Below are positions 1 to 64,000 of a stretch of 64,000 nt of DNA, piece by piece; position 1 is the stretch's first letter; the number at the start of each line of letters is the position of its first letter. Made by a program: the position numbers and the translations under genes. The notes beneath the pieces were generated by a model. The model did not search any database and had not been told where the DNA came from. It was given only the letters and a program-made list of their open reading frames with translations. The stretch is from NCBI GenBank assembly GCA_964017145.1, contig OZ024844.1, forward strand, positions 434,001 through 498,000. The letters are read 5' to 3'. This DNA is from Agrocybe praecox (lineage: Eukaryota; Basidiomycota; Agaricomycetes; Agaricales; Agrocybaceae).

Positions 1-969
1 TACTGTGGGTCCTCCCCGAGAAACCGAAGATGGTACGGCACGTCCAGGATCTGCCGATTGGGTCAAACCCATCTGTGGTACTTGTGATGGTGAGAGTGAC
101 ATAGAAAAACTGTTGCGAACAATTCTGATGTTGCCATTGTTGAACTCTTGGGTGTAATGCATGATTGCTTCATCCCAGGTATAGAAGCTAGCGAAGGCGA
201 GCAGCCTGAAATTGGCCAAAGGAAGGTGAGCAATCCTCCTATACATGATCCTTTTAGATTAGACTATTGACGCTAGAAATTAGAGAAAATTTACTCGCCA
301 TGTCTCAAATATTCCGACCTCTTGGCCCGACGTAACGACGTAATAGCTAGGACCAAAAGGAGCAGCGGGTGGTTGGATGAGATTAGAGGGGTTGGGTGCT
401 CGAATCGCCGAATGGTTAGCGTTGTAGGAAGCCCCGTGCTGCATGGCAACATTAGGTTCTAAGAGAAATGAGTTAGCTGAGATATACATTTTAATTAAGG
501 GTAACGTACGGATGATCGAAGGATTTGGAGGTGCAGCCGCTAGCGAATCATAAATCAGAAAGAAAAAGAAAAAAGGACAGTCGATAAATGTGGAATATAC
601 CTGGTGCAAGATTATTTCCTGCAGGGCCGTTGTTGAGTTGGCCGACGGTAGGCACGGATCCGACCATGTTCGATGTGGTATTGGGATTGGTGCGTGGGAT
701 CGTAGAGGATTTCTGAGCATTGGTTTGTTTGGGGAGTTGCATGATGGTAGTTGATAAATTGGAGGTCTGGATGAACACTTTTTATGTGATTCAGTTAACA
801 AGTATGAAACGGAGAACTCACCATGTATGTACCCTTCATTTTCCATTTGCGGCATAGGGTATTCGAAGACGTTCTTTTGGGAGAACCCTGTACGCAACGA
901 GGAAGAGTTCCGAAAATGTGGTGGGCCGATTTCGTTAGGTGGTGGGTCGATTTTGTGAGCCGTCGCCAT
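1..969 (-). CDS. Viroplasmin-like (RNase H1 N-terminal-like) protein, 3' part outside window
   Basis: Reads leftward from ATG 967-969 and runs off the left edge. Exons I can place: 969-822, 777-601, 539-510, 458-295 and a last one from about 240 to beyond position 1; the introns are 44-60 bp with GTGAGT, GTATAT and GTACGT donors. The N-terminus is Pro/Asn/Ser-rich. The domain begins at SYYVVTSGQEVGIFETW and continues in the last exon as FYTWDEAIMHYTQEFNNG. That is the YYVV.G..VGIF..W / W.EA..YY...N.G pattern of the caulimovirus-viroplasmin / RNase H1 N-terminal fold, which in RNase H1 binds RNA-DNA hybrids. Its role here is unknown. By comparison with the related gene at 36185 the last intron should be phase 2, but the donor here has one extra base (CGA|GTAAAT), so the frame closes only if that base is skipped. 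A small lesion is possible. It is divergent from the gene at 1157 with 187 bp between. Confidence 0.6.
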
Positions 970-1156
970 TTCTTTGGAGATCTAGATAATAAATACGTGA
1001 TTAAATCAAAAAATTTTGGAAGATAATAGACGCACCCTGACCTCATATTCTTTACGCGCACATTCCTTCAATTTCTGTTGACAAGAATTAGCAAGTTCAT
1101 GTAAGTATTTCCCTTGAACGGGCTTGAGAACGATGACTTACCTGATAACCCGTAGA

Positions 1157-3841
1157 ATGGTTAACCCAGGATCGTTCAAAGGGTCACGGAAGGAGTTCCT
1201 TCTCTCTGAGAAGGAGGCGTACGCAGCTGGAGTACAAGGTGGTTACGCGGCAGATGCCCTCGCCACTATTCAACATCGATATTTCAAGCGGTACCCGATT
1301 GAATTGCCTCACGACGAAGAGCCTTCCCAAGAGCACTTGAACGCTGTTGATGAAAATGCTCCAGACGTTGAGCTAGGTTCAGTTGATGAGGGATCGATGA
1401 CAGCAGACCAATTCCAAGACGAGCTAGCGAAGCGCCATGAACGGAAGAGACTTGTTGAATTCAGGAAAGCGGTATGTTTTTGTGACTGTGACCGATGACA
1501 ACGATGACGTAGCTGATTTCCTCATGTAGCAAATTAAGCGATGGCTGGCTTACCAGTTCATGAAGGATCATGACCTTGATCCTAAAGAATCTGGCGCTTC
1601 AAATCCCTATCGAATGCTACTCTGCAAGCTTACTGGACAACCGACCGCCCGTCCACATCACAGGTCTCCTGTTAATCTTTGGCGCGTCAACCATCGAGCG
1701 GAAATCGAAGAAGAGTTGAAGAGGCAAGTGATCGCTGATAACTTGCCTCGCCATGCATTCGCTGTTCGTCGAGAAAGGATCGCAAGAGACATGTTCAAGC
1801 TTCTCTTGTGCGTGGAGCAGGATAGCTGGGATCTTCAGGCTGCAGAGGAGCATGCCGTAGCATTTGCAAATTGGGAAAAGGAGTTGAAAGCTCCAATTTC
1901 AAATGCACCCGTCGATCGTCAAAGGTGAGTTTCGTAGGTTTCTATAGTCTCGAAATTTTACTGATTCGTCTCCCCTTGTAGATGTATACAAGGACTTGTG
2001 CAGTTCGTGCAGCCCATATTGGATCATTTATGCGAGGCGACAGGGTGGCACGCTACCCTTATAACTGGAGGTCCAGAGCCAGCAGATGGAGGGCGTCTGA
2101 ACGTGGTCAGGTATGCATTTTATTTTTTACTCATCTTCTATATCAATTAACATTCACTTATAGTATCCATTCTGGTACAACCACCGGCGATGTAAAGATG
2201 AATTTTGGTCGGGCAGAACGTCTGCGGTACAAGAAGATTATTGTACCAATATACGGGCAGTACCTGAGGAGATGTTTTTGTGAGTCGTTCTTGTCTCTCG
2301 TCACTCAAATTCATATTTATTGACTTTCTCTAAAAGCTCCCAGCGAGTGTCAAGCGCGTGCCTTAAATCCAGAAGACGGTTTCCCAACTCTGGATGCCAA
2401 CGACCTCGAGCAAGCTGGGGCAACGGTCGATGCTCTTGAGCAGACCGCAATGATTCCCTCTCCCTCCCAGCCGTATCCTGCATCACCTGCTTCTCATTCA
2501 CAGGCACCGTCTCCCGCTCGTTCACCTGGGCCATCGTCTCCTGTTCTCTCACAGCCGCCGTCTCATGCTCATTCACAACCACCGCCTCCTGCTTGTCCAC
2601 AACCGTTGCCTCCTGCTCATTCACAACCACCGTCTCCTGCACCGTCTCCTGCTTGTTCACAGCCGCCATCTTCTACTTGTTTACAGCCGCCATCCCGTGC
2701 ACCGTCTCCTGCTCTTTTACAGCCTCCATCTTGTCCACCATATCCTGCTCGCTCACAGGCGCCATCTCCTCCGCCATCTCCTGCTCGCTCACAGGCACCT
2801 TCTCCTCCGCCATCTCCTGCTCATTCACGGCTGCCATCTCCTCCGCCATCTTCTGCTCGTTCACGGCCGCCATCTCTTTTGCCATCTCCTGCTCGTTCGC
2901 AGCCGCCATCTCCTCTGCCACCTCCTGCTCGTTCACAACCGCCATCTCCTCTGCCATCCCCTGCTCGTTCACAACCGCCATCTCCTTTGCCATCCCCTGC
3001 TCGTTCACAACCGCCATCTCCTCTGCCATCCCCTGCTAGTCCACAGCCGCCATCTCCTCTGCCGTCTCCTCTGCCGCCTCCTGCTCCTTTTCTCTCGCTC
3101 GCCTTCTCAGCACCACTTACTCTATCAGATTTGGAGCAAGTATCGGTATCTCAAGATACCGAGGTGGTCTGCAACGGCCAGAAAAGAAGAAAGCGATTGG
3201 ATTCACAATGGTCACCCTTACCTGAACGAAAGCGTCTGCATGGCCGTACTTCTACTAGAAGTACTTCTGGCATTTCATCCTCCTCCTCTGATACGAGTGT
3301 TTCGTCATCAAGTACGGTGGTCGATGGTACTACTGGTCCCCTGCAACCCCATCCTAGAGCCGAAGAGTGGTTTAAGAAGGCATTGGAGATGATACAGGCA
3401 CCTGAAGGATTAGGGCCTCGATAGCACTGTCTGATCGAAGTGTGGATGACATTCGAACAGCGCAACGGCTATTCTGGGGCGAAAAGATTGAAGAAAACTA
3501 ACCGACCGAGTTGCGTGGGCGATTGGATTCAACGCGCGCGATCTTCTGTGTGGCGATCTCCTATAAACATCATTTCTTCTACTGCATACGGCGATCAAAT
3601 GATAAAGTGGTGGGCTATCCTCCAACCCGAGTGGAGACTCGATGAAAGTAATTCGATTTTATTTGAAGAAACGGATGGTGATTGGGAGTGCCTACGCAGG
3701 CCTGGGCTCAACGGTCTTCACAGTGTTGTTGCCGGCCTTTTCTATGGTGGGATTGGAGCTAAAATTAACCCTAGTGCCCATACTCAGTGGATGTTGATAG
3801 TGGAGGACTTCATTTTTGTTTGTTCTCGTCTTTCTCTTTAA
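1157..3841 (+). pseudogene. Unknown agaricomycete family protein (copy 1), closed by one stop
   Basis: Exons 1157-1471, 1530-1924, 1982-2110, 2164-2279 and 2337-3841. Intron positions match the paralogue at 18925-21269 exactly; the first, third and fourth exons have identical lengths (315, 129, 116). Conserved blocks in order: VNPGSFKGSRKEF, RYFKRYPIELPHDEEP, IKRWLAYQFMKD, GPEPADGGRLNV, then a long Pro/Ser-rich linker, then a C-terminal block with KWWAILQPEWR and GLNGLHSVVAGLFYGG. I do not recognise a characterised function; there are no membrane segments and no catalytic motif I can name. TAG at 3422-3424 splits the last exon, and the C-terminal block continues in the same frame. A gapless alignment to the paralogue over about 16 residues puts this stop opposite a Trp (GREW/SKLV), so TGG became TAG. 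The start is the first ATG of the conserved block. It may instead be reached from an upstream exon ending near 1100 (donor GTAAGT). Confidence 0.7.
2480..3100 (+). repeat. Degenerate tandem repeat encoding Pro/Ser/Ala/Arg-rich linker
   Basis: In the gene frame this reads as many imperfect copies of a unit like PSPLPSPARSQP, with unit lengths of about 24-36 bp. Copies around 2900-3050 are nearly identical, so the array has expanded recently. The paralogue at 18925 has a Ser/Thr/Pro-rich linker here but no tandem array. All six frames stay open because of the repeat; the other frames are shadows. Confidence 0.8.
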
Positions 3842-4317
3842 TTTTGGTCGTCTATCTCTAATACCTAGCTACTCATTCTACTCCCACCTTATAATTCTCT
3901 ACCATTTTTCATGACTAATATTTTATTTTCGTCAATAATATCATGAATGTCTGTATCTGACAGCAAATACCAATGTCATCCGTTTATGAACTGTACATAC
4001 TAAAGTTGAATGTGTTGATGGAGAAAATGTAAGTTTATTTGATTTTCTTCTTCTTATATACATCTTAAACTTTTTAAATGTTTCTCTATAAGTTTTTAAT
4101 GCCCCATAAAGTCCCTATGCCTCTGCCATTGTCGTGTTCGACAATGTGCTCGAACCGGTTATGAACCAGACCGGCGTGGGAACAGCCGGATTTGGACAGA
4201 AATGAACCAACGCGCGTTCATTTCTTCCTTATCAGCGCCCATCACCACGCCGGCACTTTGTACTTAGCCCCTCCCCTCACTGCAGGGATGTGGGCAGTGC
4301 CTGGTAAGGTGTGAGGG
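3842..4317. other. Non-coding stretch downstream of copy-1 gene
   Basis: AT-rich 3' flank, then a GC-richer part from about 4120. No ORF, RNA gene or recognised repeat. It ends with GTGAGGG (4311-4317), the left target copy of the next element. Confidence 0.6.
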
Positions 4318-5138
4318 CACCTAATACTGTCAGATATATGCATACATCTTGGGTAGTTGCCAGTTTTAGGTGATGCATCCACAGCGGTAGTTACCCAACT
4401 CCCCAATATCATGTATCAGAGTGACTGACAGTGACTATGGAGGTGAAGTCATGTGAAAAGCATGTGATATGCATGTGATCTATATGTCATGTGATATGTC
4501 ATGTGATGCACAGCCACCAAACCTATTTTTATTACAGTATTCTAAAAATAGACCTGTTTGATCCATCACATTTGTCAGATATTTTAAAAATAGATTTATG
4601 TTCTAAATTTAGACTCTATTCTAAAAATAAAACAATCTTATTTGGCAAATTTGTAAAGTATTCTAAAAATAGACCAAGTTTATAAATATATCAAATCTAA
4701 AAATAGATTTGATCTTATTTGGTCATATATTGGCCCCATCTATCATGCACCAAGGGGACTTTATCTCAAAATCTCAAAGTCCAAAGTCCTCTTGCCTTAT
4801 TGGGTTGTTTGAATATAACATCACACAAAAGGCTTGTTTGTTTTGTATCATGCCTGCCCCTGCCTGCTGACATCATTATTTATTATTTGTTTGTATTTGA
4901 GGCCATATAAAAATATGAGTGGAGCCCAAATATGTAAATAGAGGCAAGCAAAAAGTCATGTGCATCAGTTTTGATGCCATCAATAACAGACACATGACTA
5001 TAGTCACATATAGTCACAGACGGCCAGTCGGATGGCTTGATACATACAATTAGGGAGTTGGGTAGTTACCGCTGTGGATGCATCACTTAAAACTGGCAAC
5101 TACCCATGGTTGATACATATATTTGACAGTACAGGCTG
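4318..5138. mobile_element. Non-autonomous element E1 (7 bp target duplication)
   Basis: 821 bp, flanked by GTGAGGG at 4311-4317 and 5139-5145. The left end starts CACCTAATACTGTCA; the right end, reverse complemented, starts CAGCCTGTACTGTCA. The inverted repeats run for about 100 bp and include GGGTAGTTGCCAG and GATGCATCCACAG. The interior is AT-rich with repeated TCTAAAAATAGA-type motifs and the GCCTCTATTTAC and GGCCATA blocks shared with E2-E5. No coding capacity. Confidence 0.9.
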
Positions 5139-5145
5139 GTGAGGG

Positions 5146-6090
5146 TCGACCTATACCTTTACTCACCAGCACACGCGACGACGAACGACGACGTATAGTG
5201 GAAAGTGAACGATGACGATGACGACCCCACCTTGCTCCTCCCCTCTCGATAGGGATGTGAGCAGTGGAGGACGACGACGGAGACACGGCCACGACATGGT
5301 CGTCACCGCCGCCAATGACGACCCCAACATCACCTCCACCGCCATCAACAGCTCGCACCTTGCCCCTCCCCTCTCTATAGGGATGTGGGCAGTGCATGAA
5401 GACGCCGAAAACGAAGAACATGTCCCTGCCTTGGTCCTTCCCTATGGACAGGGCCGTGGGCAATGCCCAGGACAACGACGGTGATGACTACCCCTCTGAA
5501 CTGCACCCCATCCCCTCTCAGGACGATAACAATTTGGATGATGGCATGGACGCGGACGCGGATGCGCGTGTGGACGACCATGACATGGACGATGACGGAC
5601 AACGTGAGCGTGGATGACGACTTGGATGTGGACGAAAACGGTGATGGACGACGACGACGACAAAACGACAACGAAGACCACACAGCCCACACAACAACGA
5701 CAACAACGAGGTGCAGAGTGTACGAGGACGAGGGTACGACGTACGAGAACGAGACCAGCTCTCGCTCTCGTCGTTGACTTGCGTTCTCGTTGCTGTGTTT
5801 CCAGTATGACAGGTACAGCGATGGACGACAACGGCGAGGAGGATGGATAGGAATGACGGCGATGATAGGGATGACAACGACGGCATGTAACCCCTATGCA
5901 GGGACCTACCACCACATCTGTCTTACCCCCTCTGCCACCGCCTCTATAACCACCACCATCCTAACCTCAACACCTCACAGTGAGGAGCACCACCCGAACG
6001 ATGACATCACCACCATCATGGTCATTGGGCTGTTAGACGCCCTTGCCCTTTCCACTTTCTCCCTTGTTCCTTTTAATTAATTAATGTAAG
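5146..6090. repeat. GAC/CGA-rich low-complexity sequence
   Basis: Long runs of degenerate GAC/ACG triplets (about 5170-5870), then a CCACC-rich part and an AT-rich end. It gives long overlapping open frames in several phases with Arg/Asp/Thr-only composition, so they are composition artefacts. Similar GAC-rich tracts flank E2 (about 14730-14770) and the giant element (about 18310-18350). Confidence 0.75.
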
Positions 6091-6619
6091 GTACATGTCA
6101 GAATAATATATATATGTCATTTTAAAACTTTTCATCTATGTTATGCAAGAGGTTTGCCAAAAACAGCAATAAGTGCCGAATTGGGAAGTGACGCTCAAAA
6201 AGAAATGTTCACAAGTGTTTTTTCCCTATCTAATCTAATCTAGGCTAAAACATATGTATATGTGAAATAAATATAGCACAAGAATGATTATAGAGTTATT
6301 AAAAATAACGCAACGCCCGAAATGATCAAAACGTGCTAAAAATAACACGTCATCCACTTTCATATCCTGCAATCCATCTCGTCCCGCCCTCTTTTGATGG
6401 CGCAAACAGCGCCAGAAAATGCAAATATATTCTCTGATTATATCTACACATTTTCCGGGCCCCGAACGATTCCCGACGCAGCGCAGGAGCCCAATTACAG
6501 CGGCGGGCACCTCGGAGACGCTGTTTCCTGCGTTGTTTACAGGTGTTTACCTGTTCCCGCCCCCTGTGAGCAGCCCGGCAGCCCCGGCAGTGTCTCTCCC
6601 TCAGAGGTGAGGTGTCCGA
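6091..6619. other. No recognised gene inside left large element
   Basis: AT-rich to about 6360, then GC-rich sequence with proline- and cysteine-coding noise. I see no domain, intron pattern or RNA gene. Confidence 0.5.
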
Positions 6620-6709
6620 AAGAGGCAGGTAGCAAACTGGCTACTCTGATGTATCACGTAGGGTAGAAAACTGCCTATATCTGATATATAATAGTAGCTG
6701 CTACAGGTG
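6620..6709. repeat. CACC-type terminal repeat of the left large element
   Basis: Reverse complement begins CACCTGTAGCAGC, as in E3 (CACCTGTAGCAGTC) and E5 (CACCTGTAGCAGTC). It then shows the motif order of the other CACC ends. Immediately followed by TTTGATG. Confidence 0.7.
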
Positions 6710-7351
6710 TTTGATGAGTCGGTGGCAGAGGATGTCAAGGAATTTATGCTCCGTATAGCAGCAGATGTCGATGATGCTAAAGATAATCTGATGCTCACAA
6801 AGATATCACAAGCATATCAGGTGAATTCTACTCAGTTTGATGAGCGTATTTTCAAGGTTGGGGACATGGTTATGTTGTCAACAGCGAATAGGCAAAATGA
6901 GTATAAGAGACAAGGAGAAAACCGTGTCGTGAAGTTTATGCCTCGTTTTGATGGCCCCTACAAGATTGTGGATGCACATCCAGAGACTTCAAATTACACA
7001 CTAGAATTTCCAAGGGATACTAACATTTTTCCTACATTCCATATTTCTTAGCTAAAACCTTTCATACCCAACAACAACGACATTTTTCCTTCGTGGGCTA
7101 TGAGAATACCGGAACCAGTTTGGATTAATGGTTACAAAGAGCATTTTGTGGACAAGATCATGGACGAAAGGTTAATGAGGAAGAAGAAAGAATACCTCGT
7201 ACAATGGCAAGGTTTTCACCCAGAACACGACCAGTGGATGACCAAGGAGGAAATAAAAGACGTTGACGCGCTCGACACGTGGCTGAAGGGGAAGGATGGT
7301 GTTTCATCTTCGAACTCAGCTGCATGCACGCTTTTCTCACCGGGTTTTTAA
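6710..7351 (+). pseudogene. Chromovirus (Ty3/Gypsy) pol 3' end: integrase C-terminus plus chromodomain
   Basis: The open frame starts abruptly at the end of the left large element with FDESVAEDVKEFMLR. It contains the GPY/F module of integrase (FKVGDMVMLST, then PRFDGPYKIV) and FHIS.LKPF, then a chromodomain with VDKIMDERL, EYLVQWQGFHPEHDQW and ALDTWL. Chromodomains in this position tether the integration complex to heterochromatin. TAG at 7049-7051 interrupts FHIS*LKPF, where chromoviruses usually have a sense codon such as Gln; both halves are in one frame. Reverse transcriptase, RNase H and the integrase core are absent, removed or displaced by the large element that ends at 6709. Confidence 0.85.
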
Positions 7352-7431
7352 CGCGACATGTCAGTCTGACCATTACATGGCTAGACTTTTTGTAACTGCA
7401 GTCGTTTTGGTATGTTATTCTGCAATTTTTT

Positions 7432-7728
7432 GTGGAGGGGGAAGGGTGTAAGGCTGGTGACCATACACAAACACCGACATACAGTCACAGCTATATAACA
7501 GTGCTTTCTCCGTACTTTACATCTTGGACTTGGTTTTATATCTCGTTTCTATTACATACATATAAAACACGCTTTTATCCTGCTCTTTTTGGTGACGACT
7601 TTTGTGAGTCTTCGATCTCCTCTCGCCTTTGTAGTGCTATGGCACTGCACTCTGCTGACAATGAACCAACACATTCCCTCCCTCCCTCAACACACCCCAA
7701 ATCCACAAACACACTCCCAAGGGCTTCA
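7432..7728 (+). repeat. Polypurine tract and 3' LTR of the chromovirus remnant
   Basis: A purine run GGAGGGGGAAGGG ends at 7446. It is followed by TGTAAGG, a plausible LTR start at 7447. The segment is CT/AC-rich without ORFs and ends near CTTCA at 7728. The 3' boundary is set only by where phosphatase-like coding sequence resumes on the other strand. The partner LTR is not in the window. Confidence 0.55.
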
Positions 7729-7734
7729 GATTGA

Positions 7735-8027
7735 TACTCTAGGCGTCCTCCACGTGGATCTTGTAGTACTTGTACCCGACCTTATCTGAGAGGGGCAGCC
7801 ATAGCGCTTCGAGTACCTGCACGAGGTGTGTGATGCGGTGTGTGTGGAGGAAGGCAGGCTCTTGGAGTGCGGAGTGCGAGCTGAGGTAGAGAGAGCCGGG
7901 GAGGGATGGGAATCGGATGATGTTGGATGTGGTTCTGTGTGGAGAACGATGCGTCGTCAGCGAGCCAGAACATAGATATATGCATGCATACAGCGCGTAC
8001 CTAATGGTATCCAATAACAAACGAATG
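7735..8027 (-). pseudogene. Dual-specificity phosphatase-like protein, N-terminal fragment
   Basis: The exon 7934-7739 encodes IIRFPSLPGSLYLSS, then THRITHLVQVLEALW and YKYYKIHVEDA. This matches the start of the DSP fold (LPG.LYLSS ... ITH.VQVLE ... YY.I.V.D). An in-frame TAG (7739-7741) follows, and the frame continues SINLKP before the LTR boundary. The catalytic loop HCxxGxSRS should follow, but the chromovirus LTR starts there instead. A short upstream exon ending at 8001 (donor GTACGC, 66 bp intron) joins in frame, but no start codon is visible in it. Best read as a phosphatase gene cut by a retrotransposon. Identification is from pattern only. Confidence 0.5.
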
Positions 8028-8029
8028 GG

Positions 8030-11000
8030 TTAGTCTGTGCGTTGGTGGGTGATATCTGCATACGAGAACGAGGAGATTGAAGACAACAGTTTGTCAATCG
8101 AAGAAGATCACGCAGACGCAGATGCGAAAACCAGAATGTAATAATGACGCCAGAATGAAGGAACCGAAGCAGGCTGAGAAGAGGAGCAAGCAAAAGAAAA
8201 GCAGACAGAAGAAAGGAGGACAACCGGGAGGACAACCGAATGAAATGTTCACCCAGCAAAGCGTCAAATGGCCAAAAGGATGAGCAAAAATGAATTAGAC
8301 AGATAGCGAACAAATTGAAAGACCGAACATTACAATGATTGTAACGAGATAGGGAGAAAAAAGAAGAAAAAAACCCCGAAACAGGTCAGCAGTGCTAGTG
8401 AATAGCGTGAAAGAAAGCAGACGGAACAGAGCCAGATCGTGGTGTCCGGAATCGAAAGGAGAATTTGGCATGGAGACCAATAAAGAGACCAGGCAGAGAA
8501 CTATCAACTAGTCCTTACATATATAACGGACGTATATGAAAGAAAACAGGCGAACGTACGTATCTGGATAGTATGTAAGGTCGCTGAAAGCAATACAATT
8601 CACCCTGTCAGTAAATATTCAAGGCGTTAGTGTTGTCGACGGCCGACTCCAGACTTGAATTGAGGCCGAATTTCAGATAAATCTGAATCATCGCGAATCG
8701 ACGGCGGCGCATACCAAAAGACCATGCATGTGAGGCAGCCCGTGTCTCCTATCAATAGAAAGAGGAAACAGACTGAACATTGATTGTAGGAGCTCGGTGG
8801 GAGAGAAAGGGGGACCAAAAAAGTGATATACGGTGTCCGAAATTCGAATTGAGGAGAGGTTTACGCTCAGTTGTATTTTCGCAAAGAGTGCCATAGTCAA
8901 GCCATAGTCGCAAGAATGAAAATTTGAAGCTGATCCGTTCTTGAATGTCTCAAGTCAGAAATTATATCAAGTTTTAGTTTCTTTCTTCACCTGTTGTCGG
9001 AAAGGGTAATGGAAAGATCATTGTCATTGGGTTGGATAAGGATTGAAGGAAAGTCTCTTTGGACCACACAATGTCGAACAGTGGCTCTTGTCTAGACATT
9101 TTGCGAGTTGTTCTGCGCGCCGTTTTTCTCCAGCTAGGCTTTTATAGCACCCTCGACATTTCTATGAGGCAGTAGTATCCCAGCATGAAGGTCGCGTCTT
9201 TTTCTGGGAAAAACCGGCGCCAAAATTCACCAGTGTATGCATGTCCGATTCAGAATTGGAGGAGACAACCCAATACCTCACGAGGTGTGTCGCGATGAAG
9301 CGTTTTCTCGGGTGTGTGGTAATTGGTTCGAGATTGCGAAGCCACCCATCTTTGGGGTGTTGGCCACCGGTATCTCCAATCCTCTATATTTGCCCCTTCT
9401 CCCTGCGCATTGCGTTCGCTCGTGTCGTTTCGATTGGTGCAGACCAAATAAGATCGTTGGCTTCTTTAGCTAGTTTGTCTGCGCCATATTTATCCCATAC
9501 TTGTGCACTGCCGTTTTTCAATATTTTGCTCGTGAACGTCCTGAAATTCTTCTCATGTGTTGTAGCCCGAAGTAAGATACACCCCAGCGAAATCAACTTT
9601 TTGGGTCACACCAAAACCTCATAAAATCTATCATTTTATTCTGTGATTTTTACTCGGTGGAAAACATCCATAAAAACTTAAACTTTAGTCAGTCCATCTC
9701 GACAATGTAAACTAGAATAATACATGGTGATATTCTCTTACAAAAAACTATGTATGAAAACCGGGTATTTGGGTACCCGTAATAGTGAATTAAAATTTTA
9801 AATCTCATATCATGCGTTCGACAAGTCATAACTAAAAATATAATAAAAGATGAAACTACATTTGAAACTAAGATCTTTCATCGGAGTTTCAATATCTCAA
9901 ATATTCCAGATATTCTTCATATTTTCAGCACACATCAAAATGGAAAGAAAAATTGGATTTTTTACCTAACTGATATCAGGTGTACGACCATCGTACGCCT
10001 GGCGTATGCCCGGAGAAAAACTGTTAGAGGTACTTGCCGCTGGACATGTAGTCGAGTACCTTGTGTTGAGGTGGTAATTACTAATTTTCTGTATGCTCCC
10101 TGCAATCGGAATAACAGAGGCAGGGATTGGGTAGTAAAGGATGAGGCTGTTCCTGACATGTGTTGTCTCCCACGAAAAATTCACACCATGCCAAGAATGT
10201 CCATATTTCTCTGCACTCAGAAGATCTATGTTTCTAGCAGGGCAGGAAGGTGAAAGAATATGGGGGATACTTGAGCACGGCGTTGACGCGTTGACAGCTG
10301 ACGATCAAATAAATAGAAGGGCTGTTCTATTTTTACATGGTGTAGGTTATTGTCTCCACCACTATTGTTTGCAATGAAAGTTTTGCCACTACGTTGCAAC
10401 AAGATTTTGAAGTATCCACCTTTAGTATAGACTCATGGAGACCGTCTATAAGAATATAGCACAATAATTAATGAAGCTTGAAGCTTGCAGGTACATATAC
10501 AGCAGATGGGAGTGCAGTGTATGCCGGTAGCATAGTGTTTAATCCTATTTTAAGTGACTACCCTCTAAAAATAAATTTGCCGTCCTCTGGGGTGTATATT
10601 CTACGTGCATACATGGCTACCGGCATATTGATACGGCACGCACTCTCCAAGAATCTGCGGCGCTCGGAAGCTATTTTGAAGTTGGACATGGTCAGAAAAG
10701 CGGCGCTATGGATGGTGTGGATGAAGAGAGTGATGACAACTCATATATATATTACACTGCATACTATACTACATACATGTATGAAAGGAAAGATATGCAA
10801 AAAGAAGAAAAGGGATGGCAAGCATTGTTGCTGTTGTCCCAGTATCTCCTTACCATACCTGCATCTGCAGTACACCGCCAAGTGTCCAGATCAACGCTAT
10901 ACAAACATTGATAACATTGATGCTGTACAAGCGGGCCTTCCCCCAGGGCTAGTGAGACCTGCTCCTGTCGTTGCCATAGCCCATCGTCGCGTACATCCAT

Positions 11001-12527
11001 CATTGTATATTGTTGTACAATCACCCCACTGTCGTATATACACACCGACACACACCGACAGCGGGGGCTGCGTTGGGGGGTTTACGAGGACCGGGTGTGC
11101 ATGTACGAGGACGCAGGGTGTGGATGAGGATGATAAGATAGCCAGCGGCCTGTTGCGTGCGATGCGGTGCTGGCAGTCAACTCTGTGCTGGAGTCTCTGC
11201 ATATGAGTTGCTGCTGTTCAGCTGCGCGTTGTTGGTCGTAGCCGTGTTGTAGACGTCGTCGTCATACAACGTACATTTGCTGCATCCAGCCATTGACGAC
11301 GGTGATGTCTGGTTACGACGACGTCAGTAGCTGTACATAGCCGACCCGTCATCCCCGACATGGCCATTGTCATCGTTGTTGTACATGCCCGTTGTCGTCG
11401 TTGTGGCGGCCATTGTAGAAGGCCATTGATGTTGGCCAGTGTTGCACCCTGTTGTTGGTGCCCAGCGGGGCCAGTTGCCTGCGTGCGACGTGCTACTGTG
11501 CATCGTTGTTGGACCTAAAAGAAGAAAAAAGAAGAAAATCAGAAAGAAAGGAGGGGGAAGAATGGGGAGAGAAGGGATGAAGAAAAAAAGCGAAAGGACA
11601 TTGTGTCCTTTTGCTGCTCTCTTCACCACACCCCCTATCTTGCTCTTCTGACTCACACTTCAGTCTACCCACCTCTGCATCCAGCACACACCACTTCTCC
11701 CTCTCTTCATTCCTATTCTCCACCTTCTTCATTCACCCATAACCACTCACCACCTCTCTGTTAGTCCACACAAGCTATCCCAGCTATCACAGGCACCATA
11801 CAGAGGCATCATCCACCAAGAGCAGAGCATCATTCAGAGAGGAGACAGCAGCAGAGGAAGCAGCAAAACAACAGAAAGGGGAGGCAGAGATATGGGATAA
11901 TAGGCGGTATAGCTGCGAACAACAGGAAAGACAGTCGGCAATCTGCATCGCCTTTGGCGGAGAGGCACTTTGGCTAAGGTTTTCAACTCCAGTCACAGTT
12001 TGTGACTGGGTCACCACCGTCACCTGCGCTTTCCAAGCTCGGGCGTCTTGAACATGCCCCATGCATCAATCATGCATAGTGCTGCGTCAATCCTTCACAC
12101 TCCACACCGTGTTAATACACGTTAAAAACATATGCTTCATCCATCACGCCCTGCGCCGTGTTAAAACACATTAAAACATATGCCTCATGCTTTACCCATC
12201 ACGCCCTGCATCTGTTAATAATACACTACCTATGCAAGTGACGTCACGCTCACCGCGTATGTACAACCGCTGTCATGTGTCATATTTGATTGAACATGAA
12301 CGAACCTGAAATTGCATAAGAGATCATTCGTTTATTTTTAAATTTCAATATTTCCTTTTTTGTATTCTCCATTTTAATTTCCCATCACGGCTCTATCGCA
12401 ACATTAAGGCACCAATTCTTCCGAAATCTATTCAGTCTAGGCTAAAGTCATGAAACCGTCGCCACGATCCAAGACAAATCACTCCTTCCTCTCAACGTTC
12501 ATCGTCTTACGCGTTCAACTCTGAAAA
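8030..12527. other. Long stretch without a recognisable gene
   Basis: Many short ORFs on both strands but no domain, no consistent exon chain and no RNA gene. It contains the segment duplicated near 60.6 kb (8770-9200), a small inverted repeat around 10517-10628 (TATGCCGGTAGC facing GCTACCGGCATA), GT/TG-rich microsatellite-like sequence about 11030-11460 and a purine-rich tract about 11515-11600. The 242-codon frame at 10478-11206 has unconvincing composition. Confidence 0.5.
8770..9200 (+). repeat. Dispersed duplicate of 60583-61175
   Basis: Both copies share in order TTGGAGC/GGAGC..GGTGGGA, GTCCGAA, GAATGTCTCAAGTCAG, GTAATGGAAAG, GGTTGGAT, CAATGTCGAACAGTGGCTCTT-type and CACCCTCGACAT motifs, with small indels. 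Neither copy has an ORF shared with the other, so this is non-coding or decayed sequence. Confidence 0.7.
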
Positions 12528-13010
12528 ATGTCTTCCCTCTCTGTTCAATCCTTTGTTCAACAGTCCAAGGATGTTGTCAATTCTTCCGGACCTCGAAAAA
12601 TCAATAAAGCGTCAATATATCCATTCATTCAAATTGCCGGAGTTTTTGATGCGAGCGAAAATTGCGAAAATTGGTTAGCGACACATTACACGGAGGATCA
12701 TATTTTTCAAGAAGGAGACACCGTCAGTTTTACGTACAGAATTCAGCCGGATAACACATCAAAAATCATTCGCCTCGAGGAAATCGTGCATTATGAACGA
12801 GGAATTATAGTTTTTGCAGTATCGACAACCAGAAGTTCGGCACCAGCATTATTCACAAGGCCACGCATTGCTATTCCACGATCACAAGTGTCCCTCAGCA
12901 TCACACAGAAGATAAGATATGCCTACGCTTACATCACACAACGGCACAGCATATTCACCACTTATCTAAATCCGTCGCATCCCATCTACTCTATTAAAAG
13001 ACTTCGATGA
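12528..13010 (+). CDS. Hypothetical protein, 160 aa
   Basis: ATG at 12528 in a good context (AAAATGTC), open for 160 codons. The first 100 residues look like a folded domain, with alternating hydrophobic segments such as ASIYPFIQIAGVF, GDTVSFTYRIQ and GIIVFAVST. The C-terminal 50 are basic and Tyr/Ile-rich and may be read-through into a repeat starting near 13005. No family recognised, no neighbours in an obvious unit. An intron after about codon 108 is possible. It could be a chance ORF. Confidence 0.35.
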   Translation: MSSLSVQSFVQQSKDVVNSSGPRKINKASIYPFIQIAGVFDASENCENWLATHYTEDHIFQEGDTVSFTYRIQPDNTSKIIRLEEIVHYERGIIVFAVSTTRSSAPALFTRPRIAIPRSQVSLSITQKIRYAYAYITQRHSIFTTYLNPSHPIYSIKRLR

Positions 13011-13850
13011 CATCATGCAAAGCCCAGGCCATCAAGCGGCTGTGCAACCATCATTCCAAACACATGATTCGATGTCACATGCCTATCACGAGTCACTATG
13101 AGTCACGGGAACTGATACATCAACAACATGGCTATGCTAAGGTTACATCCGCCAAATATAGCAATCCATCAGCTGGAAATAGCTCGATTCCTTCCATCCG
13201 TTGATTTCATTAATCGTCAAGTCAACTATGATCGATTTATCATTCAAGAAGATGTGCTTGGTCATTCTTTGCTGCGCATTAGTCAACTTTTTTATTTATT
13301 ACTCATTCTTATTCATTTCTTAGTCATTTCATCGAGCGATGGACAGTTTTCTCCTTCTTTTCCATCGTTTCAACTCATTCCTTTGTCATTCCTGACTCAC
13401 TTGCTCAGTCAGCCTATTCATTTAACCCCTTATTCTTTGTCATTCGTTTCAACCTTACTTACCATCGATTACTCATGCCTTGCAGGATTTGTAGTATAAA
13501 AGCTAGTTAGATCCTGTAAAGTAGAAGTACACCCCTATCATAGGACAATTGTACCGATTCAAGCAGTTATCTTTCAGTTCAGTATTCGTTCAGTCAATTC
13601 TCAGTCTCGGCAGTCAATTCTATACCTTGGAAAACGTTCCAAGCTTCGATTATTCTCTTCTTTTTCGACGTTTACTCTGATTTCAAAGTGGAATACGTTC
13701 ACTTTGATTTCTACTCTCTTATTCGATCTCAAACTTTTGTCTAAGACAAAAAGCTCATCACAACCCTTCAAACCTATTCGATCTTTACACCAACAAACCA
13801 TTCCTAGGAACGAAGTAACTTTATTCCCACCCCCAAACTCACAGGGAGAG
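13005..13850 (+). repeat. Possible solo LTR
   Basis: Begins near TGATGACATC. It has a TATAAAA box at 13494-13500 about two thirds along, then a CT-rich R/U5-like part, and ends near CTCACA at 13847. No clean target duplication found. Suggestive only. Confidence 0.3.
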
Positions 13851-13961
13851 AGTCGTCTTATCTAGGTCTAGCCCACTCTTTCTCTGGATTTTGTTGTTGG
13901 TTGTGTTTTGTGTGATTGTCAAAGCATAAATCACCGACAGAAAAATCGTCTTTCACCGCGG

Positions 13962-14619
13962 TAGTGCTGCCGCCACAGCGCAGCCACTGTGAGGTGACTG
14001 TGACTGCACTGTGAGATTTCAAACTCCGACACACTTCACAGCCTAATGCAGTGACTGTGAAGTGACTGTGAAGTTCCGCGTGAATGACGCAAGAAGATAC
14101 AAGCTGGCTAATAATCTGGCCATCCATATGTATCTGACGGTAAAAAAATCTTGACAATACACGATAAAGGCTCATATTATTTATCCTATATATACTGAGT
14201 CAAAGAAACCACATATTGGATGCGATATGTTGCACAACTTCTGCGACCCATGTCAGTCGACTATAATTAGTAGCAAGCAACTATTAATATCCTTGATGAT
14301 CAATGATTAGTAACCGGTCGTTCCATGTTTTCGTCACGTTTTCGTTTGACTCGCAAATATGAGGTATAGTGTTGAATTTTTGAAAGAAAAAGTGCGCAGA
14401 ATGAATGTTTTTGTTATGAAGTTTATTAATTCAATCTTTGGAGCATATTTCGGTCATGGTTCTCGTATAATCAACTCCTGTATGTTTTTGCATTATGCGT
14501 GGGAATATTTTAATACAGCCATCACAGTGCTTCACAGCGCACTGTGTTCACTGTGAGGCGTGTCACAGTGGCACTAATTTCACTTCACAGCGACTGCACT
14601 GCACTGTGCGGCAACACTA
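13962..14619. mobile_element. Non-autonomous hAT-type element, 658 bp
   Basis: Ends TAGTGCTGCCGCCACAGCGC and, on the other side reverse complemented, TAGTGTTGCCGCACAGTGC. Long imperfect inverted repeats follow, made of CACTGTGA/TCACAGTG units. The flanking 8-mers are CACCGCGG (13954-13961) and AACCGCGG (14620-14627), 7 of 8 identical, as expected for hAT. The interior is AT-rich and non-coding. Unrelated in its ends to the hAT at 49934 beyond the TAG..GTG start. Confidence 0.85.
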
Positions 14620-14772
14620 AACCGCGGCAGATGTGTGACGTTGACACGCCCTTGTTCCACACCCGCCACCATCCACCACCACCCGTTTGCTACCACCACC
14701 GTCCGCTACTATCATTTCCTGTCGTCACCTCACCTCAATGACAATGCGGACGACGACGACGAGCACAACGAA

Positions 14773-15662
14773 CAGCCATAGCAGTCACATTTCTATATGA
14801 ATATTGGTAGCTGCCCAACACTATGATACATCCAGAATGGTACTTGCCTGGCCTGGTAGTTGCCAGACTCCTCTGCTTCACTGCATATATGGTTGACTGG
14901 TCATGTGCTGTGACTAGTTGTTACTGATTGCATCAAAATACAAAAGCATGACTTTTTGCTTGCCTCTATTTACATATTCAGGGTCCACTGCCACAATTTT
15001 ATGGCCTCAAATACAAACAAATAATAAATAAGCCATGATCAGCCACCAACACACCCAAACACCAAACAACTTGGAACTTAAGTGATGTCACACCCAAGTA
15101 CTTTAATAAGGCAAGTGAACTTTGGACTTTGAGGTTTTAGCGTAAAGGCTCATTGACACATAATGATGACAACTAAGACAAGACCAAATAAGATCAAATC
15201 TATTTTTAGAACGGATCTATTTTAGCCGTTTCTATTTTTAGAACACTTTACATATTTAGATAGATCTAACCTAAAATAGTATGAGACACATTTTTTGATG
15301 ATTTTAGAATTTATTTTTGCCTTGCTATAAATATTTCAATCTTTTATTTTGATTTGTATCTGGCTTTCCGCGGATATTTTGCATTTTGTGGCTGAACTGT
15401 TGATGATTATGTAATAAAAAATATTTAGCATAGCTTTTGAATTTTTCTCTACAACTTTAATTTTTGGTGGCTGTGCACCAGATCACATGACTTTCACATG
15501 ACTATAGATGGCTGTGCACTCAATCACATGACTATCACATGATAATAGACATATACATGAAGTTGGACTGGCAACTGCCAGGCCAGGCAAGTACCATTCT
15601 GGATGTATCATAGTGTTGGGCAGATACCAATGCATCATATATAAAGAGGACTGCTATAGGTG
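14773..15662. mobile_element. Non-autonomous element E2 (7 bp target duplication)
   Basis: 890 bp, flanked by CAACGAA at 14766-14772 and 15663-15669. Left end CAGCCATAGCAGTC; right end reverse complemented CACCTATAGCAGTCC. Shared subterminal blocks: GGTACTTGCC, ATCCAGAATGG, TGCCCAACACTATG. The interior contains the same GCCTCTATTTAC and TCTATTTTTAGAAC motifs as E1, E3 and E4. No ORF. Confidence 0.92.
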
Positions 15663-15669
15663 CAACGAA

Positions 15670-16793
15670 ACCCGAACGCCGGCGCCGTGACACAACGTAG
15701 TACAACCGCCACCACCGCCGATGGATGCCAGCGCATCAGCCAACGAACGCGAGGGGACGAGGTCGACGACGCTAAGGTGCTTGCTGCGGGGTTGTGTGTG
15801 TATGTACGATTTGTACTTTGTATATACTCCGAAACAAAACCCAATCAATGTGATTAGTTCTTTCGTGGGAGGGATATGCGATACGCGTCGTTAATTATGT
15901 TTTCTCTCTAAAGATACGCTCTCTAATGCAACAGAACGTTTCCTAGGATCGAAGATCACAAGTGTTTGAGTAGCTTACGCACAAAGCAAAGTTCCTCAGA
16001 AAGTGTAAACGTAGATTTAATGTGTTTTCACAAGATGTAGTGTGTAGGTAGTTCGCCACTTAGGCTGGATACTTAATCCAAAGTCTTTTAATCACTTAGA
16101 AAGGGGACTCAATCATAAACGGGCCACTTAGGCGTCACTTAGACAATTCTTGCCACTTAGGCGGGTATTAAGCTTTATGTCACTTAAGACAGAGGAAACT
16201 TTATCCCAATACATTTATTTAGGTTCCTCAAGAACTCTACAAGTTAACTCAAGTCGCTCAACTAACGCCAAGATGCTCAAATGACACGGTAGGTAGTCTG
16301 TTCAATAAAACCAACTCTTATGGAGATTTATTAGGTACCAAAGGTCGATCCTAGGAGTTTGCAACTCAATGCGCGTTTCTCGAATGTGGACAACTGGGTT
16401 CTAGTTTATCTGGGGTGCTACGGTAATTTACAGGCTGTTTATATAGTGCTAGATCTCGGAAAATACAGGAATACTTGGAACGGATCGGAAATGCTCGGAA
16501 AATACAGGAAATAATATCATTGGTCGACGCTAGGAAGCTCCACTAGATGCATAAGCAACCAGTGTGCACCATGCGTGTTTTTATATACCCTCGGAAGGGT
16601 TTGTATGGTCGGGCAAGCCGCTGACTCGAGCATGACACTCTGAGGGCGCTTATTCTGTTAGCCGACGATCATTGATCGACGTCCTAGGGTCCCAAGCATC
16701 GGGCCATTGTGTTATCGTATGGATCTACAATCCTCGGCTCCACAACTGCCGTTTAAGGCAACTGCGTGCATCCGAGGGTCCTAAAGTCCATGT
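15670..16793. other. Non-coding flank between E2 and E3
   Basis: GC-rich start (to about 15800), then AT-balanced sequence with repeated CACTTAGG-type words (16050-16190) and CCTAGGA palindromes. No ORF of note. It continues after E3 at 17713, so E3 split one older sequence. Confidence 0.5.
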
Positions 16794-16800
16794 GTAGGGG

Positions 16801-17705
16801 CACCTGTAGCAGTCAGTTGATGTCTTCATATGTGGTGGCTGCCAAACTATGAGCATGTATCCAGAATGGTACTTGCCAGGTTTGGCAGTTGCCAGTCCGA
16901 TGCCATGTAGATGTGTAATATCATGTGATATTCATGTGATTGAGTGCACAGCCACCTGTAGTCATGTGAAAGTCATGTGATCTGGTGCACAGCTACCAAA
17001 AATGAAAGCCGTAGAAAAAAATTCAAAAGTTATGCTAAATATTTTTTATTACATAATCATCAATGGTTCAGCCACAAAACGCAAAATATCCGCAGAAAGC
17101 CAGATACAAATCAAAATAAAAGATTGAAATATTTATAGCAAGGCAAAAATAAATCCTAAAATCATCAAAAAATGTGACTCATATTATTTTAGGTTAGATT
17201 TATCAAATATGTAAAATTTTCTAAAAATAGATCGGTCTAAAAATAGTTCTATTCTAAAAATAGATTTAATCTTATTTGGTCTTGTCTTAGTTGCCATCAT
17301 TAGTTGCCATCATTATGCATTGATGGGCCTTTATGCAAAATCCTCAAAGTCCAAAGTTCACTTGCCATATTAGGGTATTTGGTTGTGACAACACCTAAGT
17401 CTTAAGTTGTTTGGTGTTTGTGTGTGTTGGTAGCTGATCATCCTTTATTTATTATTTGTTTGTATTTGAGGCCATAAAATTGTAGCAGTGGACCCTGAAT
17501 GTGTAAATAGAGGCAAGCAAAAAGTCATGCTTTTGTATTTTGATACAATCAGTAACCACCAGTCACAACACATGACCAGTCAAGAATATAGGCAGTCAAA
17601 CATATAAGTCTGGCAACTGCCAGCCCAGGTAGGTACCATTCTGGATACATGCCTATAGTTTGGCAACTACCATAATTTCATGTCATAAAATGAATGCTAT
17701 GGCTG
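16801..17705. mobile_element. Non-autonomous element E3 (7 bp target duplication)
   Basis: 905 bp, flanked by GTAGGGG at 16794-16800 and 17706-17712. Left end CACCTGTAGCAGTC; right end reverse complemented CAGCCATAGCATTC. The interior is close to E2 in inverted orientation (same ATTTTTTATTACATAATC, GCCTCTATTTAC and GGCCATAAAATTG blocks). No ORF. Confidence 0.92.
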
Positions 17706-17712
17706 GTAGGGG

Positions 17713-18381
17713 TTCCTAGGAACTTCCCATTTGGGTTTATCGGCAATCTGACTCGAGCAGACGTCGGCAAGTCCTAATTGGCATTACTAGTGCTTGTCAT
17801 TTCGTTTGCATAGTGCCCACTATGTTTCTAGGGACCAGTAATGTATTTGTTTAATGCTATGACTGGCCCTACCGCTTTGAATTAACGTTCCTAGGAACGA
17901 TTGCAGTAGTTTACATGTACTTCCGTATGGTGGGAACTTTCCGTTACCATACTAAGTAGATGTGGACGCATCGCGCACTGCGTAATAATAGGTGGCCATA
18001 GCACCGTTAAACTTATTATTAGCAGGCCTTAGCTTACATCCCTGGTGGAATAATATTATCCTAGGAGCCTTCGATCTTGCTGTATCGCCGTTAAAGCGTT
18101 TCCACGCGTTTCCGAGGAACTGCTAAAACTAACTCTAGCACTCGTAAAGTTCGTCCTTGGGTCTTTAGAGTGGTTTCCCCTAGCCAAACATGTAGCTATC
18201 CTCGCTTGTATTCGTGTAGACTTTAATAATAAAACTCTTTTATTATGCCAAAAATTAAGTAGGTTAGATCCTCGGACTACTGTTCAGTCACAGCCAAACG
18301 CCAGTCGTATCAACGCGGACAATGACGATGACGAGCACGACGAAAAACCGACGAAGCCAGTGTGATGCAACGCAGCACGAT
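17713..18381. other. Non-coding flank left of the giant element
   Basis: Several CCTAGGA(A) palindromes (about 17714, 17891, 18060), then a GAC-rich tract (18305-18350). Ends with GGTTGCT (18382-18388), the left target copy of the giant element. No gene seen. Confidence 0.5.
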
Positions 18382-18388
18382 GGTTGCT

Positions 18389-18765
18389 CACCCTTTGATG
18401 GTTATCTCATACATCAACCCTCGGTAACTACCCAATAAGGGTGATACATCCACCTGGGAAGTTTCCTAACACCGGCAGTGATATATGATGTCTTAGTAAG
18501 GCTGCCACGCAGCCGCCTTTGCCTACAGGCACTTGCCTTTGGTAAACACATGCAAATAACTCCACTTTTGTTCATTTTAGCCATTTTGAGGCTGAATATA
18601 GGCGCTGTGGGATCTGTGTTGGTGTTTTGGCAGCGCTACTTGGTCCAAATAGTTCTATATATATTTCTTTAATTTTTGGACACATTTGCGTGCCTAAAGG
18701 ATGACGTTGCGGGGTGGATTGGCGATATATGTTTTGGATGACGTTCCAAAAAAGGCAATGTATTC
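18389..18765. repeat. Left terminal inverted repeat of giant element (CACC end)
   Basis: Aligns without gaps to the reverse complement of 46921-47297. I count roughly 22 differences in 377, of which about 8 fall in the outer 20 bp. The sequence outside the two inner ends is unrelated. Confidence 0.9.
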
Positions 18766-18924
18766 TCACCTGCGTTTGGACAGAATATTTAATTTTGCCT
18801 GGGTATTTAAAAAACTCGTAAATTTAGGTTGGAAATCATAGCAGCATAGCATAAAATAGGCATATATTGACATCATAAAAAACATAGAAGAAGTACCTGC
18901 ATAATTCACTGGAAAAAGAATATA

Positions 18925-21269
18925 CTACAACGACTTGAGCACACGGTTGACATCCTGAATGTAAACAAGCCATTTCTTCTGCTCGTCGCTTTTCTTTTGC
19001 ACCGCGTCTCCCCAGTAAAATAAAGCAGCCATAACATTCAAGAGACCGTTCTTTCCTGGCATCCTCAGCTCAGAAAAATCGCCGTCTAAGTTAGCCAAGT
19101 CAATTTCGTTATTGCAGATACGCCAGCGAGGTTGTAGGCTAGTCCACCAAACAACGAAGTCTTTAGCAAATTGACAGGAGTTGATGGGCGGACGGTACTG
19201 AGAGCTTCGCTTGCGTTTAATCCATTGGCCCACGGTTGCTGGCCGGTACTTGGCCCTCAAAGATCCAGTCTCTGCAGTTTCCAGCCTTTTCTCCAGATCC
19301 ATCCAGTCGCCAACCAATTTCGACCATTCCCTACCTAAGTCGCGGCCTTGGAACATATTACATGCAAGCACAAACCATTGATCTTCAGCGTCAAACTTGT
19401 CCTTGTCTTTCGTGTTGACCGACTCATCAGGTGTAGGAGTTGACGTCAATGTTTGGTTTGTAGGCGATCCAGGTCGTAGACAAAGACGCTTGGGTGATTT
19501 GGAATAGGATGGAGAATTTGGCGAATCCGGGGTGGTCCTTTTACAACCGTGTCCGTTGCCTGTATTACTAGGAGTAGGTAGATCTGAATTATGATTTGCC
19601 GTGTCGTCCGTGTTCAGAGCTGGGTCCTGTGCTGTTGAGGAAGGTAGTGGCGTTGAAGGTGATGATGGAGAGTGGAGCAGCGTTACTACGGGTGAATTGC
19701 AAGGGGAGGGCGTTTCAGATAGGTCATGGCTGGGTTGAGTTGCAAGGCGTCCAGAGGCGTTCGGACTAGTAACTTGAGGATTGGGAACAATGCTGGCGGA
19801 GGTGGTAGAGTTCTCATCCTGTAAATCGGCTGCCGTCCTAGGTTGGATAAGCATTGATAGCGGGGCCGAAGAACTCGAAGTGACTCCATTGAGAGCTGCA
19901 GAGCTGGTGTGACTTGCTGGGGGGGGTGCTTCGACGATGCATAGGCTCAACAGAAGAGTGGGTGTAGATCGCAAAGAGCCTCCAGCCGAGTCCGATACAG
20001 GGTGTGAAATCGTGGTAATGTTGACGCTATTATTGAGCTCGAGAGACTGGAGCAAGCCCAGGGAATCATCTCCTTTGGATGACAGAGCACGCGACCAACA
20101 CTCCTCGATGGCTATACAGGGTTAGTAGATGCAGGGAATTGAAGAGAGAGAGACTTACAAAAACATTTCTGTAAAAAGGAACCAAAGATAGGGAGAATAA
20201 CGTCTTTGTACTGGTGCCATTCAACCTCTCCAAACGTTGCCTTGATATCACCTGAAGTTGACCCTGTGTGTAAGCTAGTAAATGTCAGTACGAAACCATC
20301 TCAAAAAGTTGAGAAATACGCACCTTAGAATGTTGAGTCTCCCGCCATGTGCTGGTTCAGGACCACTGCCCATCAAAGTAAAATTCCACCCTGTGCTGCA
20401 GGACACAGAGTCAAGAATAGGTTGCAAAATCCTGACAATGGACTGTATGGCTCTAAATAAAGATGAGAAAGGCACAACATTTTAGAGGTACAGTACATAC
20501 CGCTGACGGTCCTCCGGGGCCTCTGAAAAATCCCCTTCATTCTCATTCTTCCACTGCTCCAACTTGAGGATGTGTTCGGTCTTGACTTTGGCTTCCCATA
20601 TGGCCCGCTCTTCACTGGGGAGGGCATTGAACATTTGTTTGTGACCCTATCGCGCAAGGATACATATTGTCGTTTATCATATCTGTTGGTCTTCGCAATT
20701 GTTTTGACCTTCTCCTCGATTTCGTTACGGTGATCAACGTGCCAAGCGTTTACTGTGCTCTTGCATCGTGGGCGGCTGGAGTCCTTGCCTGCAAGCTTTC
20801 CGAGCAAGAGTTGGATCGGACTCCCTGCTGGATCCTTCAGGTCTTTCTCGTCGTCCTTCATGTATTGGTAACAGAACCACCGCTTGATTTGCTGGAATAA
20901 TTAATCAGTTCTGATCACATGACATTCCCAAAATAGGCATTTGGAAGGACTTACATCTTTCCGAAACTTGATCAATGCTCGACGACTTTCGAACACCTCC
21001 AAAGCTTGAGTGAATTCCTCTTCTGACATGGTCTCTGGATCTGGTGGAACCCTCTCATGATCAGGTGCATCATTGTCAACTGCTGCCAGAAACTCGGTCG
21101 TTGGTTCATCATTGTGTGGTAAGTCAATTGGATATCTTTTGAAATACCGCCGCAGAATTAACGAAAGCACCTCTGCAACACAGTTTTCTTCTACCCCTTT
21201 CGCATAGACAGGCTTCTGCGAAAAGAGAAACTCCTTCCTCGATCCACGAAAGGTTCCAGGATTGACCAT
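18925..21269 (-). pseudogene. Unknown agaricomycete family protein (copy 2), one-base frameshift
   Basis: Exons 21269-20955, 20891-20501, 20452-20324, 20274-20159 and 20111-18925, paralogous to 1157-3841 with the same intron phases. Blocks: VNPGTFRGSRKEF, RYFKRYPIDLPHNDEP, IKRWFCYQYMKDD, GPEPAHGGRLNI, GDIKATFGEVEWHQY, a Ser/Thr/Pro-rich linker, then VVWWTSLQPRWR and GKNGLLNVMAALFYWG. About 780 residues if repaired. No known catalytic motif, signal peptide or membrane segment. In exon 2 the frame slips near 20641-20645: upstream reads RDRVT, and the next block MFNALPSEERAIW is in the neighbouring frame. Exon 2 is 391 bp against 395 in copy 1, consistent with one missing codon plus one deleted base. 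It is the gene nearest the CACC end of the giant element and is divergent from the viroplasmin-like gene. The Gypsy insertion separates the two starts. Confidence 0.7.
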
Positions 21270-21536
21270 TTGGAAATCGCAGCGAAGATGCACAGGATGG
21301 GACTCGGAGCACTAGGAGGGGGGGTAGGTCATTGAAGGAGCAGAGGAATATAACGAATGGACTCCTGGCACCAAAATGGGGGCGTGAACGCAATGGAATG
21401 TAAGTTCACGTATACTGTACATGGTTTAGCTGACACTAACTATGCCGTTTGCAGAAAATCTCAAAACATAATAGATCTCCACATCACTGAAGTCGCCTAT
21501 CAAAGATCCCTGGTAGCATACACGATTTACGTACGT

Positions 21537-22760
21537 TGTCAACGTGAAAAAGGTTTTCACTTGGGTTTACCGGAACTGAGGTGTTCGGGATATTCCAATT
21601 GGTTCAACAGTAAAATTTACCGAGGTGCTGTAATGTGATGTAGTAAGATGATATGTGAGTAACTAAAAAGAAAGATATGAATGTGAGTAGAGTGCTGAGA
21701 CTATAATAGAAATGAAAAGAAAATAGATCAAAATCTGGATGATAAAACTTATTGTAGCTTTATCACTCTTGACCTTACGTGCCTTAACCTAGTGATACTC
21801 GAAGTATCTTTGTTATAATCAGAATCTGGATGATAAGGCTTATCGATGCTTATCACTTCTGAGTTATCGTTGATTGTTGACTATCAATCTTCTGTGCAAA
21901 TCAGAATCTGGATGACAAGAATGCTTATCACTTCTGAGATGCGGTAATCGTTAAACGTACTTCTTCTTGGCAGAAATTCAGAATCTGGATGACAAGAATG
22001 CTTGTCACTTCTGGGGTATAGTAGACGTCGTAGGTATCTCTTCTTGGCAGAAAGTAGCTCGTGGCAGAAAGTAACTCGTGGCAGAAGGTAACTCTTGGCA
22101 GAAGGTAACTCTTGGCAGACAGTAGCTCGTGGCAGAAAGTAACTCGTGGCAGAAGGTAACTCTTGGCAGAAGGTAACTCTTGGCAGACAGTAGCTCGTGG
22201 CAGAAAGTAACTCGTGGCAGAAGGTAACTCGTGGGAGAAATCAGAATCAGAATCTGGATGTTAAGACTTATCGATGCCTAACACTTCTGAATTACTTAGA
22301 GAATAATAGTACTTGAGAGTCTTATTGAAAGGAAGTTGTAAAGCAGTAAAGTTATGGGGAAAAGGTAGAATGATTATTCTTCTTTCTAATCTACTACATA
22401 TTTATACTGTTTTTCTATCCTACATCATAGTTCATGTTTCATGTTTAATAAGTGTAAATCATAATGCCTTAGTAATACATTAGTAATGCATTAGTAATGG
22501 TATCCATAAGTGTTACTGATACGTGTTTTATATGGCTGTGTTACATGTTTCATAATGTTCCCGCGATTTATTAACCACGTGTTTCATATTTGTCACGTGT
22601 TTCATGTTCATCATGTGTTTCATAATGTGTGTCTATTTATAAGTTTATGTTGCCTTGGAAGCGATAGGCTCTATCTGAATATTTGGGCTTGGTGTATTCT
22701 TCCTTCTCAACAATCTTCTGTGATCATGTTTTTGACAACAAACAGGATCTAATGCTGACA
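21537..22760 (-). repeat. 3' LTR of the Gypsy element
   Basis: 1224 bp, inverted ends TGTCA/TGACA. Contains tandem GGCAGAAAGTAACTCGT-type units and a series of hairpin-like repeats (AGAATCTGGATGA ... CTTATCACTTCTGA). Same length as 34822-36045. Confidence 0.93.
22040..22240. repeat. Tandem repeat inside the LTR
   Basis: About eleven copies of a 17-18 bp unit of the form GGCAGAAGGTAACTCTT, with AAAGTAGCTCGT and ACAGTAGCTCGT variants arranged in a higher-order pattern. The same array is present at about 35325-35525. Confidence 0.85.
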
Positions 22761-22906
22761 TCCGCGGGGAACAGATTTTAACCGTCCTCGGTTAATGCTT
22801 TCTTCAGAAGTTTGTTAGAGAAGGGACTTGGCCAGAACGATCAAGAAATGTTGTGTTTTTAAATTTAGAGAAATAAGAATAAAAAAATGTATACAACAAC
22901 TCCCTA

Positions 22907-23890
22907 TTATGCCTTCTGAGGATAGTCATAGATAAAGAAGCCTGAAGGACGGGTTACTAACAAGTCTGAAGGAGAGTGTTTGTACAGTACAACTTGTTTT
23001 ACTCTTTCCCACCAGGTAAGCTTTCGTCGCTGCTGTTGTAGCCAAACTTGTTGATGTAAACATTTCCGGATTTGTTGTTCAAAGCCTTCTAAGGGAAAGG
23101 TGAGAGGAAAGGAAATTAAGATTGGTGGCCATTTCCGGCTTGAGTCGGTGAAATAAGTATGGTGTCGATGGGTGTAGGCTACTGCCTCAATGACTACTAC
23201 TTCACGATCAACTAGTCGAACTCGCGTAAGGTGGTAAGAGACTGTAGCGGCCTGGGATATGCTTCCAAAAACGATGCGTGTACCAGGACGAAGCGTAAAC
23301 GAGCAGTCCACATGTTCCTCATTGAAGGTAATCCACCATGTGGCTCCGTAGAATTCTTCTGCAAAGCAGAATTGTTGCAACCTAGGAATGCAAAGTGCTC
23401 CCCCTCGCTGTCCGTCCAATTCTCTTTCAGTTAGCTGAGGCTCTCTCCAGCGGAATCCTTCGAAGAGCTTCTTCATGTCGTTGGGTCGCAAGTGAACTCG
23501 CTCTGGAAACTTGTCGGGAAGGCAGGAGGTGAACAAAACATTTTTGCTAAGAAAGGCTTTCTCTGGTATGATGGATGTTATGGAGTTTGGTTGAAGGAGG
23601 AGTGAATGGGAAGGTAATGAAAGGCGTGTAGGCAAAGGAGCGGATGGTGTGTATGTAGATTTTAATAATTTAGGTCCCCAAGTAAGAGTTTCGGTAACAT
23701 CCATCCCATCTTCTTCGTCATGAACTACCACTTTAGCAAGAGATGTTGTGGAGGAGTTCGTTGATTGCTCTTCATTAATAGGAAAAAGGACTTGGTCAAA
23801 ACTGGTGCGCCGGGTACGGGAAGCTGATGCTCGGGAAAGGACCTGCATCGGCATACTGCCCGCTCCTTGGTTAATTGTTAGAATAGTCAT
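22907..23890 (-). CDS. Extra ORF of the Gypsy element, 327 aa, function unknown
   Basis: Lies between pol and the 3' LTR, 100 bp after the pol stop, where env-like genes sit in some retroelements. ATG at 23890 starts MTILTINQGAG. The N-terminal third is Ser/Thr-rich. The middle has HLRPNDMKKLFEGFRW, then a block with ATWWITFNEEHVDCSF and RVRLVDREVVVIEA. The C-terminus is basic with WLQQQRRKLTWWERV. There is no signal peptide and no transmembrane segment, so it is not a typical envelope. It stays open with both LTRs identical, so it is probably a working part of the element. I recognise no family. Confidence 0.65.
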   Translation of the reverse strand: MTILTINQGAGSMPMQVLSRASASRTRRTSFDQVLFPINEEQSTNSSTTSLAKVVVHDEEDGMDVTETLTWGPKLLKSTYTPSAPLPTRLSLPSHSLLLQPNSITSIIPEKAFLSKNVLFTSCLPDKFPERVHLRPNDMKKLFEGFRWREPQLTERELDGQRGGALCIPRLQQFCFAEEFYGATWWITFNEEHVDCSFTLRPGTRIVFGSISQAATVSYHLTRVRLVDREVVVIEAVAYTHRHHTYFTDSSRKWPPILISFPLTFPLEGFEQQIRKCLHQQVWLQQQRRKLTWWERVKQVVLYKHSPSDLLVTRPSGFFIYDYPQKA

Positions 23891-23990
23891 GAGTGGTTGT
23901 GAATGGTTTTTGAGTGAGTGAGTAAACGATGAGTCCTTTTTGTTTTTGCTGGGGTTGATTATATACTCATTTTTCTCAGCCCAAATTTGT

Positions 23991-26900
23991 TTAGGTAACG
24001 TTGTCAGAGTCAGATCCGGATGAATTTGTATCGTCAGGGATGCTAGCGCGTGTAGCGTGGCTTGTCATAAATTCGTGATGTCGTGATATGTAAGGTAAAA
24101 TTCGTTTTGCTGCATATGTATTTTTCAGGGACGTTCCATCCAGCTCTTTTAATTTGTAGTTTCCTCCTATTGTTACTTGGTCCACTTCATAGGGTCCTAA
24201 ATATCTTGGCTTATGTTTTCTGTCATGAGACGTTTCTATAGCGGTGTTGCGTACTAAAACCAATGTTCCTGATTTATATTTAGATTGAATTAGCTTTTTG
24301 GCAAATCGTTTCTCAAATTGTTCCTTGGACTTAAACCGTGCAGATTTGAGAGTTTCTGCTGCTCTAGCTAAGTCTTCTGGGTGTTTAGAAATTTGACGTG
24401 AGCGTAATGCAAGTAATTCTGCGGTAGTAATGCCTGCTCGAAAATCTTCGACCAAAAAGGTGGCTTCCATTAGATCTAAGGGTAGAATTGGATCGGTAGC
24501 ATGAAGTAATTGAAAAGGGGAAAACCCTGTAACCCGATTCACGGTTACTCTATCTGCAAACGTTATCTCAGCCAATTTATCGGGCCATTTTGATAGGTCT
24601 CCTTGGCAAGCTTTGATTATTCCTTCACGTAATATAAAGTGTCCTCGCTCCACGACTCCGTTAGCATGATGGTTGTAGGGTGTTATTTTTATTTGAGGTA
24701 TACCCATGCGTTTTAATAGGGCCTCAAAGCCTTTCTTCACTTCCGGGCCGTTATCAGTAACTACTTGGATTGGGGCTCCATACCGGCAGTAAATCTTATT
24801 CCAGAAGAAATTAGATAATGATTGAGCGTTAGCTTTTCGTAAGGCCTCTGTTTCACTAGTTCCTGATAAATCGTCCTTGGCGGCTACTATATATTGGTAC
24901 CCTTTTGCTAGCGGCATGTGCATTATGTCGATATATATTTTTGCAAATAATTGTGTTGGTTTTGAGATGGTTAAAGGTACCTCTAAGCGCTTCAAGCTTC
25001 GTACTTGACACTCATGACAGGACTTTACGTGGTGATGTACGTCTGCTCGCATGTGCGGCCAGAAGAATTTATTTCGTAGTACTTCGTATACTGTCTGAAC
25101 GCCTCGGTGTCCTAGATTCTCATGTCCCTGTTTCAAAATTGAATATTTCTGTTCAGGGGTAAATATTACGGTTAGTGGTGTGCGGTGTCCATTTCGTTTG
25201 TATAATTTATTATTCTTAATGAAGAATTCAGTGGCTTTGGTAAGAAATCTCCGTTTCGCTTGTAGCTGGTCGAATTTAGGGGCCTCCAAGGTGGAAAGGA
25301 ATTTATAAATATTATTTAGTTGAGATCCCTCTTTGGTGCGAGCAGCAAATATCTGGACAACAGACTTTAAGATTATTTGAGGTGCTTTTCGATCGGGTAA
25401 AAGAGTCATTAGCGCAATATTATCTAGCCATGAATCGTCCTCCTCCTCTTCTGATGTGTCATCTTCTGCTATGGGTCGTCTGGATAATGCATCTGGCCCT
25501 TTGTGCTTATCGGCTGGTACATGTATCAGCTTGAAATCAAACATTAAAATTCCCTGTATCCACCGATTAATGGCTGCGGAGGGTTGCAGGTCAGGTTCGT
25601 TCAGCATTCCTTTAATATACTGAGCGTCTACTTCCACATGCAGAATTTTAACGCCTATTATGTATATTCTCCAATGTCGTAATGCGTGATATAGTCCAAA
25701 CAACTCCAATTTAGGTTGAGAGTATCGTGATTCTCGTTCACTCATGGGTAATGATCCGTACCGGGCAGGGCGCTTCCGTCCATTCTCATCTAATTGAGAT
25801 AAAATGAATCCTACTGCTTCTCGGCTTGAATCTACTGATAGAACTACTGGGAATTCTGTTGTGTAATCAATAGGAATTAGCGCTGGTGCTGATGTAATGA
25901 TTGTTTTGATTGTTTTGAAGGCGGTCTCCTGTCTATCTCCCCATATAAACTCTTTTCCTTTGTGGTATAGTTCCGTAAGAGGTCGTACCAATTGAGAATA
26001 ATTAGGGATCCATATACGTACAGTACCGCATAGTCCCAGGAATTGTCTAACTTCTTTGGGATTTTTCAGGGTTGGCCATTTTGTAATTTTTACGATTTTT
26101 CCTTCATCAGGGGTGCGTCCTTTGGAGCTGCAGGTTTGTCCAATAATTAGTACTTCTGGTAAACATATTTGAGTTTTATTTGCGGCAAATGTTGCCCCTG
26201 CAAATTTGATTCTATGCATCACTCTGTGTACGTCTTGTGCATGTTCCCATATGAATCGTCGAATTCCCGGGTTCTCGGTTAACACTTCTGGTTGACCATT
26301 TAAATCTAAGTATTGGCTCCTAGGTCCTTTGATGGGTAAATCATCAATAAAGATGTTAGCGACATTGGGGATTTCGTCTTTCAGAATTATTACCATGCAC
26401 TTTTGGAACTCAGCTGGCGAGTTAGTAAAGCCAGTGGGGAGGGATGTTATCTGAAGTAATCCTAGCGGAGTCATAAAGGCTGTCAGGTCTCGACTCTTAG
26501 GATGTATTTTCCTAGCGTCAAAGCCCCAAAAAAGATCAAATACTGTGTAGCATTGGTAACCCGCAAATCCTTCCACAAAGTCATCTACTATTGGTAACAT
26601 TCCTGCATCCCGTATTGTTATCTTGTTTAATGGTTGTAAGTCATGAACGATCCTAATTTTCCCATTTTTCTTGAGGACAATAAACCATCTTGATCGATAA
26701 GATGACTGACTTTGCTCATATACGCCTGCATCCATTTTTAGCTTGAGAACTTCGATTATTTTTGGCATTAATCCTGGCGGAAGAGGAATATTTCTGCACT
26801 CCCAGGGCGTATGGTCTACTGTGGGAATTATATAAGGAGAGAAGTATTCGTCTTTCAGTGTTCCTCGTTCAGAGTCTACAAAAGCGATACCTTCTTCATT

Positions 26901-28169
26901 TAGCACCATAATATGTTTGAATAATTTCTCTTCTTCGACCTGTAAGAATCCCGTTTCATTGATGTTTAGTTCCTTCATACGCTCTGAAGTTATTTTTAGA
27001 GTGGGCACAAATTCAGGTGGACAAACAGGTAATTTGGGTAATGTGAGCAAGGGGTCATCTGAAATTTCCCTAGTTACTCGTAATTCGGGTGGGAATGATG
27101 TTGATACTGGGTGTATTTTTCGATCGATTCGTTTGTAAGCAGTAAAGCTTAGTGGGTGACTTTCGCTTTTCTCGTCTGGTTCATATAAGTACTCATCATC
27201 ATCTTCTAAAAATGCTCCTTCGTGAGAGATAGATATTTCTGGCATTGGGTCTATTTCGGCAAAGGCAGGCCGAGTTCGCAAGAAGCATGTTTTATAAATA
27301 ACATTATTATTTTTAGAACTTGGGTCATCTGTTAGTGGTGTCGTTTTTCTGGTCATGATATTTTCTGTGTGCAGCGTAAGCACCTTGTTATTTTTCCAGT
27401 GTCGTACGAAAAAAGTTTCTTTATTTATCCTATGTTTCGCGGGGAACATGATAAATTTTATGTTGCTAGCTCGGACAGCGTGTGAGAACTGATGTTTTGC
27501 CTTTGCGAGCTTCATGGATCGTTGCCTTGAGTGTTGATTATTACTACTTTGCTTGTATACGGATGAGCGAAGAATATAGTCCTTCTTGAAGCTGTTATGC
27601 AAGGGAGTGACCGCGGGGAACATGATTGCGTTTTTCTTGAGGTTGGTTAAGTTGTCTGTGAATGATTCAGCTACAATAATTTCCGGGCCATTAGTTTTGA
27701 TAGGTTGGTTAAGGATCCTGTACATGTGTTTTGCGATTCTCGAATCAAAATCTGATTCTGGGAGGTACAAGACATTACAAGAAAATTTTGTATGTACAGT
27801 GTTAAATATAGGGATACCAGTACAGTTAGTTTTGAAGGCGGAAGCAATACATAAAGAAGTGTTGAGGAAGTTCAGATGGTTAGGTGGTCGATAGAGGTCG
27901 AAGTGTTGAAAAATGATGAAGCTGTGTGATGATTTTAATATATGTTTTTCGGTGGATAGATACCGACACATACCAGTAGTCTCGAGATCAAAAAAGAAGC
28001 ATAGCAGCATCCTGATTTGCAAAGTATTCTTCGTCGTTTTCATCTTCCAGGTCAACAATGTCAAGAGGGGGGGCGATGGCGTTGATGATACTTCCCATGA
28101 CCACTGCCAGATCAAGTGCGTGAGGATAAGGCATGACAGAGATACGCAAGAGATCCCCAGCGATCCCAA
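23991..28169 (-). CDS. pol: Gypsy pol: reverse transcriptase, RNase H, integrase
   Basis: 1392 codons. The RT core begins around residue 440 (YRSRWFIVLKKNGKIRIVHD), with the catalytic FIDDL near residue 608 in place of the common YxDD. RNase H has VVLSVDSSREAVGFILSQ. The integrase zinc finger is H-ENLGH ... CHEC near 1010-1050. The catalytic D, D and E lie in YIDIMH, VVTDNGPE and GVVERGHF (about 1080, 1138, 1173), and a GPY-like YLGPYEV follows. No chromodomain. The protease is not here but in the upstream ORF. The frame overlaps the gag ORF end by 182 bp in a different phase. The listed start may not be used: expression could be by frameshifting near 28000 or by re-initiation. No internal stops. 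Confidence 0.93.
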   Translation of the reverse strand: MGSLGISCVSLSCLILTHLIWQWSWEVSSTPSPPLLTLLTWKMKTTKNTLQIRMLLCFFFDLETTGMCRYLSTEKHILKSSHSFIIFQHFDLYRPPNHLNFLNTSLCIASAFKTNCTGIPIFNTVHTKFSCNVLYLPESDFDSRIAKHMYRILNQPIKTNGPEIIVAESFTDNLTNLKKNAIMFPAVTPLHNSFKKDYILRSSVYKQSSNNQHSRQRSMKLAKAKHQFSHAVRASNIKFIMFPAKHRINKETFFVRHWKNNKVLTLHTENIMTRKTTPLTDDPSSKNNNVIYKTCFLRTRPAFAEIDPMPEISISHEGAFLEDDDEYLYEPDEKSESHPLSFTAYKRIDRKIHPVSTSFPPELRVTREISDDPLLTLPKLPVCPPEFVPTLKITSERMKELNINETGFLQVEEEKLFKHIMVLNEEGIAFVDSERGTLKDEYFSPYIIPTVDHTPWECRNIPLPPGLMPKIIEVLKLKMDAGVYEQSQSSYRSRWFIVLKKNGKIRIVHDLQPLNKITIRDAGMLPIVDDFVEGFAGYQCYTVFDLFWGFDARKIHPKSRDLTAFMTPLGLLQITSLPTGFTNSPAEFQKCMVIILKDEIPNVANIFIDDLPIKGPRSQYLDLNGQPEVLTENPGIRRFIWEHAQDVHRVMHRIKFAGATFAANKTQICLPEVLIIGQTCSSKGRTPDEGKIVKITKWPTLKNPKEVRQFLGLCGTVRIWIPNYSQLVRPLTELYHKGKEFIWGDRQETAFKTIKTIITSAPALIPIDYTTEFPVVLSVDSSREAVGFILSQLDENGRKRPARYGSLPMSERESRYSQPKLELFGLYHALRHWRIYIIGVKILHVEVDAQYIKGMLNEPDLQPSAAINRWIQGILMFDFKLIHVPADKHKGPDALSRRPIAEDDTSEEEEDDSWLDNIALMTLLPDRKAPQIILKSVVQIFAARTKEGSQLNNIYKFLSTLEAPKFDQLQAKRRFLTKATEFFIKNNKLYKRNGHRTPLTVIFTPEQKYSILKQGHENLGHRGVQTVYEVLRNKFFWPHMRADVHHHVKSCHECQVRSLKRLEVPLTISKPTQLFAKIYIDIMHMPLAKGYQYIVAAKDDLSGTSETEALRKANAQSLSNFFWNKIYCRYGAPIQVVTDNGPEVKKGFEALLKRMGIPQIKITPYNHHANGVVERGHFILREGIIKACQGDLSKWPDKLAEITFADRVTVNRVTGFSPFQLLHATDPILPLDLMEATFLVEDFRAGITTAELLALRSRQISKHPEDLARAAETLKSARFKSKEQFEKRFAKKLIQSKYKSGTLVLVRNTAIETSHDRKHKPRYLGPYEVDQVTIGGNYKLKELDGTSLKNTYAAKRILPYISRHHEFMTSHATRASIPDDTNSSGSDSDNVT

Positions 28170-31100
28170 ACAATCCCTCCCGCAGAAAAAAATCGTATGA
28201 CGCCACGAGATATTTTACTTCGAAGGGTTCCATCATATTTGAATGGTCGAATTCGATGTCGGTGCTATAGGTACGATATTCCATGAGACTGCGTAGTCCT
28301 TTCTCAAATCCGAGGCTGTTGAGGAAAACTTCAATATACTGGATCAACTGATTAAGCTGTCGACGACACATTAGGAGATAGTGTAGATGGTGGATCCAAG
28401 GATTAGGGCTTTCTCGTCCAACACTCACGCCGTCGAAAAGCCTTTGTGGTGTCGTGTCGAAAATATCGTCGAAATCGAGAGGGTAGGTGAGTAGGCTCCA
28501 GTCGATGGTTTCGTTAGGCTTTGATACATATCGATAAGTAGGCCAGGCCTGGATAGCGAGAAGTTCATAAGTTGATTGAGCTAGGGATTGAAGGGGTTCC
28601 TCGAAAATACGCCGCATCCTCATCAGACGAAAAGCTTCTCGTCGTTGTAGGGAACCTGAATAGAAGAAGTCGTCGTACTCATCGTTCTCGTCCCGTGGTT
28701 CTGAAGGATCGAAATAGACCTTAAGGCGAGGGAAGCGAGGAGGGCAAATGTCGAGTAAATCATCCTCCATATCCCGGTTGTTGACAACCCAGGATGCAGA
28801 CGCAAGCTTGGTGATTTCTTCGTCCGTAAAGACCCGAAATGGAGTCGTCCGCCTCAAGTACGGTCCTTGGATGACGTGGACAGCTGTGGCAAGCATGGCC
28901 TCCACAGCTGGGAACCTGTAGATAGGCCTGCCTTTACTGTCGTGTCCCATCTCCCACTTTCGGCCCATAAGATCCTCGGATAAGGTAACACCGTCTTGAT
29001 AAGGAGATACTCCTTCTAAGTGTTGCGTGAGCTGTTGTATGAAATCGTTGTAATTTAGAGGAAAAGGTCTTGAGTCCGTTGATCCTTCTGCGTAAGGTAT
29101 AGGTAGATCCATGAACGTTCCTGCTCCTGTGAGTTCCGTATCTCCAGCGTACTCGAAATGTTCTCGAGCATCGTGTCCTTTGTCGTTTAGGAGCCGAACT
29201 TTATAGATATGCGGAATCTCCGCAGGCGTTGACAGAGCGTATAGCGTGGCGTTGTTTTCAGGTCGTTCGTATGGTCCGTATGAAAGTATCCCTAGTTTTC
29301 CGTGTCGTCCCCTCATGTGGAAGATAGGAAGTCGGCTATCCGTGAGTGCGATGCTGTGGGAATCAGAGGTGGACGTCATAGATGAGGTGGATTCCAAATC
29401 GTCAGGGAGAGTAGGGCGTCCTTCCAATATAGTTAGGTTGTTTAGCGATAATAGACGTTGATTGTAAGAATTTGAGGCTCGTTCATAGGGTAAGGGAGGT
29501 GCTGAATGTGCGCGAGTGATAAACTCCTCGTCACTGGGGCAGCGTGAATCTGTTGAAATATCCGATGTTACACTCTCGTCTGAGTCGCTAGCCACCAAGT
29601 CCTCATCGATATCTGACCACTCGCTAACGACGGCTGTAGGGACTATTGGTTGGGGGAGGTCCGCAGCTTCTTCATACATCTCTTCACGAATGAGTATGTC
29701 GGCGATGGTCATAAGTCGCTCCACGTGTGGTAATCGAAACAGCGGCTGGTCATGTTCGTCGCGTGAAATCCCCTCATTATCCCTCATAACCTCTAACGGA
29801 ATCTCCCAGTTCACCGCATAATACTTCCCTAAGCGTAAAGTAGATCGCAAGTCGTCCACGAAGTCCATGTCTTCATCTGTAAGGCCAGCAATGAGTTCGT
29901 CAAAGGTAGAGGTAGGTGGTACATGGATGATCTCCAAAGAGGCGTGTTTAACGTCAGCGTTTCCAAATCCAATGTAGCATTGCTGTGTGCTATACGTAGC
30001 TGGTCGTGGGGTAAGGTAAATGTGATATCCATAGGAGATTTCGTCGTCCGTCTCCTCCACAAAGACAGGTCCATAGCCCAGCAGTAAGGATGGGTCGTAA
30101 CGTTTCATTGCATGCTGATGGTAGATTTCAGTGGCTCGCGCTGCCCAGCGTTCCGATCGTGAAAGGGATTTCTTCGATGTGCACGCAAGAGGAAGAGGAG
30201 GAACGATGGGTTCTGGGATGGTAGGTGTGTGGGGGATGATAAACACTCGATCGTCTTCGGTTCCCATCCACATCCTGGCTTTACGACGGTCGAAAGTCTC
30301 CTCCTCGGTCAAGGGTCCTATTCGCTTCGGAGTTGTAGTGGTCCTTACAAAGTTTACTTGGAATTGTCTTGATGCAGGTGCGCCGTTAACTTGAACTTCA
30401 TCGAAGGTAGTGTTCTGAGCGCCATCTTCTCGCTGCTCTCCGCGTAGTTCGTGGATGATTTGTTGAACGACATCTTTTACACTGTCGTCATCTTCAACTA
30501 AGATGGTTACGGAGGCGTATTGAGGTTCAATGGGTGGTATGGAAAGTGCAGCATGTTCGGTGAGTAACGCGTGCGATTGCTGGGGATGATACTGGGCGGC
30601 AGGTGAAACGTCGGGTTGAAGAAGACCTTTGATGATATTAGTAAGCCCTGGCGGAACGGATTCCGGCCCCGGCAATAACTGTTGCCGTGATTGTGTAAGC
30701 ACATCTATTTCGGCTGTTACCGGAACTGAGTTTCGTACCTGTATCGTAGGAGCCATAGGTCCTTCCCACCCTTCTATCGTTCGTGGATCCTGTAAGTACT
30801 TGCTGAAGTACTCCCATGCGTCTTGGTTCTGGGGGCTTATGACGAACTGGAGGTAAGCATTTCCTTGAGTACTCAAAGTTTGATTTCCTTGAGCCGTGCT
30901 AAGTTGTATTCCATGCAGGGCAAATTCGCTATATGCATATCCAGATTGTTCGTCCTTTCCAACTCCCACCAGGTGCGCTCGGCTAGTCGTCAAGTCAAGA
31001 GGAACGTGGAACTCGGGCATTGCTGCCGATGCGCTTAGGCCTCGGGTTACGTGCCCAGCAGTGATCGCAGCAGCTGCAAACTGCTCTGTGTTGCGGTTGA

Positions 31101-34100
31101 TGACTCTGAGCTTGTACATGGTGCGAATTGGCTGAATATTGTTGGGTAGTAGATGTTGTGATTTCTGAGGTCTTTTCTCTGTGAGTACTGGCTCTTTTAT
31201 TCTCTCTTCTTGGCTTACTGACGCCCGTTTTTCCTCTAGATTTTTGGGGAATTTTCCGCATGCAGGTTCCTCGTCGCTATGCTGCCCAATTCCTGCTTTA
31301 CCAATATGTCTTAATTTTGCAGGGATTTGTATGGTGCGTTTTAACTCCTGATGAAGGGTCTGGCTTATCCCTCCCTTCTTTCTTGCCACCATCTGTTCGT
31401 TGTTGCTCGTTGTTGCTTCCTTCATGTTAGCTTGCTCTCGAATATTTACTTTGACCTCTTTGGTCAATGTGAAGGACTGCGGAGGAACGGCAATTTCGCT
31501 GACAGAACCGTTCTTGCTCGTGGTGTCTATGGTTTCATTGGTACGTTGATACATCTCGACCATCATAGTTGCACTGATATCTTTCCTTTTCAAACCTATC
31601 ATTTGTTGTGCTCGGGCTTCAAGGTCTTCTTGAAGTTCGTTTGACAAGTTCAAACTGTGTTGTATCATTGATGATGGGTCTACTTTCTCATAGTAGGACT
31701 GGATGTTAGCTATCTCTTGGGGTAAGTGCTCTTCTTTGGGCGTTTCCGTGGTTATTCTAAAAACTTCTTCTAACTCCAGTATCTCTCCTTTGTAGTTGTA
31801 TTTTTGTTTTTCTGTAGCCATAGTTATTGATCCGACTTGTTTGTAATTCTGATGAGCCTTATCTCTTATGGGTTCTTGAATGACTTTGACTTCGAATTTG
31901 GGTTCAAAACTTGTTGCGTCTTTGAATATTAAGTAAGTTCCGTTTGATCGTTCATCAATCGTGATTCGGTTGCCTTTCTGCCATGGTCGCCCAAGCAACA
32001 ACTCGAAAGGTAAGGAACTGGGTCCCACATAAATATTTGCGTGGGTAATAAGTCCACCACATTTCAGTGGTACTTGTGTTATCAATCCTTCTAGTTTTGA
32101 TTCCCCTCCATTTGCATCTTGCATGTATGTTGCGAGCTGTAAATCAACTGGCAAGGAAAAATATGCCTCCGCTATTTCCTTATTGACCACATTAAGTTGA
32201 GATCCAGTGTCTATTACTGCTGTCAAAGGTCGTCCGTTGTATGTTAGATTGAGTTTAATTAAAAACTCTTCGTTTTTCTGCTCGATTTCCGGTACCAAGT
32301 GATTACTGAATACTGCTGAACCCAATGCTGCCACTTCTTGAATGATTTTGGTTGGATTCTTTACTTTCATCATTTCTTTCATGGTGCGACTAAGTTCAGG
32401 TGAAGATCCAATGAGGTATCGTACTGAAATAGGAATGCGAGTATCCAGAATTTCATTAACTATTTCTCGAGTGCTAATTTGCGAGGATATTTCAGATTGT
32501 CGAGGTGAAGGTTTAACTTTCTCCTCCTCAGTGAAGGTTTGTGACTCCAATTTTCTTTGTGAAGCTTTAGGTGCCTTGTCTTGAGTTTCGTTCTTCATGG
32601 TTATGTCCTCAGGAAATCGTACTTTCCTAGCATCAACAGGTATGGGGTCTTGTATATTGGTTCGGTCCATGGCTATTTTGGGTGCTTCTGGCTGTAGTGA
32701 CTTGAGAGAAGGAGATTCTTCTTTGGATTTTCGTGGATGGTTTGAAGTTCTAGGAGGAGGCCATACTCCATCAAAGGTGCGTTTCGTAGGCTTGGTAGGT
32801 ACATTCTGATTTTCTTTCCTAGTTTGTCTACTTTTCTTTACTCCTCGTTCCACTGGGTATGTAGCATAGGTTTGTTCCTCATCAGAGTCGCTGTCTGTTG
32901 TTGGAAGTTGTGCGAATAAGTTTAAATTCCGTTCACTTCTTTCGTATTGCTCCCAAGCAGGGACATATTCTTCATCATCAGAATAATCATCATAGAAATC
33001 ATTCTCGTGTTGAATATAGAAGGATTGTACTTCACTTGCAAGGGTTGGTTCTGAAGGAGTTGCTAACGATAGGAAGTTCACTTGATTAGCGGGTGCCCGA
33101 TTTATGGTGTTGGACAATCGAAGTACTGTATCAGAGAGATTTTCGTCTTGACGACGATATAAAGGTTGCCCTCCATTCATGTAGAATTTTCGAGTGTCCC
33201 TATCATAAGTAATCAGGCCTTGTTGAACATATCCCCTCATTTTAGGACATTCTCCTAGCCTATGGTTTGGATCAAAGCATCCAAAACATCTGTAATCATT
33301 AGGCACCCGTGTTGCGGCGGCAGCCCTTTCTACATTGGATGGTGATCCTCCCAAGGGTATGTTGTTTGGGTAGGTTGTAGGTAATCGAAGAGGAGCATTA
33401 CGAGAGTAGGCATCCGCAGGACTAGTGTAGGTTGTATTTGCAGGTGCCATATAGACTTCGGTCATGGGCTTTCTCATAATACACTGGCTTGCTATGCCTA
33501 GTTTATCTAGCTGCATGACCTTGTAATAAGTGGGCCCGTATTTGGGATCACTAATAGACATAGAATTTAATTGGGTAATTAATCCTTCTATTTCTTCAGG
33601 TGGTGCAATGATTTTTCTAGTTCTCTCATCTTCTGATTGACTAGCGCGCAATAGGGGTACAGCTTTTCCTCTCCTTTTGTCAGATTTTCGCTTCTTCTTA
33701 TGACTAGAGCGTTTGCGTCGTTTTCTATATTCGGAGTCTGAATCTGAACTACTATCTTCCGATTCGGAGCTAGTTTCGAGTTCTGAATCTTCTGAGTCAT
33801 CTTCTGAGTCAAAGATGGTACCTTGAAGCCATTTTGCTGAGAATTTTCCTCTTTTGAAGTATTCTTCTGCCACACGTGCTATTTTGTCAATTGGCCAGGG
33901 CTTTGTGGTATCAAAATCTGTGTTCTGTACGCGTAATCGTTCCTCCAAGTCCTTCTTTATCTTTTTAGGGACTCCAAACAAGAAGTATCCATGATATTCG
34001 GTATCAGTTAGCTCGCTTCGATTTTTGAGGAAATTGGCCTGAGCTAAATATTCTCGGTAGTATTTCTTCCAGTTTCCCATGGTCTTCATAGATCTATTTC

Positions 34101-34764
34101 TGGCTTCCTTGGTATATTCAATGATGTCTTTCCGAGTATATCGAGTTTCCTCTTTTTCGGCATCATAATATTTGAGGATAGTGGCCTGCAATTGAACCCA
34201 GCTGGGTGTCTGAAATTCCGGTGTTGATTGGATGAAGTCTCTTACTTTTTCAGAACAATATTCTAAAATGCCCACACATTTGTCACTGTCAGTCACCACA
34301 TTGTGTAGTTCTATTAAGCGATTGTAATGTTTAATGAATCGGCTGACTTCTGAATATTTTCCTTTAAATGTCTCCGGAGATCCTTTTACACCTCGTAGGG
34401 GTAGAGTCAGTAGTGGATTAGGGATAGTACGAATGGGAAGGGGAGATGAATTGTTAGGTGGTAAGGTTGTCATTGGAATAGGTGTGTTGTTTTCTGTGCT
34501 TAAATCAATTATCATGGGAAAATCTAGAAGGTTACTGGTAGAGATGTGAGAATCTGAAGTGAAAGAGGAGTGAGTGAGCTCTGTTGAACTGGCTGAATCT
34601 TCAATGCCAAGTGTAGTGAAAGATATAGCAGGGCTATAGGAATCAAAGGTATGTGAAGGAAATTCGTGAGTAGGAGTAGAAGGTTCGGATATGATTGAAT
34701 CTATAAAGTCTTCTTCTTCGTCTGAGGAGATGTTGATGGGGTTCCTGTATTCTTCGGAAATCAT
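27988..34764 (-). CDS. gag: Gypsy gag-protease with ~1250-residue C-terminal extension
   Basis: 2258 codons from ATG 34764. The gag domain (about 115-300) includes FKGKYSEVSRFIKHYNRL. A basic/acidic linker follows, then a zinc knuckle CFGCFDPNHRLGEC near 490 (C-x2-C-x4-H-x4-C). The aspartic protease has AVIDTGSQLNVV near 850 and LLLGRPW near 925. After about residue 1000 comes an extension not typical of gag. It contains MYKLRVINRNTEQF, later YKVRLLNDKGHDAREHF, and two blocks ending QPLFRLPHVERLMTIAD and RPIYRFPAVEAMLATA, which suggests an internal duplication. No known domain recognised in it. Fully open, consistent with a recent element. It may be cleaved by its own protease. Confidence 0.9.
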   Translation of the reverse strand: MISEEYRNPINISSDEEEDFIDSIISEPSTPTHEFPSHTFDSYSPAISFTTLGIEDSASSTELTHSSFTSDSHISTSNLLDFPMIIDLSTENNTPIPMTTLPPNNSSPLPIRTIPNPLLTLPLRGVKGSPETFKGKYSEVSRFIKHYNRLIELHNVVTDSDKCVGILEYCSEKVRDFIQSTPEFQTPSWVQLQATILKYYDAEKEETRYTRKDIIEYTKEARNRSMKTMGNWKKYYREYLAQANFLKNRSELTDTEYHGYFLFGVPKKIKKDLEERLRVQNTDFDTTKPWPIDKIARVAEEYFKRGKFSAKWLQGTIFDSEDDSEDSELETSSESEDSSSDSDSEYRKRRKRSSHKKKRKSDKRRGKAVPLLRASQSEDERTRKIIAPPEEIEGLITQLNSMSISDPKYGPTYYKVMQLDKLGIASQCIMRKPMTEVYMAPANTTYTSPADAYSRNAPLRLPTTYPNNIPLGGSPSNVERAAAATRVPNDYRCFGCFDPNHRLGECPKMRGYVQQGLITYDRDTRKFYMNGGQPLYRRQDENLSDTVLRLSNTINRAPANQVNFLSLATPSEPTLASEVQSFYIQHENDFYDDYSDDEEYVPAWEQYERSERNLNLFAQLPTTDSDSDEEQTYATYPVERGVKKSRQTRKENQNVPTKPTKRTFDGVWPPPRTSNHPRKSKEESPSLKSLQPEAPKIAMDRTNIQDPIPVDARKVRFPEDITMKNETQDKAPKASQRKLESQTFTEEEKVKPSPRQSEISSQISTREIVNEILDTRIPISVRYLIGSSPELSRTMKEMMKVKNPTKIIQEVAALGSAVFSNHLVPEIEQKNEEFLIKLNLTYNGRPLTAVIDTGSQLNVVNKEIAEAYFSLPVDLQLATYMQDANGGESKLEGLITQVPLKCGGLITHANIYVGPSSLPFELLLGRPWQKGNRITIDERSNGTYLIFKDATSFEPKFEVKVIQEPIRDKAHQNYKQVGSITMATEKQKYNYKGEILELEEVFRITTETPKEEHLPQEIANIQSYYEKVDPSSMIQHSLNLSNELQEDLEARAQQMIGLKRKDISATMMVEMYQRTNETIDTTSKNGSVSEIAVPPQSFTLTKEVKVNIREQANMKEATTSNNEQMVARKKGGISQTLHQELKRTIQIPAKLRHIGKAGIGQHSDEEPACGKFPKNLEEKRASVSQEERIKEPVLTEKRPQKSQHLLPNNIQPIRTMYKLRVINRNTEQFAAAAITAGHVTRGLSASAAMPEFHVPLDLTTSRAHLVGVGKDEQSGYAYSEFALHGIQLSTAQGNQTLSTQGNAYLQFVISPQNQDAWEYFSKYLQDPRTIEGWEGPMAPTIQVRNSVPVTAEIDVLTQSRQQLLPGPESVPPGLTNIIKGLLQPDVSPAAQYHPQQSHALLTEHAALSIPPIEPQYASVTILVEDDDSVKDVVQQIIHELRGEQREDGAQNTTFDEVQVNGAPASRQFQVNFVRTTTTPKRIGPLTEEETFDRRKARMWMGTEDDRVFIIPHTPTIPEPIVPPLPLACTSKKSLSRSERWAARATEIYHQHAMKRYDPSLLLGYGPVFVEETDDEISYGYHIYLTPRPATYSTQQCYIGFGNADVKHASLEIIHVPPTSTFDELIAGLTDEDMDFVDDLRSTLRLGKYYAVNWEIPLEVMRDNEGISRDEHDQPLFRLPHVERLMTIADILIREEMYEEAADLPQPIVPTAVVSEWSDIDEDLVASDSDESVTSDISTDSRCPSDEEFITRAHSAPPLPYERASNSYNQRLLSLNNLTILEGRPTLPDDLESTSSMTSTSDSHSIALTDSRLPIFHMRGRHGKLGILSYGPYERPENNATLYALSTPAEIPHIYKVRLLNDKGHDAREHFEYAGDTELTGAGTFMDLPIPYAEGSTDSRPFPLNYNDFIQQLTQHLEGVSPYQDGVTLSEDLMGRKWEMGHDSKGRPIYRFPAVEAMLATAVHVIQGPYLRRTTPFRVFTDEEITKLASASWVVNNRDMEDDLLDICPPRFPRLKVYFDPSEPRDENDEYDDFFYSGSLQRREAFRLMRMRRIFEEPLQSLAQSTYELLAIQAWPTYRYVSKPNETIDWSLLTYPLDFDDIFDTTPQRLFDGVSVGRESPNPWIHHLHYLLMCRRQLNQLIQYIEVFLNSLGFEKGLRSLMEYRTYSTDIEFDHSNMMEPFEVKYLVASYDFFLREGLFGIAGDLLRISVMPYPHALDLAVVMGSIINAIAPPLDIVDLEDENDEEYFANQDAAMLLF

Positions 34765-34821
34765 ATACTATTCACAAAGCACAAAGTAAAATTTTACCAC
34801 CCTCGCGGTGGGCTCCAATTA

Positions 34822-36045
34822 TGTCAACGTGAAAAAGGTTTTCACTTGGGTTTACCGGAACTGAGGTGTTCGGGATATTCCAATTGGTTCAACAGTAAAA
34901 TTTACCGAGGTGCTGTAATGTGATGTAGTAAGATGATATGTGAGTAACTAAAAAGAAAGATATGAATGTGAGTAGAGTGCTGAGACTATAATAGAAATGA
35001 AAAGAAAATAGATCAAAATCTGGATGATAAAACTTATTGTAGCTTTATCACTCTTGACCTTACGTGCCTTAACCTAGTGATACTCGAAGTATCTTTGTTA
35101 TAATCAGAATCTGGATGATAAGGCTTATCGATGCTTATCACTTCTGAGTTATCGTTGATTGTTGACTATCAATCTTCTGTGCAAATCAGAATCTGGATGA
35201 CAAGAATGCTTATCACTTCTGAGATGCGGTAATCGTTAAACGTACTTCTTCTTGGCAGAAATTCAGAATCTGGATGACAAGAATGCTTGTCACTTCTGGG
35301 GTATAGTAGACGTCGTAGGTATCTCTTCTTGGCAGAAAGTAGCTCGTGGCAGAAAGTAACTCGTGGCAGAAGGTAACTCTTGGCAGAAGGTAACTCTTGG
35401 CAGACAGTAGCTCGTGGCAGAAAGTAACTCGTGGCAGAAGGTAACTCTTGGCAGAAGGTAACTCTTGGCAGACAGTAGCTCGTGGCAGAAAGTAACTCGT
35501 GGCAGAAGGTAACTCGTGGGAGAAATCAGAATCAGAATCTGGATGTTAAGACTTATCGATGCCTAACACTTCTGAATTACTTAGAGAATAATAGTACTTG
35601 AGAGTCTTATTGAAAGGAAGTTGTAAAGCAGTAAAGTTATGGGGAAAAGGTAGAATGATTATTCTTCTTTCTAATCTACTACATATTTATACTGTTTTTC
35701 TATCCTACATCATAGTTCATGTTTCATGTTTAATAAGTGTAAATCATAATGCCTTAGTAATACATTAGTAATGCATTAGTAATGGTATCCATAAGTGTTA
35801 CTGATACGTGTTTTATATGGCTGTGTTACATGTTTCATAATGTTCCCGCGATTTATTAACCACGTGTTTCATATTTGTCACGTGTTTCATGTTCATCATG
35901 TGTTTCATAATGTGTGTCTATTTATAAGTTTATGTTGCCTTGGAAGCGATAGGCTCTATCTGAATATTTGGGCTTGGTGTATTCTTCCTTCTCAACAATC
36001 TTCTGTGATCATGTTTTTGACAACAAACAGGATCTAATGCTGACA
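34822..36045 (-). repeat. 5' LTR of the Gypsy element
   Basis: 1224 bp, matches 21537-22760 wherever compared. Its transcripts would run leftward. Followed on the outside by ACGT (36046-36049). Confidence 0.93.
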
Positions 36046-36184
36046 ACGTCAACTACCATTACTTGCATAAATACCTTGCTAAAATTCTAACACACAGCAG
36101 GAAATTCTACGCCTCTTTCCCGCTTTTTGCTACCTCAACTTACTCAACTGCTCTTCCCTTGCCTCGTCCTACCCCACACTTACC

Positions 36185-38426
36185 ATGTCTGAAAATAACA
36201 ACAACAAAAGTAAGCTCACCATTCTATTCTCCTCACTTACACAACTGACGAAGTATTATAGAAAATAAATCTCAATCGAATGCCGACCCTAGGAATGGTA
36301 AGCTGCCATTTTTTTCTTTCAGATATATACATTGTTTATGTTCTTTAGGTACTAATGGGCAAGAAGCTCCACCCATCATGAATTATTCCGATATGATGGA
36401 ACCGAACCCGACCGACCTGCGCACTCCGGAGCCTGGAGCAACCTACTATTGGGTTTTCACTGTCGTTGGCATTATTCATAACCCACGGTATGTTTTTCTT
36501 TTTTCTTTTTTCGGTTTTTCTTTCTTCTTACGATTGCCAATGCCACCTTATGTAGACAACTTGCGCGCATCTGTCTCGTCAGTCACGCCGCTATCTCAAT
36601 GTGCCGCTTTGATAATTGGCGTAGTGCCAAACTTTACTACTCCTGCAACTACCATTTGGGGCACGTTCGCCTTACTCCTGCTGTCCCTGGCATGAGGAGG
36701 GATCCTATCTCTGTTCCCGAGACCCCTGCTTGCCCAGCCCCTCCTCCCGATGAATTATTGCCTGCCAACTCATCTGTTCAGCAACAAGTCGTTCAGCCCA
36801 CTTCTTCGGTTCGTCAGCATTCTAACCGCTCTGTCCCTCTTGGCCCTCTTTCGAACAAACAATCAACGCCCAAATCATTTGGTCTACAAGCAAATGACAA
36901 AACCAAGCTCCCTATTCCTCCTGATTCAGCCCCCATGGTTGTCTCCTCTACAATTCCTTCTGCTTCAACCGCTGCGAGACGTAAGGCTCGCGTTATTGTC
37001 ACCAATGGCTCGGACATCGATTCCGACATCCCAGACGACACCTACATTATTTGCCTAGGAGGTACAGGGCCTAAACAGTGGTCAAGGACTCCAAAAACCC
37101 CCAACAATTCAGTGGATCGCACCATTTCCGTCACCTCAGCAAAGAAGCGGGACTGTTACTCAATTATCTCACCACAAGCTCGAACCGGCACTCTGGCGAA
37201 AAGCTTAACAGGCTGTGGATCTAAGTACAGCGCCAGCCAGACGACCCTTGCAAGTCCAAAACTTGCCAAAGTGCCCACCCCTGCCAGCAGCAAATTCGCC
37301 ACCATGCCGAATTTGCTGGGTGTCACTCCCAAGAGCGCTTCTTCGACTGTCCGAGTCCCCAACTTAATGCCCGCTTCGGCTCCCCCTAGTTCAACATCTG
37401 AAACGATGTCCACGGATGCTGCTGTGCGAAAATATCGCAGCAGAGTCCTTGAGGCTCTTGATAAACTCAGCACCCTTGACCTTTCCATTTCGAAGAACCT
37501 CACTTCCAAGACTAAAGTTATCCGCGATCGTAAGGGTGCTTCGTCTTCTCTCCCGAACAACTCAGGTAAGTGTTTCTTCTATTTTTTGCACTACGTTACA
37601 TTTGGCTAATGACATACTGGCAGCATCGCCAATCGACGTATTTTCCTCAAACTCTACTCAGGCTCAGCCCTCGCCAATTGGTCCAGCGTCTGCATCCCCC
37701 TTTGTTCCGACACTCACCCCCGGTTTCCGCATCAAATCCGTCTATTCCCCCCTCTACGAAGACGATCCGTATACTTGAAGCGAAGAAGAGATCGACCCCA
37801 TAGAATTCGAGGAGCAACCTACCTTGAAATCGAAGAAGAGACGCGCTCATGACTGCGTCGACGTTGAAGATGAGCCTGCGGGGCAAGTAAAACGCAGAGC
37901 AACGAGCACGAGTCCGGAAGATAAGGATTCACGCCACAAAGGAAAGCAGAAACTCCCCGCACGTCCTGTCGAGCACGACAAAATTGATCCACCGATGCAG
38001 ATCCCACCCCCGACCATGCTACCTCCTAGGACACCCATACCCTTCAACCCCATTTCCTCGCACGCTGCAATGTCCTATGCATTGAGTCACCCAGACTCTA
38101 CCCTCGCTCCCGACTATACCTTTGCGTCCTATATCACGACCGCACCCTTTGCACCCCCAACGTACACATACTCGTCCAACGAAGGGTCTGTATCCCTCAC
38201 TGTCGGGTCTTCATCCACGGTTTTGGCTGCCACTCCCTCTACAGACGTAGGTGCTGGATCTTCCACTGCGACCATTAGCGGACCTCAAGCTGCTCCAGAG
38301 ATCCCAGTAGTAGAAGTCATGGATAGTGATGAAGAGATGGACAAAGCACTCGCTGAGCTCGAACGTTTGGATAGGGAGTTGTTGGCTGGTTTTGTCACCT
38401 TAGGAGACAATGATATGCAGCTATGA
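36185..38426 (+). pseudogene. Viroplasmin-like (RNase H1 N-terminal-like) protein, in-frame TGA
   Basis: Exons 36185-36209, 36262-36297, 36349-36487, 36556-37565 and 37624-38426, all phases consistent. The N-terminus is Asn/Ser-rich. The domain is split by a phase-2 intron: GATYYWVFTVVGIIHNPR, then SMCRFDNWRSAKLYYSCNYH and GHVRLTP, a divergent YYVV..G..VGI / W..A..YY...Y..G.VR pattern. A long Ser/Thr/Pro-rich tail follows, then KSKKRRAHD and an acidic end VVEVMDSDEEMDKALAELE. TGA at 37776-37778 (DDPYT*SEEEIDPIEF) stops translation after 454 codons; the remaining 216 stay open in the same frame, so the lesion is recent. No intron that would skip it keeps the frame. It is the partner of the divergent gene 18925-21269, as the left-edge pair is. 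Confidence 0.65.
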
Positions 38427-38735
38427 TGATTTATGGGTCCCCTCTATGCATCCTTCTTCACCTTTTGTCCCACTTGCCCGCCCCTCATTGTTGTCACTTC
38501 TTTCTTTCTTTCTTGGCACGAACCACCTCACCCCCACTCATGATTATATATGCTCTTATGTCGTACCTACCGGAGGCATAGTTTTTTACATTGTATCTTG
38601 GCTCGAATACATTGTTTTCTCCCCCTCTCTTTATGGTAATATTTATTGAGAACAATAAGTTGCAGTTAAATAAGTCTAATTGGAAGTGGTGCAGAGGTGC
38701 ATGTATCTAACATGCCAGTCTTAGTAGTCGCTGGT
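38427..38735. other. 3' flank of viroplasmin-like gene
   Basis: CT-rich stretch and AT-rich end, no ORF. It lies between two convergent genes and probably holds both polyadenylation regions. Confidence 0.5.
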
Positions 38736-38739
38736 ACTA

Positions 38740-39081
38740 CTCCTCATCATCTTGTATTTCCTTTTCTCTTTTCTTCTTAATACAATACTCCCAACATTTG
38801 ACTTTGAGTGCCATGCGGTTCCTTTCACGATATTTTGCTTGCATGATGCGATGTCGTTCCTTTCTCGCCTCGTTTTCTTCTGATGCCTCGATTTTTTTTT
38901 TTACTTTGAGTGCATAGGTAAGTGCCACGTAAAGAATAAAACTGAATACTCACCCCCAAGCTTGGAGACGAGCCGTTTCTCTCTCCTTTTCCATATTTCT
39001 AGGGAGTGTAGTATGGGTGTCTGCATTTAAATAAAATCTGAACTTGACTTACTTATAATAGTACTCCTTGCGCCTGCTCAT
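38740..39081 (-). CDS. Small highly charged coding fragment
   Basis: Possible exons 39081-39053 (MSRRKEYYYK), 38998-38954 (NMEKERETARLQAW) and one ending at the TAG near 38739-38741. The last carries KKKIEASEENEARKERHR and QAKYRERNRM. The YY.KN.E..R..AR and YRERNR words resemble the Lys/Arg/Glu-rich helical segments common in small agaricomycete proteins of unknown function. The second junction does not close in frame unless the 11-A run (about 38890-38901) is one base different, so either the splice model or the homopolymer is wrong, or the gene is decayed. No function proposed. Confidence 0.35.
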
Positions 39082-39678
39082 GTTTTGACTTTGTAGCATA
39101 TGTAGACAAATTTTGTATTAGTTCGTTGAGAAGTATGAAGGAATGTATTTAACGTGCGGGCTTCGGACATGCAGCTAGTTCCTAAGTTCCTAAAATAGAT
39201 CGCGTCCAATTTACGACCAAGTAAAGATAAAGGGGTTGCCAAAGTCATATTACTGGTATTTTGTCGCCGTAAGAAAGCCATTGAAGCTCTAAACAGATAT
39301 ATATCCTCCATATGTAGCAGTATTTTACCAGAAATTTTATGCCCATGAATGTCGAATAAATGTTTGGGTTGGAAGATTGATTAGCAGCAAGTGAGGAAGT
39401 GCGACTAACAGCAAAATTCATTCATCGATTTTTAAACATTACTCTCGACATCTCATGGCCTCAAAAATATATGGGATGCAAGACTAATAGGTAGGACCGA
39501 CCTCAAGAAGAATCCCCGTTGGTATTTACTTACAACAGGCAAACATATTAACATTTTGAATGTTGTATTATGTACGAAATCACCTCGCTACTAATTTGAT
39601 CATGCTCGATACAAAGGGCAAAAAAAAAACAACTATATTTGACAGGGTACACAGCGATCTAATTACTCTATAATTACA
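39082..39678. other. No gene recognised
   Basis: AT-rich, with no conserved ORF and no repeat shared with the rest of the window. It is the 3' flank of the TET/JBP gene. Confidence 0.5.
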
Positions 39679-41243
39679 TCACTCGCATCTATTGTGAAGG
39701 ATAGGTAACAGATTCAGTCCGTGAGCCCAACGTTCTGTATTGCGTGCGTCCTGTTGGTCTCGTTCCTCAGATGATAGCCCAGCGTAGTATTCCCGAGCCT
39801 TCTTAAAACCGTATTCAACCCAGCAAAAAAGACTGCCGGCGCTGTATTGAGTAAAGGAATAGCAGCGCTCATGGGGTTGGATGGTCGTATTGGAGTGCGA
39901 AATAACAGCTGAGGGAAGAAGAATGGTGGAGCCGGGGGGAAATTCAATAACAAGATGGCACTCCCAGAGTATGAGATGCCCGCCTTTGGTGTGATCAAAG
40001 CTGCCGAACGAGGTGATGGCGCACCAACCATAGGGAAGGTTGCCGAAGTCTTTGTGTTTGAAGCAAACAGTCTGGGGGCCAAAATTGTAGCTGTATGCGG
40101 AGAACAAGGCGCCGTCAAATACACGTTCCAAATCAGGGGAGTTGGCGTGCAATTTGCCCAGCTTCTCTGCGTAGTGTTGATGTAGGAGTGGGGCCCAGGT
40201 TGCAATGGCAGCTAGAAGAGAATTAATAACAAAGAACTTGCATGGGTGCACAAATTACGCACCTGTGACAAATCCCGCCAATCTTCTAAAAACCCGCATC
40301 TCATTCAACTCCTTCAAGACCTCCTCGTTGGATCCAGTGTGGCATAGGTTAGAAGGCTGCCCCTGTCCACCTCTATGGGATACCCCGCAACTCAAAGCCA
40401 CAAAATTCCCGTGGCGGGGTATCTTCGTGTTCACCTTGGGTTTTGGAACACGACAGCGGTGACGCTTCTGTTCCAATGCATTGGCAGCCTCTTTCTGCAT
40501 TTGGATCCAAGTTGGATCGTCGGGCCGTCCTGCAAGCAGTGCTACCATACGGCGCGTTTTGTCAACGACAGGCATTGCTTTTCTAGTAGAGAAATGTTAG
40601 ATAGACGTTCATTATAGGGGGATGTAAATAATTACACGCCGTCCCATTTCTGGACAGTGAAATGCAATGTCTCAATGACGTGCTGTAGCGTAGGCGTCTG
40701 GGTTGACCTCAATCCATCGTCTTTGACGCCCCCCAGGTCCAATTCGCAAGGTACTGGTTCAGCTGGGTGAATGTAATGTTCTATCGTCTCCTCTCTGACT
40801 TTATAGTAGGCATAGGGTGCATTTTTTTTCTCCTCAGTTCTTCTCTTCTTCCTATTAGCCTTGCTATGCTCCCTATTGCGTTGGCGCTTTCCACTTTTGC
40901 CTGGGTTTTTGGAAAGCAGACTAGCAGGTTCGTTGTAACTGGGGTGAGGGCATGTTCCTGAGGTGGCGGATGATTCCCCAAAGGAGATGTACGAGCTGGT
41001 GAGTGAGGGGGGTTCCATTCTAATTAATATGGGGTCTGAAGAAGGCGATATTTTAGTCAATGGAGGCGGCGGTGAAAGCCCAAGTTCAGGTGGGTCATTG
41101 TCGTCTGCACTGGATGAGGCTGAGGAAAGAGGGGAAAGACTGAAGAGGTCGGGTTGGATTTTGTTGCGATCCTGGAGGGACGCGGTGTCAGCAAGAAGGC
41201 AAAGAAAGCTGAAGTCGGGGTTGGCGGCCATGATGATGGCCAT
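39679..41243 (-). CDS. TET/JBP-type 2-oxoglutarate/Fe(II) dioxygenase
   Basis: Exons 41243-40636, 40582-40263 and 40211-39679; the introns (53 and 51 bp) join in frame, giving 486 residues with no lesion. Residues 1-200 are disordered with a basic stretch (GKSGKRQRNREHSKANRKKR), possibly a nuclear signal. The catalytic part follows: VALLAGRPDDPTW, HGNFVALSCGVSHRGGQ, SYNFGPQTVCFKHKDFGN with the iron-binding H-x-D (about H362, D364), GWCAITSFGSFDHTKGGH, EFPPGSTILLPSAVISHSN with the distal His near 415, and ERCYSFTQY with the 2-oxoglutarate Arg near 425. This is the lineage-expanded fungal TET/JBP family, whose characterised members oxidise 5-methylcytosine in DNA. It starts 288 bp from, and is divergent to, the KDZ transposase, the pairing reported for these families. 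It is the only cargo gene of the element without a visible lesion. Confidence 0.9.
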
Positions 41244-41531
41244 AGCGAAGCAGGATGTGGGTCGTTCAGGTGTCCAAGGGGGTATCCCGTGTCTGATAGC
41301 AGCTATGAGAGGTTACCGGGCTCGATCACCATGCTCAAAAACTGCGTTGGACGCGTGATACTTGGAGGGAAAGGATGCACAGAGGGAGGAGGAATGAAAA
41401 GCAGAATATTTTTAGTATTTCCACAAAGAATTCAGAATCATGTGACCTACCAAAGCACTCTGTGACGTATTGCGTGTTAATTTAGAACCTTGGCCTTGCC
41501 ATCTGTTTTCTCCAACTTATTTAATAACCCT
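41244..41531. promoter_or_regulatory. Shared divergent promoter region of TET/JBP and KDZ genes
   Basis: 288 bp between the two start codons, no ORF in common. No clear TATA box; a TTATTTAATAA sequence lies just upstream of the KDZ ATG. Joint regulation is inferred from the layout. Confidence 0.45.
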
Positions 41532-42236
41532 ATGTCTAATACAAGACCGAAGAAAAAACGACAACCCAATAGCGTTTATTGAGACCCCACCCCCGTTTTT
41601 GACGAATACACCATCATCCATGCAAGCAAAGGTCGCTTAAGAAGAGTTGGAAACAAAAATACCTTCCTCACTGCTCCAAAAATACGAGTGCAACAAATAG
41701 CTTCGGGTCAATGGGAGTCGACTGCTTCATGGGTGCCTCAAGATGATGAGCAGTATGCATTGGATCCATCGGGTGAACTGTATGAAGAAGCCTTGGAGCA
41801 GGACGTAATGGCGCTGCTACCTGCAGTGGCTGAAAAGGAGAAAAAGCCCAGGAAACGAAGTCAGGTGGAGGTAAGGTTTATAGAAGTTATTGAACTAAAA
41901 TATGATGCTTACTTGTAAACTTCTGAATTTCTCCTTGACAGAAAAGACCCCATGTTACCTGGACGAACCAATATCATCAGACTTATCTAGATGAACTTGT
42001 CTGATGGGATGGCCGAGGCGATTTCACTTTGGGCAAGTCCTGTCCCGATTGCCTTGCCCGCAAAGTGGAGGTTCCAGGGCCTTGTGAATACCGCTGTGAC
42101 TCATGTATAATTCCTGATCTTACTTGTGCCTCGTGCTGCATAAGGCGACACCGAAATTCTCCCTTCCATATCATCAAGGTACGCAGTGCATTTATTGCTT
42201 CAACTAAATCTTTTGTCAGGGCAACACTAAGATCAG

Positions 42237-42265
42237 TGTGACAAGGCCACCAACAAAGACAAAGC

Positions 42266-42301
<36 letters not shown>

Positions 42302-42682
42302 TGAAGAGAGAGAGAGACACTCAATGGTTCTAAGAGATCACACCAATGATAGTGGATATCCTAAGAGATTGAAGCTGGGGCTACAGCTACATACATGTCC
42401 AGTATATATACCCTACAGCTATTCTAGAATATTCCTCCATGACATCATAGAAAGGAATGATGAGTAAGGCAATGACATCATAAAGAAAGTAAAAGAATGA
42501 TGTAGAATGATGTAGAATGGATGAGGCTATGCTCATGGGTAATTAAAGTGATAAGTATCTAATCAAATGATAATCAAGAGATAATCAAAGATATGAAACA
42601 GATAAGATATCTACACATCTACAAAAAGGAAAAATGCGAAATAAATATAGAAAAATAAGGAAAAATAGGGGAAACCCTGACA
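42237..42682. repeat. LTR-like insertion with GA microsatellite in a KDZ intron
   Basis: 446 bp from TGTGACAAGG to CCCTGACA, with a GA run at about 42266-42320. It enlarges the intron between exons 2 and 3 to 523 bp against 50-70 bp for the others. Reverse complemented it starts TGTCAGGG, a common LTR-style start. No clear target duplication, so the boundaries are provisional. Confidence 0.45.
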
Positions 42683-43949
42683 TCTTTCTAACATGGCGTA
42701 GAGATGGACAGAAAACCGCTTCGTCAACGCTACGCTGGAGTAGCTTGGGCTCAAAATACAGCTAAATCACTCCAGCATGTATTGCGACAACCCAATTCTG
42801 TGCCATTCCCGCCTCCTTGTCCTCCACACCAACAGCATTCACAAAATAAATGTTCAATATTGTGGATGTACCCGCTCTATTCCCTCATATCTGCAACTCC
42901 TTCGACATCGATTTTTTCCCGCAACACAACTCAATATGAAAATGTGCGCCACATTCGAGCTTTTAGACCAACTTCACAAATATTCTCTTACCACCAAATC
43001 ATTGACCTACGACTTCTATCGCGGCCTGGAAATAATGACTGATAACACAGGTCTGAATAGACCAAGATCTCGATACCGTGCCCTGCTCCGTATGTCGATG
43101 CAGTGGCGCCACCTCAAAATGTTGAAGCGAGCTGGACGTGCTTACGACCCATCTGGTGCCAGCGGGACGCAAGAGGGTGAGCTTGCCGTTTTATGCCCCT
43201 CTTGTCCGCGACCTGGGGTGAACTTACCTATTGGGTGGGAGAACGCTCCCAATAATTCAAAGTGAGTTCCTTCTGATTTCTGTACAGAAAAGTACTCTAC
43301 AACGCTCTCATTTCAGGTACCTCTACATGGCTATCCTCTGCATGGACGCGAATTTTAGGCTGAAGAATCAACTTGTATCAAACTATTCACAAGACCCAGG
43401 TTTCGGAATCAGGTGGGCATATATGGTTCCTAGGTTACCATACGAAACCTACGTTTTGAGTCGAGCAGATGATGAAGATGTATGTGATAACCCCTCTCTT
43501 CTTCTCGTGTGTATTTAATTCTGACCTTCCAATTCCTGGTAGATCAGTACGTGCGTCGGCTTCCAGGCGTTAGCCAAAGCAAACACCAAGTTCTCCCGGG
43601 GCCTTCGGTACACAGGAGTGAATATGACCGTCTGCGGACGATCAGAAATGATCATGCCTGTTGGAGTGGGGAATCTTCATAAAGGAAAAAGGTACGTAAC
43701 TTTTACGTTTGAATTCCTCTATTACTTATTGAAACCTCCTCCAGATACACGAACATGGACTACGTATTCGGCTCTGCATTGCAAAACGTCCTCGTTCCTC
43801 TGGTGCTTATTAGCTATGACATCGCATGCCAGTGGTTTATCAATCTGTTCAAGAGGATTGATTCTCATTGGCCCAATCACATTAAACCTACGGCCCAGAT
43901 GAACATTAAGCCAGCAATTCCCAAGCTCCACGAACCAATGCACCACGCC

Positions 43950-44747
43950 CAGCCAGTGCTGTCAAATTTATGTATGAGTGATGCATAGTTGCCCCACATA
44001 AAGTATGCATCCACAGGGGTAACTGCCCAACTGCCCAAAGTGATGCATCAAGCCTTCTGGCTGGCCTATTGTGACCATTTGTGACTATAGTCATGTGTCT
44101 GTTATTGATGGCATCAAAATCCTTGCACATGACTTTTTGCTTGCCTCTATTTACATGTTTGGGCTCTGTTCACATGTTTATATGGCCTCAAATACAAACA
44201 AATAGTAAATAATAATGTTAGCAGGCAGGGGCAGGCCTGCTACAAAACAATCAAAGCCTTTAAGTGATATTACATTCAAACAACCCAATAAGGCAAGAGG
44301 ACTTTGGACTTTGAGATTTTGCGATAGAGTCCTCTTGATGCATGATAGACGGGACTAACACATGACCAAATAAGATCAAATCTATTTTTAGAACCGATCT
44401 ATTTTTAGTTTGTGTCTATCTTTAGAACAATTCACGAATTTGCCAAATATAATAAAGTTATTTTTAGAACAGATCTATTTTTAGAACTCATTACATATTT
44501 ACATAGTTTATGAAAATCTATTTTAAAACATTTCAATAAAAATAACTTTGGTGGCTGTGCACTAAATCACATGACTATACTGTGGCTATGCATCAAATCA
44601 CATGACTTTCACATGATTACACCCCTCTAGTCACTGTTGGTCACCCTGATGCATCACTTTGGGCAGTTGGGCAGTTGCCCCTGTGGATGCATACTTTATG
44701 TGGGGCAACTTAGGTTGGGTCATGCATACATCTACCAGTAACAGGTG
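43950..44747. mobile_element. Non-autonomous element E4 inside the KDZ transposase exon
   Basis: 798 bp, starting CAGCCAGTGCTGTCA; the right end reverse complemented is CACCTGTTACTGG. Left target CCACGCC at 43943-43949; the right copy reads CCACG at 44748-44752 and then enters the gap. Long inverted repeats include GTTGCCCCACATAAAG and CCCAACTGCCC. Interior motifs as in E1. Confidence 0.9.
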
Positions 44748-44752
44748 CCACG

Positions 44753-44952
44753 NNNNNNNNNNNNNNNNNNNNNNNNNNNNNNNNNNNNNNNNNNNNNNNN
44801 NNNNNNNNNNNNNNNNNNNNNNNNNNNNNNNNNNNNNNNNNNNNNNNNNNNNNNNNNNNNNNNNNNNNNNNNNNNNNNNNNNNNNNNNNNNNNNNNNNNN
44901 NNNNNNNNNNNNNNNNNNNNNNNNNNNNNNNNNNNNNNNNNNNNNNNNNNNN
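44753..44952. other. Assembly gap, 200 N
   Basis: Exactly 200 undetermined bases, a typical placeholder, so the true length is unknown. It hides the second part of the E4 target copy, the left part of E5 and possibly KDZ coding sequence. Confidence 0.98.
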
Positions 44953-45257
44953 GTCCTGAGTTGTTTGTTGTTTAGGTGTGTTGGTGGCTGATCATGACTT
45001 ATTTATTATTTGTTTGTATTTGAGGCCATAAAATTGTGGCAATGGACCCTGAATGTGTAAATAGAGGCAAGCAAAAAATCATGCTTTTGTATTTTGATGC
45101 AATCAGTAACACCCAGTCACAACACATGACCACTTCAACATATAGACAGTGAAATAGATAAGTCTGGCAACTGCCAGCCTGGAAAGTACCATTCTGGATC
45201 TATCATAGTGTTGGGCAGATACCATGCATCCATGTATCAAAAGGACTGCTACAGGTG
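44953..45257. mobile_element. Non-autonomous element E5, right part only
   Basis: Shares with E2 and E3 the blocks ATTATTTGTTTGTATTTGAGG, GTAAATAGAGGCAAGC, GTACCATTCTGGAT and TGTTGGGCAGATACCA. The right end reverse complemented is CACCTGTAGCAGTCC at 45257. KDZ coding sequence resumes at once with CPKTKPNPY. CCCAAAA (45258-45264) is the predicted target copy; the other is in the gap. Confidence 0.85.
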
Positions 45258-46920
45258 CCCAAAAACCAAGCCCAATCCGTACCATACCGAAGGCGAATGT
45301 AAGTTATTATTTCCTTGGCTGAACGACCACTTGCTAACATATTTTACAGGTATATCTGAAGCATTGGTTCGAAGAGAATTTGCCGAAGAAGATAAATGCC
45401 AGCTGGATGCTGGCTTTGTTTCTTTACACCAGACGACTGCATCTGGCTTCATCATTTTAGCATTGGACCTTGAACATGCCCAGTAAGTTTCCACAAATAT
45501 TTAATTTTGAGTCAACCCGTAGCTAATGTACAATTGAACATATAGACGACGAGTGCAACGCATATCCAAGGACCCCCAAGCCAATTCGACTGCCCGTAAA
45601 GAGGGTTCTGTAACCGAGCAGAGAAACATGTTACGCTCTCGCATTCGTGCATGGGAGCTGCTACTTCCTCTCTACATGCCAGGATGGTTGCAGTTTCAAG
45701 CAAATTGCGAACGCTTACCCAACATGGCCAAGTTGTTCGCTCCAAAATCTGGTAATCCGGAGGACTACGTGCTTCCCCTTCCATCAACAATTCCTGAACC
45801 ACATCGCACACGAATCTGCGTCCCTGGTCTGGCCACAATAGAGAGGGAAATGTGCATAGCACAGTGCGCCGATGCTCTCGATTCTTTAAGGCAAATCCTC
45901 AAAGTCAAACAACGATTAATCAGCTTCAAAAACAAGAATATTTGTGGGCAAAGGGAGGGTACTCGATCCTGTGCACTAATAGATTATTCCGTTCATCTGC
46001 GTGCACGGACGTATGCTGAGAAGTATCGAGTTGCACGCAGTGCAAAACTAGCATTGGATGGACCTGGGGATTGGGAGAAAACATACCGAGTATTAGAAGA
46101 TCAAGATGTACGCGGATATCAAGACCCTGATCACCTACGCCCCAAGGTTGGCCGCCCAGGTATATGAGAAGATGGCCAAATAGTCGACACCTCTGTGCAT
46201 GAAGAACCGGAGCTCGTCCTCTTCAACGAAACCCGCGATCGTCGTGATGGAACTGGCGAAACTCAACGAACACTGTCTTGGATATGGTTGACTCCTGGTG
46301 CCACGTCGACTGAGGATGAAGGCGACAATATCCTGATATCCGAATGGGCCAAAAATCGAGCAAGATCGTTACGTGCGAGTGAGGAGGTTTTACTATTAAA
46401 AGAAGAGATGCGCCGAGTGTTGGAATTCTTGAATTGGAAAGCAAAGTGTTGGAAAACGCAACTCAACAAAAGAGACAATGTATCAGCAGAGCTCGTGGAA
46501 GGACTTCAGGCATATGCACTTACTCAGACCAAACTCCAGAACAACCTTTCGGATAAATTCAAGTCGCAATGGCAGAAACCGTTGGAGATCTTACCCGACA
46601 GTCTTCCCGAGTCCTCAATGCACCAATCGCAGGCTGCCGATCAAGAACATTCCGAAGATACAAGAGAAATACATGCTGCGGCCAACGACTTAACCGACGA
46701 TGAATCTGGAGATGAATCTGAAAACGAATATTTTGACGAATATGATTCTGAAGATTTTGGGGATTGATATTTTTGAGCCATCACGTAGCTTAAATTTAGA
46801 TATGTTTTCTTATGTCAATGAATATGATATTTACTAAAGATAGGAGGCCGAGACCTCAGGTCCGACTATGCCGGTTAACCGAATTCCGGTGAACCAGAAA
46901 TAACACCACATCTAATTTTG

Positions 46921-47297
46921 GAATACATTGCCTTTTTTGGAACGTCATCCAAAACATATATCGCCAATCCACCCCGCAACGTCATCCTTTAGGCGCGCAA
47001 AGGTGTCCAAAAATTAAAGAAATATATATAGAACTATTTGGACCAAGTAGCGCCGCCAAAACGCCAACACAGATCCCACAGCACCTATATTCAGCCTCAA
47101 AATGGCTAAAATGAACAAAAGTGGAGTTATTTGCATGTGTTTACCAAAGGCAAGTGCCTGTAGGCAAACGCGGCTGCATGGCAGCCTTTCTGACACATCA
47201 TATATCACTGCCAGTGTTAGGAAACTTCCCAGGTGGATGTATCACCCTTGTTGGGTAGTTACCAAGGGTTGATATATGAATATACCAGACAAGGCTG
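46921..47297. repeat. Right terminal inverted repeat of giant element (CAGCC end)
   Basis: Reverse complement aligns to 18389-18765 without gaps over 377 bp. It starts 153 bp after the KDZ stop and is followed by GGTTGCT. Confidence 0.9.
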
Positions 47298-47304
47298 GGT
47301 TGCT

Positions 47305-49933
47305 GCCACCGCCCACGACGGCGGCGGCGAATACCAGCGCACATACCAATGAACACAAAGGAACGTGGTTAGGGATAGGGGCGTGACGTGGCACAGTGGG
47401 GAGGGGGCTATAGGATGACAATGAAGGGGGTGAGGTATGTACACCGTCCGCGCCATCTCGTCACTCACCGCCACTGTCCACAGGTAACCACGAGGGGCCC
47501 ACTGCCTAGCCTCCTGTCCCCCTTCTCTCTGTATTCTGCCCCTTCTATCCTCCTCTTCTCTCTGTCCTCGGCCTCTTCCCTCTCCTCTCCTCTCCACCCT
47601 CTGCTCTTTCCTTCTCCTCTAACCCTGTTCCCTCTCTGCCCTCCCTTTCATCTCCTCTTCCTCTCTCCCTTCCTTTTCATCACCTTCTCTATCACCTTCT
47701 CTCCTTCTTTTTCCCACCTCATCTCTCTATATCTTCTAAACCTCCTTTCCCCTGTGCCTCCTTTTTTTCTATAGCTTTAATAAGTGTATAAAATTTAATG
47801 TACTTATTACAAGTTCAACTTGTATCTTATTTGAGATTATTGCATACATCGTTAAAAAAATATACATAAGAGAACTTTTGAGAGTGTGACCAGCCTATTT
47901 TACATGAATATAAGCTGGAGTAAGTCTTATATGCTGATGAAGCTACGTGAAGCGGGTAAGCGGACATATTTGTTTTTCGTCGTATAGCGCAGCAATCATG
48001 ACGCGGCAATGATTTTCCCTACAGTGCGTCACGCCACGGCGCCAAAATTAGCTTGCCCCGAAATGCCTACCGGCGACATAGAATTGAATATACAAGACGA
48101 TGGTCTGATGGCCCGACGTTTACAACTGATTATATTTTGAGATGCAACACGCAGTATTAAAATATTTCCCTGTACTTCAAGAAAATTCTTACATCCGACC
48201 CTTCAGTTGAAGTTCACAAGGTATGCCTATTGCTGCTATTCAGATGCAGGAGGAGTTTGGGAGGAGTGAGTGTCGTATAAAAATAGCTCTCTCTGTCACA
48301 AGTATGCAAGGTCGCATTATGAAAGGCTGGGTGCTGCAGCTCAAGCGGCGAGCTCTGACCTATTGTTCTTCAAATAGATTATGGAAAGGGACATTTGATG
48401 GGAACCGACGACGGCCGAATCGGGCCGAGCCGACACTTTCTCTTGGTCATCGTCAAGTCGTCGTTTTCTCTCGAGCCAAAGAACAAAAGAGGATGGTAAT
48501 AAATGAGTGTACGTTGATGATTGGATGACAACAAATCTGTATGTCGTGAATGTGAAGTTGGAAGGCACCACCACCACCACCAATTATATCGTCCATAGAT
48601 GAATACCGAGGGATCCTGTGTGTCAAGTAACATACATCTAGCGTAGACTGTGACTGTTTTGGGCGAATTGAGAGTCGTCAAATAGAGCCGGCCCTGTAGT
48701 CGGACATGCAGAGGGCAAAATAAAATCAGCGAGACCCAAGTATGCTTAAATGACCCTTGTCACAATAGAAGATCTTTATATGGCGGCGCCATATTTCGAG
48801 CTATATCCGGCATCCAAAATGGTGACAAAGGGTTACACATGTTGGTGATTCAGGTTACACATGCATGTAAAAACTGGTAACCAAGTTACGAAATTCGCAG
48901 ACAAGTAGTTAAATCCAAAACAATACCAAAATAATGCAATGTATTATATATGTTGGTTTGTAAAAGTAATAATATTTCCAAAACAATATTTCCAAAATAG
49001 CATTTGTATGTCAGTTATTTCTTAGCATGCTCATAAGTCCAAGAATCGGGATCCCTGAAATCAAGCTCAAGATTCCAAGCCTAGAAAGCAGCACAGAGCC
49101 ATGCCTCGGATTGTCGGAAGCAGAGTTATTAGAAGTCAATGCTACCTAGGTATAATGGTTATATACGGGCTGAAGCTCCCTCTCTCGCAAGCCAGGAAGC
49201 CATTTACGCTAAAAAGGTCAATGAGTGAAAACTCCGCAGGCTGTCTGCACAAATGAATGCCTCACTCCTAACATTGTTTATAAAAAGCTAAAGGAAGAGC
49301 ATGACGATCACTGATCAGCGCGAAATTTGAGAAACAAGTTTCCATACATCCCGTAGTCGCTGGTGACATGCAGTACCGAAGGCGTCTACTTGCTTTTCCA
49401 TTTCGACAAAGGAAATCTGCTGTGACGGCTGTATAAACAATCCGGACAAGTCGGCAAACAATGATGAATCTTCCCGAAGCACCTAGGATTGCAAAGCTGA
49501 ATCCAGGACAATCCCACACGCCCTTGCCAAGTCGGGGTTCCGATCAAATGGGGAAACTCTTTAGAACTTTTGCTGACGGGGACACAGTATGTCCTGAGAG
49601 GTTGATCATAGATCTCGTTGTGGTATTTCACTCATTTCCTGCATGCGTGCATGTCATGGTAAATATCATAAGCTCACTGCTTGTCGAGAGGAAGGACAGA
49701 AGCCAAAGGAACTTACCCACAACTTCCTCTCGGGCTTTCGGGGATTTTTTGAAGTTTGATATATGTCAAACTTTAATTACAGCTCAGGTTTTAAAAAATA
49801 AGTTTTAGTAAAACTTATGAAATAGAATTATTAAAGGTTTATTCCGACTGTCAGGTGATCATTTTGACAACCGTTTGTATGCTATTTGATGTGAAATGCA
49901 GTATCCAATTTTGTCGCTTTTTGATATGGCCTA
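47305..49933. other. No recognisable gene
   Basis: A short GC-rich start resembles the sequence right of E2 (GCCACC, CCAGCGCA, CCAA/TGAAC words). A CT-rich tract follows, then AT-rich sequence with only short frames. Ends with ATGGCCTA at 49926-49933, the left target copy of the hAT element. Confidence 0.55.
47505..47770 (+). repeat. Polypyrimidine (C/T) tract
   Basis: About 265 bp of almost pure C and T on the plus strand in TCTCC/CTTCC words. No repeat unit longer than a few bases. Open frames over it are composition artefacts. Confidence 0.8.
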
Positions 49934-52900
49934 TAGTGATGTGCCAGCTCTGGCCTGAGCTGTCAAGCCAGGCCAAGCCAGGCCAAAATTAGCCCGGCCA
50001 AGCCGAGCCAACCTAATGGCTTACGACGGCTTTTGGCCTGGCTTTTATTTTTGGAAGCCGTGGGCCGCTGGCTGAGCCGCGGCTTGAGCGTGCGAAATCT
50101 TTGGCCTCTGAGCCTAAATCGACCAAAAAATTCCCACAGTGCTGTACAAATAAAACTGTACAGTTTTAAATTGTTCCGTTTGCGGCAACACACAGCAATT
50201 TATTGTCTACTCAATCCCTTGAAAAATACTACCCATTTTATAATCTTCATAATGACAAACCCAACACAGCCTCAACGCTCGAAGCGAGTACCTATACCAT
50301 CAACCCGTCTCACTGATGCCGCCAATGTGGCCGAACCTGAAATCCGGTCCCACCAAGAAGTCCGTGAGCGTGTCAACCATCACACTAATAATAGTATCAG
50401 CGCCACCAACGAGACTTCTGTTTCATCGCAACGTTCATCCATTCCCCCCACTAGTCCATCGTTTTTTGTCTCATCCACACCACCCCGTATCCTTTCGCCG
50501 CCATTTGATGACGAAGATTTTCATGATGAAGACACAATAGCAAATACTCAGGACTCTGAGCCCTCGCTAAAAAGAAAGGCGAACACGGGAACTGAGGAAC
50601 CGGCTTCGACATTGTTAGGTGACTTTTGAAATGACGAGGGACAAAGTATGTGGTTTTTAGCAATTTTCTTTTTGATTTATTTGGCTTAAATGCAACGGAT
50701 ATTTAGCATCATCTGTTCCAACAGAAAACCCCACCAAAAAACGCAAAAAAACATCAATAACACCTTTGCCGACTGTTATTGAAGTAACCGATTCCGAAAA
50801 CGAGGGAAATCCAACCCCCTCAATTCAAGACAGAGTAAAGGACGTCAACGCATTCTTTGAACCATGTGCTATGTTTGGGAATAAAATGAAGCGTTGTTGT
50901 ATTTACTGCAAGTAAGTCTCCGTATAATTGGTCACTTATTGTGGTATACTAATTCATTTCTATGCAGATCTAAAATGGGGAAAATGGTATACCTTGTAAA
51001 TGAATCTACCACCCTTCGACGCCATATTGAGGCCCACCATCTAGTAAGTTTATTCTATATTTTATTGGCTACGAAATCTTTTACTTATGATATGTAGAAT
51101 GCCTATAATAAGTGGTGCGACAAGAACAACTTCACATCAAAGCTACCGAAGGTGGTCAAAGCAGCGAAGGAGGCTAAGGAAGCGGCAGATCGCATGAAAC
51201 AAACTTCGCTGGATCCTCATCTGAGAGAACGGGTTGCGCAGGAGAGGCTTGTGAAGTACTCTGATGATGTGTTTCGTGAAGCAGCTGTTGAATGGCTCAT
51301 CGCTACTGACCAGGTACTTATATATTACTGTTTTTCTCAATGATTCGTTAACATCTTTTACTCGTAAAGCCTATTCAAGCATTGGAGCACCCAAAATTCC
51401 ACAACATGATCAATATTGCTGCTCAGGCGACAAATGGTGTGATCATACCCAACCGAAAAGCGACTCACAAACATATCATGGAATTATTTAAGAAGAATAT
51501 GACTGATCTTCGCAAGCGGATCTCTGTACGTCTTGATTGCTTCTCTTATATCTATGTCACCTACTAACTTGTTGTGTCACTAGGGCAATAAATCAGGTCT
51601 TATCAGTCTTACGTGCGATGCGTGGCAGGCCAATACTGCGGATGCCTACTTTGTGGTCACTGGGCACTGGAACGAGAAGCTGGAAAATGGTGTATGGGAG
51701 CAACAGTCAGCATTGCTTGGGTTTACGAGGCTTAATTGCGCTCACGACGGTGTGAACCTTGGACAGGCTCTATTTAAAATTGTGAAGCGTCTTAATTTTG
51801 GGCATAAAGTACGTCTTCTTTCCAGTATGTAAATAGTTTTACTGATACTTGATGATACCAGGTTGGGTGGATTACGTGTGATAACGCATCAAATAATCTT
51901 ACCATGCTTGGCCACTTCGGGAAAATTCTCAATGCTTCAAAAATGCGTTGTAATTCCAAGAAACGTTGGAATTGGACCACATACCACATTCGGTATCTTT
52001 TTTATTATTTTCTTCCATCAATTTTCGACTAATATTTTGTCTATAGATGCTTGGCGCATATAATTAACCTTGCAACTCAGGCCCTAATCAGCACCCATAG
52101 TGTGTCAGACCACTACGATCCCGAGAACCCAGAAGTCCTTGAGCCACACATCCTTGATGACATCCGAGACGAAGTAGGACTCATACGTGCAGTTACAGTC
52201 AAGGTATGTAGTGATTGCGCCCATTCATATACAAAACACTGATATCTATGATCGAAGTCGCGCTCATCAGCAAAACGAAAGGAGTGCTTGAAGGAACTTC
52301 AAGTCAAGGCAGGGACAAAACCATTGACCCTCCTCCTTGACATGAAGGTATGATGGTCATCAACGTTAGTCATGTTAAAGCGTGCTGTGCACCTTCGCGA
52401 TGTAAGTCATTGCTTTCCATTATGATTTCTAAAGACTTATCTATTACTATCTAGTTCTTCGATGATTTTATCCAGAAGATCTCAAAGGATGAGACGGATA
52501 AAGCAAAGCGTGAGAAGATTAAAGCACTTGAGCTCTCAGAAGAGGAATGGGATCGTGTCGAGACATTGATTGAGCTCTTGGAGGTACATAACCTTTCTTA
52601 TTCAATTGAAATGTTCGTTTGACTAATTCCGCACTTCAGCACTCTGATGATGCTCAGCAGGCATTCTCGTATGAGTCAGCCCCCAGCCTACATAATGCAT
52701 TACCCGCACTCGAAGGTCTTCACGCTGTTTGGAGTAACCGTATCACCCGTGCCACCAGTGGTGTAAAAGATAAGAGCAAGTACCAACCATTTACAAATGC
52801 GCTCAAAGCAGGCGTGAAAAAGTTGAGGAATACTATAATAAGACGGCAACCTCAGAGGCATATAATATGGTTATGGGTGCGTAATTAGATCATCTGCTTA

Positions 52901-53892
52901 TTCTTGTTCTTATTCGCTTTTAGTACTTAACCCAGACTCGAAAATGGATCATTTCAAGAAACACTGGTCATCGTCACTTCAGCAAGAAGTGCGAGCTTCA
53001 GTTGAAAAAATTGTACGCTATTTCTTTCATATACATCATGTACAAATCTTATTCTATGGATATAGTTCAAAGAGCGCCATCTTGAGATGTACGGAGAAAC
53101 TGGTCGACCGAAGCCTGCTGTCAAAGGCAACAAGAAACTTGCGAAACTTATGGCACATCTTGAAGACTCTGAGGACAATTCGGTACCGTCTCCCTCTCCA
53201 GGCATTGAATCAAGTCCATGGTTACACGAGTTCAACCAATATCTTGATACAGTAGATGTTGTTCCGGATGATATGTCTCCAATTCAATGGTGGGGGGTAA
53301 GAGCTTTGTTTTTCTTCGTTGTTCTTTTGCTTATATAATGTAATTTCAGCTAAACGAAACTTGTTTCCCTGTCTGGGCTTCGCTCACACTGGACTATCTT
53401 TCAATTATGGGGTCCTCTGTTTCAAGCGAGCGAGCATTCTCCTCTGCAGGCATTACTATTAGTAAGCGGCGAAACAGATTGGGTGCAGACGTCATTGAAG
53501 CACTCCAAGTAATAAAGTGCTTGATGAAATCTGATCTCCTCTTTCGGGAACCTGCACCTTCATCCATTCTCGAAGAGGAGCTCAAAATTGTAGATGATGA
53601 CGGTAACGCTGACTGGGTAGACGAAAATGGACTTGTCAGTTGGGACTCTTTGATCATTGACATAGATAACGACGACGATGATGTCCTGTCCTAATTTGAA
53701 TAAAATTTCCTTTTTAAGATGTCTTATATAATCAGTTTAAAAATAGCAAAAGCCCCGGCCTATGCCAAAGCCAAGCCCTGCCAGGCCGCCATTGTGGCTT
53801 TTGGCCTGGCTCTGAATTTTTTGAAGCCAAAGCTGTGTCAGGCCAGGCCAAAGCCGGGGCTTTTGGGCCAAGCCAGGGCTGGCACATTACTA
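49934..53892 (+). mobile_element. hAT DNA transposon, 3.96 kb
   Basis: Flanked by ATGGCCTA at 49926-49933 and 53893-53900, a perfect 8 bp target duplication. Ends TAGTGATGTGCCAGC and, reverse complemented on the right, TAGTAATGTGCCAGC. Subterminal GC-rich clusters of GGCCAAGCC-type repeats occur at both ends (49945-50090 and 53740-53880). Carries one transposase gene. Confidence 0.95.
50252..53694 (+). pseudogene. hAT transposase with BED finger, one TGA and one frameshift
   Basis: Fourteen exons: 50252-50618, 50707-50911, 50968-51043, 51098-51313, 51370-51525, 51584-51808, 51862-51992, 52047-52203, 52258-52401, 52455-52583, 52640-52876, 52924-53012, 53066-53296 and 53350-53694. The BED finger is split by an intron: CCIYC, then TLRRHIEAHH. 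Catalytic core: SLTCDAWQANT (first Asp), GWITCDNASNN (second Asp), RCLAHIINLATQA, then DMKV*WSST, and the hAT dimerisation domain PIQWWG ... SSERAFSSAG near the C-terminus. TGA at 52351-52353 falls in the V-R-W-S-S-T motif, where the family has Arg. Near 52830 one base is missing: the next block YYNKTATSEAYNMVM is in the adjacent frame, and the exon is 237 bp where 238 would close it. Otherwise well preserved. Confidence 0.93.
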
Positions 53893-53900
53893 ATGGCCTA

Positions 53901-55247
53901 TATCCGCATATTTCCATTGCTTCTAGTCACTGTTTTGGTATCCATAACTAATGTCTGTTGCACGGACGATATCGGCGACAGAGACAATTGCGCTGTTATT
54001 ACTAAAATAGCACAGCGACAACAGCCGGGCACTTTTTTTTTCAGCTGACGCTGTTTCTTTTGTTAGTAGTGACGATATGGTCTAAGAATAAAATACGCCC
54101 AAATTCCTTATATCTGTTGTCTCAAAATCTCATTCACAAATCGCTCACCATCAGCGTTCAAGATTCAACATTTCAAACTTTAACACCTAGTAATCATGAC
54201 ACTAACTATGATGATCTCAATTCCAGTTTCCGTGTTTTGCAAGTCTACCACCGCGACGGCATCCTACAAGTCTCAAAAAAGCGAGAAACTCCAGAAATTC
54301 AACGAAGAGGTGCGCTTTCCCTTAAATTGGGGAGTTATTGATAATGACTCATATCGTCGCTCGAAACCATTAGCTTCTGGATAGTTTTTCTCAGCTAAAC
54401 CAATATAATGACAGCTGGCCACTGGAGGTGGCGACGATCCTTGCACTCAAAATACCAGTGCTGCTACTAAAAATAGGAATTCAGCTACGTAGGTAGTATC
54501 TGTTTAGATACAGCTTATCGGCAGTCGTACACTGGTCGTACGATCATCCTACGCATGATTTCGGCTTGAAAAAAAAAAAAAATTTGCTTGAGATTGTGTA
54601 ATTGACGAAAAGGGTAAGAAATATTGTAATCTCACACAAACCGAAAGTGTATATAAATCTGAAAGCTTTTTTTATCATTTTCGGCAAGATAGCATTAATT
54701 ACTTTTCTCTTTAGAGAACAAAAACCCAAACTAGTCTAATTGTTCAACATTTTCGGTTCACCCAAACTTAAAATTTTAAACAACATTACACTGGCCCAAA
54801 AATCTGGCCCATTAATCTTAGTTTATAACGCCGAACTGATTTGTGATAAATATAAATCTTATTTATCAATTTAAACAGAAAATGTATGTTTGACAAAAAG
54901 CGGAGTTTTTAGGAGGTTTTCGTGTGACCCAAAAAGTTGAAATTGCCGAGGTGATAGGAAATAGGATCAACCGGGTCTGGTGAAACCAATTCCTGATATT
55001 CTTTCCGCGACAAGTTTTACACCAATGCTCCTAAAGCAGAGAATGTTTCATTTACTGGTGCGTAGTGTGTAAGGCCATGTGAATCCGCCCTGAACATTCG
55101 ACAGAGTTATCGGATGACGGAGAACTTGAATTGTTGAAACTGGGCTCGAAGGAGGTTCTAAATGATCATTGTATATTGCGTGTATTGAGATTCGACAGCG
55201 GTGCATTCTAAAGACCGTCCCCGCGAGCTACTCTATGCCTCCTAGAG
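53901..55247. other. Non-coding stretch between hAT and Copia elements
   Basis: AT-rich with homopolymer runs. A short segment at about 54900-54945 (GGTTTTCGTGTGACCCAAAAAG) matches in inverted orientation a piece near 9590-9630. No gene recognised. Ends in TAGAG (55243-55247), the Copia target copy. Confidence 0.5.
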
Positions 55248-55606
55248 TGTTGCATATGGACTCGCCTAGTCCATTAGTTCGTCACGAACAACCAAAATGC
55301 ACACGCGTCATAGACGCGCCTTTATGTGCAACTTCGTCATCCTTATTCTTTTTCCTTCTTAGGACGACGGAACCATTTCTCTTTATTGTTCCTTATTTGC
55401 TTGAACCTTATTTTTTTCACTCTACTCGTACCCTACACACTATCTATTTTCCTCAGTCAATATCGACGTGACTGAGGTTAGTAAATTTCATAGATTATAT
55501 TATCTTTCTTTTTTACTTACTTTATTATACTATCTAGTTCTGTAATCAACAGGTAGCTAGATGTCAATTCAGTCAATATCGACGTGACTGAGTTCTGTAA
55601 TCAACA
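55248..55606 (+). repeat. 5' LTR of the Copia element
   Basis: Starts TGTTGCATATGG, ends GTAATCAACA. Contains a duplicated CAGTCAATATCGACGTGAC block near its 3' end. Confidence 0.95.
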
Positions 55607-55782
55607 GGTTATGGGCCCCAGCGTTACGCCAATTTAACTCAATCACAATTATTGACTCATTCGAAACCGAACTCGAACTGTCTTATTTTGCCATACTGCA
55701 AAAACACGATAATTTATTTTTACGTCCATATCAGACGCTTACGAAACTCCCGAAAAAAGCTTCTTAACTTCTGGCTGCCAAC

Positions 55783-58700
55783 ATGTCGTCGTCGGCGAAT
55801 CCATTTTTACTACCTTCCAACGAGCAATTTGATGGCACAAATTGGATCATATTCAAAGCAAAAATTCGCGCCGTAGCTAAACAGCGCGGAACTCTAGGCT
55901 ACTTGGATGGTACCATTCCCAGGCCCGACGAACCTAACTCCCTTGACCCCAGCACCATTCGTACCGCAACTACATACTGGGGATCAACCCTACCTACTAT
56001 CGAGGAATGGGATCAGCGAGACGCATGGACACAGGGCCTCATCATGCTGAATGTCAAAAATGCGATAGGCCTAGGCGTCAAAATGGATGGTACTGCCGCA
56101 GAAACATACGAGTCCATTGCATCAGTTCGGGATGCCAAAACCGATATTGGGTGTATCACTGCCGAGAACAAACTTAACGACATCAGATTCGTGGAGGGTG
56201 CTGATATGCAGGAACATATAGTCAAAATGCGCACAGCTTGGGAGAAAGCGAATGCGCAGGGAGCTGATATATCGGACACGAAATTTCGAATGATTCTCTT
56301 GCGGTCAATGCCATCTTCTTGGTTGCCATTTATTGGTTCACTGTATGCGGAGGATTCATCTGTTAAAGTCATCACCCGTCTCAATACACATGCCGAATTC
56401 ATTAAATCAATCTCACTGACACTTTCCAACACTGTCCATGCATTATCAACTCAAGCGAATCAACGGCAAGTGCGTAACCCGCACTTAAAATGTTCCAACG
56501 CCACGTGTGGGAAAATAGGGCACACCATAGAGAGATGCTTCAAGCCAGGTGGAGGCATGGCGGGACAGTATCCAGACTGGTGGAAGGGAGGTAAAGGAGG
56601 AAGTGGAGGCGGTAACAGCAGGACGGGAGGAGGAAATACAACTGGAGGCAACACCAGCGGCCACCAGATAGCCGCTAGTGCAATCTATGACCCTGCAGCA
56701 TACTTCGCTTTCTCCACCATGGCCACGACAGCAGAGAACAGGCAGCACAGTGGACCAGAGAGCGAAACAGAGACATTTGCTGATTCGGCCGCCAGTGGAC
56801 ATTTTTTTCGGAACAGGGAGGACTTTACCGATTACAAGAGCATTCACGGATCCTCTGGCCAGACAGCTTCAGGTGAACCATTCTTCATAGCAGGAGAGGG
56901 TACTGTAACGAAGCAGATGATCTACAAGGGAAGGATTATCACTGTTGCTTTTAAAGGAGCATTGCATACCCCAAACCTTCGTCACAATCTTGTATCCATC
57001 GGAAAAATGCTGGCCCTGGGCTATCAAGTCACTTTTGTCAATCGTAAGGCTATATTCATGGATGACAAAGGCTCACCTTTCATGGAATCTGGCCCAATGT
57101 CGCCTAGCAACATTTTCCCCCTTTCTTTTCTCAACCATGTGAATCTAAATGCTGCGTTCTCGGCCCGTTCACTTAGGCGCCCAGCAAGTATTGAGCTATG
57201 GCACCGGAGGTTGGGACATCCATCGGAGGAGGCAGTACGGAGGATGGCTAAGAGTGGGGTAGTTGATGGGATGGAAGTTACGAGCGAGAAGGTGACAGGA
57301 CGCTGCGAGGATTGCATATTTGGGAAGCAAACACGTCGCCCTTTTGATGGCGAAATTACGCAGACGACAGATGTGCTCGAGGAGGTATCCACGGATCTAT
57401 GGGGACCTGCAACAACGGCATCTGTTGGTGGAAAATTGTACATGATGTTGAATGAGGATACCCACTCGACTTACGCAGAACCTGCCTTTCTTGCAAACAA
57501 GAGGATGAAGACCACGCAGACATGTATGGAGGGTTTCCAGTGTAGGAGTGAGCGGGTGACAAATCGAAAAATGGTCGCTATTCGATCGGATAATGGTCCT
57601 GAATTCAAGAACTCAGTATGGGAAGCGTATACAACGCAACAAGGCATCACTCACCGATTTACGGCAACATACTCATCATCCCAGAACGGCGCCGTCGAAC
57701 GACTAAACCGTACCATCCTTGACCATGTGTGCGCCATGTTGCATGATGCTAGGCTACCCGGAAAGTACTGGGCAGAAGCAGCAGCCACTGCAGTATATCT
57801 GAGGAACCTCCAGCCAACCGCTCGCCATCCAAAGACCACACCCTATGAAATGTTCCACGGTCGCAAACCAGACGTATCACATCTGCGGGTATTTGGCTGC
57901 ACAGTCTACGCCAAGATCCCAGATGAACAAAGTGATGGCAAATTAGCGCCGAGATCGATAAAAGGGGTAATGGTCGGCTACGCAGGGATTGGCGTCTATC
58001 GAGTTCTGGACAAGGAAACAGGTCGGATTTTTGTGTCGAGGGATGTATTGTTCGAGGAGGGGGATGGGCATAGGACAACGGACATGGAGGAGGGCGGAGG
58101 AGAGGTTGACAGCACATTCACCACGAATATTGGCAACGATGATGAGACTATTCCTGAACATGCTGTGCCCACGGTAAACTCTCAGGATGTCATGGCTGAC
58201 AACGAGCACGTTCCCGTCAATGTCAAGCCAGGTGACGATGAATTTTTCTCCACGCCTCCCACTTCACCCGTGGTTGCACCTGTACCAGACCCAGTTCCAA
58301 AAATACCCCGACCACGCATTGTTTATCCTCCAGCCTCTCGAAAGTCGAACCGACTCTTAGGTTTACCAGCAGACATGGCAGATGGCGACCATGATGGTGC
58401 TAGCAACAACCTTGCCTTGATAGCAATGGGTGGTGGCAATATTGAATCGGAATTGTGGATACCTCGCAGGTTCATGGAGGCGATGAAGAGACCAGATTTG
58501 TGGATGCCGCCAATGCAGGCGGAAATGGAGAGGATGGAAAAGATGAAGGTGTGGAGGCTAGCTGTTAGACCGAAAGGAGCGAGAGTAATGGGATGTCGAT
58601 GGGTTTACGATCTGAAGGATGATCTTGAGAGGAAGACCAAGAAGAGGAAGGCTCGATTGGTGGGACAGGGCTTCTCACTGATTCCAGGCGTTGAGATACT

Positions 58701-60210
58701 GGAATCTCATGCATCAGCAGTATGATATGAGTCCTTGCGTGGGATGCTTGCTATGGCAGTCGTCCGAGGGATGTTTATATGGCAGGCAGATTATACGAGC
58801 GCTTACCTCAACGCACCGAACCAGGTCTCAATTCTCATGGAACAACCAGAGGGCTTTCGCATTACATCTCTTGACGGATATGTTCCCTCACCTACTACTG
58901 TCAGCATTCCCAACCCATATGGTCCAGTATATGAAGTCGTGGCTTACGTTCCCGCCGGAGGAGAAGTTCACAAAGTCGTGAACGACCCCACGTACCACAC
59001 ATACGACAGCGAACCAGCGATATCGGAGGAACTAGATTTAGTGGCGGTATTGGACAAGAGTCTTTACGGAGTCGGTGACAGTGGGCGTAACTGGTTTGAC
59101 ACGCTCAACAAATCGATGAAGGGCCATGGTTACTATCAATCTCGAGCGGATCAGTCAGTGCGAGCAAGATGGATGGACGGGGAACTTACAGTAACATGTA
59201 CCTACACCGACGATGTTTCAGGGATGAGCGATACAAAGAAGGGTTATGAGAAGGCAGTTAAGGAGTTGGGGGCGGACTTTGAGATCAAGGATCTTGGGGA
59301 GTTGAAGAGTGTTATAGGGCTAGACGTTGAGATGAGGAAAGAAGAAGGGATGATCATAATATCACAGGAAACATACATCAGGAGGATAATCGAGCAGTTC
59401 GGCCTTCAGGACGCAGCACCAAGATACACTCCACTTCCAACCAGAATCGATCTTCGACGACCTAAGGAACCTATCACAGCGGAGGAGGCACTGTACATGA
59501 AAGACAAGCCGTTCAGACCGGGACTAGGATGTGCTATGTTTTCGCAAATGAGCTCTCGACCCGACACCTCCCAAGCCATTGCCTACTTATCGCGTCATGC
59601 CAACGACCCTCGACCAGCTCACTGGAAGGCGCTCCTACACCTACTGCAATACCTAAAGACCACGGCGCATTTCCGACTCAGATACGGAGGTCCCAATCAC
59701 CAATCATTTACGCCCGTGGCCTATGTTGACGCAGATTATGCCGCTGACCCCGAAAAACGGCGCTCTATCACTGGCTACATTTGCATGCAAGCCGGTGGAC
59801 CTACGTCATGGAGTGCGAAATATCAGCCGACGGTCGCAACCTCTACATCTGAGGCCGAGTATATGGCTCAATCTCGAGGAGGCCAACAACTCATGTGGAT
59901 GTACTCAGCTTTGGAGGAGATAGGCCTGCCACAACCTCGTCCAGCACAGATGTTCGGGGATAACGAAGCAGCTCGTCACATCGCGCACAACAGCACCGGC
60001 GCAGCCAGAGTGAAACATATTGACGTCCGTGAACACTACATCAGGGAAAGGGTTAACGAAGGGGACATTAAAATCGACTACATTCCGAGCGCCGAAAACG
60101 TGGCCGACCTACTTACGAAACCACTCGGACGAACCCAACATTGGAAGCTATGCCTGGCTCTTCGCCTTTGCGAACCGAACGACCCCCTATTGCGCATCTC
60201 TCAGGACTAG
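55783..60210 (+). pseudogene. gag-pol: Copia gag-pol polyprotein, one in-frame TGA
   Basis: 1475 codons in one frame from ATG 55783, split by TGA at 58723-58725. Gag is followed by a knuckle CSNATCGKIGHTIERC (C-x4-C-x4-H-x4-C, the first spacing unusual). The protease has DSAASGHF near residue 334. The integrase zinc finger is HRRLGH ... CEDC; the D, D and E are in STDLWGP, IRSDNGPEF and QNGAVERLNR (about 536, 602, 639). The RT begins before the stop and continues after it; its catalytic motif is YTDD near 1140. RNase H has VAYVDADYA, STSEAEY and VADLLTKPLG. At the stop the reading is ASAV*YESLRGML; in Copia RTs this position is normally Arg (V-R-Y-E-S), so CGA to TGA is the simplest change. 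With nearly identical LTRs, that stop is one of very few changes since insertion. Confidence 0.93.
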
Positions 60211-60223
60211 CTCGTCGGAGGAG

Positions 60224-60582
60224 TGTTGCATATGGACTCGCCTAGTCCATTAGTTCGTCACGAACAACCAAAATGCACGCGCGTCATAGACGCGCCTTTA
60301 TGTGCAACTTCGTCATCCTTATTCTTTTTCCTTCTTAGGACGACGGAACCATTTCTCTTTATTGTTCCTTATTTGCTTGAACCTTATTTTTTTCACTCTA
60401 CTCGTACCCTACACACTATCTATTTTCCTCAGTCAATATCGACGTGACTGAGGTTAGTAAATTTCATAGATTATATTATCTTTCTTTTTTACTTACTTTA
60501 TTATACTATCTAGTTCTGTAATCAACAGGTAGCTAGATGTCAATTCAGTCAATATCGACGTGACTGAGTTCTGTAATCAACA
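60224..60582 (+). repeat. 3' LTR of the Copia element
   Basis: 359 bp, same ends as the 5' LTR, followed by TAGAG. Confidence 0.95.
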
Positions 60583-61175
60583 TAGAGACCGAATGGAAAG
60601 ATTTTGTGTGAGTTGTTGGAGCCTGGTGGGAAAGAAAAAGGGACGACGAAAGTTGATGTACAGCGTCCGAATTGAGGAGGTTTCAAACACAAGGCGGGCT
60701 CAAACTTCTTTCTTTCAACGCCCACTTGTATCTCTTTTTCGACATCTTCGAGCATATTTCGTCTACCTCATCATTTGGCTCGTATAAGCGCGTGGATGAA
60801 GAAAGAAGAAAGTCCCTAAAGCATGCCACAGTCGCAACATTGAAGATTTGAAAATGATCCGTTTCCGAATGTCTCAAGTCAGGAATTATATCTGCTCGTC
60901 TCTTCTATCTTCACCTGTCGTTGGCAAGGCGGTAATGGAAAGGTCGCTGGGTTGGATGGGGATCAAAGGAGGGCCTCTTTGGATGAAATACTGGAGGATA
61001 TGTTTATGTGCGTTCCACTTTTTTTCTCCTTTTTGACACTATGTCGAACGGTGGCTCTTTTGCTAGACATTTTCCGGACTGTTCTTCACGCTGTCCCAAG
61101 AAGGCTCTCCAGTTAGACTTCTATGGCACCCTCGACATCTCTACGAAGCAGAATCATGCAGCATGAAGGTTAGGG
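60583..61175 (+). repeat. Dispersed duplicate of 8770-9200
   Basis: Shared ordered words include GAATGTCTCAAGTCAG, GGTAATGGAAAGGTCG, GGGTTGGAT, ATGTCGAACGGTGGCTCTT, CTAGACATTTT and CACCCTCGACATCTCTA, in the same orientation. The Copia element sits at its left edge. No conserved protein frame. Confidence 0.7.
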
Positions 61176-64000
61176 TTTGCGGGGGCGGCATCGACCACAA
61201 CTCCATCGCCTTTGAGAGGAAACGCAAACAAAGCAGGTTTCCTGTGGCTACTAAACGACTGAAATGGCCACGAGATATTCACGAAATCGATGCTGCAGCT
61301 TCGTATACTCTTAGAGTCTTCCAATAATCTGCACGCAGAATTTTTTGCTGGAAATTGGTTTTTTCTTTTGGGTGACTAGCATAGCAGTTCCAGGGTCGAC
61401 AAGGTACTACGTCCTTTCGACGAATATCTGTGCTTTCTGGACTGCCAGAATCTTCACGATTATTCCACCTCCGAAATTCTCCTGGTGTATCTCTCTTTTG
61501 CGGCCTTAGACACCCTCTGAATTTTTTTGCGGGGTATCTTCCCTGCTCTATCGAACCCTCGTCTGCCTCCTAGATTTTATTGAACTCTTCCTTTGGCGAG
61601 CTTGAGCCTCTGCGCTTTTCTCTTTTCACGACCAAAGGCAGCAGTCTGGTCGGGGACCGGGGCCGAACTCCGAAGGTGACAGTGATGTTTGTCACACAAG
61701 CGAGGTCGACACCTTCGGGGACATAGACGACGATGAACTCGTTTAAATACAATATTGCCCTGAATTATGGATATAAAACATTTCTAGATGTTGCTCCAAG
61801 TGTAGCAAAAATTTGAAGTCTTCAAAAGGGCTCGGTGAATTTCAGTAACACTTGAAGTGTTTCGTCACACTGGATATAATTATCCCCACAGGCAAAGAGG
61901 CAGAGCGAAGAGAATGTGTCTGAAATCCTCTGAACGATGCATGCTAGTTGAGCTCCCGGAAGTGATGGACTTGAGGAGGCTTGATAGCGTCTCTCTGACG
62001 AACATTCAAGATAGCGTCGTGAACGCCTCCGATAATGTTGGCCAGGGATGGATTTGACATGGTACAAGTGTCGTTCACAAAGCAAGTTCTCTCCGGTGGT
62101 CCAACCTGGTCCAGCGTAGTGCATGCTATGATCTTTTGTCTCTCCCTTCCGCAGCTACAAGCATTGGGTGTAGAGAGGACTAGCAATTTGGATTGAAGTT
62201 GGCGGAAGGCTGATGCTGTGGATGAACAGTTTGTTGGACTGAACCTAGTTTTCCGCATAACGAGGAATCTTATGCATGCTCTCTAGGTATTGGTGGTGTA
62301 TTTTCTCCCGGAAGCGACTGTTCTACAGGAACGCACACCCCCCAGTTGAATCAAGAAAGGTTCCTCTGCCCGTCGAGCTGCTTAACCACCACTGTTGCAG
62401 AAGGCTGGTATCAGCCATACACAGATAATTATTCGATTGCGCACCTATTAAAGCTACCACCCATCCACACGTCGTTTTTCTGCTTTTCTATTTTTCCATG
62501 ACCTATGTACCCTTCAGCGAGCAATAATTATAATTGCTCGTCCAAGTTCGAGTATCCTCCTCGAAATGGAAATGTAGGAGTTCTAGTCTCTTCCCATTTC
62601 TGTCAAGTCCCACGGAATCACAGTCCTATACGTTACGTTAAAAGCGGGACGCGCCTTTTTTTTCTGTTCATTTTCTCTCTCCTTCCTCCTCCCAGCCTCT
62701 TTTCTCTCCTCTCATCCAAGGCTCCATACCACTAAGCAGAGCCACCTCTATTCCATTCGCCACCATACCGTCGTTCGTTGAGGCGCTCTTTGCGGCCTTC
62801 CTCTTCCTTGTTCTGATAGTTGCTCATTGGCAGAGAGGAATTGGACTGTGGAGATGTCGTCGACCACGGGTCCTTGTGCTTGCTCCGCTGCAGTGACCAG
62901 GCTGCCAGGTCCGACACACATCACGACTTCGGCGAACCTGTCATACCCTTCGAGGTTACCTTCGCTCCATGTGGTTTGGTCGGGCTTGAATATGCCGTTG
63001 GTGAACTCCGTGTGTGGTTTCTCTTGCTCCTCTGTTGGAAGCCAGTGGCTGATGCACTTTGTTGCAGAAACGCGAATCCTTTGAAAATTCTATTTTTGAA
63101 CCGAATGGCGCAACGACGACTGTTGCAGTGAGTGAATTCTCTTACTGACGAATGAGAAATACTTAGCATTGCACAGCTTTCCCATCTGACAACCACGGCC
63201 TCCACCCGTATCTTGAAGCACGCGTCTTGAGCTGCCTCGCAGCGATTTTTTCGATGAATCCGTCGCCAACAACCAATGACAATGTATTGACTTGACGATC
63301 CCCTCTCTTGACAGCCTGCTGGTTCCAGCCTCATGAGCAAGTTCAAAACGTTGAAATTGAAAAGCACACGCATCAACAGCCTTTTTTGAACCTCAATCTC
63401 GTACAAAACTAATCGTCCCCGCCGACTGTACTATATCCCATAACATCTCGCTATTCCGGTTCTCTTGATTCTTGTCGCACGCATGTCCCATTTCATCTCT
63501 TCGAATTCGTCTTGTATCATATATGCATCTTCTTGTTTTCTTGCTCTCGATTTGAAGCACACCCTACACCATGACATCTAGGATCGCCTTCTTGCCCGCC
63601 ATTTCTAGCACAAATATTAGCTTTAATTTAACATACACCCACATACTATCACACCCTTGTTAGTTTTTTACACTGTTTCTTGCCGTCAAATTGAATTTTG
63701 AATTTTTGTAGTTGGAATCTGTCGTTAACTAGACTTGCGGTGTCTGATTTTGCGGTTTCTTCTCGCGTTGAAGCTCTTGATGTCTTGAACTTGAAGCTTG
63801 AAAGTTGAAGTTGTTGATTGATGCCCACAAAACTTGACGGTCATTGCTTGACTTGATAATATGTCGTGAGGAACATCTTGAAGTAGGTTGAGAATTTTGG
63901 TTTTATAGGTGGAATCTGTGATTCATTGGTCTTATGGTATCTCTTCTTGACTACAATATACAGGGAGAGAAGTAATAAAATTCTATCTGACTTTCACATA
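61176..64000. other. Right end of window: no confident gene
   Basis: Several moderate frames on the minus strand (61570-61752, 61944-62258, 62732-63406) with no recognised domain. They could be exons of unknown fungal genes but no chain of splice sites convinces me. The last 500 bp is AT-rich with GAAGTTGAAG-type words. Confidence 0.45.
62732..63076 (-). pseudogene. Possible coding remnant, low-complexity C-terminus
   Basis: Frame with SSPTAYSSPTKPHGAK, then GMTGSPKS, an in-frame TGA (62918-62920), then CVSDLAAWSLQRSK and SLPMSNYQNKEEEGR to a TAG at 62732-62734. Both halves share one frame and look like a disordered, charged fungal protein tail. A possible acceptor lies just upstream (TTTTCAAAG). 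Function unknown; may be chance. Confidence 0.25.

Follow-up and report, generated by a model that had tools for sequence, protein, structure and literature searches.

A dead copy of a probable cut-and-paste KDZ-class DNA transposon with a TET/JBP-like dioxygenase gene in Agrocybe praecox

Is a 28.9-kb stretch bounded by inverted repeats in Agrocybe praecox a single KDZ transposon that carries a TET/JBP-type dioxygenase between exact ends, as an earlier note on this DNA had claimed? The window, that is, the whole stretch of 64,000 nucleotides analysed, comes from assembly GCA_964017145.1 (contig OZ024844.1, 434,001-498,000), and coordinates without a prefix are window positions. We re-found the inverted repeats at an equal length of 377 bp (left arm, + strand, 18389-18765; right arm, − strand, 46921-47297; 94% complementary) together with both copies of the target-site duplication GGTTGCT (18382-18388 and 47298-47304). 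The outermost ~18 bp of the arms are two distinct termini and not mutual inverted repeats: the L terminus (CACCCTTTGATGGTTATC, 18389-18406, + strand) is unlike the R terminus (CAGCCTTGTCTGGTATAT read on the − strand, 47280-47297), and the element ends in 5′-CA..TG-3′. A genome search with the 377-bp repeat revealed other copies, with matches at 30 places (both window arms counted); elements on C11 and C4/C1 were matched at both of their ends. An empty site, with flanks joined at a single GGTTGCT and the insert absent, was found twice, both times as a paralogous site. Because the repeat recurs at the ends of other elements and two empty sites exist, the repeats and GGTTGCT are beyond chance; a chance origin of either was rejected on the 30 repeat matches, the duplications at end pairs and the empty sites.

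The element was multi-copy in the genome, with compact relatives of 12.9-14.1 kb. End pairing was carried out on a hand-picked subset of KDZ, TET and gene A matches near ends, using 60 of the 89 genome matches to the L pattern (55 exact ones in another run) and all 62 matches to the R pattern, which were used in both runs. Perfect 7-bp duplications occurred at 27 of the 39 tested end pairs and 8-bp duplications at three, these being short elements; the alternative pairs C1:4990818-5020578 and C4:16115-45977 stand outside this count. The duplication was absent from C2:2328241-2355349, from C4:50035-74041 and its duplicate C1:4963580-4986760, from the alternative pairings at C6:1150819 and C2:1110305, and from both C10 end pairings. 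Unequal outer termini are a trait of the lineage.

Inverted repeats of 360-480 bp, beginning ~18 bp inside the ends, were found in these elements, with 481-bp arms of 99.8% identity in the element at C5:2461914, and the gene block was seen to point either way between the L and R termini. Recombination between the long inner repeats could have inverted the block. Since these repeats are long and similar, the two orientations could also have arisen by exchange of the terminal 18 bp through gene conversion between the arms, without inversion of the interior. We regard this exchange as a serious though lesser possibility, against which nothing decisive speaks, as both events yield the same final structure.

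We found that the window copy has been broken by later inserts. A nested Gypsy-type LTR retrotransposon of 14.5 kb (21537-36045, − strand), with RT, RNase H and integrase domains, is flanked by the duplication ACGT (21533-21536 and 36046-36049) and bounded by LTRs of 1,224 bp each that are 100% identical (21537-22760 and 34822-36045). It makes up about half of the length of the window copy, does not belong to the DNA transposon proper and is missing from other copies of the element, and the reading of 28.9 kb as a single mobile block was rejected on that account. Two smaller inserts were also found: a 469-bp TG..CA insert (42214-42682) with the duplication TCTTT, missing from C11, and a foldback-type repeat insert within the KDZ gene (43943-45254), which contains a 200-N assembly gap (44753-44952). 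At the latter, ~340 bp of KDZ core that are kept in C11 and C4 are missing. The TET gene, which the earlier note had described as intact-looking, has its frame broken by a stop at 40255-40257; a second stop just upstream (40597-40599) could fall outside the coding part. With a stop in the TET frame and KDZ core sequence missing at the gap-holding insert, the window copy is a dead transposon.

Four genes in a fixed order were found in the element, namely KDZ, a divergent TET-like dioxygenase, gene M (viroplasmin/RNase H1-N-type) and gene A (HMG-box-like), with gene M on the strand opposite to gene A and the dioxygenase on the same strand as gene A. A Pfam scan of the window's own gene pieces revealed no TET, HMG or viroplasmin domain among the pieces scanned, and domain assignments were based on fold comparison and relatives. 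The KDZ transposase remnant lies at 42744-46767 (+ strand); no KDZ domain match was found inside the window copy among the matches listed, the core sequence being missing there, and PF18758 was detected at 123.5 bits in the C11 copy (cut-off 26.6) as well as in those on C4 and C1. A fifth remnant had been counted as a small basic protein; this stretch (41583-41915, + strand) is most simply read as a probable first KDZ exon, from its same position and strand in C11 and C5:2461914. Gene M (36249-38423, + strand) has a probable 68-bp intron (36488-36555). Its putative domain assignment comes from the C2 relative only, in which PF01693 scored 30 bits (cut-off 21) after removal of the predicted intron; the window, C11 and C5:2461914 versions gave no PF01693 match, and a comparison with the protein collection returned 76 candidates, none of them significant, and no relatives. 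Gene A (18928-21311, − strand; pieces 20904-21311, 20376-20900 and 18928-20121) is interrupted here. It has the three-helix fold of an HMG box, which VIA supported, and a Foldseek search gave no match at E≤0.001. Expansions of TET/JBP genes were reportedly linked to KDZ transposases by Iyer et al. (2014, PNAS), a link that the element shares, and their abstract is said to name a divergent HMG-domain protein among the extras, to which gene A probably corresponds.

Collectively, these data make it likely that the window holds a dead copy, one among many in the genome, of a cut-and-paste KDZ-class DNA transposon, a four-gene unit of 13-14 kb. The following mode of action is proposed. The transposase would recognise one L and one R terminus and excise the unit, which would insert with a 7-bp staggered cut, consistent with the ends and duplications observed. 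The host would methylate the copies at CpG sites. We found CpG decay in copies of the element, a footprint pointing to past methylation; three of four blocks were used, the fourth being without an outgroup, and columns with gaps were left out, as were sites at which outgroup and other copy differed. The dioxygenase may then oxidise methylated bases of the element DNA, so that the divergent promoter or the ends stay usable, and the HMG-type protein may bend DNA and bring the dioxygenase or the transposase to the ends. In the window copy, the retrotransposon and the smaller inserts came later. That the element manages its own methylation state, as the earlier note suggested, we can only infer.

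The dioxygenase gene (39682-41312, − strand; HxD residues 67/69 and His120 in the piece 39682-40254) was predicted to have a 2OG-Fe(II) fold closest to TET/JBP. It resembles CcTET (PDB 7W5P, 8JKK and 7VPN) in fold and in the HxD..H iron-binding set, but differs in having 14-18% identity and in the replacement of Gly331 by Asn and of Asp337 by Cys. The Asp337 position was set by alignments, of which the profile one was weak (probability 20%) and ungapped from the HxD to the following Gly. The HxE of the PE type was not found in any of the 45 relatives, all of which have Asp, and the Asp of the AG type at the Asp337 position was likewise replaced by Cys in all 45. In PMC12730594, the position at which the dioxygenase differs from CcTET is called essential for 5mC activity. 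Searches of the dioxygenase sequence against the PDB gave no match, and profile searches gave unrelated matches only. PF12851 had 11 matches in the genome, none inside these elements.

It is possible, though somewhat unlikely, that the transposon is as described and its dioxygenase is not a 5mC demethylase but produces another modified base (as JBP and CMD1 do) or acts on 6mA, for example marking element DNA. The invariance of Cys and Asn at the Asp337 and Gly331 positions (each 45/45) argues for this, as do profiles of the clade, which did not match CcTET at E≤10, whereas a canonical AG-like TET of the same genome matched it at E 5e-24. Against it, the best structural matches are 5mC/6mA oxidases and the HxD..H ligands are kept in 45/45 relatives. 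The Cys suggests that the products may differ from those of CcTET.

The preferred reading, a KDZ-class transposon with an oxidase acting on its own DNA, is in its core already known, because complete TET+ Kyakuja transposons that have 7-bp duplications and end in CA..TG were described in December 2025 (Kojima 2025, PMC12730594), and the novelty that the earlier note saw in a TET-carrying KDZ unit with defined limits is mostly lost. The Introduction of that paper still treats it as unknown whether KDZ-linked TET/JBP genes sit within complete transposons, and the paper proposes that TET+ Kyakuja elements escape methylation silencing. Our element shares with them KDZ plus TET/JBP in Agaricomycetes, the 7-bp duplications and the 5′-CA..TG-3′ termini, and from the latter two features it would be assigned as Kyakuja-like. 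In contrast, the Laccaria Kyakuja families are reported there to lack terminal inverted repeats (360-480-bp subterminal ones here), and the AG-type TETs of the paper keep Asp337 (Cys here); HMG and viroplasmin have no mention in its accessible text. The transposases of Zisupton and Dileera belong to the same KDZ class (Pfam PF18758), but the duplications of these elements are given there as 8 bp, as against 7 bp at 27/39 pairs here, three short elements here also having 8 bp. New here are two further conserved genes within proven ends, long subterminal repeats, gene blocks in both orientations, the footprint of CpG decay, and a TET that has Cys where the published AG type has Asp337. For a set of TET-carrying transposons of one genome, exact unit limits, duplications and empty sites are now defined, and the same copies also bear the methylation-decay footprint. 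This makes it directly testable whether transposons escape silencing by means of a DNA demethylase of their own, with genes A and M as further candidates.

A stronger version seems unlikely to us: that the elements form a separate lineage whose four-gene cassette is required for movement, with the transposase, an oxidase of a fourth, so far unclassified type (HxD plus Cys at the Asp337 position), an HMG protein that would bring it to reset end modification, a protein of RNA-DNA-hybrid-binding type, and inner-repeat recombination that would flip the block. Even less probable is a single capture of three host genes (A, M and TET) between the ends, as passengers with no role in transposition, a reading favoured by the 97 of 137 KDZ loci without TET within 6 kb (among the KDZ matches listed) and by short L/R elements that have duplications and no KDZ, TET or gene A match inside, and opposed by the gene order fixed across divergent families, by purifying selection on all four genes and by relatives of gene A and TET on identical-length contigs in five other species. 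The neighbourhood count took the listed ones of 176 KDZ genome matches, TET as listed, and 98 of 150 gene A matches, those left out being mostly short second-exon matches; in the selection test, which compared two copies, the TET N-terminal piece was not comparable with C4. 

The co-travel of the cargo proposed earlier is supported by this selection and by gene positions: gene A lies between the same ends in other copies, and in several relatives gene M is flanked by TET and gene A. The KDZ transposon with its divergent TET/JBP-type gene and exact ends is upheld by copies, ends and duplications.

Two relatives, C4:728000-746500 and C6:2976000-2995000, share a common block of ~99% identity. The C4 stretch has the same gene set as the element (gene M judged by position and resemblance); a scan of it for inverted repeats found none, and neither the L nor the R motif was seen at the block borders. 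A match to the L pattern with two mismatches lies at C4:729245 and may be the end of these relatives.

The KDZ transposon copy in the window (C5:434001-498000; C-numbers are contigs of the same genome, and bare coordinates are window positions) was bounded by 377 bp inverted-repeat arms at 18389-18765 and 46921-47297, which were 94% complementary and flanked by GGTTGCT on either outer side. The arm ends were unlike over the outermost ~18 bp, with the left starting CACCCTTTGATGG and the right, read inward, starting CAGCCTTGTCTGG; we termed these two distinct outer termini L and R. When the joined flanks were used as a query against the genome (59.2 Mb, 347 contigs), two places matched without the insert, C10:2010427-2010702 (97%) and C7:3233508-3233783 (96%), both of them paralogous copies, not alleles, and each made up of flank, a single GGTTGCT and flank. 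Because these two paralogous empty sites, which answer the empty-site check proposed in the earlier note, carry one GGTTGCT each, both breakpoints of the insertion are fixed, and the exact ends claimed in the earlier note were borne out.

The 28.9 kb had also been taken as a single unit, and this did not hold. A direct repeat of 1,224 bp (21537-22760 and 34822-36045, 100% identical) enclosed ORFs on the minus strand whose domains are those of reverse transcriptase, RNase H, integrase and aspartic protease. This is a Gypsy-type LTR retrotransposon, with an ACGT target-site duplication at a sequence that is uninterrupted in the C11 copy. Its LTR had 80 genome matches, so it is present elsewhere too. 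At 14.5 kb the element is large by the standards of fungal LTR retrotransposons; its interior (22907-34767) included a gag/protease frame of 2,259 aa and a 385-aa ORF without a Pfam match. A 469 bp TG..CA insert lay at 42214-42682 with a TCTTT duplication, and foldback-type repeats with a 200-N assembly gap (43943-45254; gap at 44753-44952, inside the KDZ gene) stood at the place of ~340 bp of KDZ core seen in the C11 and C4 copies. This core may lie in the gap or may have been deleted. Subtracting the inserts left ~13 kb, matching compact L/R units of 12,916, 13,626, 13,643, 13,712, 13,816 and 14,077 bp (a 12,923 bp unit is a duplicate of the 12,916 bp one; only the 13,816 bp and nested units were fetched in full). 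Foldback-type repeats at 14773-17705, 4325-5139 and 43949-45254 were related to each other; the ends at 14773 and 43949 start CAGCCA, similar to the R terminus, and no duplication was seen at the foldback ends 14773/17705.

Three other copies, C11:915537-937184, C4:16509-45977 and C1:4990818-5020184, had ends in common with the window copy and collinear interiors, in blocks 82-96% identical. The C1 copy is a subtelomeric duplicate of the C4 copy, and both hold a second, nested unit of 12.9 kb from the same lineage with its own perfect 7 bp duplication. The start of C4 and the end of C1 share insertions in inverse order, marking a recent subtelomeric duplication, which also holds the pair C4:50035-74041 and C1:4963580-4986760. 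Furthermore, a 13.8 kb unit at C5:2461914-2475729 had the same L and R motifs at its outer termini and a perfect duplication, and its 481 bp inner repeats (mutually 99.8% identical) matched those of the window copy over 98 bp only, at 74%. Since this unit shares the L/R motifs but scarcely the inner repeats, the lineage is defined by its outer termini and not by the long repeats.

Exact genome matches numbered 55 for the L pattern and 40 for the R pattern, and a genome-wide search with the reversed patterns returned 0 for either. Pairing L with R at ≤45 kb gave 39 pairs, duplicates and alternative pairings included, 25 of them >8 kb. For 64 inward-pointing plus-strand ends, the partner within 45 kb made an L/R pair in 35, R/R in 6 and L/L in 1, with none for 22. 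Duplications were scored in 37 of the 39 L/R pairs and additionally in two R/R pairs, C10:881796-885626 and one on C339: among the 39 so scored, all seven bases matched in 27 (two being C1 duplicates of C4 insertions), 8/8 in 3, 6/7 in 2 and none in 7, and mismatched pairings gave 7/7 in 0.1%. The 8/8 cases were short elements bounded by the same L and R termini (C208:26322-29545, C6:3395343-3398823 and C8:1729217-1732783).

Co-occurrence of the gene families between the same ends had been raised as a test in the earlier note. Matches to the KDZ transposase, the TET/JBP-like dioxygenase (TET) and an HMG-box-like protein (gene A) were enclosed by 20 of the 25 L/R pairs >8 kb; a viroplasmin/RNase H1-N-type protein (gene M) lay outside that count, and the window copy lay outside the 20, with KDZ undetected there among the matches listed. 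Genome matches numbered 176 for KDZ (PF18758 was found in the C11 copy), 91 for the dioxygenase, at 62 loci, and 150 for gene A, of which 98 were entered, giving 95 loci. Among the KDZ matches listed, KDZ was divergent within 6 kb at at least 39 of the 62 TET loci and in another orientation at 1; for the 98 of 150 gene A matches entered, gene A had the same orientation as TET at a distance of ≤8 kb at 41/62 and was convergent at 2. The full order KDZ, TET, gene A occurred within 12 kb at at least 33/62, again among the matches listed. Gene M lay on the opposite strand, flanked by TET and gene A, in the window, C11, C4, C2:3719401-3729300 and C5:2461914 copies, and at C4:728000 it was assigned there by position and resemblance. 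The proteins closest to those of the element belonged to members of the Agaricales, among them Flammula, Galerina, Gymnopilus and Pholiota, which makes an Agaricales host the likeliest. Relatives of TET and of gene A were on contigs of equal size, taken as a sign of one contig, in five other species: Flammula alnicola (807,652), Galerina marginata (267,026), Pholiota conissans (30,090), Pholiota molesta (1,074,669) and Gymnopilus dilepis (13,032; CVT26_006141 and CVT26_006140).

The structure model of the window dioxygenase piece (mean pLDDT 85) had CcTET and NgTET1 as top fold matches, with GGCX, cupins and PHD2 close after. HxD and a later His were present in 45/45 relatives; the Arg expected for 2-oxoglutarate stood at the chosen aligned column in just 21/45, perhaps owing to the choice of column or the alignment. 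All 45 had Asn at the CcTET Gly331 position and Cys at the Asp337 position. A canonical TET near another KDZ gene (C12:2715500-2723500; CcTET match E 5e-24) had Ser and Asp there; one genome thus holds two TET types near KDZ genes. Gene A (57 relatives) was predicted by fold comparison to hold an HMG box, next to which it has a C-terminal part. The Iyer 2014 abstract reportedly mentions additional proteins that contain a divergent HMG domain. For gene M, the C2 relative matched PF01693 (RNase H1 N-terminal/viroplasmin domain) above cut-off.

The core idea of a TET-carrying KDZ unit is already contained in PMC12730594 (Kojima 2025), which describes TET+ Kyakuja in Agaricomycetes with 7 bp duplications and CA..TG termini and proposes that they escape methylation-based silencing. 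As described there for the Laccaria families, TET+ Kyakuja are without terminal inverted repeats, whereas the window element has 377 bp arms. By the residue rule of that paper, the element's TET is neither AG nor PE type. Judged by titles, abstracts and term counts, in a collection mostly without subscription papers, no paper was found that describes the Cys-type TET, the long inner repeats or the presence of gene M within KDZ elements.

We found that the L end lay beside gene A in nine insertions with duplication (window, C4 nested, C5:2461914, C2:11364, C3:4088920, C6:1146019, C7:2890395, C8:2552317 and C24, the last counted although without a TET match) and beside KDZ in five (C11:915537, 6/7; C4:16509, C11:1477866, C12:2366197 and C6:2944080). 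As the window, C11:915537 and C4:16509 copies form one family and differ in orientation, the gene block has flipped inside a family, and recombination between the inner repeats would be the simplest cause.

Between C11 and C4, dN/dS was 0.18 for TET and 0.10-0.32 across the pieces of gene A; gene M gave 0.24-0.31 and KDZ 0.16-0.28. Eight pieces were also compared between the window copy and both of these: the ratios (0.15-0.60) exceeded the C11-C4 value for 7 pieces and equalled it for 1, as is expected of a dead copy. Three aligned blocks were read with C4 taken as the outgroup; in them, CpG transitions had occurred at 68/512 sites in the window lineage and 37/455 in C11, and transitions at non-CpG C/G sites at 37/2235 and 52/2273, an 8-fold and a 3.5-fold CpG excess, respectively. 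Deamination of 5mC usually leaves such an excess, so methylation has probably acted on these elements in the past.

The left window edge (49-2141) held part of a second KDZ-type unit, with a gene M relative at 49-420 on the minus strand and gene A at 1521-2141 on the plus strand, after which came 24/36/72/108 bp tandem repeats (2493-3082). A Copia-type LTR retrotransposon lay at 55245-60582, with 362 bp LTRs 99.7% identical and gag/integrase/RT domains over two adjacent ORFs.
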